Positions 1 to 64,000 of a stretch of 64,000 nt of DNA are shown in pieces. How positions within the stretch are numbered: position 1 is the stretch's first letter; each line of letters opens with the position of its first letter. Both the position numbers and the translations under genes were made by a program. Origin of the DNA: Polaribacter butkevichii (lineage in GTDB: Bacteria > Bacteroidota > Bacteroidia > Flavobacteriales > Flavobacteriaceae); NCBI RefSeq assembly GCF_038024105.1, contig NZ_CP150661.1:124001-188000 (forward strand), given 5' to 3'. The notes beneath the pieces were generated by a model, which saw only the letters and a program-made list of their open reading frames with translations, had not been told where the DNA came from and did no database searches.

Positions 1-137
1 TTTTTTGCTACCTGTCTAACTGCTTTTTTTGTTTTCTCACTAATTCGAGTATCATTATGTAAGGCTTTAGAAACAGCTGCAGGTGAAATGTTTAGAACAT
101 TTGCAATATCTTTTATGGTAGTTTTCTTTTTGATAAT
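1..137 (-). CDS. LacI-family transcriptional regulator, N-terminal part only
   Basis: The minus strand encodes a LacI-type helix-turn-helix (IANVLNISPAAVSKALHN followed by DTRISEKTKKAVRQVAK) that runs off the left edge of the window, so the sugar-binding domain is not visible. It lies divergent to kdgK and a near-palindromic operator sits between them, so it probably represses the kdgK-kdgA pair and itself in response to a uronate intermediate. The start is odd. An in-frame stop lies at 166-168, and no ATG, GTG or TTG occurs between it and the HTH in this frame. The ATT at 135-137 is used here as a nominal start. The family call is firm from the HTH; the ligand is inference. Confidence 0.8.
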   Translation of the reverse strand, partial: MIKKKTTIKDIANVLNISPAAVSKALHNDTRISEKTKKAVRQVAK

Positions 138-147
138 ATTTTTTTTA

Positions 148-155
148 TATCTTTG
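148..155 (+). promoter_or_regulatory. -7 promoter element for kdgK
   Basis: TATCTTTG fits the Bacteroidota TAnnTTTG -7 consensus and points toward kdgK. Its last base is the first base of the downstream operator, so a bound repressor would cover the transcription start. No clear -33 TTG is seen at the usual spacing. Confidence 0.6.
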
Positions 156-170
156 CTTAATCGTTTAAGC
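155..170. promoter_or_regulatory. LacI-type operator O1 between divergent promoters
   Basis: GCTTAATCGTTTAAGC is a 16-bp near-perfect palindrome with a central CG, the usual form of a LacI-family site. It abuts the rightward -7 element on one side and the leftward one on the other, so one bound dimer could block both promoters. The partial LacI gene to its left is the obvious candidate ligand-responsive repressor. Confidence 0.65.
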
Positions 171-177
171 AAATGTA
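170..177 (-). promoter_or_regulatory. -7 promoter element for the divergent LacI gene
   Basis: Read on the minus strand this is TACATTTG, a perfect TAnnTTTG match, pointing into the LacI gene. Its downstream edge overlaps the last base of operator O1, suggesting autoregulation. Confidence 0.55.
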
Positions 178-243
178 GTACGATAATATTTATAATCAAA
201 ATGATAGTGTAAATCTTTCCTTTTGATTTTATTTTAGAAAACT

Positions 244-259
244 GCTTAAACGTTTAACC
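244..259. promoter_or_regulatory. LacI-type operator O2 in the kdgK leader
   Basis: GCTTAAACGTTTAACC is a second copy of the O1-type palindrome with a perfect TTAAACGTTTAA core. It lies in the untranslated leader of kdgK, 89 bp centre-to-centre from O1, which would suit a roadblock or looping with O1. Confidence 0.6.
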
Positions 260-290
260 AATTAACTGTAATATTAAAATAGAATTTAGA

Positions 291-1337
291 ATGGCAAAAG
301 TAGTAACATTTGGAGAGATCATGTTGAGATTAGCTCCTCAAGGATTTTTAAGATTTTCACAAGCAAATAATTTTGACGCTATTTATGGTGGTGGAGAATC
401 TAACGTAGCAGTATCATTAGCCAATTATGGAGTAGATGTAGATTTTGTAACTCGTTTACCAAAAAATGATATTGGTGAGTGTGCAATGATGGAAATGCGT
501 AAAAGAGGAGTTGGTGTAGATAAGATTGTTTATGGTGGAGACCGTTTAGGAATTTATTTCTTAGAAACAGGGGCTGTATCTAGAGGATCTAAAGTGGTTT
601 ATGACAGAGCGCATTCTGCAATTGCAGAAATAGAATCTGGTATGATCGATTGGGATGCTGTTTTTGAAGGTTGTGAATGGTTCCATTGGACAGGAATTAC
701 GCCTGCAATTTCTCAAGGTTCTGCAGATGTTTGTTTAGAAGCTGTAAAAGCTGCTAGCGCAAAAGGAATTACTATTTCTACAGATTTAAACTATCGTGCT
801 AAATTATGGAATTTCTGTGATGCTGCACATAGAGAATCTATTATGACAGAATTAACTTCTTACTGTGATATTATTTTAGGAAACGAAGAAGATGCAGAAA
901 TGCACTTTGGTATTAAACCAGACGGAGCAGCAGTTCAAACAGCTGGTCATGATGTAAAAGCAGAAGCTTTTTTATCTGTTTGTAAACAAATGACAGAGAA
1001 ATTTCCAAGAGCTAAAAAAGTAATTACTACTTTAAGAGGTTCTATTTCTGCTTCTCATAACACATGGGCAGGAGTTTTATATGATGGTAAAGAAATGTTA
1101 CAAACACGTCAGTACCAAATTACAGATATCGTAGATAGAGTAGGTGGTGGAGATTCATTTATGGGAGGTTTAATCTACGGATTATTAACATACCCAGAAG
1201 ATGATCAAAATGCATTAGATTTTGCAGTTGCGGCATCTTGTTTAAAACACACTATTAAAGGTGATGCAAATTTAGTAACAGTTGCAGAAGTAGAAAAATT
1301 AATGGGTGGTGATGCTTCTGGACGAGTAGCAAGATAA
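291..1337 (+). CDS. kdgK: 2-keto-3-deoxygluconate kinase (PfkB family)
   Basis: Phosphorylates 2-keto-3-deoxy-D-gluconate to the 6-phosphate with ATP in the cytoplasm, the entry step shared by unsaturated uronate and glucuronate breakdown. The 348-residue protein has the PfkB sugar-binding start (GGGESNVAVSLANYG near residue 34) and the C-terminal PfkB signature DRVGGGDSF with the likely catalytic base Asp288. kdgA follows after 91 bp, and an operator pair precedes the gene, so a LacI-type repressor probably controls it. The kduI/kduD/uxuA/uxuB genes that make its substrate lie about 39 kb to the right. A generic sugar kinase is possible, but the kdgA neighbour makes kdgK much more likely. 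Confidence 0.9.
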   Translation: MAKVVTFGEIMLRLAPQGFLRFSQANNFDAIYGGGESNVAVSLANYGVDVDFVTRLPKNDIGECAMMEMRKRGVGVDKIVYGGDRLGIYFLETGAVSRGSKVVYDRAHSAIAEIESGMIDWDAVFEGCEWFHWTGITPAISQGSADVCLEAVKAASAKGITISTDLNYRAKLWNFCDAAHRESIMTELTSYCDIILGNEEDAEMHFGIKPDGAAVQTAGHDVKAEAFLSVCKQMTEKFPRAKKVITTLRGSISASHNTWAGVLYDGKEMLQTRQYQITDIVDRVGGGDSFMGGLIYGLLTYPEDDQNALDFAVAASCLKHTIKGDANLVTVAEVEKLMGGDASGRVAR

Positions 1338-1348
1338 ATTTTTGGACT

Positions 1349-1414
1349 AATTGTGTAATTGTTTAATCGTAATATTTTATTACAACATTTACACAGTTAA
1401 ACATTTACACAATT
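1349..1414. repeat. Intercistronic inverted repeat between kdgK and kdgA
   Basis: Two 18-nt arms (1349-1366 and 1397-1414) match at 17 of 18 positions when one is reverse-complemented. They enclose a 30-nt loop that holds an extra copy of ACATTTACACA. No strong U-run follows, so a messenger-processing or stability hairpin is more likely than a full terminator. Confidence 0.5.
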
Positions 1415-1428
1415 AAAAAATAATAGAA

Positions 1429-2097
1429 ATGGCACAATTTTCAAGATTAGAAGTAGCACAAGTTATGAAAGATACAGGGATGATTCCTTTGTTTTTTCAT
1501 AATGATATAGAATTAAGTAAAAAAGTATTAAAAGCATGTTACGATGGTGGCGCTCGTTTAATGGAGTTTACAGCACGTGGAGATTTTGCTCACGAAGTTT
1601 TTGGTGAGTTAACAAAATATGCTATTGCAGAATTACCAGGTATGATTATGGGTGTTGGTTCTGTTACAGATGCAGGAGCAGCTTCATTATATATGGCATT
1701 AGGAGCAAATTTTATTGTAACTCCTGTTTTAAGAGAAGATATTGCAATTGTTTGTAACCGTAAAAAAGTATTATGGTCTCCTGGTTGTGGTACATTAACA
1801 GAAATAACTAGAGCAGAGGAATTAGGATGCGAAATCGTAAAATTATTCCCTGGTGATATTTATGGACCTCAATTTGTAAAAGGAGTTAAAGGCCCACAAC
1901 CTTGGACAAGTGTAATGCCAACAGGTGGAGTTTCTCCTACAGAAGAAAACTTAAAAGGTTGGTTTGATGCAGGTGTTACTTGTGTTGGTATGGGATCTAA
2001 ATTAATTTCTAAAGAAATTATTGCTAACAAAGATTATGCAAAATTAGAAAAAGATGTAAGAGCAGCTTTAGCTATTGTAAAAGCTGTTAGAAAATAA
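1429..2097 (+). CDS. kdgA: 2-keto-3-deoxy-6-phosphogluconate aldolase
   Basis: Splits 2-keto-3-deoxy-6-phosphogluconate into pyruvate and glyceraldehyde 3-phosphate, the last step of the Entner-Doudoroff and uronate routes. The 222-residue class I aldolase has the expected layout: the MEFTARGD segment with the conserved acidic residue (Glu46), the GVGSV strand, and the Schiff-base lysine, probably Lys138, in VKLFPGD. The C-terminal PTGGVSP phosphate-binding loop is intact. It pairs with kdgK and ends in a strong terminator, so the two form a short operon. It could also act as the eda-type 4-hydroxy-2-oxoglutarate aldolase, but the context favours sugar-acid catabolism. Confidence 0.9.
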   Translation: MAQFSRLEVAQVMKDTGMIPLFFHNDIELSKKVLKACYDGGARLMEFTARGDFAHEVFGELTKYAIAELPGMIMGVGSVTDAGAASLYMALGANFIVTPVLREDIAIVCNRKKVLWSPGCGTLTEITRAEELGCEIVKLFPGDIYGPQFVKGVKGPQPWTSVMPTGGVSPTEENLKGWFDAGVTCVGMGSKLISKEIIANKDYAKLEKDVRAALAIVKAVRK

Positions 2098-2116
2098 ATT
2101 TAAGTATTTTTTTTAT

Positions 2117-2148
2117 AAAAACTCCAACTGAAAAGTTGGAGTTTTTTG
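2117..2148 (+). terminator. Rho-independent terminator after kdgA
   Basis: ACTCCAACT, a GAAA tetraloop, then AGTTGGAGT make a perfect 9-bp stem extended by A/U pairs and followed by a T-run. It separates the kdgK-kdgA operon from the signalling operon. Confidence 0.85.
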
Positions 2149-2244
2149 GTTTAGACCAAAATATCTTATCTATACTTTTTTGCATTTCATCGATACTTTA
2201 AATTGTCTGACCAACTACCTATAAAAGACATTGTTTTATTAACC

Positions 2245-2252
2245 TAAATTTG
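2245..2252 (+). promoter_or_regulatory. -7 element for the H-NOX signalling operon
   Basis: TAAATTTG matches TAnnTTTG and lies 27 bp upstream of the first gene of the operon, after the kdgA terminator. No well-spaced -33 TTG was found. Confidence 0.5.
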
Positions 2253-2279
2253 TAGAAATTAAAAGTTAAACCCTACAAA

Positions 2280-2693
2280 ATGTCTAAAAATTTGAAAGTA
2301 TTGTTAATAGAAGATAATCTAATTGAAATAATGAAAATGAAAAGAACACTTTCATTGTTAAAATTAGATCATACAATGCAGGAAGCTAAAAACGGTGAAG
2401 TAGCATTAGAAATTTTGCAGGATAAAAGTAATTTTCCTGATTTAATTTTATTAGATTTAAACATGCCTAAAATGAGTGGGATAGAATTTCTATCGATCTT
2501 AAAAAAGGATGAAAATATACAACATATTCCTACTGTCATATTAACTACTTCAGATAATCAAAAAGATTTAGAAGAATGTTATAAACTTGGTGTTTCTGGT
2601 TATATTTTAAAGCCTTTAAAATATGATGATTATGTTAAAAAGATTGAAACAGTATTGTCATATTGGAGTGTGAATGAATTAAAAAAATACTAA
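2280..2693 (+). CDS. Single-domain CheY-like response regulator
   Basis: A 137-residue stand-alone receiver domain with no output module, of the Rcp1-like type. The acidic pocket lies in VLLIEDN, the phosphoacceptor is probably Asp59 in LILLDLNMP, the switch Thr is in ILTTSD (89-90) and the conserved Lys is Lys111 in YILKP. It is the first gene of an operon that contains two histidine kinases and an Hpt protein. The next gene starts two bases after its stop. It therefore probably shuttles phosphoryl groups or acts as a phosphate sink in the same relay. The function call is firm; the partners are inferred from position. Confidence 0.85.
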   Translation: MSKNLKVLLIEDNLIEIMKMKRTLSLLKLDHTMQEAKNGEVALEILQDKSNFPDLILLDLNMPKMSGIEFLSILKKDENIQHIPTVILTTSDNQKDLEECYKLGVSGYILKPLKYDDYVKKIETVLSYWSVNELKKY

Positions 2694-2695
2694 TT

Positions 2696-3235
2696 ATGAA
2701 AGGAATTGTTTTTACAGAATTTTTAGATCTAGTAGAAGAAAAGTTTGGTTTAGAAATGGTTGATAAAATTATTTATCAATCAGAATTAGCGTCAGAAGGA
2801 ATTTATACATCTGTTGGAACTTATAGTTTTTCTGAGATGTTACAATTAGTAACAAACCTTAGTGATAACACTGGTATTTCTACAGATAACTTACTTTTGG
2901 TTTATGCAGAACACTTTTTTGGAATGATAGAAAGAAGTTATCCTGGTCTTTTAGCAACCTATAAAGACCCAATAGAAATGTTGGCTTCTATTGAAAATCA
3001 TATACACGTAGAGGTGCAAAAAATTTATCCAGAAGCAGAATTGCCAACATTTGTAGTAGAAGAAAAAACAGAGAACTCTTTAACAATGGTGTATAAATCT
3101 AGTAGAGCAATGCATCATTTTGGATTAGGATTAATGAATAAAACTTTTGAGCATTTTAATACAGAAGCTTCAATAGTATTAGAAAAAATTAAAGAAGACG
3201 GTACAGAGGTTCGATTTATTGTTAATAAAAAATAA
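2696..3235 (+). CDS. H-NOX haem nitric-oxide-binding sensor protein
   Basis: A 179-residue H-NOX (HNOB) domain protein that should bind haem and sense NO in the cytoplasm. It has the family start MKGIVFTEFLDLVEEKFG, a proximal-histidine region around NHIHVEVQKIYPEAELP (His104 most likely, His102 possible) and the haem-propionate YxSxR motif as YKSSR at 133-137. No tyrosine is seen just after that motif, which fits NO rather than O2 binding, although distal residues cannot be settled by eye. The stop codon overlaps the start of the PAS histidine kinase by one base (TAATG), so the two are translationally coupled, the usual H-NOX/kinase pairing. Confidence 0.9.
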   Translation: MKGIVFTEFLDLVEEKFGLEMVDKIIYQSELASEGIYTSVGTYSFSEMLQLVTNLSDNTGISTDNLLLVYAEHFFGMIERSYPGLLATYKDPIEMLASIENHIHVEVQKIYPEAELPTFVVEEKTENSLTMVYKSSRAMHHFGLGLMNKTFEHFNTEASIVLEKIKEDGTEVRFIVNKK

Positions 3236-5217
3236 TGAGTCAAGATCAAATAGAAATACTACAACGCGCCCTAAAACGTGAAAAAGCTGCTAGAAAAGCT
3301 GCCGAAAAAATTCTAGAAGATAAATCTAGAGATTTATATGAGCTTTCAGAAGAATTAAAAGATTCTAATATAAAGTTAAATGAACTTTTAGAAGAAAAAT
3401 CATCTACATTAAAAGGGTTGTTTGATAACATTAATGATGCATATCTAGTAATGGATTTGTTTGGTAATGTTTTAAAAATGAACGAGGTAGCTGTAAGTCT
3501 TTTTGGGTACAATATTGAAGTAGAAGATTTTAATGTCACAGAAATTATCTACCCAGAAGATGTAGAATATACTTATAAGTCTTTTACAGAATTATATGAA
3601 AAAGGTTTTTTTAATGGTTTTACAGCAAGAGTTTATACCAAAAATAAAGAAATAAAATGGGTGCAAATAAATGCAACTATTGTTTATAATAAAGAAAATA
3701 AAGCAATTGCAGCGCAAGGTATTATTAGAGATATTACAAAAGAAAAAGAAGAAGAATATTTATTAGTAGAGTCAGAAAATAGATTAGCAGCACTTGTGTT
3801 AAACTTAAATAGTGGTATTATTTTAGAAGATGAAAATCGAAAAATAGTATTATCAAATACAAAGTTTTGCGAATTATTTAAAGTTGATGCACAACCTCAA
3901 GATTTATTGGGGATGGATTGTAAAGTAGCCTCAGAACATAACAAAGTCTTATTTAAAGAACCTACATCATTTGTAGATAGAATGGATGAAATAGTGGCTG
4001 CTAGAGAACCTGTTTTTGGAGAGCAACTAGAAATGGTAGATGGTATCATTTTAGAAAGAAATTATATACCCATATTTATAGAAGGCAAAATAAAGGGGTA
4101 TTTATGGACCTTTAGAGATATTACCTTAGAAAAAAAATACAGCTTAAGTTTAGAAAGTGAAAAAGAAAAATATAGCAGTATAATTGCCAATATGAATTTA
4201 GGTTTGGTAGAGATTAATACAGATGATGAAATTTCGATGGTAAATCAAAGTTTTTTAGAAATGTCTGGGTATGCCAAAGAAGAATTAATAGGAAAAGTAG
4301 GTCGTGATATTTTTGCATTTAACGATAGTTCAAATGTTGTAAAAGATCAAAAAGAAAAACGCCTTAAAGGAGAATCTACCTCTTATGAATTTAAAACAAA
4401 AAATAAAAGTGGAGAAACTAAATATTGGTTGGTAAGTGCTGCTCCAAATTATAATTTGTTGGGAGAAAATATTGGTTCTATTGCTTTGAATCTAGATATT
4501 ACTAAATTTAAAAGGTTGCAATTACAAAAAGAGCAAATTTTAAAGGAATTAGAAAAAAGTAATGAACATTTACATGAATATGCACATATTGTTTCTCACG
4601 ATTTAAAATCGCCACTTAGAAGTATCGACGCATTGGTTTCTTGGATTAAAGCAGATAACGAAGGTAAGTTTGATGAAATGACACTTCAAAATTTTGATCT
4701 TGTAGAAGATACTTTAGAAACTATGGAAAAACTAATTTCTGATGTTTTAGAATATTCTAGTGCTGGTTCTAGCACACAAGAAGATGAAAATGTAGATTTA
4801 AATAACACATTATCAGATTTAAAAAAGATATTATTTATACCCGAAAACATCTCTGTTAATGTTTTAAAAAAATTACCAATTGTTAAAGGAGATAAAACCA
4901 AATTTCAACAATTATTTCAAAATTTTATAAGTAATGCAATTAAATTTTGTGATAAAGAAATAGGTATTGTAGAAGTAGATTATAAAGAAGATGCTTCTTT
5001 TTATCAATTTTCTATTAGAGATAATGGTATTGGAATTGAAAAAAAATATCATGATAAAATTTTTGAAGTTTTTACCTCTTTAAATAAAAGAGAAGATTCT
5101 ACAGGAATAGGGCTGTCAATTGTAAAAAAAATAATTGACTTACATGAGGGAACTATTTGGTTAGAAAGTGAACCAAATAAAGGAACTACTTTTTACTTCA
5201 CCATAAAAAAAACTTAA
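3235..5217 (+). CDS. PAS-domain sensor histidine kinase linked to H-NOX
   Basis: A 660-residue soluble kinase with no membrane segment. A coiled coil (about 1-60) is followed by three PAS-type domains (roughly 60-170, 180-300 and 310-425). The dimerisation/phosphoacceptor helix carries YAHIVSHDLKSPL with probable phospho-His455. The HATPase domain has an N box (NFISNAIKF), a G1 box (DNGIGI) and a G2 box (STGIGLSIVKK). It is translationally coupled to the H-NOX gene, so H-NOX probably regulates its activity in response to NO. The next gene starts immediately after its stop. It probably donates phosphate to the Hpt protein or one of the receivers in the operon. Confidence 0.88.
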   Translation: MSQDQIEILQRALKREKAARKAAEKILEDKSRDLYELSEELKDSNIKLNELLEEKSSTLKGLFDNINDAYLVMDLFGNVLKMNEVAVSLFGYNIEVEDFNVTEIIYPEDVEYTYKSFTELYEKGFFNGFTARVYTKNKEIKWVQINATIVYNKENKAIAAQGIIRDITKEKEEEYLLVESENRLAALVLNLNSGIILEDENRKIVLSNTKFCELFKVDAQPQDLLGMDCKVASEHNKVLFKEPTSFVDRMDEIVAAREPVFGEQLEMVDGIILERNYIPIFIEGKIKGYLWTFRDITLEKKYSLSLESEKEKYSSIIANMNLGLVEINTDDEISMVNQSFLEMSGYAKEELIGKVGRDIFAFNDSSNVVKDQKEKRLKGESTSYEFKTKNKSGETKYWLVSAAPNYNLLGENIGSIALNLDITKFKRLQLQKEQILKELEKSNEHLHEYAHIVSHDLKSPLRSIDALVSWIKADNEGKFDEMTLQNFDLVEDTLETMEKLISDVLEYSSAGSSTQEDENVDLNNTLSDLKKILFIPENISVNVLKKLPIVKGDKTKFQQLFQNFISNAIKFCDKEIGIVEVDYKEDASFYQFSIRDNGIGIEKKYHDKIFEVFTSLNKREDSTGIGLSIVKKIIDLHEGTIWLESEPNKGTTFYFTIKKT

Positions 5218-6363
5218 ATGAAAACTGTACAACTTAAAAAAAATAAAAATTCTGATTGGAAATACTTATCAGAAAACATCCCTCTAAAAGCTCCTTTAGT
5301 ACTTGTTTTTGGAAATAGGTTTTTATTAGAAGACGAAGCTATTTTTGATGAAATTAGAACAAAATTTAAAGACGGACATATTGTATTTGGGTCTGCTTGT
5401 GGTGATATTTCATCAGAATCTATAGATGATGAAAGTATTACTATTACAGCTATAGAATTTGAAAAAAGTAATTTTATAATTAAAACTACAAATGTTTTAG
5501 ACTCAAATTCAGATTCTAAAGTAGATAGTTTTTCTGTAGGTAAAGATTTAATTAGCCAATTTTCTCAAGAAGGTTTAAAGCACGTTTTTGTTGTTTCTGA
5601 AGGAAGTTTTATAAACGGAAGTCAATTAACAAGAGGTATGAATGCTGCCACAGAAAATAATTTATTAATTACGGGTGCTTTGTGTGGAGATGATGCTCGA
5701 TTTGAAAAAACAATAGCTTCTTATAACGAAAAACCAAAATCAGGAGAAATAGTGGCTATTGGCTTGTATGGTGAGTCTTTAGAGATTACATTTTCTATTA
5801 ATGGCGGTTGGACACCTTTTGGACCAGAAAGAATTGTAACAAAATCAGAAGGAAATACGTTATATGAATTAGATAATTTACCTGCATTAGATTTATATAA
5901 GAAATATTTAGGAGAAAAATCTAAAGAATTGCCAGGTGCAGCATTATTATACCCGTTAAATGTAAAAACAGAAGATGGGCACAACACCATTGTAAGAAGT
6001 ATTTTAAATATAGATGAAGAAGAAAATTCTATGATTTTGGCGGGTGATATTTTAGAGAATTCTAAAGTACAATTAATGATGACCAATGTAGATAATATTG
6101 TAAATGCAGCAGAAAAAGCGGCTAAAAATGCTTTAGAGTTTAGAAAAAAGAAACCAGAATTAGCCATTTTAGTAAGTTGTATAGGTAGAAAACTAGTTTT
6201 AGACCAAAGAGTAGAAGAAGAAGTAGAAGAGGTAATGGAAGTTGTAGGAGATGCAACAACCATAACAGGGTTGTATTCTTACGGAGAAATAGCGCCTTTT
6301 ATAGGAGAAAATAGTTGTGAATTACATAACCAAACCATGACAGTTACACTAATTAGCGAATAA
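5218..6363 (+). CDS. FIST-domain sensor protein
   Basis: A 381-residue cytoplasmic protein with FIST_N and FIST_C signatures: GSACGD near residue 60, GALCGDDARFEKT in the middle, NGGWTPFGPERIVT at the N/C junction and the LVSCIGRKLVL segment near the C-terminus. FIST domains are thought to sense small ligands, possibly amino acids, in signalling proteins. Here the protein sits between two histidine kinase genes without gaps (the next start overlaps its stop), so it is probably a second sensory input to the relay. The ligand is unknown. Confidence 0.85.
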   Translation: MKTVQLKKNKNSDWKYLSENIPLKAPLVLVFGNRFLLEDEAIFDEIRTKFKDGHIVFGSACGDISSESIDDESITITAIEFEKSNFIIKTTNVLDSNSDSKVDSFSVGKDLISQFSQEGLKHVFVVSEGSFINGSQLTRGMNAATENNLLITGALCGDDARFEKTIASYNEKPKSGEIVAIGLYGESLEITFSINGGWTPFGPERIVTKSEGNTLYELDNLPALDLYKKYLGEKSKELPGAALLYPLNVKTEDGHNTIVRSILNIDEEENSMILAGDILENSKVQLMMTNVDNIVNAAEKAAKNALEFRKKKPELAILVSCIGRKLVLDQRVEEEVEEVMEVVGDATTITGLYSYGEIAPFIGENSCELHNQTMTVTLISE

Positions 6364-7406
6364 TGAATTCTTTATTAAAAAGACAAATAAGAAAATATCT
6401 ACCCAAAGAATTGCAGTCTAACGCTGAGTTAGAAGAATTCTTAGAGGCTATTGATAAATCTTATAGTACTTCAGAAGAGCAGTTTTTAATGCTTCAGAGA
6501 GCTACAACATTTAGTTCTGAAGAGCTGTTTTGTGCTAATGAACAATTAAGAGAAGAATCTGATTCTCAAAAAAAAGTAATCTCAAAATTAGAAAGTGTCA
6601 TAGACAAATTACAGTTCTATGATTTAAAGAATAATCGTCCTAAAGAAAGTGTAGATTCTTTAAAATTGGTTGATTTTATAGACAATCAAACCAAAGAAAT
6701 CATTAAAATTAATCAACAAAAAGACAAACTTTTAAGAAATTTAGAGCGCCAAAATCAAGAATTAAATGATTATGCGCACATGGTTTCTCACGATTTAAAA
6801 TCGCCTTTACAAAGTATAGAGGCTTTAACGGCATGGGTTTTAGAAGATTATTCTGGTGTGTTAGATGATACAGGTAAAGAGAATTTACAATTTATTAGAG
6901 AAAATGTAGAAAAAATGGATACACTTGTAAAAGGGATTTTACAATATTCTACCATTGGTAAAATTGAAAAAGATTTTTATGATGTAAGTATAGATACTTT
7001 AGTAGATGAAATTTTAAATAATAAAGAAATATCAAATGCGGCTACTTTTAGTATTCCAGAAAAATTGCCAACTATAAAAGGAGATAAATTTAGGTTAAAC
7101 CAATTATTTAAGCATTTAATAAATAATGCTGTAAAATTTAATGATAAAGAAGCCAAAACGGTAGAAATTGGCTTTAAAGAAACTCCTGATTTTTGGAGAT
7201 TTTATATAAAAGATAATGGTAACGGAATTGATCGTAAGTATTTTGATAAAATATTTGTGGCATTTCAAAAATTAGAAGATGATTATCAGTCTACAGGAAT
7301 AGGTTTATCTATTGTAAAAAAGATTGTAGAAGTATATAAAGGAGAAATTTATTTAGAATCTGAGCCAAAAGTAGGCTCTACTTTTTATTTTAGCATAAAA
7401 AAATAA
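6363..7406 (+). CDS. Soluble sensor histidine kinase without PAS domain
   Basis: A 347-residue kinase. The N-terminal 130 residues are helical/coiled-coil with no recognisable sensor. The phosphoacceptor segment YAHMVSHDLKSPL (probable His143) is nearly the same as in the larger kinase of this operon, and the HATPase domain has DNGNGID and STGIGLSIVKK. It overlaps the FIST gene stop by one base. The FIST protein may therefore be its detached sensor, in the way H-NOX is for the first kinase. The two kinases look like duplicates that took on separate inputs. Confidence 0.87.
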   Translation: MNSLLKRQIRKYLPKELQSNAELEEFLEAIDKSYSTSEEQFLMLQRATTFSSEELFCANEQLREESDSQKKVISKLESVIDKLQFYDLKNNRPKESVDSLKLVDFIDNQTKEIIKINQQKDKLLRNLERQNQELNDYAHMVSHDLKSPLQSIEALTAWVLEDYSGVLDDTGKENLQFIRENVEKMDTLVKGILQYSTIGKIEKDFYDVSIDTLVDEILNNKEISNAATFSIPEKLPTIKGDKFRLNQLFKHLINNAVKFNDKEAKTVEIGFKETPDFWRFYIKDNGNGIDRKYFDKIFVAFQKLEDDYQSTGIGLSIVKKIVEVYKGEIYLESEPKVGSTFYFSIKK

Positions 7407-7408
7407 AG

Positions 7409-7726
7409 ATGGAACAACCAAATTTAGAATACATAGAACAGTTAGCAAGAGGAGACGAATCTATTAGAAATGAGTTAATAGACGTTATTAAAACAGAGTT
7501 TCCAGATGAAAAGAAAGAGTACTATGATTACCTAGAAAAGAAAGAATTTAAAAAAATAGAAGAAAGTGTTCATAAACTTAAACATAAAATTAGTATTTTA
7601 GGTCTCGAAAAGAGTTACGAAATTGCTAATGAGTTTGAACACAACCTTCGAGAACTAAGTTTAGAGAAACAAGAAGATTTTGAAAAAATTTTAAAAGCAA
7701 TTACAACGTATATAGAAACTATATAA
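7409..7726 (+). CDS. Histidine phosphotransfer (Hpt) protein
   Basis: A 105-residue stand-alone Hpt domain with the motif HKLKHKISILG, where His55 is the probable phosphoacceptor, set in an all-helical acidic/basic pattern. It follows the second kinase after two bases and precedes the LytTR regulator by five. It should relay phosphate between receivers and so implies a multistep phosphorelay. No receiver is fused to either kinase, so the stand-alone receivers of the operon, or a distant one, would have to be its partners. Confidence 0.8.
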   Translation: MEQPNLEYIEQLARGDESIRNELIDVIKTEFPDEKKEYYDYLEKKEFKKIEESVHKLKHKISILGLEKSYEIANEFEHNLRELSLEKQEDFEKILKAITTYIETI

Positions 7727-7731
7727 GTTTT

Positions 7732-8442
7732 ATGAATTGTATTATTATTGATGATGAAAAAATGGCAAGGGTTATAATTAAAACCTTATGCAATGAAATA
7801 GATTCTTTAAATATTTTAGAAGAGTTTCCTAGTGCCATACAAGCAATAAAATATTTGAATGAAAATGAAGTAGATTTAATCTTCTTAGACATTCATATGC
7901 CCAATTTTAGTGGTTTAGATTTTATTAGAAGTCTAAAAAATCCACCAAAAATTATTTTAACAACATCAGATCCAAAATTTGCTATAGAAGCTTTTGAATA
8001 TGATTTTATTGTAGATTATTTATTAAAGCCAGTAGAGTTGCCACGTTTTAAAAAGGCAATAGAAAAGGCCGAGAAAAAAAATATATCTGTAACTACTTCT
8101 GCAAAACAAATTGCTAAAACTAAAGATACTGAAAACGATTTTTATGTAAATATAGATCGTAGATTAATAAAAATAGATTTACCAAGTATTTATTTAATAG
8201 AAGCAAAAGGCGATTATATTAAAATAAAAACAGAAAGTAAAGATTATACAGTGCATTCTACACTTAAAAAAATAGAAGAAAAACTTCCCGATTCTTTATT
8301 CCTAAAAATACACCGTTCGTACATTATCAATATTAAAAAAATTATAGATATTGAAGATAATAGCGTTTTAATCAAAAAAGATGTTATTCCTGTTAGTAGG
8401 TCTAAGCGTCCAGAATTAATGAAAAGGCTAGACCTACTTTAA
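7732..8442 (+). CDS. LytTR-family response regulator
   Basis: A 236-residue DNA-binding response regulator: receiver domain at 1-115 with Asp53 in LIFLDIHMP and Lys99 in YLLKP, then a linker and a LytTR DNA-binding domain (about 135-236) with the family segments YLIEAKGDYIKI and FLKIHRSYIIN. It is the last gene of the H-NOX/FIST operon and probably its transcriptional output. Its target promoters cannot be named from the sequence; the exopolysaccharide genes downstream are an attractive guess. Confidence 0.9.
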   Translation: MNCIIIDDEKMARVIIKTLCNEIDSLNILEEFPSAIQAIKYLNENEVDLIFLDIHMPNFSGLDFIRSLKNPPKIILTTSDPKFAIEAFEYDFIVDYLLKPVELPRFKKAIEKAEKKNISVTTSAKQIAKTKDTENDFYVNIDRRLIKIDLPSIYLIEAKGDYIKIKTESKDYTVHSTLKKIEEKLPDSLFLKIHRSYIINIKKIIDIEDNSVLIKKDVIPVSRSKRPELMKRLDLL

Positions 8443-8540
8443 TGTTTGTCTAAACAAGTCTTACAGCTCATCTATAGTTAAAGTGTTAGTGGCTAAAAGT
8501 TAATAAATCACCTTTACTTTGTGTTTATTTTTGTGATATA

Positions 8541-10208
8541 ATGAAACATATCATAAAAAAAATATTGCTAATTCTCCTTTTTGTAACAATAGGAAACACC
8601 ATCGCTCAAACAGACAAAAGTGATTTTGTTAGTATAGAAGGTGTAAAAAATAAGCAACTTTATAAAAAGAATTATACAAATTCTTTCAACGAATATTTAC
8701 CAGAAACAGGAATAAATCATACAGAAACAGCATTTGTTTCTATCCCAGAAAAACTGGTCGTTAATAAAAATATAAAAGATTTTTTATCGGTAGCTTATTA
8801 TCAACGAGAACATAAAGTAGCTTCGGTTGTTGCAACAAAAACGGAAGGCGGTGTTTACAATCATTATAAAGAGATTTGTAATCGATTAAATGGAGCTAGT
8901 TTAGATAGCATTAGTACTGTTTTAGTAAAAGAGCATCAAGTAATAAAATCTAAAATACGTAACGTTTCTGGTAAAGTTGAATATACTTTAAGCTTTTCAA
9001 TTAAAGTAGATAACAACAATAAGGAGTTGTTTAGTTTTTGGAATATAGACCAATATCCTACAGGGAATTATCAAAATTATTTAATTTGGGGAAGTTCTTA
9101 TGCTCAAGTTTATGCAACTGCAAATTATATTTTAGAAAAATATAGCCTAATAGGTACACTTAAAAGCAAAACTATAGAAAGTGTATTACCAAACGTTTTT
9201 GTACAAACAGGAAGTTACTCTAACGGTATTGTCCATTTAAATTTAATCAATAGAACTCAAGAAAAAGCCGTTAATTTTGTCGGTAATATTGCAGATACAG
9301 AAGTTTCTGATCACGTTAAAGCAGCAAATACTTTTTCACTTTCGGGTGATTATAATGAAGTGTTAGCTATAGAAACAGGTATTTTATTTGATATTGGGTT
9401 TTATTTAGAAACTACTTCTTCTAATCAAAAAGATGCGTTGTATTTGGCAGATGGACCTTGGGGTTTAGATTATTTGAAAGAATATGCAATGGTTTCAAAT
9501 TTTGAAATAAAGACCTTTAAAAGAGAATTTAAGGAAACTGTTTATGAAGTAGAACGAAGTGTTAAAGCTATTGGAGAGGTAAAAGGAAATGTTAATTTAT
9601 TTAGACATCTTTTACCTGAAAATAAAACTTTAAATGTGGTTAAATATAACTTTCTTAATTTTAAAATTAGAAATAATGAGCCTGTAGAAATAGTACTTAT
9701 GTCTAGTGAAGATAGAGCTTGGAAAAATAGGTTGCGTTATACAATTCCGGCAAATTCAAAAGAAAAAATGTACAGTATTTCCTTTTCAGATTTTGTAGAT
9801 CATCTTGGGAATAAAGCGGCAATTACAGATATTAAAACGGTAGTGTTTTCAATTATAGGAGATTACACCAATTACAAACCTTTTAATTTTGATATAAACC
9901 AAATAGCATTTACAATAAATAATACTTTAATTACAGATGATGTTATCGTAGAAAAGAACAACAAGTTAAAAAATTATCCAAATCCTTTTACAAGTTCTAC
10001 AACAATTTTATTGCCAGTGGCTTCTAATGATATTCAAATTAAAGTTTATGATGTAATGGGTAGAGTAGTAGATGTTCAAAAATTAAGTGCCCATTCATCT
10101 TCTAAAGAAGTACAATACAATGCTCCTCAATTAAAAAAAGGAGTTTATAAATATAGCCTAATTGACGATACAAAAAGTCAACATTCTGGAACATTTATCG
10201 TCAACTAG
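8541..10208 (+). CDS. Secreted protein with type IX secretion sorting domain
   Basis: A 555-residue protein with an N-terminal signal peptide (cleavage near Ala22, ...GNTIAQ) and a C-terminal type A sorting domain starting about residue 475 with NYPNPFTSSTTI, followed by KVYDVMGRVV and ending KGVYKYSLI. It is therefore exported by the T9SS and attached to the cell surface. The middle part is beta-rich and not recognised. It lies between the signalling operon and the exopolysaccharide-type genes and is transcribed from its own start, so a surface adhesin or matrix protein is possible, but that is only inference. Confidence 0.75.
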   Translation: MKHIIKKILLILLFVTIGNTIAQTDKSDFVSIEGVKNKQLYKKNYTNSFNEYLPETGINHTETAFVSIPEKLVVNKNIKDFLSVAYYQREHKVASVVATKTEGGVYNHYKEICNRLNGASLDSISTVLVKEHQVIKSKIRNVSGKVEYTLSFSIKVDNNNKELFSFWNIDQYPTGNYQNYLIWGSSYAQVYATANYILEKYSLIGTLKSKTIESVLPNVFVQTGSYSNGIVHLNLINRTQEKAVNFVGNIADTEVSDHVKAANTFSLSGDYNEVLAIETGILFDIGFYLETTSSNQKDALYLADGPWGLDYLKEYAMVSNFEIKTFKREFKETVYEVERSVKAIGEVKGNVNLFRHLLPENKTLNVVKYNFLNFKIRNNEPVEIVLMSSEDRAWKNRLRYTIPANSKEKMYSISFSDFVDHLGNKAAITDIKTVVFSIIGDYTNYKPFNFDINQIAFTINNTLITDDVIVEKNNKLKNYPNPFTSSTTILLPVASNDIQIKVYDVMGRVVDVQKLSAHSSSKEVQYNAPQLKKGVYKYSLIDDTKSQHSGTFIVN

Positions 10209-10236
10209 CCCCCAATCTCCAGAAGGAATGTTGTTT

Positions 10237-10270
10237 GGGCAAAAGAGAAATCTTTTGCCCTTATTTTTTG
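10237..10270 (+). terminator. Terminator between convergent genes
   Basis: GGGCAAAAGA, loop GAAA, then TCTTTTGCCC form a perfect 10-bp stem followed by TTATTTTTT on the plus strand. The T-run overlaps the last codons of the convergent leftward gene. Confidence 0.8.
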
Positions 10271-12336
10271 TATAAAGGTTTTTTTAATAAAACCCATTTA
10301 AACCTTACTCCGAATTCAGTATACGTAAAACCAGCAGAACCTGCAGTGGCAACAGCAGAAGCAATATTACTTTGTAATCCGTAGATGTTTAAAAGCGCGC
10401 GTTCAGAAAATTTATAGCCTAATTTAGCTTGGACTCTATAAGTGCTTTGCGCATCATCATCTTCTATGTATTGCAAACCCGTTGCAGCTGTTAATCCATA
10501 GAACCATTCTTTCTTTTTTGCAGCCGCTTCATCTTTTATCAGATTTACAAATATTTCTACAGCATTAAATTTACTTGGACTAAAGTATACTTCTGGCAAT
10601 TGTAATTTAAAAGATATGTTTTGATAATTAAGTCCTGCTTTTATAGAAGGTTTTGCAAATAGGTTATAATACAAAGAGGTAAATAATAGATTTCTAGCAT
10701 TTTCATCACTTTGCCATGTGTAATAATACTGAGTAAACCAACCTAAATTAAAGTTGGTACTTAAACTATAATTTAATATTAGGTTGTTTTGTACAATTTG
10801 CTCATTTAATAAGGCCGCATTAAAATTTTGTATATCTCTTTTATAACCTAATTCTAGATTTTGAAGTTTAAAAGGCTTTATATTTAATGAAATGTCTGTT
10901 AAAAGTTGATTGTAGTTACTTTCATCAGAATCTGAAGAAGTAACACCTAAACTTCCTTTTAAGGTTACATTATTTAATAATTGATAAGAAGCTCCCAGCA
11001 ATAAATTATTGGTGGTAGCTTTTAAGTTGGTGTCAGGATTAGAGGTTGTTCTATAATTATAATTGGCTAAAATTTTAAATTTTGTAGAAAACGGAATCTC
11101 TGCTTTTACATCGTATGCATTAGCTTCATTGTTTCCGTTATCATAAGAATACGAAAATTTGGTTTCTACAAAAGGCGTAAAACTTAAATCTAATTGTTTT
11201 ATAAAATTAGAAGCATCTTTTTGTTTTTCATAAAAAGTTAAAGTGTTTTCTGCGCTTTTATAGGCATTGTTATAATAACCAGAGGCTTTTAAAGCATTTG
11301 CTTTTCCAAGATTACCATCAAAAGAAGCACTGTCTTTTTTTAAGATTAAATTATAATCATCTATACTTTTCTTAAAATCACTTTTATAAATATTTAAGGT
11401 AGCTCTTAAAGAAAGCATCCAGTTTTCTGGATTCTTATTATTGTCTAATAACTTATCAATTTCAGTTTTAGCAGGCGTATATTTTTTATTCCAAATTAAA
11501 GCCTGAATGTATCTTTCTATAGTTTGATTTTTTAAGGTTTCAGGTGTGTTTTTATCAATACTATTTAATGATTTTTCACTAACTGTTAAGGCTGTTTTGT
11601 CATCACCTTTTAAATGATAGGACAAAGCAATACCGTTTAAAGATGTTAATTTATCCGCAGGGTTTTTACCTATGATTTCATACGTGCTTTTTGCTTTTTC
11701 TGTTTGATTGGATATTAAATACAAATTAGCAAGATTAAGTAAGGTTTCTTTATCATCTTTAAAAGAAGTAAAGTTTTCTTTTAAAATGGTTTCCGCTTCT
11801 TCATATTTTTGATCCGTTACTTTCTTATTTGCCAATCCTAATCTCATATATTTTTTAGAAACCAATGCATTTGGGTTTCCAGGCAATACTTCTAAGGCTT
11901 TATCTACATTGATTAATGCGTCTTCAAACTCTTTTAAATTAGATAACGTATTTGCATATCCTAATAAAGCAGCAAAACTTTTATCATTTTCTTTTAATAA
12001 TGTTTGATAATAGACTTTTGCATCAGGGTAATTTTTGCTCCAAAGTAAAGATTCTGCATAATTCAATTTTACTTCAAAATCTGTAGGATAATCTTTTAAC
12101 AGATTTGTGAAAAGTGTTACAGCTGCTGTAGCCTTACCGTTTAAACCAATGGCTCTTCCGTAACAAAGTCTTGCTGTTTTGTTAGTAGGATATTCTTTTA
12201 AAACATCTTTAAAAAAAACTTCAGCCTGTTGGTATTTACCCGTTTCTAAATACGTAAAACCTTCTTTCATGTCTTGACTAAAACCTTGTAAACTAAAGAA
12301 AAGAAAGAATATAAGAGTAGAATATATTAATTTCAT
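10261..12336 (-). CDS. TPR protein with C-terminal outer-membrane beta-barrel
   Basis: About 691 residues starting at the ATG that opens the signal peptide MKLIYSTLIFFLFFSLQGFSQ; the longer reading begins with a TTG and is less likely. Tetratricopeptide-like helices fill roughly residues 25-390 (for example YLETGKYQQAEVFF and the repeated LLGYANTL/LNGIALSY segments). The last 300 residues alternate like a beta-barrel (LLLGASYQLLNNVTLKGSLG, AGLNYQNISF) and resemble YaiO-type barrels. The TPR-plus-barrel layout recalls exopolysaccharide exporters such as PgaA, and the next genes are a flippase and glycosyltransferases, so polymer export is a reasonable inference. Confidence 0.7.
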   Translation of the reverse strand: MKLIYSTLIFFLFFSLQGFSQDMKEGFTYLETGKYQQAEVFFKDVLKEYPTNKTARLCYGRAIGLNGKATAAVTLFTNLLKDYPTDFEVKLNYAESLLWSKNYPDAKVYYQTLLKENDKSFAALLGYANTLSNLKEFEDALINVDKALEVLPGNPNALVSKKYMRLGLANKKVTDQKYEEAETILKENFTSFKDDKETLLNLANLYLISNQTEKAKSTYEIIGKNPADKLTSLNGIALSYHLKGDDKTALTVSEKSLNSIDKNTPETLKNQTIERYIQALIWNKKYTPAKTEIDKLLDNNKNPENWMLSLRATLNIYKSDFKKSIDDYNLILKKDSASFDGNLGKANALKASGYYNNAYKSAENTLTFYEKQKDASNFIKQLDLSFTPFVETKFSYSYDNGNNEANAYDVKAEIPFSTKFKILANYNYRTTSNPDTNLKATTNNLLLGASYQLLNNVTLKGSLGVTSSDSDESNYNQLLTDISLNIKPFKLQNLELGYKRDIQNFNAALLNEQIVQNNLILNYSLSTNFNLGWFTQYYYTWQSDENARNLLFTSLYYNLFAKPSIKAGLNYQNISFKLQLPEVYFSPSKFNAVEIFVNLIKDEAAAKKKEWFYGLTAATGLQYIEDDDAQSTYRVQAKLGYKFSERALLNIYGLQSNIASAVATAGSAGFTYTEFGVRFKWVLLKKPLYKK

Positions 12337-12486
12337 TGATTTTGTTTTTTGTATTGGCAAGTTAAGCAATAGTAATTAATCATTAAACTATATAAAAGTG
12401 TTTTTCAACGTCTTTAGAGATTCTTTTTAAGGGAACTAGGTGATATTTGCTTAGAATTATAGAAAAAGAGAAATAATTTTAAATAA

Positions 12487-12504
12487 TAATGCAAATATGC
12501 ATTA
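12487..12504. promoter_or_regulatory. Palindrome upstream of the flippase gene
   Basis: TAATGCA and TGCATTA form 7-bp arms around AATA, in the 230-bp gap between the divergent barrel and flippase genes. It may be an operator for either one; no other support. Confidence 0.3.
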
Positions 12505-12566
12505 ATGTAAAGTTATTTATGATTAATTTAAAGAACCCAAAATAGCTTAATAAAAAGATACATAAT

Positions 12567-13835
12567 ATGCAAGAAGTTATACGATTTGTAAAAAACAAAA
12601 TTAAGCCAGAACAACTATTTATGTTAAGTGTTCTCTTGGTAAATGGAGGAAACTACATTTATAATTTAGTTTTAGGAAGAGTTTTAGGACCCGAAAAATT
12701 TGCAGATGCAGCTATTTTAATTACTTTTTTATTAGTGTTGTCTTTTGTTGCCATGACGTTTCAATTGGTAACGGCTAAGTTTTCTGTGCTTTTTGAAGAT
12801 TCAATATTTAGTGGTTTTATTTCTAAAATTTACAAAAATGCGCTATTTACTGGTATCCTTTTAGGAATTGCAATTATTGTTTTTTCTACCCAATTACAGC
12901 ATTTTTTTAAAACAACTTCTTCTACCATGTTTGTGATTTTTGGTTTTGGAGTTCCGTTTTACTTTTTAATGAGTGTTAATAGAGGTGTTTTTCAAGGGAA
13001 ACAAGAATTAAAATCTTTATCAGTAACCTATCAATCAGAAATGATCAGTCGGTTATTGTTAACCTTTGCGTTGTTATATTTTCTAGATGTAGATTCGTCT
13101 TTAATTATTGCTATTGGTATTTTTTGTTCTTTTGTTTTTGGATTGATTCCTTTTAGAACGAGCAACTTTACTTTGTTTAAACCTTTTGTATTAGATGCTG
13201 ATAATAAAAAATTAGTGAAGAATTTTTTTATAATAACAGCTTTTTATGAGTTAACTCAGATTATTATAAATAACAGTGATATTTTATTGGTGAAACATTA
13301 TTTTGAGTCTTACGAAGCGGGTTTATATGCTTCTTTAGCTTTAATTGGTAGAGTAGTCTATTTTATTGCTTGGATGTTTGTAATGCTATTATTACCAACC
13401 GTTGTTCAGCTTAAAAAAGAAGGGAAAGATACCTTACCCATTTTATTAAAATATGTTGCTTATATTGGTGTTATTGCTGCAACCATTGTTATTAGTTGTT
13501 TCCTTTTTCCGAATGAAATAATTAAAATATTGTTTGGTAGCGAATACTTATCTGTAGCTCCTTTATTATGGAAATATGCTTCTGCAACGGGTATTTTTGC
13601 CATTTCAAATATATTTGCCTATTATTATTTATCATTAGATAAATACGTACCTGTAGTACTTTCTGGAATTTTTGGAATGTTACAAATAGTATTAGTAGTT
13701 CTTTTTCATGAAACATTAGAGCAAGTGGTTCATGTACAAATTATAGCAATGGTAATGCTATTAATTGTACAACTTAGTTTCTTCTTTTTTAAAGATTCTA
13801 AGACAAAGGTTACAATCAAAGAAACAGCAGAATAA
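12567..13835 (+). CDS. Polysaccharide flippase (MATE/PST-like membrane protein)
   Basis: A 422-residue integral membrane protein with about 10-12 hydrophobic segments spaced as in the oligosaccharide flippase family. The N-terminal GGNYIYNLVLGRVLGPEKFA segment is typical, in which the first helix pair is followed by the RxLGPxxFA motif. It should move lipid-linked saccharide units across the inner membrane. The rightward GT4 gene follows at 105 bp and the export-type barrel gene is divergent, which supports a role in surface polysaccharide assembly. It is slightly shorter than the usual 450-500 residues of the family. Confidence 0.8.
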   Translation: MQEVIRFVKNKIKPEQLFMLSVLLVNGGNYIYNLVLGRVLGPEKFADAAILITFLLVLSFVAMTFQLVTAKFSVLFEDSIFSGFISKIYKNALFTGILLGIAIIVFSTQLQHFFKTTSSTMFVIFGFGVPFYFLMSVNRGVFQGKQELKSLSVTYQSEMISRLLLTFALLYFLDVDSSLIIAIGIFCSFVFGLIPFRTSNFTLFKPFVLDADNKKLVKNFFIITAFYELTQIIINNSDILLVKHYFESYEAGLYASLALIGRVVYFIAWMFVMLLLPTVVQLKKEGKDTLPILLKYVAYIGVIAATIVISCFLFPNEIIKILFGSEYLSVAPLLWKYASATGIFAISNIFAYYYLSLDKYVPVVLSGIFGMLQIVLVVLFHETLEQVVHVQIIAMVMLLIVQLSFFFFKDSKTKVTIKETAE

Positions 13836-13915
13836 TATTATCTAAACCTATTTTCCAATCATCTATATATAATTGCATTTGAGCAGTTTATTATAAAAAA
13901 TAATAAGTTAAAATA

Positions 13916-13923
13916 TAAATTTG
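13916..13923 (+). promoter_or_regulatory. -7 element upstream of the GT4 gene
   Basis: TAAATTTG matches TAnnTTTG and lies 16 bp before the start codon. The glycosyltransferase may thus have its own promoter in addition to read-through from the flippase gene. Confidence 0.45.
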
Positions 13924-13939
13924 TAATAAAATTAACCAT

Positions 13940-15124
13940 ATGAAATTAGCCATCGTAACAGCATACCCACCAAGTAAAGTAACCTTAAATGAATACGCGT
14001 ATCATTTAGTTAAGAGTTTTAGGCAAAGTGAAAAAGTAAGTGAATTAATTTTGTTAACAGACGAAACGCCAGAAGGAAAAGATATTAACTTTACAGAGAA
14101 TGGTTGTAAAATTACCGTGAAAGAATGTTGGAAATTTAATAGTTATAGTAACATTATAAATGTTACCAAAGCCATTAATTTAACAAAGCCAGATGCTATA
14201 TTATTTAACTTACAATTTATGAAGTTTGGTGATAAAAAAGTGGCTGCAGCTTTAGGTTTGGCAATACCAATGGTATGTAAAATTAAAAAAATACCAACCA
14301 TTGTTTTATTACACAATATTTTAGAACAAGTAGATTTAGAAAGTGCAGGTTTTACCTCGAATAAATTGGCTCAAAAAGTATATAATTTTATTGGTACATC
14401 TTTAACCAAATTAATTTTAAAAGCAGATTTAGTGGCTGTAACTATGGATAAATATGTTACTACTTTGGTTGATAAATATAAGGTAGATAATGTAAAAATG
14501 ATTCCTCACGGAACTTTTGAAATTCCAGAAAATCCGTCTCAAGAATTGCCAGAAGGTCCTTTAAAAATTATGACGTTTGGTAAGTTCGGAACTTACAAAA
14601 AAGTAGAATCTATGATTGAGGCTGTAGAATTGGTAAGAAAAGAAACTGGCTTAGATTTAGAAATTGTAATTGCAGGAACAGACAACCCAAATGTACCTGG
14701 TTATTTAGAAAATGCACAAGAAACCTACAAGCATGTACCACAACTTACTTTTACAGGGTATGTAGAAGAAGAAGAAGTAGCACCTTTGTTTACAGAAAGT
14801 GCTGTAGTTGTTTTTCCGTATACCTCTACAACTGGTAGCTCTGGAGTATTGCATCAAGCAGGTAGTTATGGTAGAGCAGTAGTAATGCCTAATTTAGGTG
14901 ATTTAGCTACTTTAATTGAAGATGAAGGCTATAGAGGCGAGTTTTTTGAACCAGAGAGTGTGGTAAGTTTGGCAAATGCAATTAAAGCAATTGTAACTAA
15001 TGATGCATATAGAATTCAATTAGGAGAAGCTAATTACAAGGCTGCAACTGCTTTTCCTATGGAAAGAATTACTAATATTTATTTAGACGAGTTCAATAAA
15101 ATTATTGCTAAAAAGAAAAAGTAA
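13940..15124 (+). CDS. Glycosyltransferase family 4 protein
   Basis: A 394-residue GT-B fold transferase. The N-terminal half starts with KLAIVTAYPPSKVTLNEYA. The C-terminal half has the GT4 nucleotide-sugar region: GPLKIMTFGKFGTYKKVE, then GYVEEEEVAPLF and FPYTSTTGSSGVLHQAG. The classical EX7E motif is replaced by TGSSGVLHQ, a variant found in one GT4 branch. It probably adds a sugar to a lipid-linked or membrane-bound intermediate on the cytoplasmic face. It is convergent with the leftward glycosidase gene, 10 bp away. Donor and acceptor cannot be told. Confidence 0.82.
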   Translation: MKLAIVTAYPPSKVTLNEYAYHLVKSFRQSEKVSELILLTDETPEGKDINFTENGCKITVKECWKFNSYSNIINVTKAINLTKPDAILFNLQFMKFGDKKVAAALGLAIPMVCKIKKIPTIVLLHNILEQVDLESAGFTSNKLAQKVYNFIGTSLTKLILKADLVAVTMDKYVTTLVDKYKVDNVKMIPHGTFEIPENPSQELPEGPLKIMTFGKFGTYKKVESMIEAVELVRKETGLDLEIVIAGTDNPNVPGYLENAQETYKHVPQLTFTGYVEEEEVAPLFTESAVVVFPYTSTTGSSGVLHQAGSYGRAVVMPNLGDLATLIEDEGYRGEFFEPESVVSLANAIKAIVTNDAYRIQLGEANYKAATAFPMERITNIYLDEFNKIIAKKKK

Positions 15125-15134
15125 GTGTTATAAA

Positions 15135-16652
15135 TTATTCTTTAGAAATATATTTATAAGATAATTTCTTTTTACCAGAACTTGTAATAAATCCGAATTT
15201 TTTCTGCGGATTTGTTCGCCAAGGAAGTCTCCCTAAAACTTCTTTAGGTACGTTATCAAAATCATATAAAGTCCATGACATAAAAGGAATTTCGTTTTTT
15301 GTCATGACTTTTTGTATTTCTTTATAATAGTTTGCTTGTTTTTCTTCAGAACCTACAAAAGGTCTCCATAAACCGCCATAAGAAGACAAACCAAATTCTT
15401 GTAAAATAATGGGTTTCTCTTTTATTTCTTCTTTTAGTTTTAGGTATGCTGTTTCAAAATTTTCAAGTTTATCATAATAATGAAAAGAAACAACATCTAC
15501 TTTATCCTTTAAAATAGTTGCACTTTTTGTGTTAGACCAACCAATAGTTACAGGGTGTTTTGTATCAATCTTTTTAATAAGAATAATCATGAAATCTAAC
15601 CAAGCAGTTACGTTTGTTTTTCCTCTAGAATCAAAATCTAAGTTAGGTTCATTTTTAACATCCCAAGCTAAAATAGCTTCATGATCTTTAAAGGTTTCTA
15701 CAATTTTTTCTGCATGTCTTTGGTTTAAGGTCCAATCTAAAACATCATAATTTCCATAAAAATCAAACAAAGTAACTACTACTTTTAAGTCTTCTGAGAA
15801 TGCCGTATCTAAAACTTTTTTAAGTTTTTCTAATTTATCAAATTTAACATTTGCTTTTCCAAAATCTTCATACGGAACAAATATTCGAATAGAATTTAAG
15901 CCTGCTTTTTTAATAATTCTAAAATCGTTTTTAATAATGTTAATGTCAAATTCATCACCATACATATTCCAAGGTGTGGCTTGCGGATAATAATTAATTC
16001 CTTTTATGTTAGAGAAAGCAATAGGGGTTTTTACAAGCGAATCTTTAAATTTTTTAGAAGCTTCTTTTACCACGTGTCTAATACGCCAAAAACCATCTTC
16101 TAACAATAAAACATATCTATAGGTAGAAACTTCTGTAGTTTCTAAAAGTAGTTTTTGATCTTTAAAAACCTTTTTATATTCTAAAGCATTGGTATCTTTT
16201 AAAACAATTAATTGTCCGTCTTCACTAAAAAATTCAATATCTAAATGATGCTCTAATGTAGTGGCATCAATGGTTATTTTTTCTGATTTATTATTCTTTA
16301 TAAGTTTGTAAATATTTTTTCTAGCACTTTTGGTAAAATAATCTTCTATACCAACTTGTGTATTGGTTTTGTAGGCTACTTGTTTTACATACCAAGCATC
16401 TAAATAATCGTTTTCAACCGCATTTATTTTTTGCAAACTTATTTTTCGTCCTTCGTTACCATCATTTTTCCAGGTAACTTTTGGTAAATATTGTTCTGCC
16501 TGTTTAACTTCTGTGTGCAACATTTTACTTCTGTCTGCACCTGTATTTAAAAAACTGTACAAAGAGCTCACTAAAAATAAAAGGATACCAATTATGGCCA
16601 TATAGGTGAGCATTAACACCCCTCTAAGAATTCGTTTATTTGTTTTTACCAT
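15135..16652 (-). CDS. Membrane-anchored clan GH-A glycosidase
   Basis: A 505-residue protein with one N-terminal transmembrane helix (about 10-32) that leaves the rest in the periplasm. A small alpha/beta domain (about 70-205, NTF2-like pattern) precedes a TIM barrel with the clan GH-A acid/base in DVKNEPNLD and the nucleophile in ILQEFGLSS, closest by eye to GH5/GH2-type barrels. It is the last of three overlapping leftward genes. A glycosidase within an exopolysaccharide cluster recalls PslG or PelA, which trim polymer during secretion. The substrate is unknown. Confidence 0.75.
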   Translation of the reverse strand: MVKTNKRILRGVLMLTYMAIIGILLFLVSSLYSFLNTGADRSKMLHTEVKQAEQYLPKVTWKNDGNEGRKISLQKINAVENDYLDAWYVKQVAYKTNTQVGIEDYFTKSARKNIYKLIKNNKSEKITIDATTLEHHLDIEFFSEDGQLIVLKDTNALEYKKVFKDQKLLLETTEVSTYRYVLLLEDGFWRIRHVVKEASKKFKDSLVKTPIAFSNIKGINYYPQATPWNMYGDEFDINIIKNDFRIIKKAGLNSIRIFVPYEDFGKANVKFDKLEKLKKVLDTAFSEDLKVVVTLFDFYGNYDVLDWTLNQRHAEKIVETFKDHEAILAWDVKNEPNLDFDSRGKTNVTAWLDFMIILIKKIDTKHPVTIGWSNTKSATILKDKVDVVSFHYYDKLENFETAYLKLKEEIKEKPIILQEFGLSSYGGLWRPFVGSEEKQANYYKEIQKVMTKNEIPFMSWTLYDFDNVPKEVLGRLPWRTNPQKKFGFITSSGKKKLSYKYISKE

Positions 16653-17863
16653 AATTTAAAACTTTTAAACTCTTTTTTTATTCCTGCGGTTTCAATATAA
16701 AATGTGTACAAATTATTTTCAAAAATATTTGGATCTAAGTAAAAGCTTGCAAACCCGTTTTGTGATTCTTTAAAAAGCTCACTAACAAGTGTGTCTTTTT
16801 TGTAAATGGTAAGTTTTACAGACAATCCATCCGGAATTATTTGCTTCATAAAACTTTTTAATGGGCCTACTTTTATAGTTCTGTTATTATCTAAGAAAGC
16901 AACTTGGTAATCTTCTATTACTTTTTTGTATTTAATTTTTAACACGTTACTCTCTGCAATCCCAATAAAATAGGCTTTTATACTCCATTGGTCTTCAAAA
17001 TCTGGATGAATAATTTTTGCATGAGCTACACCGTTTAAAGTAGTACCTGTTGTTTTTAAAATACCTCCATTTTTATTGGTGATATAAAACTCCACATAAC
17101 TACCATCACTTACAATATTGTTGTTTTTGTCTTTTATGGTAGAGGTATAAAAAGTGGTTATTTGATTTCCATCTGCATATTCATGATTTCGGCTTACATA
17201 GATTTTAAAATTTGTAGCGATGGCAGGCATAATATTTACATCAAATTCTTTAGAATTTAAACCAAAAGATTCCGATGAAATAATCATTCTTCCACTTTTT
17301 TTAGGCGAATAAATATTTCTATATCCAATTAATTTATCGGTAAAAATAGCTTTTGATGTTTCTGATCTTAAAAACTGATATTTTACATCAACTTTGCTAT
17401 CATCTAAAATAGGATTATCTAAACTATCTGTTGGTATTACCACTAACATGGTATAATCTAAACCACCTGCATCTATACTTGGTGGTCCTAAATAAGTTTC
17501 TATTGATGTTGGTTGTTGCAGAGAATTAATGGTGATATTCCCCGAAATATCTTCTGATGCATTGATGATTTTCCAAGATAAAATGCCTCTTTTTTTGGAT
17601 AGAAATTTAGGGATTTCAAAGACCGTTTTTTTATTTGTAATAGTAGGTTCTAAAACGGTTGCACCATAACTGTTAGCACAATATAATTGATAAATAGAAT
17701 CGGTTTGTACGGTAAACTCTAGTGTAATTTTATCATTTACATTAAAAGTTGTTTTTGTTGATAGTAAAGAAATAGAAGACTGTTTAGTTGTTGTTTCTTG
17801 CGCAAAGAAAGAAACAATAACTAGTTGTAAAATGGTTAGCAAAAAAAGTTTTTTTAATTTCAT
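16646..17863 (-). CDS. Exported protein with Ig-like domains, unknown function
   Basis: A 405-residue protein with a clear signal peptide (MKLKKLFLLTILQLVIVSFFA) and otherwise beta-rich sequence resembling several Ig-like or invasin-like beta-sandwich domains (for example DKITLEFTV, DKNNNIVSDGSYVEFYI, GVAHAKIIHPDF). It overlaps the genes on both sides by a few bases, so it is co-translated with the GT-C-like membrane protein and the periplasmic glycosidase. It may form a periplasmic complex with them. I do not recognise a named family. Confidence 0.6.
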   Translation of the reverse strand: MKLKKLFLLTILQLVIVSFFAQETTTKQSSISLLSTKTTFNVNDKITLEFTVQTDSIYQLYCANSYGATVLEPTITNKKTVFEIPKFLSKKRGILSWKIINASEDISGNITINSLQQPTSIETYLGPPSIDAGGLDYTMLVVIPTDSLDNPILDDSKVDVKYQFLRSETSKAIFTDKLIGYRNIYSPKKSGRMIISSESFGLNSKEFDVNIMPAIATNFKIYVSRNHEYADGNQITTFYTSTIKDKNNNIVSDGSYVEFYITNKNGGILKTTGTTLNGVAHAKIIHPDFEDQWSIKAYFIGIAESNVLKIKYKKVIEDYQVAFLDNNRTIKVGPLKSFMKQIIPDGLSVKLTIYKKDTLVSELFKESQNGFASFYLDPNIFENNLYTFYIETAGIKKEFKSFKLW

Positions 17864-20800
17864 TATTTTGGATTACCGATATACATACTTAATTCTATTC
17901 TAATATAACTAAAAAGCGGATGTTCTACTTTTTGTAAGTTACCAATGGTCTGATTTTTAATTCTGTTTGGCATTATTTTAAAGGCAATATCTTTATTAGG
18001 TAAGCCATTTACAAAACAAAAACTCATATCATCACTAATTGTTTTTATTGTTGGATTTAAAGGAATTGGATACTGAAAACGAAGTTTACGCTCTTGACGT
18101 ATTCCTTCTTTTAAAAATAAATTATCTACCCAAATCATTTCTTTGTTTTCGTTGTAAAAAGTAATAATCATTTGCGGAACCGTAATTTCTTGAATTCCGC
18201 TATTGAATAAAGTCCCGTTAATATTATTAGGAGTGATGCTTATTTCACTTAAAACAATGTCTTTAAATAAATCAGAATTTGTAGTGTTTCCTGCAGCTTG
18301 TAAATTAAATTTAGTAGGTTGCTCACTTAATTCCACAGGTGTAAATTCATCTGGATTAAATGTTTTAGGAATAGAATCTTTGGTTTTAGACCAAGCAATA
18401 CCTTCAAAATTAATTCTAAAAGCACTAATTTCTTTAGGCATTAATTTATGCTTTAAAATATGCTTTGCATTGTAGGTTGCCAATTCTTTATTATCATCAT
18501 TATAAAGAGTTCCTTTTAAAACAACATCCGCAGGTACATTGTCTATATTTTGTACTTCACCAATAATAGCATAGCGTTTGTTAAATTTGATCAGTTTGGC
18601 AGAAACAATTTCTAAAACAGGCTGTTTTAAAACATCTTCATGATGCGTTTGTTCTGTTGTAATTCTTCTTCTACCTTGATTAAAATACCCCGTAGCATTT
18701 TTAGAATAGAGTTGGTCTGGTGGTAAATCTATCGATTTTCTTGTAGGCTTTAAATACCACTTTCCTTTTCTTTTAACAGCTGTTTTAATTTCTGTTTTAG
18801 ATAGTTTTTCTAAAGGCGTAATCCATTTGGTTTCTACTTTTAAAGTAGCCATACTATCCGTTTCTTTTTTAATTTCTGTGGTAATTGCATCTAATTTTGC
18901 ATACGAACTTAGCAAACCATCAGTAACAGAAATTTCTAATAAATATTGAGCGCGTGTAAGTTCATCTTCTGGGTCTATATAAGTAAAACTTTTATTCAAT
19001 TCTTTAAAATCGATGGCATCATAATAAGCTTTTACCACATTTTCTGGCGACCTTTGTGTTTCGTTTTTAATATAAAACATATAACACGCATAGGCAATTA
19101 CAAAGATTAAAACCACTGCCCAAATATGTAATGCTCTTAAAACAATTCTAGGAAATTTAAGGTAGTCTACTTTAAATTTAAAATAAACAGGTACTGCTTT
19201 TACTTTTGTTTTTAAGCCATTTACAAACAAGGATTGCACATTTAAAATAAAGGCAATTAAAACCGTTAAAAAAGGAATGACACCCCAAATTATTTTTACC
19301 CAAGCAGGTACATCTTCTTTAGGTAAGATTGAAGAAACAGGAGGGACGTTCAATTTTTCCCAAACCATAATGCCGTTTTCTAATTGAGACAAACGTTGCC
19401 ATCCACAGAAAAATAAAACCGGATCGTAAAATTTATCATTCGAAAAAATATATTTTAAATTGTACTTTTCTGGAGTAGTTAAAAATTGTTGCAAAGAACC
19501 AATACCAGCAACACCTTTAAATTTAGAGTTTTCTAAACGCTCTATAGGTCTTGTCGTCAATTCGGGTAAACGTCTTGCAGAATGGTAATTACCATCTACA
19601 CTCATGGCATTTGTTTGTGCTGCTAACCAAGCCATTTGGTCTCCAAAACCTAAAGTTAAATAGCGCCAATGGTCATGAGAATCTTGACTTAGAAAATTAA
19701 CAATAGGCAGCATTTTTATTTTTTGAGGTTGAGACGGTCTAAAGTATCCTAAACTCATGGTAAAAATAACCATAGAAACATAAGCACCCGCTAAAAGTCC
19801 ACCTAATAATCGATGATAAACGGCTCCGAATCTATCTTGAATTAATGTTTTTAAATCTCCTTCTACAAATCGATAAATAAACTCACCAAAAATAGGAATC
19901 GACATGATAGAACCCCAAAGCGTAAATCTGTCTAAGGTTAAAATATTAAAAGCCGTTTCGCCCAAAATTATTTTAGGTATTGGTGTTGTACCGCCTGTTC
20001 CTAAAATAACTAACATGGTAAAAGACAAACCAAAAAATAAATAACGTTTGCTAAAATATCTGTAAAATATATACGGTAGAATAAATAATAAAATTCCCCA
20101 TGGAATGGTAAAAAACACCAAACCAGAAGAGGTTACCTCAATAAAACTATCTCTAGATCCATGCGGAATTGGTACTTGTGTAATGGGGTTTAATTTCGAA
20201 TTCATCCAATAAGGAAAAATGCAAAAAATAATAAGGAATAAAGAAGAGAAACCAAACGCTAAGTTTTTCTTCAGTTGTTTCATAAATGTTTTTAGAAATA
20301 AAGTAAACGTAACCTCTTTATAAGAATTTACTTCTTCTCTAGCAACATCCATAATTACTGTACCAATTAATGGAAAAATAAAAAATAACATTCCAAAAAT
20401 AGGCGTAACATGATGCGAGGTTACGGTAACAGCAATTAAAGAAAGCGAGGTAAAAAAGAACTTATATTTACCTGTTTTAAGCCATAAATAAATTTCTGGT
20501 AGCGCGTGCATTAATACCGAAACACCAATTATACTGGGCAATTGACCAAAAATGTGTAAGGTTTCTACAAATGATGAAGAAAAAACGGCCAAAATAGCGG
20601 CATATCCCGCAACTGTTCTGTTAGAGGTGATGAGTAAAGAATACCTATAAGAACCCGTTACAAATAGAACAATTGCAATTAATGCTACGGTAAACATCCC
20701 AAATTTTAAGCCACCAATTAACGATAAAGCACCAATGGTTTGGTGTACTAAAGGCGGATAACTTTGTACGGTAAAACCAGTATACCATTTATAATTCCAA

Positions 20801-20952
20801 GGCTCAAACCAACTATGGGCATAATGATCAGCAAAAAATAAATGAATTAAAGCATCATAAGTAGTTTCTAACGTAAAGAAAATAGAAGAACCATGAAATA
20901 GTATGGCTAATAGAATTGCAGTAATTAAGTATTTATTAGATTTTTCTTTCAT
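17863..20952 (-). CDS. Large GT-C-like multi-pass membrane protein
   Basis: A 1029-residue protein. The first 400 residues hold about ten membrane helices with a GT-C-style first loop (TYDALIHLFFADHYAHSW, with Asp and His). A further helix lies near residue 560 and another near 615, followed by about 400 exported residues that include a small NTF2-like segment (VVKAYYDAIDFKELNKSF). The layout fits lipid-linked-sugar-dependent glycosyltransferases of the 6-pyruvoyl-tetrahydropterin-synthase-related membrane family. It heads the leftward operon and overlaps the Ig-like gene by one base. It is likely the transferase or polymerase acting on the outer face of the inner membrane. Moderately sure of GT-C, not of the substrate. 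Confidence 0.6.
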   Translation of the reverse strand: MKEKSNKYLITAILLAILFHGSSIFFTLETTYDALIHLFFADHYAHSWFEPWNYKWYTGFTVQSYPPLVHQTIGALSLIGGLKFGMFTVALIAIVLFVTGSYRYSLLITSNRTVAGYAAILAVFSSSFVETLHIFGQLPSIIGVSVLMHALPEIYLWLKTGKYKFFFTSLSLIAVTVTSHHVTPIFGMLFFIFPLIGTVIMDVAREEVNSYKEVTFTLFLKTFMKQLKKNLAFGFSSLFLIIFCIFPYWMNSKLNPITQVPIPHGSRDSFIEVTSSGLVFFTIPWGILLFILPYIFYRYFSKRYLFFGLSFTMLVILGTGGTTPIPKIILGETAFNILTLDRFTLWGSIMSIPIFGEFIYRFVEGDLKTLIQDRFGAVYHRLLGGLLAGAYVSMVIFTMSLGYFRPSQPQKIKMLPIVNFLSQDSHDHWRYLTLGFGDQMAWLAAQTNAMSVDGNYHSARRLPELTTRPIERLENSKFKGVAGIGSLQQFLTTPEKYNLKYIFSNDKFYDPVLFFCGWQRLSQLENGIMVWEKLNVPPVSSILPKEDVPAWVKIIWGVIPFLTVLIAFILNVQSLFVNGLKTKVKAVPVYFKFKVDYLKFPRIVLRALHIWAVVLIFVIAYACYMFYIKNETQRSPENVVKAYYDAIDFKELNKSFTYIDPEDELTRAQYLLEISVTDGLLSSYAKLDAITTEIKKETDSMATLKVETKWITPLEKLSKTEIKTAVKRKGKWYLKPTRKSIDLPPDQLYSKNATGYFNQGRRRITTEQTHHEDVLKQPVLEIVSAKLIKFNKRYAIIGEVQNIDNVPADVVLKGTLYNDDNKELATYNAKHILKHKLMPKEISAFRINFEGIAWSKTKDSIPKTFNPDEFTPVELSEQPTKFNLQAAGNTTNSDLFKDIVLSEISITPNNINGTLFNSGIQEITVPQMIITFYNENKEMIWVDNLFLKEGIRQERKLRFQYPIPLNPTIKTISDDMSFCFVNGLPNKDIAFKIMPNRIKNQTIGNLQKVEHPLFSYIRIELSMYIGNPK

Positions 20953-21093
20953 TAACAGAGCATTCGCTTATAATACTGTAAAGGTAAATATTTTTAAGGG
21001 TATTTTTTTTTTATTAGTCTAAAGTAAACTACCTTTCAACAGAGTTAACCTACCATTAATGACTAATTTAAAAAGAATAAAGTAAAACTAAAG

Positions 21094-21101
21094 TATTTTT
21101 G
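21094..21101 (+). promoter_or_regulatory. -7 element for the receiver-glycosyltransferase gene
   Basis: TATTTTTG fits TAnnTTTG and lies 28 bp before the start codon, in the gap between divergent genes. Confidence 0.45.
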
Positions 21102-21129
21102 CCTTGTAATTAACAAATAAACCTCAAAC

Positions 21130-22284
21130 ATGAAAATATTAGCAATAGATGATCAGAAACTAGTCTTAATTCCGCTAGAAAGCAGATTAAAAGAAATGGG
21201 GTACGAAGTTCTAACAGAAACAGATGGTGTAAAGGGAATTGAACTTTATGATTCTTTTCAGCCAGATTTAGTTATTGTTGATATTAATATGCCTAGTATT
21301 TCTGGGTTAGATGTTGTAAAACATATTAGAGAAGTAAGAAAATCGAATACACCTATTATGATTTTATCTGGTAATACTGATGATGAAATGATTACGGAAG
21401 GTTTTGAGTTAGGGGTAAATGATTACATGAAAAAACCTTTGAGTTTAACAGAAGTTGGTTTAAGAACTAAAAGATTAATTGGCGCTCCAGAAAATATGGA
21501 TCGTACAAAAAAATACTCAAATACCATTATTCAAGAAAGATGTGTTGGGGTTGTTATACCTTGTTATAATGAAGAAGAAAGGTTATTAAGTAAAGACTTT
21601 ACAGATTATATAGATAAAAATTCGGGGTATCATTTGTGTTTTGTAAACGACGGCAGTACAGACAAAACTTTAGATGTTTTAAACAATCTTAAAAAAGGAA
21701 GAGAAGATTTTATTACCGTTTACGATTGTGAAAAAAATGGAGGTAAAGCAGAAGCTGTAAGACAAGGAATGCTCTATATGGCTAAACAAGAAGATTTAGA
21801 TTTTATAGGTTTTTTAGATGCTGATTTATCTACAGATTTAGCCGATTTTAATGACTTGGTAACCACTATAGAAAATAACGAGAAGTATAAAATAGTAAGT
21901 GGTTCTAGAATTAGTAGAATGGGAGCCAATATTACCAAAGAATCTGCAAGAAAAATTATTAGTATGACGATTAATTTTATCATCAGAAAAATTCTTTCTA
22001 TGGATTTTAAAGACACACAATGTGGTGCTAAAATTTTTCATAAAGATGTTATTGATGTTTCTTTTGGGGATAAATTTGTAACTCAATGGATTTTTGATGT
22101 TGAAATTTTTAGAAGAATCACCCTATATTATGGCTTAGATAAAGCAAAAGAAATGTTGTGTGAACAACCTTTAAAAAGATGGATTCATGCAGATGGATCT
22201 AAGCTATCTATGAAAGATTCTGTTAAAATTGTTGGGCAGTTAGGGCAGATTGCATGGCATTATAGAAAAAGTAAGAAAAAGTAG
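21130..22284 (+). CDS. Receiver domain fused to family-2 glycosyltransferase
   Basis: A 384-residue soluble fusion. Residues 1-118 are a full receiver domain: Asp7-Asp8 acidic pair, probable phosphoacceptor Asp51 in VIVDINMP, Ser80 in ILSGN and Lys102 in MKKP. Residues 138-384 are a dolichyl-phosphate-mannose-synthase-like GT2 with VVIPCYNEE, VNDGSTDKT, the metal-binding DAD at 230-232 and QCGAKIF. No membrane segment is visible. Phosphorylation probably switches the transferase on or off directly, without transcription. It sits in an exopolysaccharide-type cluster about 13 kb from an operon with two kinases and an Hpt protein. The shared reading frame and the intact motifs of both halves argue against a sequencing artefact. 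Confidence 0.88.
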   Translation: MKILAIDDQKLVLIPLESRLKEMGYEVLTETDGVKGIELYDSFQPDLVIVDINMPSISGLDVVKHIREVRKSNTPIMILSGNTDDEMITEGFELGVNDYMKKPLSLTEVGLRTKRLIGAPENMDRTKKYSNTIIQERCVGVVIPCYNEEERLLSKDFTDYIDKNSGYHLCFVNDGSTDKTLDVLNNLKKGREDFITVYDCEKNGGKAEAVRQGMLYMAKQEDLDFIGFLDADLSTDLADFNDLVTTIENNEKYKIVSGSRISRMGANITKESARKIISMTINFIIRKILSMDFKDTQCGAKIFHKDVIDVSFGDKFVTQWIFDVEIFRRITLYYGLDKAKEMLCEQPLKRWIHADGSKLSMKDSVKIVGQLGQIAWHYRKSKKK

Positions 22285-22357
22285 TTCATTAAAATAATAT
22301 AGTTAAAAGGTTTGTACGATTTCATTAACGAGTGTCGAAACTATTAAACAAAGAGAT

Positions 22358-22768
22358 ATGAAGAAAGGAGTAATTGTAGTTTTCGAAAAAAACGATATTG
22401 ATGTTTTAGAAAAATTTCCTTTAAAGTCATTTTTTAACAAACAACTTAAGATTTGCCTAGTTAATAATGGCAATGACAATAAAATACTAAAATTATTATT
22501 TAAATTAAAAGAATCTTCTAAATTTGACATTTCTATTTTAAACTTAAGAAAAGAAAAAGCATCAATGGCAGCAGTAAAAGCAGGGGTACGTTTTTTGTCT
22601 AAAACAGAAGACATTAACTTAATTGTACATACGCCACCGAAAAATATTTTTAACAAAAATCTGATGAAGAAAATGTTAAAAATATCTGATGATGATTTAG
22701 CGCTTAAAATAGATGAAAGAGTATTACTAAGAAAGGTATATGCTCTAGATGAATTAATAAATTGTTAA
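22358..22768 (+). CDS. Short, probably inactive GT2-like protein
   Basis: A 136-residue protein that lines up by eye with residues 138-238 of the GT2 part of the gene just upstream: ICLVNNGNDNKILKLLFKLK against LCFVNDGSTDKTLDVLNNLK, and MAAVKAGVRFLSKTEDINLI against AEAVRQGMLYMAKQEDLDFI. The metal-binding DAD is lost (VHT in its place), the NDG Asp has become Asn and the C-terminal half is missing, so catalysis is very unlikely. It starts 73 bp after the fusion gene and ends 6 bp before manA. It may be a regulatory partner of the active enzyme or a decaying duplicate. Confidence 0.6.
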   Translation: MKKGVIVVFEKNDIDVLEKFPLKSFFNKQLKICLVNNGNDNKILKLLFKLKESSKFDISILNLRKEKASMAAVKAGVRFLSKTEDINLIVHTPPKNIFNKNLMKKMLKISDDDLALKIDERVLLRKVYALDELINC

Positions 22769-22774
22769 ATAAAG

Positions 22775-24004
22775 ATGGTTGAAAATTTAGGTAAAAGGGA
22801 CAATAAGTTTTATAAGATAGTTGGACAAATACAGAATTATGATTGGGGAGGAAAAAGTTTTATTCCTAATTTAGTTTCTGAAAAAATTGAAGCAAATACA
22901 ACGTATGCAGAATATTGGTTAGGAGCCCATTTAAAAGCACCATCAAAAGTAATTACAGCTAAAGGAAGTATTTCTTTAGATCAGTTTTTAAATGAAAACC
23001 CGATTGAAAATTTAGGAGCGGATGTTGTAAATAATTTTGGAAAATTACCCTATTTATTTAAGGTTTTAGATGTTGATAAGATGCTTTCTATACAAGTACA
23101 TCCAAGTATTGCAGCTGCAAAAATTGGATATAAAAAAGAAAACGAATTAGGTATTCCATTAACAGCAAGTAATAGAAATTTTAAAGACGAAAATCATAAA
23201 CCAGAAATAATGGTTGCTTTAACCGATTTTTGGTTGTTACATGGTTTTTTAGAACAAGAAAAATTAGTAAAAAATTTAAAAGAAACCGCAGAATTAAGTT
23301 TTTTATTAAATACTTTTTTAGAAGATGGTTATTTAGGTCTTTATAAAAAAGTGATGGAATATAGTCAAAAAGAAGTAAATACAATTCTTAGACCTTTGGT
23401 AAAACGTATTCTTCCTAAATTTATAAATAATGAGTTAGAAAAATCTTCTCCAGCTTATTGGGCAGCTAAATCATTAAACAATAAAGATTCTGAAGATATA
23501 GATAAAGGAATCTTTTCTATCTACTTTTTTAATATTTTAAATTTAAGTAGAGGTGAAGCAATTTTTCAGGATGCAGGTGTGCCTCATGCCTATTTAGAAG
23601 GTGTAAATATGGAGTTAATGGCAAATTCTGACAATGTGTTAAGAGCAGGATTAACCAGCAAACATATTGATGTTGAGGAGCTTATAAAAAATACAAAGTT
23701 TGAAGAAACGATTCCTAATATTTTAAACGGAGTTGAAAATAATGCAAATGGAGAAGTTGTTTTTAAAACCATTGCAAAAGATTTTGAATTGAGTAAAATT
23801 GAATTAAAAGAAGCAATAACGCATACTTCAACTTCTAATTCTGTAGAAATATTAATGGCTTTAAACGGAGCTGCTACACTTTTACAAGGTGATGAATCTA
23901 TTGCTATAGAAAAAGGACAAGCAATACTTATTAAACCAAATACTTCTTATAAAGTTGAAACAAACTCTCAAGTAGAAATATACAGGGCAAGTGTGCCTAA
24001 ATAA
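22775..24004 (+). CDS. manA: Mannose-6-phosphate isomerase, class I
   Basis: Interconverts fructose 6-phosphate and mannose 6-phosphate and so supplies GDP-mannose precursors. The 409-residue protein has the zinc-site segments LSIQVHPS, NHKPEIM and GVPHAYLEGVNMEL together with the NSDNVLRAGLT motif. An N-terminal NYDWGGKSFIP is typical of class I enzymes. It follows the GT2-like genes in the same direction and ends in a strong terminator. It therefore probably provides mannose donors for the cluster, in line with a mannose-transferring GT2 upstream. Confidence 0.9.
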   Translation: MVENLGKRDNKFYKIVGQIQNYDWGGKSFIPNLVSEKIEANTTYAEYWLGAHLKAPSKVITAKGSISLDQFLNENPIENLGADVVNNFGKLPYLFKVLDVDKMLSIQVHPSIAAAKIGYKKENELGIPLTASNRNFKDENHKPEIMVALTDFWLLHGFLEQEKLVKNLKETAELSFLLNTFLEDGYLGLYKKVMEYSQKEVNTILRPLVKRILPKFINNELEKSSPAYWAAKSLNNKDSEDIDKGIFSIYFFNILNLSRGEAIFQDAGVPHAYLEGVNMELMANSDNVLRAGLTSKHIDVEELIKNTKFEETIPNILNGVENNANGEVVFKTIAKDFELSKIELKEAITHTSTSNSVEILMALNGAATLLQGDESIAIEKGQAILIKPNTSYKVETNSQVEIYRASVPK

Positions 24005-24005
24005 A

Positions 24006-24365
24006 TTAATTTAAAACTGTTTTAGAGTTTTTTACTCTAAAACAGTTTTCCATTCCCAAAAACTTGGGGTCTCCAAGTTCTTCAGACCAAAAACCTTCTA
24101 GAATATCTTTATTTAAGCATTTGTAAACGACAGTGCCTTTAAATATTTTATCATTATAACCTTTATAATTAAAGTTGATAACTAGAATATTATCCTTAAA
24201 AAATCCTGTTCCAGATTGTTCTTGAGTATCATCAATCAACCATTTAGCAATAATTCTATGATTAGTATCTAAAGACAAATTAAGTGTTCCTTTATAAGAG
24301 TTTTTTTCATCATCTTGATTGCTTCCAATAATAGAAAATGTACCTACTAAATCTTCAACTGTCAT
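24006..24365 (-). CDS. Small hypothetical protein
   Basis: A 119-residue soluble protein with a beta-strand-rich pattern (GTFSIIGSNQ, GTLNLSLDTNHRIIAKWLID, GTVVYKCLNKDILEGFW) reminiscent of a small lipocalin-like barrel. No signal peptide is seen. It starts 3 bp after the stop of the YchJ-type gene, so the two are probably co-transcribed. The last 14 codons coincide with the terminator hairpin of the convergent manA. No function can be assigned. Confidence 0.6.
   Translation of the reverse strand: MTVEDLVGTFSIIGSNQDDEKNSYKGTLNLSLDTNHRIIAKWLIDDTQEQSGTGFFKDNILVINFNYKGYNDKIFKGTVVYKCLNKDILEGFWSEELGDPKFLGMENCFRVKNSKTVLN
24013..24049. terminator. Bidirectional terminator hairpin after manA
   Basis: Two 16-nt arms (AAAACTGTTTTAGAGT and its exact complement) flank a T5 loop; A-runs and T-runs on both sides allow function in either direction. 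It lies within the coding end of the convergent small hypothetical gene. Confidence 0.8.
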
Positions 24366-24368
24366 TTT

Positions 24369-24752
24369 TTATAAATATTTGACTTCATTTTTTGCATCTA
24401 AATATACCCAATATCCATTTTCTTTACAAAAAGTAGAATTTTCTTGTATACTTTCTAAATTTCCGTTTTCTAAAAAGAAAGCATTAAAACGAACGGTGCT
24501 TTCTGTGGAGTTTATTATTTCTAATTTAACCCATTTTACAGATTTTGTCCATTTTTCTAATTCCTTGTATTCTTTTTCAGAAAGTCTTGTGGTACTATGA
24601 TGACTTTTGTGTAAATATTTTATATCAGCTAAAACAAAAGCACTGTATCTAGAGCGCATTAATTGTTCTGCAGATGTAACACTCTCTATGTTATTATGTG
24701 CTTTTTGGCAACAATCTTTATAAAGTTTTACAGGATTACAAGGGCAATTCAT
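24369..24752 (-). CDS. YchJ-family protein with SEC-C motif
   Basis: A 127-residue YchJ/UPF0225 protein. The N-terminal cysteine-rich SEC-C-like zinc motif (CPCNPVKLYKDCCQ) is followed by the conserved LMRSRYSAFVLADIKYLHKSHH segment and a small NTF2-like fold with VRFNAFF and ENSTFCKENGYWVYLDA. The cellular role of this family is not established. It starts the short leftward pair with the hypothetical gene and is unrelated to the polysaccharide genes next to it. Confidence 0.85.
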   Translation of the reverse strand: MNCPCNPVKLYKDCCQKAHNNIESVTSAEQLMRSRYSAFVLADIKYLHKSHHSTTRLSEKEYKELEKWTKSVKWVKLEIINSTESTVRFNAFFLENGNLESIQENSTFCKENGYWVYLDAKNEVKYL

Positions 24753-24918
24753 TTGTTTTTATAATCTTTAATTAGAACCCCTTTTTTTATTAATTAATAA
24801 AGGTTTTTCTGTTTTAAGCAAAAATACTTTTATTTATACATTTGTAAACCAAAATTGCTGTAGTATTTATATGAAGAGCTTAAATTTATACAGTTAATTG
24901 TCTGAATATTTTCTATCA

Positions 24919-24970
24919 AAAAAAAAAGAAACCCCACTATTTAATAATAAATTATGAGATTTCTTTTTCA
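24919..24970 (-). terminator. Possible terminator after the leftward GH2 gene
   Basis: On the minus strand AAAAAGAAA pairs with TTTCTTTTT across an AT-rich loop and a T-run follows. The stem is all A/U apart from two G/C pairs, so it is weak. Confidence 0.4.
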
Positions 24971-24989
24971 AATTAATCAACTAAAATTT

Positions 24990-27407
24990 TTATTCAATGG
25001 TAAGATAGGTTCCTTTAAAATTTTGGTTTAAAACCATCATTTTTAATGGTTTATTTTGTGTGTTCCTTTTAACTTCAATAGAAGCTTTACCGTTTGCCAT
25101 TTGTATAGATTCACTTCCTGTTGGTGTTCCTAAACTCTTCATAGTTTGGCCACCAGATAAACATTGAAAATAGACTCTGTCTTCATAATCTAAACAACGT
25201 AATCCTTTAGAATCGTGGGCAATGGAAGTAACTAAATAGTTGCCGTTTTCTAAAGTTGTGTAAGATAGTTTTAACCCTTTTGCTTTTCCGTTTTTTGTAT
25301 ATCTATAGTTAACAATTAATTTGTCTGATACTATTTTTCCGTCTGTAGTTTTACCTTTAGAAACCAATGTGTTTTCACCTTCTTTAAATTGCAAACTCCA
25401 ATTTAAACCAGCAGCCGGAAATTGTTTTGTATTTCTTGTTTTTGTACCTAAACTTTTTCCGTTTAAAGATAATTCTACCTCTGTACAGTTACTGTAAACA
25501 CTAATGTCTCTTGCCAAACCTTTTGGTCCCTGACGCTCTGTCCAGGTATGAGATTCAATATACGTAAATGGATCTTTACTCCAGTAACTTTTAAATACAT
25601 AAAAGGCATCTTTTTTATTGCCAGCTCTATCTACCAAACCTTTCTGATTCATGTAAGGAATAGCATTTTCGGGTCTTAATGGTGTACCAAAATCTTTAAA
25701 AGCCCATTGAATATTCCCAACAAAAGTGCTATCATTTTCAGAGATTCTTAAATGCCAATCAAACAAATCTACAATGTAGTTTTCACTCCAATCTCCAATT
25801 TGCGCAATATTAGCAACATCTGTTTGTACAATTGCTTCTTCCCAACCATCTGCTTGAATCTTTCCTTCTCCCGTAATTGGATTTTCTGTATGACGACCTA
25901 AATGACTAGAACCACCATATTCTGCATGTAAGAAAGATTTGTATTCTTTTTTATATTGATCGATGGCTTTTTGATAACTTTTATAACTTCCAGAATACCA
26001 ACCAGACCAAATAGAAGGGGAGAAGACGTCTACAATATCTGCACCTTCATAATACTTTCTAATAGCAGTTTTTCTAGTTGGGTCTAATTTATGTGATAAA
26101 TCGTTTATTTCTGATAAAAATGAATTCATTTCTTTTATATCTCCTCCATTTTCAAAATCTGGCAACCAATACATCTCGTTTCCTAAAGACCAAATAATAA
26201 CACTTGGTCTATTGTAGTTTTGGTTGATAATTTCTGTTAACATGTTTTTGGTGTTTTTTTTCCAATTGTCATTACCAACACCGCCTCTGCACCAAGGTAA
26301 CTCATCCCAGACTAATAAACCTAACTCGTCACAAGCTTTATAAACTTCTGGGTCTTGTGGGTAGTGTGCCAAACGTACAAAGTTAGTTCCCATTTCTTTA
26401 ATGAGTTCCATATCTGCTCTATGTTGCTCGTTGCTCATTGCTGCACCAACACCAGCATGTTCTTCATGTCTGTGAGTTCCTCTTAAAAGTAAGCGTTTTC
26501 CGTTTAAAAAAAATGCGCCATATTCTTTAAATTCAAACCATCTAAAACCAACTTTATCTGAGATTTTATCTGTAGTTATTTCATTTTTATCAACTAAAGA
26601 AACTTCAATTGTGTATAAGTTAGGGTTTTCTGTATCCCATAATTTAGGGTTTTCAATATTTTTAAAATTGATTTTTGCTGAATTATCTGCAACCGAAAAC
26701 TCTTTCTCTGTAACTGTTTTTCCATCAGCATCTATTAAAGAAGCTTTTATTTTAGAAGTATCATTAGCGTTTACAACATCTACGGTTCCTTCTAAATTTG
26801 CTTTTTTATTAGAAACATTTGGAGTTGTATATTTTAAATTTGCTAAATGTGTTTTTGGTTTTGTTTGCAGCCAAACGTCTCTTGTAATTCCTCCAAAGAT
26901 AAAGAAATCACTTTTTTGTGATGGAATAATTTCTGGGTCATAACTATTATCAGCTCTAACTATAATTTCATTTTCACCATTTTTTAGTGCATTAGATATA
27001 TCAAAAGTAAAACCAATATAACCACCAATATGGGTGCCTATCTTATTTCCATTTACATATATTTTAGAGGTTATATTTACACCTTCAAAATACAATTCAT
27101 AGATTGTGTTGGGGGTAAGAGAAATATCAATCGTTTTTTTATACCAACTGCCACTTCTTCTATAACCAGGCTCTAAATCTGTTGCATCTAGACTATTCCA
27201 AGAATGAGGTAAATTTATATTTTTCCAATTATTAGTATTTAAAGCTTCAGAAATGTTTTCGGTATCATTTTCTAAATACATCCAATTTAGGTTAATATTG
27301 GTTTTTGTTCTCGTTATGGTTTTATTTGTAACATCTTTAGAAGTACATGAAAATAGGATAAGAGTACCTATAATTAATAAGTGATAGGGAGTTGTTTTAA
27401 AAGTCAT
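24990..27407 (-). CDS. GH2 family exo-glycosidase lipoprotein
   Basis: An 805-residue periplasmic or surface lipoprotein (lipobox Cys21 in TLILFSC). It has the full GH2 plan: jelly-roll domain (about 40-200), Ig-like domain (about 200-300), TIM barrel with acid/base in WSLGNEMYW and nucleophile in LHAEYGG, then further Ig-like domains. Family activities include beta-galactosidase, beta-glucuronidase and beta-mannosidase; which one applies cannot be told. It is the last gene of the leftward susC side of the locus but has its own promoter with the shared direct-repeat motif. It probably removes a neutral or acidic sugar from imported oligosaccharides in the periplasm. Confidence 0.85.
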   Translation of the reverse strand: MTFKTTPYHLLIIGTLILFSCTSKDVTNKTITRTKTNINLNWMYLENDTENISEALNTNNWKNINLPHSWNSLDATDLEPGYRRSGSWYKKTIDISLTPNTIYELYFEGVNITSKIYVNGNKIGTHIGGYIGFTFDISNALKNGENEIIVRADNSYDPEIIPSQKSDFFIFGGITRDVWLQTKPKTHLANLKYTTPNVSNKKANLEGTVDVVNANDTSKIKASLIDADGKTVTEKEFSVADNSAKINFKNIENPKLWDTENPNLYTIEVSLVDKNEITTDKISDKVGFRWFEFKEYGAFFLNGKRLLLRGTHRHEEHAGVGAAMSNEQHRADMELIKEMGTNFVRLAHYPQDPEVYKACDELGLLVWDELPWCRGGVGNDNWKKNTKNMLTEIINQNYNRPSVIIWSLGNEMYWLPDFENGGDIKEMNSFLSEINDLSHKLDPTRKTAIRKYYEGADIVDVFSPSIWSGWYSGSYKSYQKAIDQYKKEYKSFLHAEYGGSSHLGRHTENPITGEGKIQADGWEEAIVQTDVANIAQIGDWSENYIVDLFDWHLRISENDSTFVGNIQWAFKDFGTPLRPENAIPYMNQKGLVDRAGNKKDAFYVFKSYWSKDPFTYIESHTWTERQGPKGLARDISVYSNCTEVELSLNGKSLGTKTRNTKQFPAAGLNWSLQFKEGENTLVSKGKTTDGKIVSDKLIVNYRYTKNGKAKGLKLSYTTLENGNYLVTSIAHDSKGLRCLDYEDRVYFQCLSGGQTMKSLGTPTGSESIQMANGKASIEVKRNTQNKPLKMMVLNQNFKGTYLTIE

Positions 27408-27427
27408 CTTTAATGGGAAATTAAAAT

Positions 27428-27472
27428 CAAAATTAGTTTAACATTTTGTTGCTATTATCCTGTGATATCCTG
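27428..27472 (-). promoter_or_regulatory. Direct-repeat activator site and promoter for GH2
   Basis: Read on the minus strand, CAGGAT-ATCA-CAGGAT (27472 to 27457) is followed by exactly 21 bp and then TAATTTTG, a perfect TAnnTTTG, at 27435 to 27428. This is the cleanest copy of the motif found in front of six rightward units of the locus. Confidence 0.7.
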
Positions 27473-27484
27473 CGTTATTATTTA

Positions 27485-28657
27485 CTATTTTAATAGCTTA
27501 AGTCTTAATTTAGTTTCTAGAAAATAATAATCGCCATATACAATTGGCGCATCCATTTCTGATCTTTTAGACCAATCTCCAGAACTGTGATCTAAAATAA
27601 AAGGTATGTCTAGAGTTTCAGGTAAAATGTATTTTTCTGTTTGTACATTATTCATGAATTTTTTACTGTAATTAAGGTATGTTTCGTTTTTTGTATATTC
27701 ATAAAGTTCTACCAATGCTGAGGCTACAATTGCTCCTGCGGATACATCTCTAGGTTCGTTAGGGATGTTTGGAGCATCAAAATCCCAATACGGAATACCA
27801 TCTTCAGGTAAATTTTTATGGTTTAAGAAAAAATTAGCTGTTGCTTTTGCTTGCTCTAAATATTTTTTATCTTTTGTGTATCTATAAACCATTGTAAACC
27901 CATAAATGGCCCACCCCTGACCACGAGCCCAAGAAGAGTTGTTGCTATAACCTTGATGTGTTACTTTCATTCTAATAGCTCCATTTTCTGGATTGTAGTC
28001 TAATACATGAAAACAACTATTGTCTTCTCTAAAGTGATTTTTTAATGTGGTATTTGCATGTGTTACTGCAATTTTATAAAAAGTACTGTCATTAGAAATC
28101 TTAGAAGCTTCAAACAGTAATTCTAAATTCATCATGTTATCTATAATAACAGGAAAATTCCATTTATCTTTATTAAAATCCCAAGAACGAATACTTCCAA
28201 CAGTGTTATTAAATCTAGAGCTAAGTGTTTGTGCACTTTTAACAATAATATCTTTATATTTTTGATTGTTATTATGTTTTAATGCTTGTCCAAAGCTATT
28301 ATAAACTTTAAAACCCATGTCGTGAGTTTTATCATTGTACTTTTCTTTTTCTATAAAAGCAGTCCATTTTTGTGCTAATTCTTTGTCTTTTGGGTTTCCT
28401 GTAATCTGATAAATCTGCCAGATATTTCCTGCAAAAAAACCGCTAGTCCAATCTTTAGAAGGTACTTTTTTTATTTTTTTTTCTTTCGGATTATAACTTC
28501 TAGGAAATGCTAAAGAATCTAAGTTATATTCTAAAAGTTTACTGTATCTTTTTTTTAGTTTTTGTTGATAATTATAGTTTTCTTTTTTTTCTGTTTTACA
28601 AGAAACTAAAAAACTTAATGCTATAAATAAGAGTTTAAAATGGTGTTTTTTCATCAT
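27485..28657 (-). CDS. GH88 unsaturated glucuronyl hydrolase lipoprotein
   Basis: Removes 4,5-unsaturated uronic acid from the non-reducing end of lyase products. About 391 residues from the ATG that gives a lipoprotein signal (FIALSFLVSC); the longer reading starts at a TTG with a stretch that does not look like a signal. The alpha/alpha-barrel shows the GH88 residues: DWTSGFFAGNIWQIY, catalytic Asp in IIDNMMNLELLFEAS, and SSWARGQGWAIYGF. It sits between susD and GH2. Its free product rearranges to 4-deoxy-5-keto sugar acid, the KduI substrate encoded on the other arm of the locus. Confidence 0.9.
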   Translation of the reverse strand: MMKKHHFKLLFIALSFLVSCKTEKKENYNYQQKLKKRYSKLLEYNLDSLAFPRSYNPKEKKIKKVPSKDWTSGFFAGNIWQIYQITGNPKDKELAQKWTAFIEKEKYNDKTHDMGFKVYNSFGQALKHNNNQKYKDIIVKSAQTLSSRFNNTVGSIRSWDFNKDKWNFPVIIDNMMNLELLFEASKISNDSTFYKIAVTHANTTLKNHFREDNSCFHVLDYNPENGAIRMKVTHQGYSNNSSWARGQGWAIYGFTMVYRYTKDKKYLEQAKATANFFLNHKNLPEDGIPYWDFDAPNIPNEPRDVSAGAIVASALVELYEYTKNETYLNYSKKFMNNVQTEKYILPETLDIPFILDHSSGDWSKRSEMDAPIVYGDYYFLETKLRLKLLK

Positions 28658-28831
28658 AAAATTTAAAATGTAAAGAAAATGTGTTATTCGGTTTAAAGGT
28701 ATTTTAAATCTAATATATAGAAATTCTAAAAAGGATGTAAAATTGTGCAATCACTTTATTATGAGTGTTTTATTTGTGTTTTTCTATTTTTTATTAGCTT
28801 TAAAAACGATTTAATTTTTAATTAAATCTAA

Positions 28832-28872
28832 AATTGGGTTTAGAACTTGTTTGTAAAGTTGTAAACCCAATT
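28832..28872 (-). terminator. Stem-loop after susD
   Basis: AATTGGGTTTA and TAAACCCAATT form an 11-bp stem around a 19-nt loop, followed on the minus strand by TTTTAGATTT. Probably a partial terminator that sets susC-susD apart from the enzyme genes. Confidence 0.5.
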
Positions 28873-28898
28873 AAAAAAATATGAATCAATTATATATT

Positions 28899-30431
28899 TT
28901 AGTATCCAGGATTGTTTGGCATTAGGTTTGTATTTCTTGCTAACTCATCTGCCGGTAATGGATATAAATAATCTCTATTAACATCAAAGTTAGGTCTGTA
29001 TTCTAACCCACTTGTACCAAATACATCACCATTTTCTGGGTTTGCCATTTTTCTTCTAGTAATGTCATACCATCTTTTACACTCGAAAGCAAGTTCCCAT
29101 TTACGTTCTTCTAGAACCATGGTTCTAAAATCATCTTGGTTTAAACCAGAAACATTTTCTGGAAAAGTAGCACCGTTTCTGGCTCTTGCTCTAACTCTAT
29201 TTACGTAACCATGTGCTTCTGCAGAACCAGGAGAAATTTCATTTAATGCTTCGGCAGCAATTAATAATACTTCTGCATATCTCATCATTATATAATTATT
29301 GTTAGAAGCTCTACCGTTACCTGTTGCAGAGGTTCCGTTAAAACGAGTATATTTTGCAATATGCGGTCTGTTAACACCTCTACCACTTCCTCCGTTTTCT
29401 TTAAAAACAGTATATGGTTTTACAGCACCATTAAAAACGGCAGTATTATCAAAACTTACAGCTTTTCTGTAATCTCTATCATCCCAAGTATTGTAAACAG
29501 CAAGAGTAGGTACGGCTACAGACCAACCACCACCAGATACATTAGGGTATTGTTCGTCATCTCTAAGACCTGTTAAAGCGGCTTGGTAATCTCTACCATC
29601 ATCTCCGTCACTAGCACCAATAAAATCTAAAACAAATATTGGCTCATTAGAAGCATCTACTTTAGAAGAATTAAATAAATCTTGAAAGTCTGCTTCTAAA
29701 CCTAAATTATAAACACCTTCATTATCTATAACACCTTTAGCTTCTTTATAAGCATTATCATAATCTCCAATTGTTAAATACACCAAGGCTAAATAAGAAT
29801 GAGCTGCAGATTTTGCAGGTAAAGATCTACCTGCTTGCGTATTTGGTAACCATTTTTTTGCAAATTGTAAATCTGCAATAATGTTTTTATACACATCAGC
29901 GGCAGCTGTTTTACTAAGAGAACTTGTGGTTGTTAAGTCTGTTACTGGTTTGTCTATATAAGGAATATCTCCAAATTGTCTTACTAAATGAAAGTAGGCA
30001 AAAGCTCTTGTAAAATAAGCTTGTGCTGTAACTGGGTTTTTTACGTTTTCATCTACATTTACATCTTCTGCACCTGCAATTGCTTGATTAGAAGCTGCAA
30101 TAATTTGATAAACTCTAAGCCAATAGCCTTCAACCATACCATTGTCGGCAGCAACAGTAAATTCATCATGTTCAACTCTTCTAGATGATGTTGTTAGATC
30201 TCCAATAGCTACCATATCGCTTCGTAACATTAAAGGTAAAGACATTTTTCTTCCCCAAAATTTTTCATGGGTCATATGTCCATAAGCAGCATTTACAGCC
30301 GTTTGTATGTCTTTTGGAGTATTAAAAAAACCATCTGGAGCTAATAAGCCTATAGGTTCTTCTTCTAAATTAGAACATCCAACTATTGATAAACTCATCA
30401 ATAATAAGAATATATATTTATATGTTTTCAT
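28899..30431 (-). CDS. susD: SusD/RagB-type surface glycan-binding lipoprotein
   Basis: A 510-residue SusD-like lipoprotein (Cys19 in LSIVGC) that lies on the outer face of the outer membrane and forms the lid of the SusC transporter. Family features are the N-terminal SusD-like segment (EEEPIGLLAPDGFFNTPKDI), the TPR-like core (AQAYFTRAFAYFHLVRQFGDIPYI) and the C-terminal RagB part (MMRYAEVLLIAAEALNE, ending YLYPLPADELARN). It begins 24 bp after susC and belongs to the same transcript. It sets the glycan preference of the uptake system, but the ligand cannot be read from sequence. Confidence 0.95.
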   Translation of the reverse strand: MKTYKYIFLLLMSLSIVGCSNLEEEPIGLLAPDGFFNTPKDIQTAVNAAYGHMTHEKFWGRKMSLPLMLRSDMVAIGDLTTSSRRVEHDEFTVAADNGMVEGYWLRVYQIIAASNQAIAGAEDVNVDENVKNPVTAQAYFTRAFAYFHLVRQFGDIPYIDKPVTDLTTTSSLSKTAAADVYKNIIADLQFAKKWLPNTQAGRSLPAKSAAHSYLALVYLTIGDYDNAYKEAKGVIDNEGVYNLGLEADFQDLFNSSKVDASNEPIFVLDFIGASDGDDGRDYQAALTGLRDDEQYPNVSGGGWSVAVPTLAVYNTWDDRDYRKAVSFDNTAVFNGAVKPYTVFKENGGSGRGVNRPHIAKYTRFNGTSATGNGRASNNNYIMMRYAEVLLIAAEALNEISPGSAEAHGYVNRVRARARNGATFPENVSGLNQDDFRTMVLEERKWELAFECKRWYDITRRKMANPENGDVFGTSGLEYRPNFDVNRDYLYPLPADELARNTNLMPNNPGY

Positions 30432-30455
30432 ATTTATACGTTTTTAAATTATGGA

Positions 30456-33400
30456 TTAAAATTTTATATTAAGACTAAAGTTAACAGATTGTACTGTTGG
30501 ATAATTACCAAAATCAAAGCCATTAAAAGTATTACTATCAGAACTATTTCCTCCTCCAGCACCAAAGTAGCTTACCTCTGGATCTAACCCTGAGTAATTA
30601 GTAAAAGTCAATAAATTTTGTCCGCTAATAGCTAACCTTACATTATCCATCCCTAATTTTTCTGTTACACTTGATGGTAAATTATAACCCAATGCTATAT
30701 TTTTTAATCTAATATAGCTACCGTCTTCTACAAAACGAGATGAAATTTGTTTTCCTCTAAGTTTAGCAGAAGGTACATTTGTATCTGTGTTTGTTGGTGT
30801 CCAAGCATTATTAAACAAATCTCTAGTTGTATTAGAATCTCCATTAGCTAACTGTACATTCGTTAGATTCATAATGTCTCCACCATAAGATCCTTGAAAA
30901 AAGATATTTAAATCAAAGTTTTTATAGGTAAAATTATTTGTAATACCCATGGTCCAATCTGGGTTAGGGTCTCCTATTATTTTTTGATCTGCAGTAGTTA
31001 TTTCGCCACTACCATCAACATCTGTAAATAATTGATCTCCTGCTGTTGCTCCTGCTAAAATTGCAGTTCCTGCAGGTAAATTACCTCCTTGGTAAACTCC
31101 TTGGTATTCATACCCCCAAAAAACACCCACAGCTTCATCTTCTCTTAAAACATGTGTACGTGGTATGTTAAAATAACCAGGAGAGGCATCTTGAAATATA
31201 TCTTGACCATTTAATAATGTAACAAATTTATTTTTATTGGTAGACCAGTTAAAGTCTGTTGTCCAAGTAAAATTGTCGTTACTTATATTTCTTGTATTTA
31301 AAGTAATTTCAAAACCTTTGTTATTTACCTCACCAACATTTCTTAAACTAGCCGGAGTTAGAAAACCTAAATATTGTGGTTGACTAGAATCTTGTATAAT
31401 AAGATCTTTAGTATTTATATTATAATAATCTAAGGAAAGAGAAACTTTACTATTGTACATACTTAAATCTAAACCAACATTTGTTTGGTAAGAAGATTCC
31501 CATTTTAAATTAGGATTAGCAACTTGGTTTGGGGTAACATTAATTACTGTTGATCCATTTATAGGAGTATATACAGAACCAAAACTAGATAATGATTGAT
31601 AAGGAGCAATAGATTGATTACCAGTAACACCGTAACTTGCTCTTAACTTTAAATTAGAAATCGTTTTGCTTTCTTTTAAGAAGTTTTCATTAGAAATTTT
31701 CCAACCTAAAGCACCAGAAGGGAAAATGGCATATTTTTCATTGGCAGCAAAATTAGAGGCACCATCTCTTCTTACAGTAGCTGTTATTAAATATTTATCA
31801 TTATAATCGTAGTTTACCCTACCAAATTGAGATTGAATTTCTGATTCTGATAAAGATGATGTTGGAATTAATTGTGTTGCTCCAGACCCTAAATTATAAT
31901 AAGAGAAAGAATCAGATGTAAACCCTTCTGCTCCTGCAGAAAAACGATCTGTAGATGTTTTTTGATAAGAATAACCTGCTAATAAAGTTAAGTTACCTTT
32001 ACCTATTTCTGTATTATAAGTTAAGTAATTTTCACTTAATACGGTGGTTCTTTTATAGTTTGTAATTGTAGCTCTACCACCTGTACTACCACCAGCAGTA
32101 GTAATTAATGTAGAGGGTCTAAAAACACCTTCTGTACCGTTAGCAGTACTTAAACCAAAAGTAGTTTTAAAAGCAAGGTTTTCTAAAATATCATAATTAG
32201 CATACATGTTGGCTCTAAAATTATCTGTTTTTGTTTCATTAATCCCTTCTGTTGCAATTGCGTATGGATTATCTACGTTATCACCTATAGAATTAACAGT
32301 ATTTTGGCCGTTTGCATCTAAGATACCTAAATCAGGAGAAAAACGAAAGCTTAAAGACACAACATCATCTCCACCACCATTAGCAGTTTCACCTGTAGAT
32401 TGTGTAGGCACTCCGTTTTTATCGCCTCTACTGCCAAAAAGATTTAACCCTAATTTTAATTTATCAGTTACTTGTGCATCAATATTTGATAAGAAAGATA
32501 CTTTTTCAAATTGAGAGTTTATAATAACACCTTCTTGTTTAAAATAAGTAGCAGAAGCATAAAAGTTAATGTTTTCACTTCCACCAGAAAAAGAAAATTG
32601 ATGGTTTTGTGTAGTACCTGCTCTATATAATAAATCTTGCCAATTTGTATTAGCAGTTCCTTTTGTGTACCCTGGGTTTATTGCTGTTTGATAAGCTCCA
32701 AATTCAGTTGCATTTAATAAATCTAACTCATTTGCGGTGTTTTGTACAGAGTAATTAGTATTAAATTCTACAGATATTTTACCAGTTCTACCTTTTTTGG
32801 TAGTTACCATTACAACCCCATTAGAACCTCTAGAACCATAGATGGCAGTTGCAGAGGCATCTTTTAAAACTTCCATAGACTCAATGTCGTTTGGTTGTGG
32901 CATTGTTGCGCCTACAAAACCATCTACAACAATTAGAGGAGAACTACTTGCGTTAATAGAAGTGTTTCCTCTAATTTTTATATTGATTGGCGCTCCAGGC
33001 TCACCCCCATTGTTAGATTGTACAACCACACCAGCAGCTCTACCTTGTAAAGCTTGTGCTGCATTTAAAACAGGAAAAGCGTTTAATTCTTCTGATTTTA
33101 CAGAAGATACAGACCCTGTTATGTCACTTTTTTTACGAGAACCATAACCTACTACTACAATTTCATCTAGTGCATTTGAATTTTCTACTAAAGCAATATT
33201 AATAGTTGTTTTTCCATTAACCATTACTTCTTGTTTTTCATAACCTAAATAGCTAAAAATTAATATATCATCAGCTTTTTTTGTTGTAATAGTATAAAAT
33301 CCATCAAAATCTGTGACAGTACCAATTGTTGTTCCTTTTACTTGAATTGTTACTTCTGGAATAAGGCTCCCTGTGACCTTATCTGTTACTGTACCCGTTA

Positions 33401-33482
33401 CTTTTTGTTGAGACATTACGACCAATGGCACAAAAAGTAAGAAGAAAAGCGAAAGCTTTTTAATTGAATTTTTTTTTGACAT
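30456..33482 (-). CDS. susC: SusC/RagA TonB-dependent outer-membrane transporter
   Basis: About 1008 residues from the ATG that gives a signal peptide (IKKLSLFFLLFVPLVVMSQ); an earlier ATG adds 13 unlikely residues. After it come a carboxypeptidase-D-like regulatory domain (VTGTVTDKVTGSLIPEVTI), a TonB box area, the plug domain with GAPINIKIRGNTSINASSSP and the SusC signature DGFVGATM...VLKDASATAIYGSRGSNGVV, then a beta-barrel ending in the aromatic NFSLNIKF. It imports oligosaccharides across the outer membrane with SusD. The 240-bp upstream region has an inverted repeat TACTAT-N8-ATAGTA but not the direct repeat shared by the other units. Confidence 0.95.
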   Translation of the reverse strand: MSKKNSIKKLSLFFLLFVPLVVMSQQKVTGTVTDKVTGSLIPEVTIQVKGTTIGTVTDFDGFYTITTKKADDILIFSYLGYEKQEVMVNGKTTINIALVENSNALDEIVVVGYGSRKKSDITGSVSSVKSEELNAFPVLNAAQALQGRAAGVVVQSNNGGEPGAPINIKIRGNTSINASSSPLIVVDGFVGATMPQPNDIESMEVLKDASATAIYGSRGSNGVVMVTTKKGRTGKISVEFNTNYSVQNTANELDLLNATEFGAYQTAINPGYTKGTANTNWQDLLYRAGTTQNHQFSFSGGSENINFYASATYFKQEGVIINSQFEKVSFLSNIDAQVTDKLKLGLNLFGSRGDKNGVPTQSTGETANGGGDDVVSLSFRFSPDLGILDANGQNTVNSIGDNVDNPYAIATEGINETKTDNFRANMYANYDILENLAFKTTFGLSTANGTEGVFRPSTLITTAGGSTGGRATITNYKRTTVLSENYLTYNTEIGKGNLTLLAGYSYQKTSTDRFSAGAEGFTSDSFSYYNLGSGATQLIPTSSLSESEIQSQFGRVNYDYNDKYLITATVRRDGASNFAANEKYAIFPSGALGWKISNENFLKESKTISNLKLRASYGVTGNQSIAPYQSLSSFGSVYTPINGSTVINVTPNQVANPNLKWESSYQTNVGLDLSMYNSKVSLSLDYYNINTKDLIIQDSSQPQYLGFLTPASLRNVGEVNNKGFEITLNTRNISNDNFTWTTDFNWSTNKNKFVTLLNGQDIFQDASPGYFNIPRTHVLREDEAVGVFWGYEYQGVYQGGNLPAGTAILAGATAGDQLFTDVDGSGEITTADQKIIGDPNPDWTMGITNNFTYKNFDLNIFFQGSYGGDIMNLTNVQLANGDSNTTRDLFNNAWTPTNTDTNVPSAKLRGKQISSRFVEDGSYIRLKNIALGYNLPSSVTEKLGMDNVRLAISGQNLLTFTNYSGLDPEVSYFGAGGGNSSDSNTFNGFDFGNYPTVQSVNFSLNIKF

Positions 33483-33567
33483 AAAATTAGATATTAATTG
33501 ATTAAAAAAATAGTAAACCATAATGGTTTACAGTATTAAAATTAAAGAGAAATGCACTTAAAAAAAA

Positions 33568-33587
33568 TACTATGTATATGAATAGTA
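33568..33587. promoter_or_regulatory. Inverted repeat upstream of susC
   Basis: TACTAT and ATAGTA, 8 nt apart, form a small dyad 86 bp upstream of the susC start. It may be a regulator site; no clear minus-strand TAnnTTTG element lies near it. Confidence 0.3.
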
Positions 33588-33719
33588 CTTTAATTAAAAG
33601 GTTATTTCCTTTTTTTATAAAATTAATTTAAACTCCTGAAATAGAAATACAGAATAGGTAGTAAAAACGTACAAACCTTTATATATAGAGGCGTATTAAA
33701 GTAAAAAATATATTGCTAA

Positions 33720-36700
33720 CTAGTAGTTAGAAAATTTATTTGAATATTGAGTAGGGGTTTCTCCAAATTTTTTAACAAAGCATTTGCTAAAATATTTAGG
33801 ATTTTTAAAGCCAACTTTACAACTAATTTCAGAAACATTAATTTTACCCTGTTCTAGTAATTGTGTGGCACGTTTCATTCTAAAATGTTGAATAAAATCA
33901 TTTGGGGTAAAGTTAGTCCATGCTTTAATTTTTATAAAAAGCATCGTTCTACTAACACCTAATTCCGAACAAAAATAAGGAATATCAAATTCTTCATTAG
34001 AAATATTGGCTTCTACAATTTTTAAGGCTTTTTTATATAATTTTTCGTCTAAAGAAGAAATTACAAGTTCATTTTGAAATAGTGCCTCACTACTAGAAAA
34101 TTTTTCTTTTAGTCGATTAGTTGTATTTAATAAATTTTTAATTTTTATTTTAAATTCATCAACATTAAAAGGTTTACTGATGTAAGAATCTGCACCACTT
34201 TCTAAACCTTCTAATTTATAAATTAAGGAAGACCTAGAGGTTAGAAGAATAATAGGAATATGGCTTGTTTTTATGTTGCTTTTAATTTCAGAACAAAGTT
34301 CTGTACCTACCATTACAGGCATTATTACATCACTTACAATAAGATTTGGTACATTTTTTATAGCAATATTTAATGCAATTTCTCCATTTTCTGCTTCTAA
34401 AATATTGTAATTTTCTTTTAGCAAATCTTTCATAAATTTACGCAAAGGCTTGTTATCTTCTACGAGTAGAATAGTGTCTTTGTTTGGGTCGGTTATTTTA
34501 TCAGATAAATTATCTTCTAAAATAACAACGGGTTCATTTAGTTGTGTAATGTATTGAGAAACATCATCGCTAAATTTAAAGTTTTGTATAATTTCATCTT
34601 CATTTAAATGATGTTTTCCTAAAGGTATAATTACACTAAAAATAGAACCTTTATCATTTTTATTATTTTTAACCTCTAGGTTTCCTTTATGAAGGGTTAC
34701 AATATTTTTTGCAATAGATAAACCAATTCCAGTTCCTTTATTGTAATCTTTTTCTGGATTATTGTTTGCGGTAACTTCAAAAAAACGATCAAATATTTTT
34801 TGTTTATTTTCTTCGGATATTCCAACACCTGTATCTTCTACAGATATAATAACGGTATTGTTTTCTTTTTTTACATGTATCTGTATTGATCCATTTTGTG
34901 GGGTGTATCTAAATGCGTTAGAAATTAAGTTATAAAAAACACGTTCTAATTTATAGCGATCATAATAAACTAATATGTTGTCATCTGTAGTGTGAAAGTT
35001 AAAATCGTAATTTCCATTTTTAGCGTATTCAGAGAATGATAAAAAGATTTCTTTTAAGAATTTTACAATATTACCTTCTGCGGCTTCTAATTTAAAAAGA
35101 TTTTTTTCGAGCTTTCTAAAATCCATTAATCGGTTAATTAATTGTAGTAAATGTTTTGCACTATTTTCTACAACCAATAACTTTTTATACATTTTACTAT
35201 TGCCTTTGTAGTTTGTTAGTATTTGTTGTAAAGGGCCTAGTATTAAGGTAAGGGGAGTTCTAAACTCATGAGAAATATTTGTAAAGAATTCTAGTTTAGC
35301 TCTATTATTCTCTTCAATTTTTGTGTTTTCTAAAAGTTCTAAATCTAATTTATATTTTAATTGTGTTTTAGATTTTTGTATTTGAATTAAAAAATAAAGT
35401 GCCGTGGCAATAATGCATCCATATAACAAAAAAGCCCACCAACTTCTCCAAGGTGCAGGACTAACATTTATATTTAGTATGGTGGGTTTTGTGTTCCAAA
35501 AGCCATCATTATTGGCTCCTTTTACTTCAAAAATATAATTTCCAGGATTTTGTAGTGTATAAGATGCTGAATTATCTGAGGTAAATATCCACTCTTTTTC
35601 TAATCCCTTTAAGCGATATTGGTAGGTGTTATTTTTTGCATTAATAAAGTTAGGAATTGAAAAGTAAATAGAAAAGTTTCCTTCTTCATAAGACAAAGAA
35701 ATATGCTCTGTATAACCAATTGTGTTTTTTAAAATGTTAGAAGCATCTTTAACTTTTACAGATTTATTTTTTATTTTAAAATCTGTTATTAAAACTTGTG
35801 GAATATAGTTGTTTGTTTTAAGGTTATCTGTGTTAAAAGAAGTTGCCCCATTTGGTCCGCCAAAATAGAATTGAGAAGGTTTAATTTTTAGGCTTGAGTT
35901 GTCATTAAATTCATTACTTATTAATCCGTCTTTTTGATTGTATGTTGTTGATTTTTTTGTGTCTATATTGTATTTAATTATTCCTTCGTTAGTACTAATC
36001 CAAAGATTTTTTTCTTCGTCTTCTAAAATACTATGAACATTAGAGATATTGTTTTTTTTACCATGAATGGCAATCTTTTTAAAAATACTACCTTCTAGTT
36101 TAAACAAGCCTTTTGCCTTTGTGCCTACCCAAATTGTTTTGTTTTTGTCTTCAAAAACGGTAGAAATGTCATCGCCAGATTGCGTATTATTATCATAAAA
36201 ATATCTTTGAATTTTATGATTATTTGTAATTTTATTTAATCCTCTTTGTGTACAAACCCAAACGTTATTTTTAGAGTCTATGGTTAAAGATCTTACTAAA
36301 TTATTTGTTAAAGAATCATCATCAGAAAAAATGTTTTTAAATATTTTATAGCTTTTTAATTTTGTATTATACTTAACAACACCAAAACCAAATACACCAA
36401 ACCAAAGCGTTTTTTCTGAATCTTTTTTTATGGAATACACATTTTTATCTTGTAATAAATCTATAATTACTTTTGTGCTTTCATCATTTTTTATATTTTT
36501 TTTGTCTAAATCGTAAATGGCAATGCCATTACTAAAGGTACCAATCCATAGTAAGTTTTTATCAACAAAAAGAGATTTTATGTTTTTATTAGGTAAAATA
36601 GAATTGTTGTTTTGGTCTAAATATTTTAAATTATTTGTTTTTGTATTAAAAATATTTACTCCTTTTCCTTCGGTTCCAAAAAATAATAAATTATTATAGG

Positions 36701-37790
36701 TTTCAATAGAACTAATAACATTGTAGTTAATTTTTTTTAAGTTATTGTTCTCAGAAAAATTAATAAAATTACTGTTTTCTTCATCCCAAATATTTACACC
36801 TCCGTAATAGGTGCCCACCCAAATAGATCCTTTTTTGTCTTTTAGTATAGATTTAATACTATTTTTACTTAAGCTTTTAGAATTGTTTGTATTGTTTTTT
36901 AAGGTTTGTATTTTTTTGTTTTTATCAAGAATGTATAAACCGTTGTAAGTACCTATCCAAAGTTGATTTTTGCGATCAAAAATAAGTTGTCTAACATCAT
37001 TAAATACTTTTTTTTGATTGCTCTCTGATAAAAAGTTTTTTACATCTTTTTTAATAGGATTAAAAAATAAAACGCCTTTGTTTTTGGTGGCAATTAAAAT
37101 GGTTTTATCTACATTTTCTATTAATTGTTGAATATGAATATCTGTGTAATTCTTAAAAGTAAAAGCCTCTTTTATTCTATTAGTTACTATGCTTAATCCT
37201 TTATTTGTGCCAATGTAAATGGTGTTTTCTTTAGTTTCTAATATTGATGAAACGAAATTACTTGCTAAACTTTGGTTATTTGCATTGTTATGATAGAGAT
37301 TTACAAAATAGTCTGTTTTTTTATTGTAGATAGATAGTCCGTTAGAGGTTGCTATCCAGATTTCACCGTTAGACATTTCTTTAATATCCCAAATAGTATT
37401 GTTGCTTAAAGAGTTTGTTTTATTGTTATGTAAATAGTTGGTAAAAGTATTTTTTTTTGGGTCGTATTTATTTAAACCATTGTAAGTACCAATCCAAATA
37501 AAGCCATCTTTATCTTCTACTATCGATGATACATCGTTGTTACTTATAGAGTTTTTGTCTCCAGGGATATTTCTATAAATGGTAAAAGTATTACCATCAT
37601 ATTTATTTAAACCATCTCTTGTGCCAAACCACATTTGTCCCAATTTATCTTGATGAATTGCAATCACAGAACTTTGCGAGAGCCCATCTGAAGTAGATAT
37701 ATGGTTAAATTGAATTTCTTCTGATTGAGAATAACTAAAAAAGCAATTTATCGTAAAAGAGAAAACAAATAATAGATGTTTAATATTCAT
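33720..37790 (-). CDS. Hybrid two-component system regulator of the utilisation locus
   Basis: A 1356-residue inner-membrane protein that combines sensor, kinase and transcription factor. It has a signal peptide, two seven-bladed Reg_prop propellers with repeats such as LGQMWFGTRDGLNKY, a Y_Y_Y domain (about 720-790), one transmembrane helix near 805, HisKA with the phospho-His in FFTNISHEFRTPL, HATPase (DTGVGIS, GTGIGLSIAKN), a receiver with Asp in LIVSDVIMP, and a C-terminal AraC-type HTH (ELGVSRTMLFIKI...KVGFKNPKYFSKCF). It senses a periplasmic oligosaccharide and activates locus genes. It lies between susC and the LacI gene and is the best candidate to bind the CAGKAT-N4-CAGGAT repeats. 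Confidence 0.95.
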   Translation of the reverse strand: MNIKHLLFVFSFTINCFFSYSQSEEIQFNHISTSDGLSQSSVIAIHQDKLGQMWFGTRDGLNKYDGNTFTIYRNIPGDKNSISNNDVSSIVEDKDGFIWIGTYNGLNKYDPKKNTFTNYLHNNKTNSLSNNTIWDIKEMSNGEIWIATSNGLSIYNKKTDYFVNLYHNNANNQSLASNFVSSILETKENTIYIGTNKGLSIVTNRIKEAFTFKNYTDIHIQQLIENVDKTILIATKNKGVLFFNPIKKDVKNFLSESNQKKVFNDVRQLIFDRKNQLWIGTYNGLYILDKNKKIQTLKNNTNNSKSLSKNSIKSILKDKKGSIWVGTYYGGVNIWDEENSNFINFSENNNLKKINYNVISSIETYNNLLFFGTEGKGVNIFNTKTNNLKYLDQNNNSILPNKNIKSLFVDKNLLWIGTFSNGIAIYDLDKKNIKNDESTKVIIDLLQDKNVYSIKKDSEKTLWFGVFGFGVVKYNTKLKSYKIFKNIFSDDDSLTNNLVRSLTIDSKNNVWVCTQRGLNKITNNHKIQRYFYDNNTQSGDDISTVFEDKNKTIWVGTKAKGLFKLEGSIFKKIAIHGKKNNISNVHSILEDEEKNLWISTNEGIIKYNIDTKKSTTYNQKDGLISNEFNDNSSLKIKPSQFYFGGPNGATSFNTDNLKTNNYIPQVLITDFKIKNKSVKVKDASNILKNTIGYTEHISLSYEEGNFSIYFSIPNFINAKNNTYQYRLKGLEKEWIFTSDNSASYTLQNPGNYIFEVKGANNDGFWNTKPTILNINVSPAPWRSWWAFLLYGCIIATALYFLIQIQKSKTQLKYKLDLELLENTKIEENNRAKLEFFTNISHEFRTPLTLILGPLQQILTNYKGNSKMYKKLLVVENSAKHLLQLINRLMDFRKLEKNLFKLEAAEGNIVKFLKEIFLSFSEYAKNGNYDFNFHTTDDNILVYYDRYKLERVFYNLISNAFRYTPQNGSIQIHVKKENNTVIISVEDTGVGISEENKQKIFDRFFEVTANNNPEKDYNKGTGIGLSIAKNIVTLHKGNLEVKNNKNDKGSIFSVIIPLGKHHLNEDEIIQNFKFSDDVSQYITQLNEPVVILEDNLSDKITDPNKDTILLVEDNKPLRKFMKDLLKENYNILEAENGEIALNIAIKNVPNLIVSDVIMPVMVGTELCSEIKSNIKTSHIPIILLTSRSSLIYKLEGLESGADSYISKPFNVDEFKIKIKNLLNTTNRLKEKFSSSEALFQNELVISSLDEKLYKKALKIVEANISNEEFDIPYFCSELGVSRTMLFIKIKAWTNFTPNDFIQHFRMKRATQLLEQGKINVSEISCKVGFKNPKYFSKCFVKKFGETPTQYSNKFSNY

Positions 37791-37842
37791 AAATTAGACT
37801 TGTAGTTTTAAGATAAAAGGTTAAGTATGAATAATATGCTTT

Positions 37843-38928
37843 TTATGAAGATTTTTGTAAATCACTTTCATGAATAAAATCATTTTGCATATTATATTTT
37901 ACATTTTCTTTAATAAGAATATCTATTGGAAGATGAATTTTAGCATTTGGTATTTTATTATAAATTAAGTAATCAGAAAATAATCTGATAGCTTCATAAC
38001 CTTGATCAAAAGGTTTTTGAGAGATTAAAAAAGACACGTGGTCGTTTAATAAGCACTCGGTGTTTTGTGGTGTATTGTCAAAACCAATTAAATCTATGTT
38101 TTTTAAATGGCTCTTTTCTAGACATTCAACTACAATATAAATTCTACTCGATGGTACAAAAATTCCTTTAATTTCTGTATGAATTTTTAAGTAGTTGTTT
38201 ATTATTTCTTTTGTTTCTAGAGTATTATTTAAATTTTCAATTTTTAAAGTTTGAGTTTTAGAATTAATTTTATTTTTTAAAAAATAGTCATTAAAACCTT
38301 TAATTCTATTAGAAACAGCATTGTTTTTGGTAATATTATATCTAGATTGAATAATTAAAAACTCTGAGGGTTTTGGAGTGTTAAAATGCATTAATTTACC
38401 AGCAATATAACCTGCGGTATAAGAATCTTGACCAACATAAGCGATGTTGTTAAAACCTTTAATATCAATATTTAAAAATAAGTAAGGAATGTTTAACGTT
38501 TCTAATTGAGTAACAATTGTATGCGTTTCTTTTGAAAAATTAGGAACCATTATAACCGCTGTTGGGTTTGTGGCTAATAAAGTTCTAAAAGTATTAAAAT
38601 AAGAAAGAGGATCGTATTGATTAAATGTAAAAATATTAATTTGTACCCCATAACTCTTAACATCGTCAGCAGCTTTTAAGATGCCCAAGTAGGGTGATTT
38701 CCAAAAAAGGTCATCCTCTTTATACTCAGGAATAAGAACTGATATTTGGTGTTTGTTTTTCATTGCAAGAGCACTAGCAACAGGGTTTACACTAAAATTA
38801 TGATGATCTAGTATTTTTCTGATTCTAGTTTCTGTTTTTTTAGAAACACCACCTCTGTTGTGTATCACTCTATCTACAGTACCTTCAGAAACGTTGGCTT
38901 CTTTTGCAATATCTTTTATTGTAATCAT
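37843..38928 (-). CDS. LacI-family transcriptional regulator
   Basis: A 361-residue regulator when started at the ATG preceding MITIKDIAKEANVSEGTVD; the upstream extension lacks family similarity. The HTH is followed by the hinge (NPVASALAMKN) and a periplasmic-binding-protein-like sugar domain (FLNIDIKGFNNIAYVGQDSYTAGYIAG, IKGFNDYF, IDLIGFDN). It is divergent to the uxuB-uxuA-kduI-kduD-TRAP operon, and two GTGTACGCACAC operators lie between, so it most likely represses that operon and is relieved by a uronate intermediate. The effector is unknown. The hybrid regulator gene follows after 52 bp, so the two may be co-transcribed. Confidence 0.88.
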   Translation of the reverse strand: MITIKDIAKEANVSEGTVDRVIHNRGGVSKKTETRIRKILDHHNFSVNPVASALAMKNKHQISVLIPEYKEDDLFWKSPYLGILKAADDVKSYGVQINIFTFNQYDPLSYFNTFRTLLATNPTAVIMVPNFSKETHTIVTQLETLNIPYLFLNIDIKGFNNIAYVGQDSYTAGYIAGKLMHFNTPKPSEFLIIQSRYNITKNNAVSNRIKGFNDYFLKNKINSKTQTLKIENLNNTLETKEIINNYLKIHTEIKGIFVPSSRIYIVVECLEKSHLKNIDLIGFDNTPQNTECLLNDHVSFLISQKPFDQGYEAIRLFSDYLIYNKIPNAKIHLPIDILIKENVKYNMQNDFIHESDLQKSS

Positions 38929-39034
38929 TTTTAAAGTGGTAATCTCTAGTGTTTTATGTTGGTTTTTGTGAAAAAAAACTGGATAAGGTCTTCTTCTTAA
39001 TTTTAGGCAATTTAGGTAAAAAAATAATAATTTA

Positions 39035-39048
39035 GTGTACGCACACGA
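39035..39048. promoter_or_regulatory. LacI operator, upstream copy
   Basis: GTGTACGCACACGA, near-palindromic about a central CG. It is identical to the copy 32 bp downstream, about three helical turns away, so two bound dimers would lie on the same DNA face. Confidence 0.65.
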
Positions 39049-39059
39049 TTTTTTTTTGT

Positions 39060-39080
39060 TACATTTGTGTACGCACACGA
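39060..39080 (+). promoter_or_regulatory. uxuB operon promoter with overlapping LacI operator
   Basis: TACATTTG (39060-39067) is a perfect TAnnTTTG element. The second GTGTACGCACACGA copy (39067-39080) begins on its last base, so a bound repressor would cover the transcription start. This repeats the geometry seen in front of kdgK. Confidence 0.7.
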
Positions 39081-39122
39081 AAACACACAATTAATAATTT
39101 TAATAAATTAAGAAGTTTAATA

Positions 39123-39950
39123 ATGAATAAAACAATTGTATTAACTGGAGCTGGAGGAGTTTTATGCAGCACATTGGCATTGGCACTTGCAAAGCAAGGA
39201 AATAATGTTGCTGTTTTAGATTTAAGAAAAGATGCTGCAGATAAAGTAGCTAAAGAAATTAATAGTGCAGGAGGAAAAGCAATAGGTGTTGCCGCTAATG
39301 TTTTAGAAAAAGATTCTTTAATAGAGGCTAAAAAAGTGGTAAATGAAGCTTTTGGTAAAGTAGATATTTTGGTTAATGGAGCAGGAGGTAACCATCCTTT
39401 AGGGACTACTTCAAATCCGTTTTTAGAATTAGAAGATTTAGCAAATAAAACAGAAGGTTTTAAAACTTTTTTCGATTTAGATCCAAAAGGAATCGAGTTT
39501 ACATTTAACTTAAACTTTTTAGGAACTTTAATTCCAACTCAGGTTTTTGCAACAGATATGGTTGGTAGAGAAGGGTGTTCTGTTTTAAATATTTCTTCTA
39601 TGAATGCATTTACTCCATTAACAAAAATACCAGCTTATAGTGGGGCAAAAGCAGCCGTTTCTAATTTTACACAATGGTTGGCAGTTCATTTTTCTAAAGT
39701 AGGTATTCGTGTAAACGCATTGGCTCCTGGTTTTTTCTTAACAGATCAAAACAGAAGTTTGTTAACAGAAACAGACGGAAGCTTAACACAAAGAGGGCAA
39801 CAAATTATAGATCAAACACCAATGAGCCGTTATGGAGAACCAGAAGATTTAGTAGGTACTACATTATGGTTGTGTGGTGAAGGTTCAAAATTTGTAACAG
39901 GTGTTGTAGTGCCAATTGATGGTGGGTTTGCAGCTTATAGCGGTGTTTAA
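39123..39950 (+). CDS. uxuB: D-mannonate oxidoreductase (SDR type fructuronate reductase)
   Basis: A 275-residue short-chain dehydrogenase that should reduce D-fructuronate to D-mannonate with NAD(P)H. The nucleotide-binding loop ([14 protein letters not shown]), the NGAGG motif, the catalytic Ser in NISSMNAF and YSGAK, and the C-terminal [10 protein letters not shown] are intact. Insertion [19 protein letters not shown] after the NGAGG motif is typical of the SDR enzymes that replace classical UxuB in Bacteroidota. It is followed by uxuA after 14 bp, which supports the assignment. It is the first gene of the operon under the double LacI operator. Confidence 0.85.
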
Positions 39951-39964
39951 TAAAAAGTAATAAA

Positions 39965-41152
39965 ATGAGACAAAATTTAGAACAAACTTGGCGTTGGTAT
40001 GGACCTAACGACCCAGTTTCTTTATCTGATATAAAACAATCGGGAGCAACAGGTGTTGTTTCTGCATTACATCATATTAAAAATGGTGAAGTTTGGACGG
40101 TTGAAGAAATCACCAAAAGAAAAGATATTATAGAAAATGTAGGATTAACATGGTCTGTAGTAGAGTCTGTGCCAATTCATGAAAACATTAAAACAAAGTC
40201 TGGTAATTATCAATTGTATATTGATAATTATAAGGAAACACTTTTAAATTTAGGTAAATGTGGTATTGATATTGTTTGTTACAATTTTATGCCCGTTTTA
40301 GATTGGACACGTACAAACTTAGATTATGAAGTGTCTGATAATTCTACAGCATTGCGTTTTGAAGCAGCTGCTTTTGCCGCTTTCGAATTGTATTTGTTAA
40401 AAAGACCAGGTGCGGAAAATGAATATTCTGATGCTCAGAAACAAAAAGCAGCAGATTTTTTAAAGAATGCATCCGCAGAAGATCAAAAAAGATTAATCAG
40501 AAATATTATTGCAGGTTTACCTGGGGCAGAAGAAGGATATTCTTTAGAAGAGTTTAATGCTATTTTGGCAACGTATAAAAACGTAGGTCCAACAGAATTA
40601 AAAGCCAATCTATTTTCATTTTTATCAGAAATTATTCCTGCTGCAGAACAAGCAGGTGTTTTAATGTGCATTCATCCAGATGATCCTCCTTTTCCTATTT
40701 TAGGTTTACCTAGAGTGGTATCTACAGAGCAAGATATTGTAGATTTATACGAGGCTGTTCCTTCACAAAATAACGGGTTAACTTTTTGTACAGGTTCTTT
40801 TGGTGTAAGAGCAGATAACGATTTAGCAGGTATGGTAGAGCGTTTAGGAGATAGAATACACTTTATTCATTTACGTGCAACAAAAAGAGATGCAGAAGGT
40901 AATTTTCATGAAGCAGATCATTTAGACGGAGACGTAGATATGTATGCTGTAATGAAAGCTTTAATTTTAGAACAGCAAAAAAGAATTGCTGCTGGTAGGC
41001 AAGATGTAAGAATGCCTTTTAGACCCGATCATGGTCATAAAATGTTAGACGATTTAAAGAAAAAAACAAATCCAGGTTACTCTGGTATTGGTCGCTTGCG
41101 TGGTTTGGCAGAATTACGAGGATTAGAATTAGGAATTAGACGTTCATTATAA
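39965..41152 (+). CDS. uxuA: Mannonate dehydratase
   Basis: Dehydrates D-mannonate to 2-keto-3-deoxy-D-gluconate in the cytoplasm, the substrate for KdgK. The 395-residue sequence opens with [15 protein letters not shown] and [13 protein letters not shown] and has the metal-binding segments [39 protein letters not shown] and FRPDHGHKM. Length and motifs are those of the standard UxuA family. It lies between uxuB and kduI, with a stem-loop in the intercistronic gap to kduI. Confidence 0.95.
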
Positions 41153-41168
41153 AAAGAATAAAAATTAC

Positions 41169-41196
41169 ACCTCATAAGTTTAAAAACTTATGAGGT
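41169..41196. repeat. Intercistronic palindrome between uxuA and kduI
   Basis: ACCTCATAAGTTT and AAACTTATGAGGT form a perfect 13-bp stem with a 2-nt loop, without a T-run. It is more likely a processing or stability hairpin, or a dispersed flavobacterial palindromic element, than a terminator. Confidence 0.55.
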
Positions 41197-41219
41197 AAAA
41201 AATTATAAAATAAAATATT

Positions 41220-42059
41220 ATGGCAACAACTTTCGAAACAAGATACGCTTCAAGTCCGCAAACAGTAAAAAAATACGATACTCAAGAATTAAGAGACGAG
41301 TTTTTAATTCCTGATTTAATGGAAGCAGGAAAAATAAAACTAACATATACACATTACGATAGATATATTGCTGGTGGAGCAGTACCAACAGCACCATTAA
41401 AATTAGAAACTATAGATCCTTTAAAAGCTAATTTTTTCTTAGAAAGAAGAGAAATGGGGATTATAAATGCAGGAGCTAGCGGAAGTATTTCTGTTGATGG
41501 AGACGTTTTTAAAATGAATCATAAAGATGCTTTATACATTGGTAAAGGTGCAAAAGATGTTGTTTTTACTAGTGATGATGCTAATAACCCTGCAAAATTT
41601 TATATCAATTCTGCACCAGCACATACTGCATTTCCAACAAAACATGTTACAAAAGAAGCTGCTAATAAAATAGAATTAGGAAGTTTAGAAACAGCAAATC
41701 ACAGAACGGTAAACCAAATGATTATTGGAGGTATTGTAACTACTTGTCAATTACAAATGGGGATGACAGAGTTAAAAACAGGTTCTGTTTGGAACACAAT
41801 GCCAGCACATGTGCATGATAGAAGAATGGAAGTGTATTATTATTTAGATATTCCTCAAGATCAAGCGGTATGTCACTTTATGGGACAACCACAAGAAACA
41901 CGTCATATTTGGATGCAAAATCACCAAGCAGTAATTTCTCCACCTTGGTCAATTCACTCTGGATCAGGAACATCAAATTATACATTTATTTGGGGAATGG
42001 CAGGAGAAAATTTAGATTACAACGATATGGATGTAGCTAAAATAACAGATTTAAGATAA
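41220..42059 (+). CDS. kduI: 5-dehydro-4-deoxy-D-glucuronate isomerase
   Basis: Isomerises 4-deoxy-L-threo-5-hexosulose uronate, the form taken by released unsaturated uronates, to 3-deoxy-D-glycero-2,5-hexodiulosonate. The 279-residue cupin protein has the zinc-site segment NTMPAHVHDRRMEVYYYLD with two His and a Glu, followed by HFMGQPQETRHIWMQNHQAVISPPW, all standard for KduI. kduD follows after 5 bp. Its presence shows the pathway is fed by lyase plus GH88/GH105 action and not only by saturated glucuronate. Confidence 0.95.
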   Translation: MATTFETRYASSPQTVKKYDTQELRDEFLIPDLMEAGKIKLTYTHYDRYIAGGAVPTAPLKLETIDPLKANFFLERREMGIINAGASGSISVDGDVFKMNHKDALYIGKGAKDVVFTSDDANNPAKFYINSAPAHTAFPTKHVTKEAANKIELGSLETANHRTVNQMIIGGIVTTCQLQMGMTELKTGSVWNTMPAHVHDRRMEVYYYLDIPQDQAVCHFMGQPQETRHIWMQNHQAVISPPWSIHSGSGTSNYTFIWGMAGENLDYNDMDVAKITDLR

Positions 42060-42064
42060 AAAAA

Positions 42065-42859
42065 ATGTCACAAACTTTATTTGATATTACAGGAAAAGTT
42101 GCTTTAGTAACAGGGGCAACGCATGGTTTAGGAATGGCAATGGCAATGGGTTTGGGTAAATCTGGTGCTACGATTGTTGTGAATGGAAATTCATCACAAG
42201 AAAAAATTGATAATGCGGTTGCAGCATATCAAAAAGAAGGAATTACAGCGTTTGGTTACAAGTTTAATGTAGCCGATGAAACACAAGTAATTGCTAGTAT
42301 AAAAAAGATTGAAGAAGAAGTTGGTGCTATTGATATTCTAGTAAATAATGCTGGTATTATTAAAAGAACACCATTAGTAGATATGGAAGTGGCCGACTTT
42401 AAACAAGTAATAGATATAGATTTGGTGAGTCCTTTTATTGTTTCTAAACACGTTGTTAAAGGAATGATAGCGCGTAAAGCAGGTAAAATCATTAATATTT
42501 GCTCTATGATGAGTGAGTTGGGTAGAAATACCGTTGGTGCCTATGCAGCAGCAAAAGGTGGTTTAGTAATGTTAACCAAGAACATGGCTACAGAATGGGC
42601 ACGTTTTAATGTACAGGTAAACGGAATTGGACCAGGGTATTTTGCAACTTCGCAAACAGCTCCTATTCGTGTAGACGGACATCCGTTTAACGATTTTATA
42701 GTAAATAGAACACCAGCAAAAAAATGGGGAGATCCAAATGATTTGGCTGGTGCAACAATTTTCTTATCATCTAAAGCGAGTGATTTTGTAAACGGACATA
42801 TTTTATATGTTGATGGTGGTATTTTGGCAACTATTGGTAAACCTTCAAACGAAGAATAA
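42065..42859 (+). CDS. kduD: 2-deoxy-D-gluconate / 2,5-diketo-3-deoxygluconate dehydrogenase
   Basis: A 264-residue short-chain dehydrogenase that reduces the KduI product to 2-keto-3-deoxygluconate with NADH. It shows the TGATHGLGMAMAMGL cofactor loop, NNAG, catalytic Ser in NICSMMSELG and YAAAKGG, and ends in DGGILATIGKPSNEE, as in other KduD proteins. It is translationally coupled to the next gene by a TAATG overlap. Its product joins that of UxuA, and both flow to KdgK and KdgA at the left edge of the window. Confidence 0.92.
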   Translation: MSQTLFDITGKVALVTGATHGLGMAMAMGLGKSGATIVVNGNSSQEKIDNAVAAYQKEGITAFGYKFNVADETQVIASIKKIEEEVGAIDILVNNAGIIKRTPLVDMEVADFKQVIDIDLVSPFIVSKHVVKGMIARKAGKIINICSMMSELGRNTVGAYAAAKGGLVMLTKNMATEWARFNVQVNGIGPGYFATSQTAPIRVDGHPFNDFIVNRTPAKKWGDPNDLAGATIFLSSKASDFVNGHILYVDGGILATIGKPSNEE

Positions 42860-44010
42860 TGAAAAAAGTAGCCCTATTTTTTTTAGCATTATCTCTTTTT
42901 ATCAATTGTGATAAAAAAGCACAAGTACTTTCAACTATTGAAATAAAAAATGCACTCAATATTGATAGAGAATTTGAAACCGTAGAAATAGATATTTCTA
43001 ATTTTGAGGTTAAAAATTATAAGATTTCTGAAGAAAATTCTGAAGAAAAAATTATTTTTCAATTAGTTGATACTAATTTCGATGGAAAAAATGATGTATT
43101 ATTATTTCAACCAAAAATAGAAGCAAATTCAACTAAAAAGTATCTTTTATTAAGTTCAGACCAGAAACAAGATGCTGTGCTAGAAACTTGTTATTCTCGT
43201 TTTGTACCAGAAAGAACAGACGATTATGCCTGGGAAAACAATAGAGTTGCCTTTAGAACTTTTGGACCAGTAGCTCAAAAAATGATTGAAGACGGTGTAA
43301 AAGGAGGTACTTTAACAAGTGGAATGGATGCTTGGTTAAAACGAGTTGATTATCCAATTATTAATAAATGGTACAAAAAAGCCGAAACAGAAAAAGGTGC
43401 ATACCATAAAGATCATGGTGAAGGTTTAGATAATTTTCATGTTGGAGTTAGTAGAGGAGTTGGCGGAATTGCAGTTAAAGTAGATACGTCTTATTATTTT
43501 TCTAAAAATTTTACAAGCTATAAAACAATTACCACAGGACCTATTAGAACAAGTTTTGTTTTAACCTATGCTAATTGGGATGCAAATGGAAAAGAGATTA
43601 CAGAAACCAAACACATTTCTTTAGATTATGGTCAAAATTTATCTCGTTATGAGGTAGCTTTAAAAGGTACAGATACCATTTCAGTTGGGTTAACCTTACA
43701 TAAAAAGGATGGTAAAACAGCTGACAATAATAATTGGATAAGCTATTGGGAACCTTTAGATGATTCAGAATTAGGGCAAGGTGTTGTAGCTTCAGATGCT
43801 TATTTTATCAATTCAGAAGTATATCTTACCTCAAAAAAGGATGAAAGTAATTTCTTTACAAATCTAAAAGTTATTGATCAAAAAGTAATTTATTACGCAG
43901 GCTTTGGTTGGAAAAAGAGTAATCAATTTAAAACGCAAACAGATTGGGAGTCTTATTTAGAAGGATTTGCCAAAAAGATTAATAATCCATTGATAATAAA
44001 AATACTATAA
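42859..44010 (+). CDS. DUF4861-family lipoprotein
   Basis: A 383-residue exported protein with a lipobox (LFINCDKK, Cys17). The sequence looks like the DUF4861 family of Bacteroidota carbohydrate loci: FRTFGPVAQKMIEDG, KAETEKGAYHKDHGEGLDNFHVGVSRGVGG, TTGPIRTSFVLTY, ISLDYGQNLSRYEV and AGFGWKKS. The conserved His/Asp-rich HKDHGEG stretch suggests an active site. It overlaps kduD and is followed by the TRAP transporter genes, so a periplasmic step that prepares uronate-containing products for uptake is a fair inference. I cannot name the reaction. Confidence 0.7.
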   Translation: MKKVALFFLALSLFINCDKKAQVLSTIEIKNALNIDREFETVEIDISNFEVKNYKISEENSEEKIIFQLVDTNFDGKNDVLLFQPKIEANSTKKYLLLSSDQKQDAVLETCYSRFVPERTDDYAWENNRVAFRTFGPVAQKMIEDGVKGGTLTSGMDAWLKRVDYPIINKWYKKAETEKGAYHKDHGEGLDNFHVGVSRGVGGIAVKVDTSYYFSKNFTSYKTITTGPIRTSFVLTYANWDANGKEITETKHISLDYGQNLSRYEVALKGTDTISVGLTLHKKDGKTADNNNWISYWEPLDDSELGQGVVASDAYFINSEVYLTSKKDESNFFTNLKVIDQKVIYYAGFGWKKSNQFKTQTDWESYLEGFAKKINNPLIIKIL

Positions 44011-44021
44011 ATCAATATATA

Positions 44022-45008
44022 ATGATAAATAGGAATACTTTTTTTACCGTTTTACTCATCACTCTTTCTTTATTTTTAGTTGGATGTAAGACAGAAAAAA
44101 CAACAAAAGTTTTAAAATTAGCCCATGGTTTAGATACGCAGCACCCGGTGCACAAAGCCATGGTTATTTTAGGAGAAAAACTAAAAGAAAAGTCGGGCGG
44201 TAAATTAATTGTTAATATTTATCCAAGTAGTCAATTAGGTGGAGAAAGAGAATGTTTAGAATTGTTGCAAATAGGTAGTTTAGATATTACAAAGGTTTCT
44301 GCAGCAGTTTTAGAAAATTTTATTCCAGAATATAAAGTGTTTAGTGTGCCATATATGTTTAGAAACAAGGCGCATACATTTAGTGTTTTTGATAGTGAGA
44401 TTGGTGAACGTTTATTATTAAAAGGAGAAAAATTTAGATTACGTGGTTTAACTTTTTATGATGCAGGAAGTAGAAGTTTTTATATGAAAGAAAGCCCTAT
44501 AAAAACGCCTAATGATTTAACTGGTAAAAAAATTAGAGTGCAAAAAAGTAACATGGCAGTTGCTATGATTAACGATTTAGGCGGGTCTCCAACACCAATT
44601 TCTTGGGGAGAATTATATACAGCCTTACAACAGGGAGTTGTAGATGGTGCAGAAAATAATCCACCAAGTTTTTATACCTCCAAACATTATGAAGTTTGTA
44701 AGTTTTATTCTTTAGATGAGCATACCTCTGTACCCGATGTATTATTAATTGGTACAGATACTTATAGTCGTTTAAACGAACAAGAAAGAGGATGGTTAAA
44801 AGAGGCCGTTGCAGAAAGTACCATAGCACAAAGAAAATTATGGGGAGCATCAGAAACAGCGTCTTTGGCAGCAGTTAAAAAAGCAGGTGTGCAAATTTTT
44901 TATCCAGATAAAAAACCTTTTGAAGAACAAACCAAAGGAATATTAGAGATGTTTTCTGATAATGAAGAAATGAAATCATTAATTATTTCCATAAAAAACC
45001 AACAATAA
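44022..45008 (+). CDS. dctP: TRAP transporter substrate-binding lipoprotein (DctP family)
   Basis: A 328-residue DctP-type binding protein anchored as a lipoprotein (LSLFLVGCK). Key features are LAHGLDTQHPVHKAM, SQLGGERECLELL, the carboxylate-clamp region with GKKIRVQKSNMAVAMINDLG, and GSPTPISWGELYTALQQGVVDGAENNP (each family-typical). The binding of acidic sugars fits its place after kduI/kduD: it should capture free uronates in the periplasm for uptake. The start of the small membrane subunit overlaps its stop by one base. Confidence 0.9.
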   Translation: MINRNTFFTVLLITLSLFLVGCKTEKTTKVLKLAHGLDTQHPVHKAMVILGEKLKEKSGGKLIVNIYPSSQLGGERECLELLQIGSLDITKVSAAVLENFIPEYKVFSVPYMFRNKAHTFSVFDSEIGERLLLKGEKFRLRGLTFYDAGSRSFYMKESPIKTPNDLTGKKIRVQKSNMAVAMINDLGGSPTPISWGELYTALQQGVVDGAENNPPSFYTSKHYEVCKFYSLDEHTSVPDVLLIGTDTYSRLNEQERGWLKEAVAESTIAQRKLWGASETASLAAVKKAGVQIFYPDKKPFEEQTKGILEMFSDNEEMKSLIISIKNQQ

Positions 45009-45478
45009 TGAGAGCTAAAATTGATAATATATTAGAAAAATTAGTGCTTTTTATTTTAGCATTAATGTTATTAAGCGTTGTTTGGCAGGTGTTTTCTAGA
45101 TTTATTTTACGAAACCCAAGTACTATTACAGATGAAATTTCTAGTTTCTCTTTAATTTGGTTAGGGTTGTTAGGTGCAGCATATGCAACAGGTAAGCATT
45201 TGCATTTGGCAATAGATTTAATTCCTGAAAAAGTGGTAGAAAGAAAACAAAATTTATTTGACGCAATTGTTTACTTATCCACTTTTGTTTTTGCTTTTAC
45301 AGTTATGGTTATTGGTGGTGTTAGATTGTGCCAATTAAGTTTTCAATTTGGGCAAACATCAGCAACTTTAGAAATTCCTTTAGGCTTCATTTATTTAGTG
45401 GTTCCTATTTCTGGAATTCTAATTAGTTATTACAGTTTAGATACATTTATCAATAAAAGAAAATTAAATAAAGCTTAA
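45008..45478 (+). CDS. dctQ: TRAP transporter small membrane subunit (DctQ family)
   Basis: A 156-residue protein with four transmembrane helices (about 8-30, 45-65, 85-107, 125-147). The DctQ signature runs through WQVFSRFILRNPSTITDEISSF and IWLGLLGAAYATGKHLHLAIDL. It is coupled to the binding-protein gene by a TAATG overlap and lies 5 bp before the large subunit. The subunit links the transport core in a sodium- or proton-driven uptake system. Confidence 0.9.
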   Translation: MRAKIDNILEKLVLFILALMLLSVVWQVFSRFILRNPSTITDEISSFSLIWLGLLGAAYATGKHLHLAIDLIPEKVVERKQNLFDAIVYLSTFVFAFTVMVIGGVRLCQLSFQFGQTSATLEIPLGFIYLVVPISGILISYYSLDTFINKRKLNKA

Positions 45479-45483
45479 AAGAT

Positions 45484-46782
45484 ATGAATTTAGTTGAAGT
45501 TTTAATTTTAGTTACCAGCTTTTTAATTTTCTTATCATTAAGAGTTCCAATTGCATATGCAATTGGTTTAGCTGCTTTGTTTACGCTATTAAGTGCCATG
45601 CCTTTTTTGCCATCGGTAACTACATTAGCGCAGAGAATGGCAACCTCTTTAGATAGTTTTACATTGTCTGCAATACCATTTTTTATATTGGCAGGTCAAA
45701 TAATGAATAGAGGTGGAATTGCCGTTAGGTTAATTAATTTTGCAAAGGCAATTGTAGGCCCACTTCCTGGAGGTTTGGCTTTTGTAAATATTATATCTTG
45801 TATGCTTTTTGGGGCTATTTCTGGATCTGCAGTGGCTGCAGCATCTGCTATTGGAGGGTTTATGAACCCAATGATGGAAAAAGATGGCTATGATAAATCT
45901 TTTAGTGCTGCCGTAAATATTACAAGTGCAACTACTGGCTTAATAATTCCGCCAAGTAACGTATTAATTGTATATTCTTTGGCAAGTGGTGGTGTTTCTA
46001 TTGCTGCCTTATTTATTGCAGGTTATGTACCAGGTTTATTAATTGGTTTAGCATTAATGATTGTTGCTTTAATTTATTCGATTATAAAGAAATATCCAAC
46101 AGATAAATTAGTTAGTTTTAGAGAGTTTTTTAAACGTTTTATAGCAGCTTTACCAAGTTTAATGTTGTTAGTTGTAGTTATTGGTGGAATTGTAGCTGGT
46201 ATTTTTACGGCTACAGAAGCATCTGCAATTGCTGTAATTTATACTCTGGTTTTAGGTTTTTTATATAAAGAAATTACAGTTAAAGATATTTCGCCAATAT
46301 TATTAGAAACAGTAAAAACATCGGCAATTGTATTGTTATTAATAGCAACATCTATTGCAATGTCTTGGGTAATGAGTTACGAAAACATTCCGCAGGAAAT
46401 TAGTAACACATTATTATCAATTAGTGATAACCCAATTGTAATTTTAATTATCATCAATTTAATATTATTATTTGTAGGTGTGTTTATGGATATGACTCCT
46501 GCTGTATTAATCTTTACACCAATTTTTCTACCAATTGTTACAGAATTAGGAATGGATCCAATTCATTTTGGAATTATTATGATTATGAATCTTTGTATTG
46601 GGTTATGTACCCCACCAGTTGGTTCTGTGCTTTTTGTAGGTTGTAGTGTTGCAGATTTAAAAATTCAGCAAGTAATAAAACCCTTGTTACCTTTATTTTT
46701 GGTGATGATAGCCATATTGTTATTAATTACATACTTCCCAGAATTAACACTTTGGTTGCCAAGACAATTTGATTTGATATAG
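45484..46782 (+). CDS. dctM: TRAP transporter large permease (DctM family)
   Basis: A 432-residue permease with about 12 membrane helices. The DctM motifs are LRVPIAYAIGLAAL, FTLSAIPFFILAGQIMNRGGIA, GAISGSAVAAASAIGGFMNPMM, TTGLIIPPSNVLIVYSLASGG, and the C-terminal GLCTPPVGSVLFVGC. It completes a three-gene TRAP system and is the last gene of the uxuB operon, closed by a strong terminator. Likely substrates are unsaturated or saturated uronic acids released in the periplasm by GH88 and GH105. Confidence 0.92.
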   Translation: MNLVEVLILVTSFLIFLSLRVPIAYAIGLAALFTLLSAMPFLPSVTTLAQRMATSLDSFTLSAIPFFILAGQIMNRGGIAVRLINFAKAIVGPLPGGLAFVNIISCMLFGAISGSAVAAASAIGGFMNPMMEKDGYDKSFSAAVNITSATTGLIIPPSNVLIVYSLASGGVSIAALFIAGYVPGLLIGLALMIVALIYSIIKKYPTDKLVSFREFFKRFIAALPSLMLLVVVIGGIVAGIFTATEASAIAVIYTLVLGFLYKEITVKDISPILLETVKTSAIVLLLIATSIAMSWVMSYENIPQEISNTLLSISDNPIVILIIINLILLFVGVFMDMTPAVLIFTPIFLPIVTELGMDPIHFGIIMIMNLCIGLCTPPVGSVLFVGCSVADLKIQQVIKPLLPLFLVMIAILLLITYFPELTLWLPRQFDLI

Positions 46783-46810
46783 CCAATATTTATTATTAGA
46801 GTTAATTTTA

Positions 46811-46855
46811 ACAGCCCAATACGTTTTATTTTAAAACGTATTGGGCTGTTTTGTA
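46811..46855 (+). terminator. Strong terminator after the TRAP operon
   Basis: Two perfectly complementary 18-nt arms (46811-46828 and 46832-46849) with a 3-nt loop, followed by TTTTGT. It isolates the LacI-controlled operon from the genes carrying the direct-repeat promoter. Confidence 0.85.
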
Positions 46856-46902
46856 TAAGAATTACTTTAAATTAAACAGAGATATAGTACTCTCTTTTGT
46901 TA

Positions 46903-46947
46903 CAGTATAGTAAAGGACACAATTACATTGTTTGCTAATTATCTTTG
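46903..46947 (+). promoter_or_regulatory. Direct-repeat activator site and promoter, unit 1
   Basis: CAGTAT-AGTA-AAGGAC (46903-46918), then 21 bp, then TATCTTTG (46940-46947), a perfect TAnnTTTG. The second half-site differs at two positions from CAGGAT. Confidence 0.7.
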
Positions 46948-46990
46948 GTATTAACAAATAAAAATTTATCAACCATTTATATTTTATAAA

Positions 46991-48130
46991 ATGAGCATAT
47001 TAGAAAAAAACAAGCTAAAAGGAAAAGGTTTTTATAATAGTGTAATTCTCTTTTTTTTATTAGGATCAACCTTAAGTATATTCTCGCAAAAAGTATATGT
47101 AGAAAAAGATGGAATTGTAATGATGGAGGCAGAAAACACAACTTCTCCATTAGGTAAATGGGGGGTAAGTACACATTTCAATAATTATTCGGGCACAGGT
47201 TATATAGAGTATTTAGGAGGTGAAGTTACTGGGGTTGGTGCCGCAGAATCACCGTTAATTTATAGATTTAAAATTTTGCAAGCAGGGGATTACGCTTTAC
47301 AGGTAAGAGGTAGATCTAGATTGTTAAAAGGTGAAGAAAGAGATTGGGCTAATGATGCATGGTTTAGAGTAGAAGGAGATTATACTGTGGGGGTTAATGG
47401 ACCTAAAGATATTAGTTGGATGCAAAATAATACCAAGTTATTTGTAGGTAGAGGAGGTAATGGAAAATGGGGATGGGGTACCAATTATGATAAAAAACAT
47501 GTGCAGCCAAAAGCAATATTTAAATTTAAAGCAGGAGAAATTTATACATTGATAATGTCTGGGCGTTCTAAACGATTTAATGTTGATAGAATTTTATTTT
47601 TTAAAACAACAATAGAAAACCACGTGGCAAGAGCCAATGTAACAGAATCAGAGTCTATTAATGACGATGAAATTACAGAAAAGTATACGTATTTAGCAAT
47701 TAAAGATTTTGCTAATATAAATGCAGGCGAAGTACATTATTATAAGGATAAAGTAAGAAAAGCACTAGCAATTAAAGCATCGGTAGTAGTAGATAGAGAT
47801 AAGTTTGCAAAAGCTGAAACAATTTTTACAGGTAAAGATGGTGCTTATAATATTACTTTAAATACACTGGCAGAGTTTGATGGAGAGTGTACTTACCATG
47901 TTTTTGTAAATAAATATTTAGTAGGTACTTACCAAAATTCAGCTGTAAACAAAGACAACGATTATAAAAAAGAACAAGTAATCTTTAAAAATATAAAAAT
48001 AAACCAAGGAGATGCCATTGCTGTATCTTCTAATACCCATACAAATGGGTTAATACCAGAAGGTAATGGTACTGCTTGGGCACGAGGTAGGTGGGAGAGT
48101 CTTTTAATAACAACTTTTAAAAATAATTAA
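46991..48130 (+). CDS. Exported carbohydrate-binding-module protein
   Basis: A 379-residue protein with a signal peptide after a short basic stretch (hydrophobic FYNSVILFFLLGSTLSIFSQ). Two beta-sandwich domains follow: a CBM6/CBM35-like one (about 37-205, with MMEAENTTSPLGKWGV, NNYSGTGYIEYLG and LQVRGRSRL) and a second galactose-binding-like one (about 225-379). No catalytic motif and no type IX sorting tail is visible. The gene has its own regulated promoter. It probably binds polysaccharide at or near the surface, though a novel enzyme cannot be excluded. Confidence 0.65.
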   Translation: MSILEKNKLKGKGFYNSVILFFLLGSTLSIFSQKVYVEKDGIVMMEAENTTSPLGKWGVSTHFNNYSGTGYIEYLGGEVTGVGAAESPLIYRFKILQAGDYALQVRGRSRLLKGEERDWANDAWFRVEGDYTVGVNGPKDISWMQNNTKLFVGRGGNGKWGWGTNYDKKHVQPKAIFKFKAGEIYTLIMSGRSKRFNVDRILFFKTTIENHVARANVTESESINDDEITEKYTYLAIKDFANINAGEVHYYKDKVRKALAIKASVVVDRDKFAKAETIFTGKDGAYNITLNTLAEFDGECTYHVFVNKYLVGTYQNSAVNKDNDYKKEQVIFKNIKINQGDAIAVSSNTHTNGLIPEGNGTAWARGRWESLLITTFKNN

Positions 48131-48308
48131 CAAATTTTTCATTAAAAAGATAATTTATTTTCTGATTATGATTTTTTTTAAAATTAAATAAGTGTAGTTT
48201 GAAAGGGTATATTTTGTGGATTATCCCAATAAAGTATAATCTATATATCTTTTTTGTAGTAAAAAAATATCAATTTTAATCACATTTGTGTTAAATTAAA
48301 ACACATAG

Positions 48309-48353
48309 CAGTATAGTACAGGATGCAATTATTAGAATGCGAGAATATATTTG
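48309..48353 (+). promoter_or_regulatory. Direct-repeat activator site and promoter, unit 2
   Basis: CAGTATAGTACAGGAT (48309-48324), 21 bp, then TATATTTG (48346-48353), a perfect TAnnTTTG. The preceding ACATAG is shared with unit 4. Confidence 0.75.
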
Positions 48354-48386
48354 TTGAAACGAGTATTAATTAATAATAAAAAACTT

Positions 48387-49343
48387 ATGAAAACAAAATT
48401 ACACAAAGCGCTATTTATAGGTGCATTAGCTCTTTTAGGAGCTCAAACGTCTCAAGCACAACAATATTTTGGTGAACCTTTTGGAGGTACTGCTCAAAAA
48501 ATTGGTACAGCAGTAGGTGTTAGTGATAAAATTCAATTAGAAGACTTTGATGGTTTACAAGGATTTCCTGATGGTTTTAATATTGGGGCTAATTTTTCAG
48601 CGGATGCTTTTGGTACTTACTATGATAAAAGTGCAGGTGGTAACGGTGTTCCTGGAAATAATGCAGGAGGAGATGTAGCAGGAACTTATAGACCAACAGG
48701 TGAAGTAGATATTGTAGATATAGCTTATGATGATGGTACTAGTGGTTATGTAATTACAGGGGTTCAAGGTGGAGAGTATCAACTAATCACTATTGAGGTG
48801 GTTACTTCTGGTACATATCATTTAAATTTAAATTTTAGAAGTTTTGGTGCAAACAAAAGATACCAAATCGCTAAGCATTCTATAGAAGATTTATCAGCAC
48901 CTGCTCAAACTATATTTAATGCAACAAGTGCAGATGCAGCTGATGGAACGTTGGCTTCTACAAATGATCCAGATGATGGAGGGTATATCTTTAGAGATTC
49001 TCATGATTCACAACCTTTTGTTTTAGAGGCAGGTACTTATGTATTTAGATTTAGAACGTTAGATGGTGGACCAAATTTTGATTATGTTTCTTTTACTTTA
49101 GATTCAACAGATACAGCTAGTGTAGATGATGCAGAAGCTAAAGGTAGTAGCTTATCTGCATACCCAAACCCAGCTATTGGAGGAGTATTTAATTTAAGTG
49201 AAGAAAGCAAATGGGAAGTTTATAACGTTTTAGGAGTTAAAATGTTAAAAGGAGAAGGTACTTCTGTAGATTTATCTCAAATTGCAAAAGGAATTTATAT
49301 TTTAAAAACACCTTATACAAGTAAAACATTAATATCTAAATAA
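48387..49343 (+). CDS. T9SS-secreted carbohydrate-binding protein
   Basis: A 318-residue protein from the ATG of MKTKLHKALFIGALALLGAQ; the longer reading starts on a TTG inside the promoter and is wrong. After the signal peptide comes a CBM6-like domain (about 35-235; KIQLEDFDGLQGF, GGEYQLITIEVVTSGTYHLNLNF, FRFRTLDGGPNFDYVSFTL). A type A sorting domain ends the protein (YPNPAIGGVFNL, VYNVLGVKM, KGIYILK), so it is exported by the type IX system and held on the surface. No enzyme motif is visible. Its role is probably to hold polysaccharide near the SusC/SusD pair. Confidence 0.72.
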   Translation: MKTKLHKALFIGALALLGAQTSQAQQYFGEPFGGTAQKIGTAVGVSDKIQLEDFDGLQGFPDGFNIGANFSADAFGTYYDKSAGGNGVPGNNAGGDVAGTYRPTGEVDIVDIAYDDGTSGYVITGVQGGEYQLITIEVVTSGTYHLNLNFRSFGANKRYQIAKHSIEDLSAPAQTIFNATSADAADGTLASTNDPDDGGYIFRDSHDSQPFVLEAGTYVFRFRTLDGGPNFDYVSFTLDSTDTASVDDAEAKGSSLSAYPNPAIGGVFNLSEESKWEVYNVLGVKMLKGEGTSVDLSQIAKGIYILKTPYTSKTLISK

Positions 49344-49367
49344 GTTTAGATTTAATATATTTTAAGA

Positions 49368-49397
49368 GGCTATCTAATTTTATTAGATAGCCTTTTT
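49368..49397 (+). terminator. Terminator after the T9SS carbohydrate-binding gene
   Basis: GGCTATCTAA and TTAGATAGCC form a 10-bp stem with a 5-nt loop, followed by TTTTT. Confidence 0.8.
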
Positions 49398-49523
49398 AAT
49401 TCTATAAATAGGATTGTTTTAATTGCATAATTTAAATACAACAATCAATTTAAACGAGACAAAAAAAAGTTTCATTAAGATCGAAAAATAAAACCTTAAG
49501 GTGCTATAATATTGTGAATTTTA

Positions 49524-49568
49524 CAGTATAGTGCAGGATGGTTTTATTTGTTTGGTAAACTAAATTTA
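49524..49568 (+). promoter_or_regulatory. Direct-repeat activator site and promoter, unit 3
   Basis: CAGTATAGTGCAGGAT (49524-49539), 21 bp, then TAAATTTA (49561-49568), one base off TAnnTTTG. Confidence 0.7.
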
Positions 49569-49604
49569 CAGAATAAGTAATTAAATTAATAAATAAAACT
49601 AAAA

Positions 49605-51092
49605 ATGAAAAAAATCACTTACATATTGTTATTATGTGTTATCTCATTTTCTTGTACTAGTGAAGTAGATGACGATGTTACAGGAGCAAATTCGGCTACA
49701 GGAGACGGTTGGTTTACTGGTTTAGATTTGCCTTTTGCAGATAAAACAGGATACCCTTACAAGTCAGATAAAATGACAACGGCAACATTAAGCATTAATA
49801 CTTCTTCTAAATTTACGGCTAATAATCTTTTATTAGGAGCTAATTTTGGCGGTTTTTCAAGCAATGAAGAGAAAGAAATTATTAGATTTTTAAAACCAGT
49901 TACGGTTCATTTTCCAAATGGTGTTTGGGCTAATTGGTATAATTGGGAAAAAGATATTTCTGAATATGACGCTACTGATTCTTACGATATTGGTGATTTT
50001 CATAGAGGAGTTATGGATGATTGGGCAGCAAATAATACTACAACAGGATTTCCTGGTATGAAAACATTACATGATGAATTGGCCTTTAATACCCTTTTTA
50101 CATATAATGTTAATTATGACTCACCTGCTAAGTCTTTAGAAAGATTAAAAGATAGAGAAGCTAAAGGATTTGATGTGCAATATGTAGAGTTAGGTAACGA
50201 ACAATATTTTGAAGATCAACGTGCAGGAAGAACAAGCTCTACAATATTTTTTGGTCGTTTTGCAAGTCAAATTGCAACAGCTTTAAAAAATGAAAAACCT
50301 AATTTAAAGATTGCTGTACCTTATGGGTGGAGAGATAATGAGGATGCGGCTTATAATCTTCAGGTAGGATTTTTTGGAAAAAGTTTTTATGATGCAATTT
50401 CATTACATAGAAATATTGAAGTTGAAAATACAACAGAAGATGTTGTAAAATCTCCAGATGCATATAAAACTATTTTAAATAGTAGATTAACTCTTAAAGA
50501 ATCTTCTGATTTTGCATTAAGTTTTCTAGGAGAAGATCAAAAACCAATTTGGTTATCAGAATGGGGTGTAAGTTGTGGTTTAAATGCAGCATCTTTTTTA
50601 GGGCAAGCAGATGTTTATATGTATTTGTTTGAAAATCAAGATTTATACGAGCGTGCAGAATGGAATGGTTTATTAGACGAAAACCCTATGTACACTTTTG
50701 AAGGTGATAAATCTTTAGCGAATATGAAAAAAACTGGTTATGGAGCAGTATATGAAATTACACGTGATGTATTTGAAAACAGTGAGGTTTACGAGTCTAC
50801 TATTTCAACAAGAATTTTAGATACAGATGTAAATGCAGTAGAAGCTAAAGCAGTTACAAAAAATGGAGAAACAATTGTTTATGCAGTTAATAAAACAGTT
50901 AGAAGTGTTCCGTTTAGAGTAAAAGTAGACGGAGTAGTTTCTGATGCATCTAAAAAACACGAAGCATTATCTTTTGATAGTCTTCAAGACAACAAGCTTT
51001 TAAATATGGATGAAAGTCCTTTAACACTAATTAATGAGGGAACAGAAATTATCGTTTTACCTCCATTATCTGTTAATAAAATATCATTCTAA
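49605..51092 (+). CDS. Clan GH-A glycoside hydrolase lipoprotein
   Basis: A 495-residue lipoprotein (Cys17 in ISFSCTS). A TIM barrel shows the clan GH-A pattern: LLLGANFGGF near residue 75, HFPNGVWANWYNWEKDI (similar to the PGGNFVSGYNW strand of GH51-type enzymes), acid/base Glu in YVELGNEQYF (about 200) and nucleophile Glu in IWLSEWGVS (about 325). A C-terminal beta domain follows (ETIVYAVNKTVRSVPFRV). It may be an arabinofuranosidase-, agarase- or glucuronidase-like enzyme. I cannot choose the family. It is a single-gene unit with its own activator site and terminator. Confidence 0.7.
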   Translation: MKKITYILLLCVISFSCTSEVDDDVTGANSATGDGWFTGLDLPFADKTGYPYKSDKMTTATLSINTSSKFTANNLLLGANFGGFSSNEEKEIIRFLKPVTVHFPNGVWANWYNWEKDISEYDATDSYDIGDFHRGVMDDWAANNTTTGFPGMKTLHDELAFNTLFTYNVNYDSPAKSLERLKDREAKGFDVQYVELGNEQYFEDQRAGRTSSTIFFGRFASQIATALKNEKPNLKIAVPYGWRDNEDAAYNLQVGFFGKSFYDAISLHRNIEVENTTEDVVKSPDAYKTILNSRLTLKESSDFALSFLGEDQKPIWLSEWGVSCGLNAASFLGQADVYMYLFENQDLYERAEWNGLLDENPMYTFEGDKSLANMKKTGYGAVYEITRDVFENSEVYESTISTRILDTDVNAVEAKAVTKNGETIVYAVNKTVRSVPFRVKVDGVVSDASKKHEALSFDSLQDNKLLNMDESPLTLINEGTEIIVLPPLSVNKISF

Positions 51093-51117
51093 ATTGTAAA
51101 TTAGAATTCTTAATTTG

Positions 51118-51171
51118 TGCTAATTTAAACTGCTATCAATTTTGTTATCAGTTTAAATTAGCATTTTTTTT
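51118..51171 (+). terminator. Terminator after the clan GH-A gene
   Basis: TGCTAATTTAAACTG and CAGTTTAAATTAGCA make a perfect 15-bp stem with a 16-nt loop, followed by eight T. Confidence 0.85.
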
Positions 51172-51480
51172 TACTTATAACTAAAAAGTAATTCTTCTAA
51201 GCGTATAGAATAAGATGGTAAATCTGGAGTTGTTTTTACTTAAATTTAAGCTAATTTGTTAATTTTACTAAGTGTTTAATAAAGTATGTTAGAAAAAGTT
51301 TAAGGGCTTTGATAGAAGATAATTAAAACCTATTGCAGGTGCTTTAAAGTTTGTTTTAGGAGAATTAAATTTATCAGTTTCTAAAAACTATATTTTTATT
51401 AATATAGTTAGGTTTAAAACCTCTTTATAGAATTTAAATTAAATGTAACTAAAAAATTAGGTATGTTTCTAGGGTGTAAT

Positions 51481-52178
51481 ATGCAATTGAGTTTCTTTTT
51501 ACTTTAATTAGTTGTGATAAAAAAACGTCTTAATACAACCAAGTTGAATACCCAAATAGCTTAATATATTTACATAAAAATGTAATAAATTATTATCTAA
51601 ATTTAAAAATAGATAATCTTCAGGATAAAAAATACCTTGAAGATTTAGAAGAAAATGGTTCTTTTTTAACGATTGAATATAGCAATAAAATACGTGGATA
51701 TTGGCCTGTAAAAAAGTATTTAGAATATGTACAAAATTTAGCCATTGCATATAAAAATATATCTTTTCAATTTTAAGAAAATACAGACTAAAATGGTCAA
51801 CAATGTATTATTTGTAATCATAAATATTGCATAAGTGCTTCTGGCAGACAATTGTTTCCGAATGAACAAACAAAAAAATATAAGATTTTTAAAGGCTGCT
51901 ATTAAAAAAATGTAAATCTTAGACATAGTTTTGCAAAAGCTTATGAAAAGGCTATAGATTCATTAGATCGGCTTTAACATGATTATACAGGATATTTATT
52001 TACAACATACTAAAAGTTTAGGGCTTAAAATCGTTTTTTGTACGGGATCCTACTCAAAAATTACAAACGTTAAATATTAAATTTAACAACAATTTTAAAT
52101 GGTTTAAGTAATATTAAGGTAGATCTTTTATTAGAAAATAAAACAAGAAATGCAATACAAATTATTCTAAAAAAATAA
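51481..52178 (+). pseudogene. Decayed lyase-like gene, PL8-type remnant
   Basis: A 1.2-kb stretch between terminator and next promoter holds no intact gene but several coding-like fragments in shifting frames. From ATG 51481 a lipoprotein signal can be pieced together after a frame change (SFFLL, then LISCDKK). Then come LEENGSFLTIEYSNKIRGYW plus KKYLEYVQNLAIAY, similar in pattern to the N-terminal DGSW...W...HL region of PL8 lyases. After further stops come CISASGRQLFPNEQ, SFAKAYEKAIDSLDRL, VRDPTQKLQTLNI (like the C-terminal DPTQ segment of PL8) and KVDLLLENKTRNAIQIILKK before a stop. The catalytic middle is mostly missing. Coding decay is fairly clear; the PL8 identity is a by-eye judgement. 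Confidence 0.5.
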
Positions 52179-52197
52179 TAATATTTAACAGACATAG

Positions 52198-52242
52198 CAG
52201 TATAGTGCAGGACACTTAGTTTTTTTTCTATGATTAAATTAG
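52198..52242 (+). promoter_or_regulatory. Direct-repeat activator site and promoter, unit 4
   Basis: CAGTATAGTGCAGGAC (52198-52213), 21 bp, then TAAATTAG (52235-52242), one base off TAnnTTTG. Confidence 0.65.
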
Positions 52243-52305
52243 CATACACCTAAGTTTTGATAGGTGAAAATAAGTTTTAATTCATTTTAAATTATATCCT
52301 AAATT

Positions 52306-52641
52306 ATGAAAAAAGTAGTATTATTAGTTTTTATAGTTTTAATTTCTTTATCAACCTATTCTCAAAAGAGGTTTGAAACAGCAGCTAAAACTACTGTAGA
52401 AAAAATGCAAAAAGTAATTTCTATATCAGAAGCCGAAGCCGAAGCTATTTATAAAGTAGAGTTAAATTCTAATAAAAAAAGAGCTGAAGTTCGTAAGGAA
52501 AATGCAGGAAATAAAACAGAAATTCAAGCTTTAATGAAAGAGATTAATCAAGATAAATTTCAAGAAATTAGAAAAATTATTGGGAAGAAAAAGTTTCAAG
52601 AGTGGTCTAGTTTTTTAAAAGAAGAAAGATCTAAAAAGTAA
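52306..52641 (+). CDS. Small exported helical protein
   Basis: A 111-residue protein with a signal peptide (VVLLVFIVLISLSTYSQ) and a highly charged helical mature part (TTVEKMQKVISISEAEAEAIY, then KKRAEVRKENAGNKTEIQ), a pattern like periplasmic Spy/CpxP-type helper proteins. It has its own copy of the locus promoter and a terminator behind it, so it is induced with the enzymes. A chaperone-like role for exported enzymes is possible; no direct evidence. Confidence 0.65.
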   Translation: MKKVVLLVFIVLISLSTYSQKRFETAAKTTVEKMQKVISISEAEAEAIYKVELNSNKKRAEVRKENAGNKTEIQALMKEINQDKFQEIRKIIGKKKFQEWSSFLKEERSKK

Positions 52642-52663
52642 ATAATAGAAATAAGTTAAAAAT

Positions 52664-52695
52664 AAAAAAAGGAATCTGAAAGGATTCCTTTTTTT
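52664..52695 (+). terminator. Terminator after the small helical protein
   Basis: A7GGAATC and GATTCCT7 form a stem with a 6-nt loop, followed directly by the T-run. The GH2 start codon is 42 bp beyond, so GH2 may depend on read-through. Confidence 0.75.
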
Positions 52696-52736
52696 AAAAT
52701 ATATAAACTAGCAGTTAGCTTATAAAAAATAAATTA

Positions 52737-55700
52737 ATGATGTTTAAATTACATTTCAAAAAAACATTTTATCTAATATTAATGTCCAGCTTTATTTTAA
52801 CGTCTTGTGCCAATACAAACCAAGACCTATCTAAAGAAGCAATTACTGAAAAAGGTAATAGAATCAAATATAATTTTAATCTGGACTGGAAATTTATTAA
52901 AGAAAATCCGGAAAAAGCACAAGATAAAAATTTTGACGATAGCTCTTGGAGTACAGTAAGTGCACCACATACCTTTAATGATATAGATACTTTTGATGAT
53001 TTAAGCCTTGGTGGCCATAAAGGAGAGAAAAATCAGTGGAGAGGTACTGTGTGGTATAGAAAACACTTTAAATTACCAGCAAAAGAAGCCGATAAAAAGG
53101 TGTATATAGAGTTTGAAGGTGTACGTCAAATTGCAGATGTGTACATTAATGGACACTATTTAGGTAAAAATCAAACAGGGTTTATTCCTTTTGGATATGA
53201 TATTTCATCATATTTAAAATTTGGTACAGAAGAAAATGTTATTGCAGTTAAAGTGAATAACGATAGAAAAAGCGATAACTTTAGAGATAATGACCCTTTA
53301 GTTTGGAATCATGAACATTGGCATCCAACACATGGTGGTATTTATAGAAATGTTTTTCTACACACAATGGATCCTTTACATGTTACCCTACCACTTTATG
53401 ATAATTTAGAAACTGTTGGTACATATGTTTATGCAGATAACATTACAGCTACAAATGCAGATGTAACTACAAATGCAGAGGTTTTAAATGAATATGAAAC
53501 AGAAAAAGAAGTTACCTATGTAACACAGATAGTAGATAGAGAAGGGCAAGTAGTGGCTACTTCATCAGCAAATAAAAAATTAAAAGCTAAAGAAAAATTT
53601 ACATTTTCTACAACAGCAAGTGTATCAAATCCTAAACGTTGGTATACACGTAACCCATATATGTATAAGGTTTTAACTTTTTTAAAAGAAGGAGATAAAA
53701 TTGTTGATAGATATGAAACTCCTTTAGGTATTAGAAGTTTCGAATTTAATAAAGATTCTGGTTTTTATAATAATGGAGAGCATGCAAAATTACATGGTTG
53801 GGGACAAAAACCTACAAATACATGGGCTGGTTTAGGAGCAGCATTACCAGATTGGTTAAGAGAGTATACTTTTGATTTAATGGATAAAGCAGGTGGTAAT
53901 TTTATACGTTGGGGACATTGTGCAGGATCTCCGGCAGAAGTTGCTTTTGGAGATAAATATGGTTTTGTAACATTAATGCCAGGGGTGTCAGGAGAATCTC
54001 AAGATGAAGGAGAAGTTTGGGATATTAGAATAAAAGCATTTAAAGATATGATGGTTTATTACAGAAATCATCCATCTATTTTTATTTGGGAAGGTGGTAA
54101 TTGGGCAGAAACAGAAGCGCACTATAAAGAAATATTAGATATTATTGCAACCGTTGATCCTAATGGAAAGAGATTAATGGGTAACAGACGTTCTGATACA
54201 AAAATAGAGTCTGAAAAGTATGTTACCATAGAAGTAGGAACAGAAGGATGGGAAAGAGAGTTTGCTAGTTTACCTCTTATAGAAAGTGAATATATGAGAG
54301 ATGAAGCCCCAAGACGTATTTGGGATAAATACTCTCCGGATGATAATTTTTGGAACAATCCTAATTTAAGTAAAAATACTTATGATATAGGATCAGAACA
54401 ATTTGCCGTTGGTCAAGTACATCATTGGTGGACTAAAATGGGTAAAAAACCATTTCATAGTGGTGGCGCAAATTGGGTGTTTTCAGACGGACCTCATGGA
54501 GGTAGAAACCCTACAGAGGTTACAAGAGCTAGTGGAGAAGTAGATGGAGTTAGATTACCTAAAGAAGCTTTTTATGCAGTAAAAGCGATGTGGAGGCCAG
54601 AAGCTCAGATACATGTTATTGGTCATTGGAATTATAAAGAAGGAACTAAAAAAGACATGTATGTAATTTCTAACTGCGAAACGGTTAAATTATATGTAAA
54701 TGGTAATTTATTAGGAACAAATTCTAAACCAGTTGATGGGTATGTTTATAAATTCTCTAATGTAGAATGGAAATCTGGTGAAATTAAAGTAGAAGGATAT
54801 TTAAATGATAAATTAGTAGTCTCGCAAACAAAAAAGACAATTGGAGATCCAGTAGCTATTAAATTGACACCAATTACTGGGGCCAAAGGATGGCTTGCAG
54901 ACGGGTCTGATATTGCATTATTAGATTTTGAAGTTGTTGATAAAAATGGAAATAGATGTCCTTTAGATGCAGGTCGTGTAGACTTTACTATTTCTGGTCC
55001 TGCAATATGGCGTGGGGGATATAATAGCGGAAAAGCAAATTCTACCAATAATTTATATTTAGATACAGAAGCCGGAATTAATAGAGTAGCAATTCGTTCT
55101 CTTTTAAAAGCAGGCGATGTAACAATTACTGCGTCAAGAAAAGGGATAAAACCGGCAACTATAACCTTAACTTCTTTACCAATTGATATTACTGATGGAT
55201 TAACAACAACACTTCCTCAGGGGTATTATGATGGAGTTATTGCGGAAGAACCAGTACCAGTTCATATACCAAAAATGCCTCCTTATGTACCAGGAATTAA
55301 AAATAGAAGTGAATTATTTACTAATTTTAGTTATACAGGTGATGCAAAAGCGATGTTGAGAACTACAATGAATTGGGGTAAAAAAGCATATACAGATTTA
55401 GATCAGAATTATACTGTTATTCCAGGTTATCTAAGATTTGCAGAATATATTAGAACTCCAAATTCAGATACAAAATATTGGGCTAGAGATCAGTTGCAAT
55501 TTATTGCAGGGGCAGATATGGAAATTTATGTATTGCATGATGATCGTGTAAAAAGACCAGCGTTTTTGTTAGAAGACTATAAAGATATTGGAGATAATGT
55601 TAATGTTGGTACAGTAACAATGTCTGTTTTTAAAAGAACAGCCAAAAAGGGAGAAAGTATTATTATGGCAGGAAATAGTGATAGCGGTGTGCCTAAAGAT

Positions 55701-55739
55701 AGTAGAATGTATACCGTTATAGGAAAGAAAATAAAATAG
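52737..55739 (+). CDS. GH2-family lipoprotein with altered acid/base region
   Basis: A 1000-residue lipoprotein (Cys in FILTSCAN). The GH2 jelly roll (about 45-215), Ig-like domain (220-330) and TIM barrel (about 340-640) are followed by Ig-like domains and an extra C-terminal beta domain (about 880-1000; YLRFAEYIRTPNSDTKYWARDQ). The nucleophile region is present (PLIESEYM), but where most GH2 enzymes read NE after the IIWSxG strand this one has FIWEGGNWAE. The acid/base may have moved or the activity may be unusual. It probably acts in the periplasm on locus oligosaccharides. No own direct-repeat promoter is seen, so it may be expressed with the small gene upstream. Confidence 0.82.
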   Translation: MMFKLHFKKTFYLILMSSFILTSCANTNQDLSKEAITEKGNRIKYNFNLDWKFIKENPEKAQDKNFDDSSWSTVSAPHTFNDIDTFDDLSLGGHKGEKNQWRGTVWYRKHFKLPAKEADKKVYIEFEGVRQIADVYINGHYLGKNQTGFIPFGYDISSYLKFGTEENVIAVKVNNDRKSDNFRDNDPLVWNHEHWHPTHGGIYRNVFLHTMDPLHVTLPLYDNLETVGTYVYADNITATNADVTTNAEVLNEYETEKEVTYVTQIVDREGQVVATSSANKKLKAKEKFTFSTTASVSNPKRWYTRNPYMYKVLTFLKEGDKIVDRYETPLGIRSFEFNKDSGFYNNGEHAKLHGWGQKPTNTWAGLGAALPDWLREYTFDLMDKAGGNFIRWGHCAGSPAEVAFGDKYGFVTLMPGVSGESQDEGEVWDIRIKAFKDMMVYYRNHPSIFIWEGGNWAETEAHYKEILDIIATVDPNGKRLMGNRRSDTKIESEKYVTIEVGTEGWEREFASLPLIESEYMRDEAPRRIWDKYSPDDNFWNNPNLSKNTYDIGSEQFAVGQVHHWWTKMGKKPFHSGGANWVFSDGPHGGRNPTEVTRASGEVDGVRLPKEAFYAVKAMWRPEAQIHVIGHWNYKEGTKKDMYVISNCETVKLYVNGNLLGTNSKPVDGYVYKFSNVEWKSGEIKVEGYLNDKLVVSQTKKTIGDPVAIKLTPITGAKGWLADGSDIALLDFEVVDKNGNRCPLDAGRVDFTISGPAIWRGGYNSGKANSTNNLYLDTEAGINRVAIRSLLKAGDVTITASRKGIKPATITLTSLPIDITDGLTTTLPQGYYDGVIAEEPVPVHIPKMPPYVPGIKNRSELFTNFSYTGDAKAMLRTTMNWGKKAYTDLDQNYTVIPGYLRFAEYIRTPNSDTKYWARDQLQFIAGADMEIYVLHDDRVKRPAFLLEDYKDIGDNVNVGTVTMSVFKRTAKKGESIIMAGNSDSGVPKDSRMYTVIGKKIK

Positions 55740-55763
55740 CATAAAATTTTTGTTTTTAAATGT

Positions 55764-55818
55764 AAAACATGAGATATAAATAGGAAATCATTACTATTTT
55801 TTATCTCATGTTTTTTTT
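55764..55818 (+). terminator. Terminator after GH2
   Basis: AAAACATGAGATA and TATCTCATGTTTT pair over 13 bp with a 25-nt loop, followed by more T. Confidence 0.75.
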
Positions 55819-55933
55819 GATGTAAACTCTTTTAGTAATTTAATAATTGATTCGTTTACAAATCATAAAAATGATGAATAGTATTTTCTGAAAAATAGAT
55901 TTAGCAGAAAAATTATCAAGAAAAAAAAGCAAT

Positions 55934-55978
55934 CATAATAGTACAGGATAGAGTCAAAAAATTAAAAGCTTAACCTTG
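55934..55978 (+). promoter_or_regulatory. Direct-repeat activator site and promoter, unit 5
   Basis: CATAATAGTACAGGAT (55934-55949), 21 bp, then TAACCTTG (55971-55978), one base off TAnnTTTG. It serves the six- or seven-gene operon that follows. Confidence 0.65.
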
Positions 55979-55996
55979 TATAATAATATTTTTTCA

Positions 55997-57580
55997 ATGG
56001 TTTTTAAGAAAATAGTAATTACATTTTTTTGTTTGTTCTATGTGTTTATTACTTATTCTAAACAAAAGGAACCTTCAATTTTGGTATTCTCAAAAACAGC
56101 AAGTTTTAGACATAAGTCTATTCCTGCTGGTATTCAGTTTTTTACTAATTTAAAGAACGAAACAAGCTGGAAAATAGATTTCTCTGAAGATGCTAATGAC
56201 TTTACTTTAGAAAATTTAAAGAATTATAATGTTGTTGTTTTTTTAAACACAACCGGAAATATCTTAGATAAAAATCAAAAAGAAGCGTTTCAAAAATATA
56301 TTGGCCATGGAAATGGTTTTGTAGGTATTCATGCAGCTTCTGATACCGAAAAAGAATGGACTTGGTATGGAGATATGGTGGGAGCGGTTTTTAAAGATCA
56401 TCCTAAGGTACAAAAAGCAAAAGTATATTTTAACAATTCTAGTTTACATCCTGCAACAAATCATTTAAAAGAAGAAGAGCTTTTTAGGGATGAATGGTAT
56501 AATTTTAAAAAACCAGTAGCAAGCCATGTAAATGTTTTAGCAACTGTAGATGAAACTTCATATACAGGAAAACAGATGAATACAAAAAATCATCCTATTA
56601 CTTGGTTTCATCATTTTAATGGAGGTCGAATTTTTTATACAGGTTTAGGGCATACCATTACATCTTATGCAGATGCTCGGTTTCAGAAAATGATTAAGGG
56701 AGCTATACTTTGGGCGGCAGATTTAGAACAAATTAAAAAACCATCTACAAAAAAATGGACAAATCTGTTTGAAGGAAATCCATCAGAAAATTGGGATGTT
56801 TTTATTGGAGCTCCGCATGCAAGTGTAAAAGATTTAAAGAATATAGACCCAAAAAGCGATGGTAAAAATGCAACACCTTTAGGGTTAAATAATGATCCAA
56901 AAAACGTTTTTAAATTTGAAAAAGAAAGTGGAGAAAATATTTTACATATTTCTGGAGAAATTTATGGCGCCTTAACTTCTAAGCAAGAGTATGAAAATTA
57001 TCATTTAAAATTAGAATTTAAATGGGGAGAACAAATTTGGGAACCTCGTTTATTAAGAAAAAGAGATAGTGGCATTTTATACCATTGTTATGGCCCAAAT
57101 GATGCTTTTTGGAATGTTTGGATGTCATCACAAGAGTTTCAAGTTCAAGAAGGAGATTTAGGGGATTATTACGCTTTAAGCGGAACCTTAATAGATATTC
57201 CATCAGAAAAAATAGAAGGAGAAAAAGAATTTACGTATGTTAAAAATGGAGGCTTAAACCCGTTTTCTAGCACACAACGTGTACCGCCCAACCATTGTAA
57301 TAAAGGTTTTGATAATGAGAAACCACATGGAGAATGGAATACTTTAGAATTAATAAGTTATAAAGGTACTAGTTACCATGTTGTAAACGGAAAAGTTGTA
57401 ATGGCTTTGTATAATTCTAGATATAAAAATTCAGACGATAAAATTGTTCCATTAACAAAGGGGAAAATTCAAATTCAATCTGAAGCAGCAGAAGTTTTTT
57501 ATAAAAATGTTCATATTAAATCTATAACAAACCTGCCAAGAAAGTATAAAAAACAGGTAAAAAACAGAAAAAATAAATAG
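55997..57580 (+). CDS. ThuA-like domain fused to DUF1080 (3-keto-glycoside hydrolase-like)
   Basis: About 527 residues from the ATG of MVFKKIVITFFCLFY; the longer reading starts at a TTG inside the promoter. After a signal peptide comes a ThuA/trehalose-utilisation-like domain (about 25-245; ILVFSKTASFRHKSIPAGI, GNGFVGIHAASD, NHPITWFHHFNGGRIFYTGLGH). A DUF1080 concanavalin-like domain follows (about 255-515; WTNLFEGN...NWDVF, RDSGILYHCYGPND, GEWNTLELISYKG). DUF1080 proteins are linked to hydrolysis of 3-keto-glycosides made by Gfo/Idh oxidoreductases, and one such gene comes next. It starts the downstream enzyme operon. Confidence 0.82.
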   Translation: MVFKKIVITFFCLFYVFITYSKQKEPSILVFSKTASFRHKSIPAGIQFFTNLKNETSWKIDFSEDANDFTLENLKNYNVVVFLNTTGNILDKNQKEAFQKYIGHGNGFVGIHAASDTEKEWTWYGDMVGAVFKDHPKVQKAKVYFNNSSLHPATNHLKEEELFRDEWYNFKKPVASHVNVLATVDETSYTGKQMNTKNHPITWFHHFNGGRIFYTGLGHTITSYADARFQKMIKGAILWAADLEQIKKPSTKKWTNLFEGNPSENWDVFIGAPHASVKDLKNIDPKSDGKNATPLGLNNDPKNVFKFEKESGENILHISGEIYGALTSKQEYENYHLKLEFKWGEQIWEPRLLRKRDSGILYHCYGPNDAFWNVWMSSQEFQVQEGDLGDYYALSGTLIDIPSEKIEGEKEFTYVKNGGLNPFSSTQRVPPNHCNKGFDNEKPHGEWNTLELISYKGTSYHVVNGKVVMALYNSRYKNSDDKIVPLTKGKIQIQSEAAEVFYKNVHIKSITNLPRKYKKQVKNRKNK

Positions 57581-57588
57581 AGATAACA

Positions 57589-58578
57589 ATGATGAAAAAT
57601 AATGTTCATTGGGGAATCATTGGTTGCGGAGACGTTGCAGAGGTAAAGAGTGGACCTGCTTTTCAAAAGGCTAAAAATTCTTATTTATTAGCTGTAATGA
57701 GAAGAAATGAGGAAAAAGTAAAAGATTTTGCACAAAGACACCACGTTTCTAATTGGACTACAAATGCTTTAGATATAATTAATAGTAAAAATATAAATGC
57801 AGTTTATATTGCAACACCTCCTTCTACACATTTAGAATATGCCCTTAAAGCTTTAGAGGCAGGTAAAAATGTGTATTTAGAAAAACCAATGGTATTAAAT
57901 TATGATGAAGCTAACACCCTTTTAGAGGCAACAAAGAAAGGAAACAATAAATTAACAGTAGCTCATTATCGTAGATGTTTACCTGTATTTATTGCCGTAA
58001 AAGAACTGCTAGAGTCTAATGTTATTGGAGCCGTTTCTACTGCCGAAATTACAATTAATCAAACAAAGGATGCATCTTTAATAGCCAAAACGGATGAAAA
58101 CTGGAGAACAAACCCAGCAATTTCTGGAGGTGGATATTTTCATGATATTGCACCACATCAAATAGATTTAATGGTTCATTATTTTGGCGAAGTAGCGACT
58201 ATTAATAGAGTTGATATTGAGCAAAATGTAAATATTCATGATGTTGTAAAAGGAACTCTTAAGTTTAAAAATGGAGTAAGTTTTAAAGGATGTTGGAATT
58301 TTGATGCCTTAGAAAATAAAGATAATTGCACTATTAAAGGAGAAAAAGGGAGCATCTCTTTTTCTTTTTATAAAGACGAGATAATTCTTTCTATTGATAA
58401 AAAAGAAAAGAAATATCAGTTTAAAAGTACCAAGCATGTACAACAACCCATGATAGAAAAAACGGTAGCGTATTTTTTAGAAAAAAATGAAAACCCTTGT
58501 TCTGTAAACCAAGCGGCAACAGTTACTAAAATTATGGATGTTTTTTGTGGAATAAATAAAAATGATCAGCATGTCTAA
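57589..58578 (+). CDS. Gfo/Idh/MocA-family oxidoreductase
   Basis: A 329-residue NAD(P)-dependent sugar oxidoreductase: N-terminal Rossmann fold with GIIGCGDVAEVKSGPAF, the EKPM motif in GKNVYLEKPMVLNY, and a C-terminal substrate domain with the GGGYFHDIAPHQIDLMVHYFG helix. No signal peptide is seen, so it acts in the cytoplasm. The preceding ThuA/DUF1080 gene is only 9 bp away and the GH43 start overlaps its end. It may oxidise a sugar at C3 or reduce a dehydro-sugar. Exact substrate unknown. Confidence 0.85.
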   Translation: MMKNNVHWGIIGCGDVAEVKSGPAFQKAKNSYLLAVMRRNEEKVKDFAQRHHVSNWTTNALDIINSKNINAVYIATPPSTHLEYALKALEAGKNVYLEKPMVLNYDEANTLLEATKKGNNKLTVAHYRRCLPVFIAVKELLESNVIGAVSTAEITINQTKDASLIAKTDENWRTNPAISGGGYFHDIAPHQIDLMVHYFGEVATINRVDIEQNVNIHDVVKGTLKFKNGVSFKGCWNFDALENKDNCTIKGEKGSISFSFYKDEIILSIDKKEKKYQFKSTKHVQQPMIEKTVAYFLEKNENPCSVNQAATVTKIMDVFCGINKNDQHV

Positions 58579-59932
58579 AAAAATATCAAACTTATTGGTT
58601 GTTTTAATGATTGCTTTTAATAGTTACTCGCAAAACCCAATTGTACCTAATAAAGGTTTAAACGATCCACATGTTCATATTTTTAATGATACTGCGTACG
58701 TTTATGCTTCTCACGACAAATCTATAGATAATAAGAAATTTGTGATGGAAGATTGGTGGATTTGGTCTTCACCAGATTTAGTAAATTGGAAAAAAGAAAG
58801 TGTTTTAAAACCAGAAGATACATATATTGGCAAACCCTTTTCTAGATGTTGGGCAACAGATGTAGCTTATAAAAACGGAAAATATTATTGGTATTTTTCT
58901 GAAGAAAATCAACAAACAGGTGTTGTTGTTGGTAATTCGCCTACAGGACCTTGGAAAGATGTTTTAGGAAAACCATTATTGTCATCAGAGTTAACACCTA
59001 CAGATGAATACGACATGGCTATTTTAGAAGATAATGGTTCTCATTACATCGTTTTTGGTGTTTGGGATTATTACATAGCAAAACTAAATGATGATATGAT
59101 TAGTTTGGCAGAAAAGCCTAAGAAAATTGAAATAATAAACCCAAGAGGCCCTTATAATTTAGATGGTAAAAATTTAAAAAAACCAACAGATGATAAACCT
59201 TTTATGCATAAATTTAATGGGAAATATTATTTGTCTTGGGGTGTTTTTTATGGAGTTTCAGACAATCCTTATGGCCCTTTTGATTGTAAAGGAACTATTT
59301 TAAATAAAGCAAGTTTTGCAAAGGGATATGATGCACCTACATGGCCAACGGGTTTTCAACAAGGAAGACATGGTTCTTTTTTTGAATGGCATAATCAAAC
59401 TTATTTTGCTTATTGTGATATCAGTCAAACAGGAAATCGTTATTTTAGAGACACATTTATAAGTTACATTCATTATAAAGAAAATGGAGAAATAGCAACC
59501 ATTAGAGTAGACGGAATTGGTGTTGCCAATTACAATGCAAATCAACCAAAAATAGAAGCTGAAGACTATTTTAAGTCTAAAGGATTTATAAAAAAAGAGA
59601 TGAATAACGGTTTTGTTGTAGAAACTACTTCTAATAAAAGTTATTTAAATTTTCCTAATGTAAAAGGAGGAGACCAAGTGTCTCAATTAACTTTAAAAGT
59701 TGCTGCACCTGATGGAGGTTTATTTTCTATTGAAATTCGTAAAGATAAATTAGACGGACAATTGGTAAGTAAACGAGTTCTAAAACTGAATCCAAATAAA
59801 AATGATTTTGAAGATGTAGTATTTGATTTAAAATTACTGTCTGATACAGAGAATTTATATTTTTTGATAGACCAAAATGAACATAAAAAATTAAAAGTGG
59901 ATTCTTTTCATTTTTTAAACAACAAAAATTAA
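58571..59932 (+). CDS. GH43-like glycosidase with C-terminal carbohydrate-binding domain
   Basis: About 453 residues. The ATG of MSKKISNLLVVLMIAFNSYSQ gives a good signal peptide and overlaps the previous gene by 8 bp; an ATG three codons earlier is possible. The five-bladed propeller has the GH43 signs: LNDPHVHIFNDTAYVYASHD with the general-base Asp, DEYDMAILEDNGSHYIVFG with the second Asp, and an acidic residue in the later blade. The C-terminal 130 residues (PKIEAEDYFKS...LKVAAPDGGLFSIEI) form a CBM6-like domain. Family members are mostly alpha-arabinofuranosidases, beta-xylosidases or galactosidases; which one cannot be told. Confidence 0.8.
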   Translation: MSKKISNLLVVLMIAFNSYSQNPIVPNKGLNDPHVHIFNDTAYVYASHDKSIDNKKFVMEDWWIWSSPDLVNWKKESVLKPEDTYIGKPFSRCWATDVAYKNGKYYWYFSEENQQTGVVVGNSPTGPWKDVLGKPLLSSELTPTDEYDMAILEDNGSHYIVFGVWDYYIAKLNDDMISLAEKPKKIEIINPRGPYNLDGKNLKKPTDDKPFMHKFNGKYYLSWGVFYGVSDNPYGPFDCKGTILNKASFAKGYDAPTWPTGFQQGRHGSFFEWHNQTYFAYCDISQTGNRYFRDTFISYIHYKENGEIATIRVDGIGVANYNANQPKIEAEDYFKSKGFIKKEMNNGFVVETTSNKSYLNFPNVKGGDQVSQLTLKVAAPDGGLFSIEIRKDKLDGQLVSKRVLKLNPNKNDFEDVVFDLKLLSDTENLYFLIDQNEHKKLKVDSFHFLNNKN

Positions 59933-59947
59933 TAAATAATAGTAATA

Positions 59948-62218
59948 ATGAAGAAAAGATTTGTTTTACCCTTAATTGCAATTAGTGTATTTTTTCAATC
60001 CTACGGTCAATCTACCATAGATACAAGTAAATATAAAGATGCATCACTGTCTGTAGAAGAACGTGTAGAAGCCTTATTACCTTTGTTATCTTTAGATGAA
60101 AAGGTAGCACAAATGAGGATTTTTCACGCTAATATTGGTGTTAAAGCTGATGATAAAGGAAATTTAAACCTTTCTAAAAAAGTTCTAAAAAAATTAGAAT
60201 TAGGTATTGCGGGTATAAAAAACCCAGGAGAACATTTAGACGCTGTAGATGCAGCAAAATTTAACAATAAACTTCAAAAATATATCATTGAGCATAACAG
60301 ATGGGGTATTCCTGCTCTTTTTGTTACAGAATCTTATAATGGTGTAGATGCAGAAGGCTGTACTATCTTTGGACGACCGTTAACATCTGCCGCTTCATTT
60401 AACCCAAGTTTGGTAAATAGAGTTTGGGATGTTGTTGGTAAAGAAGCAAGATTAAGAGGTATGCACATGTGCCACTCGCCAGAGGCGGATTTGGTTCGTG
60501 ATCCTCGTTTTGGACGTATGAGTGAGGCTTTTGGAGAAGATACTTATCTAACAACTCAAATGGTAACCAATGCTATTAAAGGTGTACAAGGTAATTATGA
60601 AGGTTTAGGTAAAGGAACTCATATTGGTGCTGTAGCTAAACATTTTGCAGGTTACGGACAAGTGTTAGGAGGTACAAACTTTGCTGCAATAGAAATTTCG
60701 GAACGTACTTTAATCGATGAAATTTATCCGCCTTTTGAGGCTGCAGTAAAAGATGCTAAATCATTAGGTATTATGGCTTCTCATGGAGATTTAAATGGAG
60801 TAGCAAGTCACGGAAACCCAGCGTTACTTACTGGTGTTTTAAGAGATCAGTGGAATTTTAAAGGGTATGTAGTTTCAGATGCAAATGATATTGGTCGTTT
60901 ACATTATTTTATGAAAGTAGCAGAAACTCCAGAAGCAGCTACTCAAATGGGGTTAGAGGCAGGAGTTGATATTGATTTGTATGCAGAAGATGCGTATGCT
61001 TTGTTACCAGAAATGGTAAAAAAGAACCCTGCATTAGAAAAGCTAATTGATAGATCGGTAAGACGTGTGTTACGTACTAAATTTATTTTAGGTTTATTTG
61101 ATCAACCTTACATCAAAATAAAAGAAGTAAAAAAAGGAGTGAGAGCTAAATCTTCTTTAGAATTAGCTAAAGAGGCAGATTTAGAGTCTATTATTTTGTT
61201 AAAAAATAAAATGAACACTTTGCCTTTAGATAGTAAAAAAGCTACTAAAATAGCTTTATTAGGACCACTTGTTAAAGAAAATACACAGGCTATGTTTGAA
61301 TCTGTGGTTGGAAATAAAATTAAGTTTTTAACAAAAAAAGGATTCAACCTTACAGATGGTAAAGGAGGAAATCCTAAATTATTAAATACGGATTCAGCAG
61401 TTATTGATGACATGGTTGCTTTAGCTAAACAAGCAGACGTTGCCGTTTTATTTGTAGGTGGAGATGAGTTTACCTCTAAAGAAGCTTTTTTTACCAATGC
61501 AATAGGAGATAGAGCAACTATAGACCCTGTGGGAGCACAAGATGAATTGGTAAAAAGAGTAAAAGCTTTAGGCAAACCAGTAATTGTAGTTTTAAAACAC
61601 AGAAGAACCTTATCTATAAACACAATTTCTGAACAAGCAGATGCTATTTTAGATACTTGGGATTTAAGTGAATTTGGAGACCAATCTACAGCTAAAATTA
61701 TTTTTGGAGAAGTTTCTCCTTCAGGTAAGTTACCTGTTACCGTTCCTAGATCAATTGGTCAATTACCATACCACTATAGTATGAAGGAAATTAATTATAA
61801 AAAAGGATATTTATTTTTAAAAGAAGGGCCTTTATATCCATTTGGATATGGTTTAAGCTATGCTTCTTTTGATTATTCTGATTTAAAAATATCTAATAAT
61901 GAGATTACACCAACATCAGAAATAGAAGTAAGTGTTACCGTTAAAAATACTGGAAAAGTAAAAGCAAAAGAGGTAGTGCAAATGTATATAAAAGATCAAA
62001 TAGGCTCTGTAACAAGACCAGATAAAGAATTAAAAGCATTTGATAAAATTGAATTAAATCCAGGAGAAAGTAAAGAAGTAACGTTTAAAGTAACTCCAGA
62101 AATGTTAGCATTTACAGGTATTAAAATGGAAAAAACTTTAGAGTCTGGAGATTATACATTAATGGTAGGTACATCTTCTAAAGAGTATTTAGAAACAACA
62201 TTTAAATTAAAAAAATAA
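59948..62218 (+). CDS. GH3-family beta-glycosidase
   Basis: A 756-residue periplasmic enzyme with signal peptide ([17 protein letters not shown]). The first TIM barrel carries the GH3 segments [47 protein letters not shown] and the nucleophile Asp in [12 protein letters not shown]. The second alpha/beta sandwich ([19 protein letters not shown]) and a C-terminal FnIII-like domain ([21 protein letters not shown]) follow. Typical activities are beta-glucosidase or beta-xylosidase; xylose side units would fit ulvan-like substrates. It lies between GH43 and GH105 in the same operon. Confidence 0.9.
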
Positions 62219-62220
62219 AG

Positions 62221-63354
62221 ATGAATAAATCACTTTTAACATTATTTGCAGTTTTTACACTTATAAGCTGCTCGGTAGCACAAAAAACTGTTTCTTCAGA
62301 AGTTTTAAATAATGCAGAAATTAAAGCTTCTATGATAAAAGCTTTAGAATGGCAAGAAGCACATCCTATAATGGCAATTGCACCTTCTGATTGGACAAAT
62401 GGGGCATATTATGTTGGTGTTGCCAGAGCACACAAAACAACCAAGGATATGATGTATATGGCCGCTTTAAAAAATCAAGGATATAATAATGATTGGAAAC
62501 CTTATAAAAGAATCTATCATGCAGATGATATTGCTATTTCATACAGTTATTTGTATGTTGAAATGGCAGAGAAAAGAAGAAACTTTGTAGATCTAAATCC
62601 AACTAAAAAATTCTTAGATGAGCATTTATATCAATCAAATAAATGGAAAGAAGGAAAGTCTAAAGATATTAAGGGTGAAACCATTTTATGGTGGTGGTGT
62701 GATGCGTTATTTATGGCACCTCCGGTAATTAATTTATATGCAAAACAAACTAAAGATTTAAAATATTTAGATGCAATGCATAAATATTATATGGAAACTT
62801 ACAATCGTTTATATAATAAAGAAGAGAATTTGTTTGCAAGAGATATGCGTTATGTTTGGTCTGGTTCTAAAAAGGATTTAAAAGAACCTAATGGAGAAAA
62901 AATATTTTGGTCTAGAGGAAATGGATGGGTGCTTGGAGGTTTAGCATTGTTATTAGATGATATGCCAAAAGATTATAAACATAGAGCTTTTTATGAGAAT
63001 CTTTATATGGAAATGGCTGCTAAAATTTTAGCTATTCAGCCAGAAGATGGATTATGGAGAACGAGTTTATTGTGTCCAGAAACTTATAATCATGGTGAAG
63101 TAAGCGGAAGTGGTTTTTACACATTTGCTTTAGCTTGGGGTATTAACAATGGTCTTTTAAAAGAATCTAAATACTTACCAGCAGTTAAAAAAGCATGGAC
63201 TGCTTTAATGGCATGTCAAAAAGAAGATGGTAAAATTGGTTGGGTGCAAAATATAGGTGCATCACCAGAGCCAGCAAGTACAGAAAGCTGGCAAAACTTT
63301 GGTACAGGAGCCTATTTATTAGCAGGTAGCGAGGTTTTAAAATTAAAAAATTAA
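62221..63354 (+). CDS. GH105 unsaturated rhamnogalacturonyl/glucuronyl hydrolase
   Basis: A 377-residue exported enzyme (signal peptide [14 protein letters not shown] with a lipobox-like Cys) that removes 4,5-unsaturated uronate linked to rhamnose-type sugars. The alpha/alpha barrel has [35 protein letters not shown], catalytic Asp in [29 protein letters not shown] and [22 protein letters not shown]. It starts 2 bp after GH3. With GH88 it gives the locus two enzymes for unsaturated ends and links it to rhamnose-bearing polymers such as ulvan or rhamnogalacturonan. Confidence 0.9.
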
Positions 63355-63368
63355 AATTTAAAAAAAAA

Positions 63369-63426
63369 GATGCCTTATTTGTTCTCTTTATATATTCTTT
63401 AAAAACAAACAAGCAAATAAGGTGTC
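63369..63426 (+). terminator. Attenuator-like hairpin between GH105 and the mutarotase gene
   Basis: GATGCCTTATTTG pairs along 13 bp with CAAATAAGGTGTC, two of them G-U, around a 32-nt loop. Only a poor T-run follows, so partial termination is more likely than full. Confidence 0.45.
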
Positions 63427-63483
63427 TAAGTCTTTTAATAAAACGATTAAGTTTTTGTTTTTAAAACAAATAAAAAAAATAAA

Positions 63484-63801
63484 ATGAAAGAAAGGTTAGC
63501 TTTTAAAATGAAATTAAAAGAAGGTCAGAAAGAGGAGTATTATAAAAGGCATAATGCTATATGGCCAGAATTAAAACTTTTATTAAAACAAACCGGTATA
63601 AGTGAATATTCTATTTTTTTTGATGAAGAAAGCAACTCGCTTTTTGCATTTCAGAAAGTAGAATCAGGAGCAAGTTCTCAAGATTTATCAGAAAACCCTA
63701 TTGTTAAAAAATGGTGGGATTATATGGCAGATATCATGGAGGTAAGATCAGATAATTCTCCAATATCAAAAGTATTAGAAGAGGTTTTTTATTTAGAATA
63801 A
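63484..63801 (+). CDS. rhaM: L-rhamnose mutarotase
   Basis: A 105-residue RhaM-family protein that interconverts alpha and beta anomers of L-rhamnose. The sequence shows AFKMKLKEGQKEEYYKRHNAIWP, with the key His, then ISEYSIFFDEESNSLFAFQKVE and WWDYMADIMEVR. Length and motifs fit the family; related L-fucose mutarotases are the main alternative. It follows the GH105 gene after 129 bp with a hairpin in between. Its presence argues for a rhamnose-containing substrate, though no rhamnose isomerase or kinase is in the window. Confidence 0.85.
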   Translation: MKERLAFKMKLKEGQKEEYYKRHNAIWPELKLLLKQTGISEYSIFFDEESNSLFAFQKVESGASSQDLSENPIVKKWWDYMADIMEVRSDNSPISKVLEEVFYLE

Positions 63802-63867
63802 TTTTTAAACAAGTTAACTGCTTGTAAAGTAGTTGTTTGTATGGTAGTTGTTTTTTTAATACCTTTA

Positions 63868-63912
63868 CAGTACAGAACAGGATGGGTTAGAGCAAATGTA
63901 TTTATAAATTTA
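63868..63912 (+). promoter_or_regulatory. Direct-repeat activator site and promoter, unit 6
   Basis: CAGTACAGAACAGGAT (63868-63883), 21 bp, then TAAATTTA (63905-63912), one base off TAnnTTTG. A near-copy, ACAGAACAGAATGGG, recurs at 63921-63935 over the start codon of the next gene. Confidence 0.65.
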
Positions 63913-63930
63913 CAAACGTAACAGAACAGA

Positions 63931-64000
63931 ATGGGCAGTAATAAAATTTCTTTAATAATAAAACATCAAGGAGATATTCCTAAATATCAACAATTAGTAA
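63931..64000 (+). CDS. GntR-family transcriptional regulator, N-terminal part only
   Basis: An open frame starts at ATG and runs off the right edge. Its 23 residues, opening MGSNKISLIIKHQ and continuing GDIPKYQQLV, match the usual start of flavobacterial GntR regulators, in which a beta strand is followed by IPKYxQ before the winged helix. Its promoter carries the locus direct repeat, so the gene is probably induced with the rest and may control the next rhamnose or uronate genes. The family call rests on few residues. Confidence 0.6.
   Translation, partial: MGSNKISLIIKHQGDIPKYQQLV

Follow-up and report, generated by a model that had tools for sequence, protein, structure and literature searches.

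We analyzed a 64,000-nucleotide stretch of the Polaribacter butkevichii genome (the window), which contains a hybrid two-component regulator gene (HTCS; 33720..37790, minus strand; Reg_prop, Y_Y_Y, HisKA, HATPase, receiver and HTH_18 domains) and a SusD plus SusC pair (28899..33521, minus strand). The original prediction placed seven promoter sites in the window, built on direct repeats, and a sequence check showed that all seven are real, have a 10-bp period and lie where they had been placed. Site 1 (27428..27472, minus strand) consists of a 16-bp repeat block (27472-27457), a 21-bp spacer and TAATTTTG, and scored 28.9 bits. On the plus strand, weight-matrix scores were 30.0 bits for site 2 (46903..46947), 38.4 bits for site 3 (48309..48353), 35.5 bits for site 4 (49524..49568), 33.9 bits for site 5 (52198..52242), 23.2 bits for site 6 (55934..55978) and 35.9 bits for site 7 (63868..63912). 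The SusD/SusC pair carries none of the seven.

The proposed consensus, CAGKAT-N4-CAGGAT, was exact in three of the seven sites, and the others had 1, 1, 2 and 2 mismatches. The N4 is not free: these four bases read AG-T-R, and the block is two bases longer (R, S). With at most one mismatch, the consensus gave six matches in the window versus 0.40 expected from shuffles; five of these are among the seven sites, and the sixth, at 51978, lacks a -7 box at the 21-bp distance. A weight matrix at 13 bits or more returned exactly the seven sites (range 23.2 to 38.4 bits) and no further site anywhere in the window, and 40 Markov simulations had a mean maximum score of 4.9, with a single run reaching 18.4; the matrix score is not independent of the seven loci, because its training set consisted partly of them. 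A logo of 118 sites, with the core fixed by the search pattern and the flanks free, showed a direct repeat with no palindromic flanks. Background was very low, with 498 matches in 397 same-family genomes versus 5 for the backwards control.

The claim that the sites precede carbohydrate genes was established for three of them. Site 1 precedes a GH2 gene at 24990-27407, site 5 a 111-aa ORF with a 1000-aa GH2 gene behind it (52737-55739), and site 6 a gene run starting at 55976, presumably one transcript, that begins with a ThuA/3-keto-disaccharide hydrolase gene and continues with a MocA-type oxidoreductase, GH43, GH3, GH88 and the L-rhamnose mutarotase gene rhaM (63484..63801, plus strand). The claim did not extend to the first genes behind sites 2, 3 and 4, which belong to no recognized enzyme family: a 379-aa gene (46991-48130), a T9SS-sorted 330-aa protein (48351-49343, whose true start is probably further downstream) and a 495-aa gene (49605-51092). 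Searches of solved structures with these three gave no match. Site 7 precedes a regulator gene with a GntR DNA-binding domain (63931..64000, plus strand), which runs past the window end (whole gene G000:C1:187931-188932, 333 aa).

Each 16-bp block had been predicted to lie 21 bp from a -7-like box, and this distance was exact in all seven sites, with TAnnTTTG itself in three and a one-mismatch box in four. Since TAnnTTTG with at most one mismatch occurred at only 122 of 5992 sampled intergenic positions (2.0%), seven boxes at one offset are not due to chance. The phase also held in the 79 genomes that bear the GntR-type protein described below. Exact cores followed by an exact TAnnTTTG at 6-36 bp were spaced at exactly 21 bp in 61 of 64 matches, which include near-identical pairs from related genomes, and the backwards control gave none. 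Some sites carry extra 10-bp units, and in these the last unit keeps the 21 bp. In a comparison of -33 boxes, 20 other promoters (the entire control) showed none either. The fixed distance, with the site over the usual -33 region, is what was expected of one shared regulator acting by class II activation, and the original prediction was upheld on this point. The seven sites are thus probably promoter elements at which a regulator activates transcription, although we infer the sign of control from this layout. A fixed distance to a downstream element would also be expected if an alternative (ECF) sigma factor used the block as its -35 element. A -35 box, however, does not take the form of an 18-bp direct repeat to which further 10-bp units may be added. 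The downstream element moreover matches the sigma-A -7 box TAnnTTTG described for F. psychrophilum (excerpt of PMC9723704), and we regard an ECF promoter as scarcely credible.

The natural regulator had been taken to be the HTCS, acting through its AraC-type domain. Comparison of 45-bp block matches among the 397 same-family genomes pointed to a different protein, a GntR/LacI-type regulator that we call RhaR(GntR). All 74 genomes with at least two blocks carried its orthologue (best E ≤ 1e-110, a cut-off chosen after a gap in the scores was seen). The 79 GntR-bearing genomes held 483 of the 498 block matches, the other five of them having one block each; among the 318 genomes without a close GntR, none had two blocks and 15 had one. 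At E ≤ 1e-30 a GntR homologue was found in 167 of 397 genomes, and most of those added had no blocks. The phi coefficient between blocks and GntR was 0.96, versus 0.47 and 0.37 for the HTCS at two cut-offs.

The HTCS gene does share the locus with the seven sites, its closest class (E=0) occurs together with at least two blocks more often than chance would give (24 of 28 genomes, p 1e-15), and a core match occurs in the flanks of 9 of 29 HTCS loci (L101-L129). Yet this class is missing from 50 of the 74 block-bearing genomes, and blocks were abundant in six genomes (G070, G132, G265, G127, G045 and G212) in which the HTCS search gave nothing at E ≤ 1e-200; in one genome comparison, HTCS scores covered the two best candidates per genome only. 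Conversely, HTCS homologues (E ≤ 1e-200) occurred without a close GntR in 34 genomes, of which three had one block and none had two. The genomes G010, G242, G246 and G322 had no block despite close HTCS orthologues (49-60% identity), and at locus L068, with an HTCS 67% identical, no block was found at up to four mismatches in the 10-kb flanks.

A different repeat tracks the HTCS gene. Before SusC lies a putative operator (33642..33673, minus strand), a direct repeat whose two TGTA starts are 22 bp apart, followed after 16 bp by TAATTTTA (33625-33618). Its best match was followed by a -7 box 16 bp on in 21 of 29 HTCS loci, and this type of repeat occurs once in the P. butkevichii genome. HTCS operators in Bacteroides are likewise direct repeats before PUL genes, with tandem sites averaging 21 bp apart (excerpt of PMC3878776); the 22 bp at 33642-33673 fits this spacing, and the 10-bp period of the seven sites does not. 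Judged from these sequences, 33642-33673 is the probable true operator of the HTCS, distinct from the seven sites, and the SusD/SusC pair its probable target. Because its co-occurrence with the block is poor and its own operator is different, we rejected the HTCS as the regulator of the seven sites; that it binds and activates them is very improbable.

The RhaR(GntR) gene (C1:342069-343115) encodes a protein of about 348 aa in which a GntR DNA-binding domain is joined to a sensor domain of the LacI type, and has a paralogue at 340931-341980 (68-69% identical). The N-terminal winged helix-turn-helix of the GntR family is present: PF00392 exceeded its cut-off in each of the three paralogues scanned (only just in 187931), and GntR-family structures match residues 6-87. 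Peripla_BP_3 was above cut-off in 340931, below it in 342069 and absent from 187931. LacI-type repressors were the top matches to a model predicted for a homologue with 96% identity (pLDDT 85, pTM 0.69), consistent with a C-terminal effector domain of the GalR/LacI type, as in the AraR subfamily. The core (at most two mismatches) lay within 1.5 kb in 28 of 30 GntR loci. The regulator behind site 7 is only 32% identical to RhaR(GntR) and has Phe at the variable helix position, so it appears more likely to be a target than the regulator of the sites. Two AraC-type genes near the locus (228456-229331 and 282810-283958) were rejected, since the loci of five other genomes share no AraC-type gene; G110, one of the five, has its own. 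The LacI-type gene at 37843-39090 was also set aside, being in no cluster shared with the loci of these genomes among the 40 widest gene clusters listed.

Co-occurrence alone cannot tell linked genes apart, and another factor that always accompanies the GntR gene or rhamnose pathways might bind the block. Some sites are indeed far from GntR, and one such case lies outside the family. In a class-level set of 295 genomes, 17 had a block match (at most two mismatches), three being the own and same-family genomes; the other 14 comprised G427 with eight matches, G431 with three, G417, G504 and G599 with two each, and nine with one. Five of the 295 were thus out-of-family genomes with at least two blocks, and the backwards control gave four matches. 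The stretches searched in G427, G431, G504 and G599 (one each, 17-40 kb) yielded no homologue of GntR, rha or HTCS genes. In G417 a site precedes RhaD, RhaI and RhaK are present as well, and no GntR was found in the 20 kb around that site. Against another factor, the block goes with GntR rather than with rhamnose use, because 17 same-family genomes with rhamnose isomerase and no close GntR included none with two blocks (three with one), whereas four GntR genomes without the isomerase had 2, 3, 2 and 4 blocks. The absence of a common AraC-type gene in the five genomes also speaks against it, as does the coincidence of changes in recognition helix and site. That is, one helix position is Glu in 35 of 36 rows outside a Val group (one protein counted twice among these), and in all seven distant orthologues with Val the best nearby site carries A at both 3 and 13, replacing G/K in both half-sites. 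The distant orthologues in G020 and G064 keep Glu, and their sites keep G at 13. The site near GntR in G247 is weak (5.6 bits), and the seven Val orthologues may represent one evolutionary event. We consider a different factor quite improbable; most likely, from the sequence evidence, the seven sites belong to an uncharacterized, rhamnose-linked regulator of the GntR type and not to the neighboring HTCS.

Under the preferred reading, RhaR(GntR) subunits would probably read two octamers that point the same way and lie one helical turn apart (CAGKAYAG-TR-CAGGATRS), beside RNA polymerase at a promoter whose sigma-A -7 box is 21 bp away. With L-rhamnose or an early rhamnose metabolite bound, the protein would probably recruit polymerase and jointly turn on its own gene and the genes for ulvan-degrading enzymes, L-rhamnose catabolism and lactate/lactaldehyde oxidation; the HTCS would separately govern the neighboring SusCD pair. 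Sites, phase and the link to the GntR protein were computed; we infer physical binding, ligand and activation over repression. Repression is common among sugar-responsive regulators of the GntR and LacI types, and the same protein could bind the block as a repressor released by rhamnose. This common role, the position of the site over the -33 region of polymerase, and the naming of AraR, which has the same domain plan, as a repressor in PDB entries all favor repression. A repressor, however, could work without a fixed spacing to the -7 box, yet this spacing is exactly 21 bp in 61 of 64 matches, and the last of any extra units stays at 21 bp too. Repression thus seems unlikely, though the most serious of the alternatives. 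We are fairly confident that a GntR/LacI hybrid that responds to rhamnose uses the block as its operator-promoter and probably acts there, on direct repeats of 10-bp period, as a class II activator. The chances seem even for a broader proposal. In it, the hybrid would be a class II activator reading octamers arranged head to tail at a distance of one turn, with a single Glu/Val residue of the recognition helix setting the base in both half-sites; in many Flavobacteriaceae this one monosaccharide-sensing factor would command rhamnose catabolism plus whole ulvan/rhamnan PUL enzyme sets, and the HTCS would be left with nothing but the SusCD uptake gate.

Among known systems, AraR of B. subtilis, described for Firmicutes, likewise joins a GntR winged helix to a GalR/LacI-type sugar-binding domain, and its control covers a sugar together with the polysaccharides of that sugar (excerpt of PMC4494728). 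In our alignment, RhaR(GntR) appears to keep PKY and the Arg with which the recognition helix of AraR contacts bases. AraR is linked to arabinose, whereas the block regulator is linked to rhamnose. The AraR operator is a GT/AC palindrome and palindromes are typical of GntR operators (same excerpt), which counts against a GntR reading; the block is a one-turn direct repeat in fixed promoter phase and has no GT/AC arms. MocR-type GntR activators (GabR, TauR, PdxR) share the GntR domain, direct repeats and activation (here presumed), but have an aminotransferase-like sensor domain and repeats proposed to be spaced enough for looping (excerpt of PMC5320631). Known L-rhamnose regulators, of the AraC, DeoR and LacI families, also control rha genes, and sites of the DeoR-family RhaR are direct repeats of 10-11 bp periodicity; the DNA-binding domain here is of none of these families. 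In the survey that describes them (PMC3870299) the word GntR is absent, and its figure includes no Flavobacteriales. RhaR of B. thetaiotaomicron belongs to the AraC type and has one operon as its only target (excerpt of PMC3878776). No GntR-type rhamnose regulator in Bacteroidota was among the matches listed from open-licence literature (titles and abstract starts).

A candidate regulator, operator and likely inducer can now be named for ulvan degradation in marine Flavobacteriaceae, and the seven sites appear to couple breakdown of a green-seaweed polysaccharide with use of its main sugar. This suggests that polysaccharide loci can be under a factor sensing the end-product sugar, not the local HTCS alone. 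Ulvan lyases in Formosa are reportedly induced by rhamnose. The motif predicts a regulon in a member genome, computed from the block: in P. butkevichii, targets include genes for rhamnulose-1-phosphate aldolase, the GntR gene, an ulvan-lyase-type gene and rhamnosidases. It also includes genes of no recognized family, which are therefore candidate ulvan enzymes. Genes starting within 100 bp behind a site encode RhaD, GntR, LutA-like, transporter, ulvan-lyase-type, sulfatase-rhamnosidase and GH78-type proteins, and each of the six genomes compared has a rhaM homologue within its block-bearing loci.

The seven operator-promoter blocks lay where the original prediction had placed them, and the gap between the 10-bp-period direct repeat and the TAnnTTTG-like -7 box was exactly 21 bp in all seven. 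The proposed consensus held in part: the 16-bp repeat CAGKAT-N4-CAGGAT was exact in three blocks and carried one or two mismatches in the others, and the -7 box was exact in three and differed at one position in the other four. At a threshold of 13 bits, a weight matrix trained on 118 distinct sites (part of them drawn from these same loci) recovered the seven sites and nothing else in the window; maximum scores in 40 simulated windows averaged 4.9 bits, and one window reached 18.4. The block was refined to CAGKAYAG-TR-CAGGATRS, two same-orientation octamers with a 10-bp period, although the sites were gathered with a pattern fixing most core letters, so that only the T at position 8, the R and S at 16–17, the flanking bases and the spacer emerged independently of that pattern. 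Most of the spacer up to the -7 box (positions 21 to 36) showed at most 0.15 bits. In some cases (343215 in the own genome, locus L207, genome G044) the array extends upstream by one or two further 10-bp units. A one-mismatch repeat match at 51978–51993, with no -7 box at 21 bp, is probably due to chance.

We examined the phase in 79 genomes that encode a close homologue of a protein with a GntR DNA-binding domain, whose gene in P. butkevichii lies at C1:342069–343115 of the contig. An exact core followed within 6–36 bp by an exact TAnnTTTG occurred 64 times, near-identical pairs from related genomes included, and the gap was 21 bp in 61. The three others had gaps of 22, 8 and 31 bp; in the last, an extra 10-bp unit left the final repeat at 21 bp. 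Loci selected by the GntR gene contained 49 core matches, overlaps counted; 37 of these had a -7 box with at most one mismatch at 21 bp, and the next best offset accounted for 6 matches. Eight loci held 77 sites of at least 20 bits, of which 75 fell outside open reading frames of at least 150 amino acids, though the sequence was 88% coding, and 71 had a downstream gene starting no more than 350 bp away; the matrix behind these counts contains the -7 box, hence they are no test of phase.

Two candidate regulators were compared across 397 same-family genomes, membership of the Flavobacteriaceae being taken from the names of GntR homologues. The block (≤2 mismatches) was present in 94 genomes, with 498 matches versus 5 for the reversed pattern. 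The original prediction had named as regulator the hybrid two-component system (HTCS) at 33720–37790 (minus). When the two best candidates in each genome were scored, its homologues (E ≤ 1e-200) were found in 73 genomes and co-occurred poorly with the block (phi 0.37; 0.47 when only the 28 genomes with E = 0 are counted), which argues against that assignment. For comparison, block-bearing loci were taken from five further genomes that lack an HTCS of the closest class; G110 encodes a remote HTCS. SusC, SusD, sulfatases and the mutarotase gene rhaM were common to the own genome and all five, and no AraC-type gene common to the five was found. Rhamnose enzymes and a GntR-type gene were present in four; in the fifth, G265, they lay outside the fetched stretch, at 1826284 and 1830115.

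The GntR protein gave a best E ≤ 1e-110 in 79 of the 397 genomes, followed by a gap to 4.8e-78, where the cut-off was placed after the gap had been observed; a looser cut-off of 1e-30 took in 167. All 74 genomes with at least two blocks belonged to the set of 79, and the remaining five had one block each, versus 15 single matches in all among the 318 genomes outside it. Of 30 GntR loci, 28 had the core (≤2 mismatches) no more than 1.5 kb from the gene, as did 9 of 29 HTCS loci. We concluded that the GntR protein is very probably the regulator of the blocks, the sign of control left aside. Outside the family, block clusters were seen in G427 (L231, eight matches), G431 (L232–L233, three) and G417 (L234, two); one G417 site directly precedes the rhamnulose-1-phosphate aldolase gene RhaD, with no GntR gene found in the 20 kb fetched.

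Rhamnose isomerase served as a linkage control. It was detected (E ≤ 1e-60) in 92 genomes, of which 17 had no close GntR; none of these had two blocks and three had one, whereas the four GntR genomes without this isomerase had 2, 3, 2 and 4. In 10 of the 17, a remote GntR (38–41% identity) was encoded about 13 kb or less from RhaD or the isomerase gene RhaI. Six of the remaining seven were fetched (G207, G298, G272, G249, G291 and G325; G327 was left out), and their 6–9.5 kb stretches, that of G207 ending at a contig end, held no site above 10 bits.

Protein and site varied together. One recognition-helix position was Val in 7 of the 10 remote GntR proteins and Glu in 35 of 36 other aligned rows (own protein 342069 entered twice); only own paralogue 187931 departed from this, with Phe. 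In 7/7 Val genomes, the best-scoring site near GntR had A at positions 3 and 13 (CAGAAC-N4-CAGAAC or close) with the 21 bp kept, despite a matrix favouring G, although the G247 site was weak (5.6 bits). Two remote proteins with Glu (G020, G064) had sites with G at 13; for the third (G024) the only G-type candidate was weak (9.9 bits). An A-type block search (≤2 mismatches, 28 genomes) matched 7/7 Val genomes, with 10 matches, all A at 13 and one probably chance, and none of the three genomes with a remote Glu protein. Another 23 matches, in ten further genomes, had G at 13 in all but one case (G212) and A at position 3 in two (G163, G070). By the numbering in the consulted part of PMC4494728, and aligned from the shared PKY start, the Glu/Val residue appears to correspond to FadR Arg-49 and AraR Arg-67, which contact the DNA backbone, and an Arg four residues earlier to AraR Arg-63, which reads a base.

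The HTCS has a different putative site. Before SusC, behind the HTCS gene, lies the direct repeat TGTACGTTTTTACTACCTATTCTGTATTTCTA (33673–33642, minus), then 16 bp, then TAATTTTA; the element (33618–33673, minus) has 22-bp spacing, in agreement with the average 21-bp tandem spacing given for Bacteroides HTCS motifs in the part of PMC3878776 consulted. The earlier idea of an AraC-type activator site, which was not supported at the seven blocks, therefore probably holds at this other promoter, where the element is the probable HTCS operator. Among 29 HTCS loci (own, L068, L101–L127), a TAnnTTT[GA] box followed the best repeat match by 16 bp in 21 and was lacking in 8. The repeat itself was matched with at most five mismatches in only 8 of 29, many others being at or near shuffle level; the own genome held one site (≤3 mismatches; control 0). 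GntR paralogues adjoin HTCS homologues at G000:C1:3067931–3073163 in the own genome and in G071, G152, G339, G383, G044 and G145, which suggests that other loci pair a monosaccharide sensor with an oligosaccharide sensor.

The GntR regulator joins its winged helix to a LacI/GalR-type sensor domain. A predicted model of its 96% homologue P0001 (43 sequences, pLDDT 85) had LacI-type repressors as top structural matches. Repression by the same protein at the blocks is an unlikely reading. Because the phase to the -7 box is fixed, we infer activation, and the GntR protein probably regulates the blocks as an activator. Regulon content suggests that the ligand is rhamnose or a metabolite close to it. 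With two octamers in one orientation, the DNA-binding domains would make head-to-tail contact, in the manner proposed for MocR proteins (PMC5320631, in part). The homologue search returned 3649 proteins; among the best 120 of these, named ones were called GntR family regulator or similar, the closest being a Polaribacter protein (96%). No literature on GntR-type rhamnose regulators in Bacteroidota was found among the matches listed. A GntR repressor of alginate use reportedly exists in Zobellia. In the consulted parts of the sources, rhamnose regulators are listed from the AraC, DeoR and LacI families (PMC3870299), B. thetaiotaomicron FucR and ManR are counted as GntR members (PMC3878776), AraR-type hybrids are described for Firmicutes, and the typical GntR operator is a palindrome, direct repeats occurring in some members (FarR, NagQ, NanR and MocR types; PMC4494728).

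A scan of the own genome with the 45-bp pattern (≤3 mismatches) gave 28 matches versus 5 in the reversed control. The window is part of a 4.08-Mb contig (G000:C1:124001–188000), and the seven matches with at most one mismatch all lay at 151–216 kb and 343 kb; therefore, the regulon extends beyond the window and takes in a second locus at 326–354 kb. Two GntR-type regulators, a transporter and a LutA-like gene are found there together with genes for a sugar kinase, an aldolase, an aldehyde dehydrogenase and a bifunctional rhamnulose-1-phosphate aldolase; a further gene is of rhamnose isomerase type but scores under the curated cut-off. Other targets outside the window included a SusC (196753), a block-preceded protein with both sulfatase and alpha-L-rhamnosidase domains (215734–219264), a gene with an ulvan-lyase beta-trefoil domain (219451) and a rhamnosidase (262078; scan of residues 1–641). 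Within the window, a uronate-type run at 39123–46782 (UxuA, KduI, SDRs, TRAP transporter) diverges from a LacI-type gene, and none of the seven sites stands in front of its first gene. Three genes under the control of sites (46991–48130, 48351–49343 and 49605–51092) belong to no recognised enzyme family and may encode new enzymes acting on ulvan or rhamnan.
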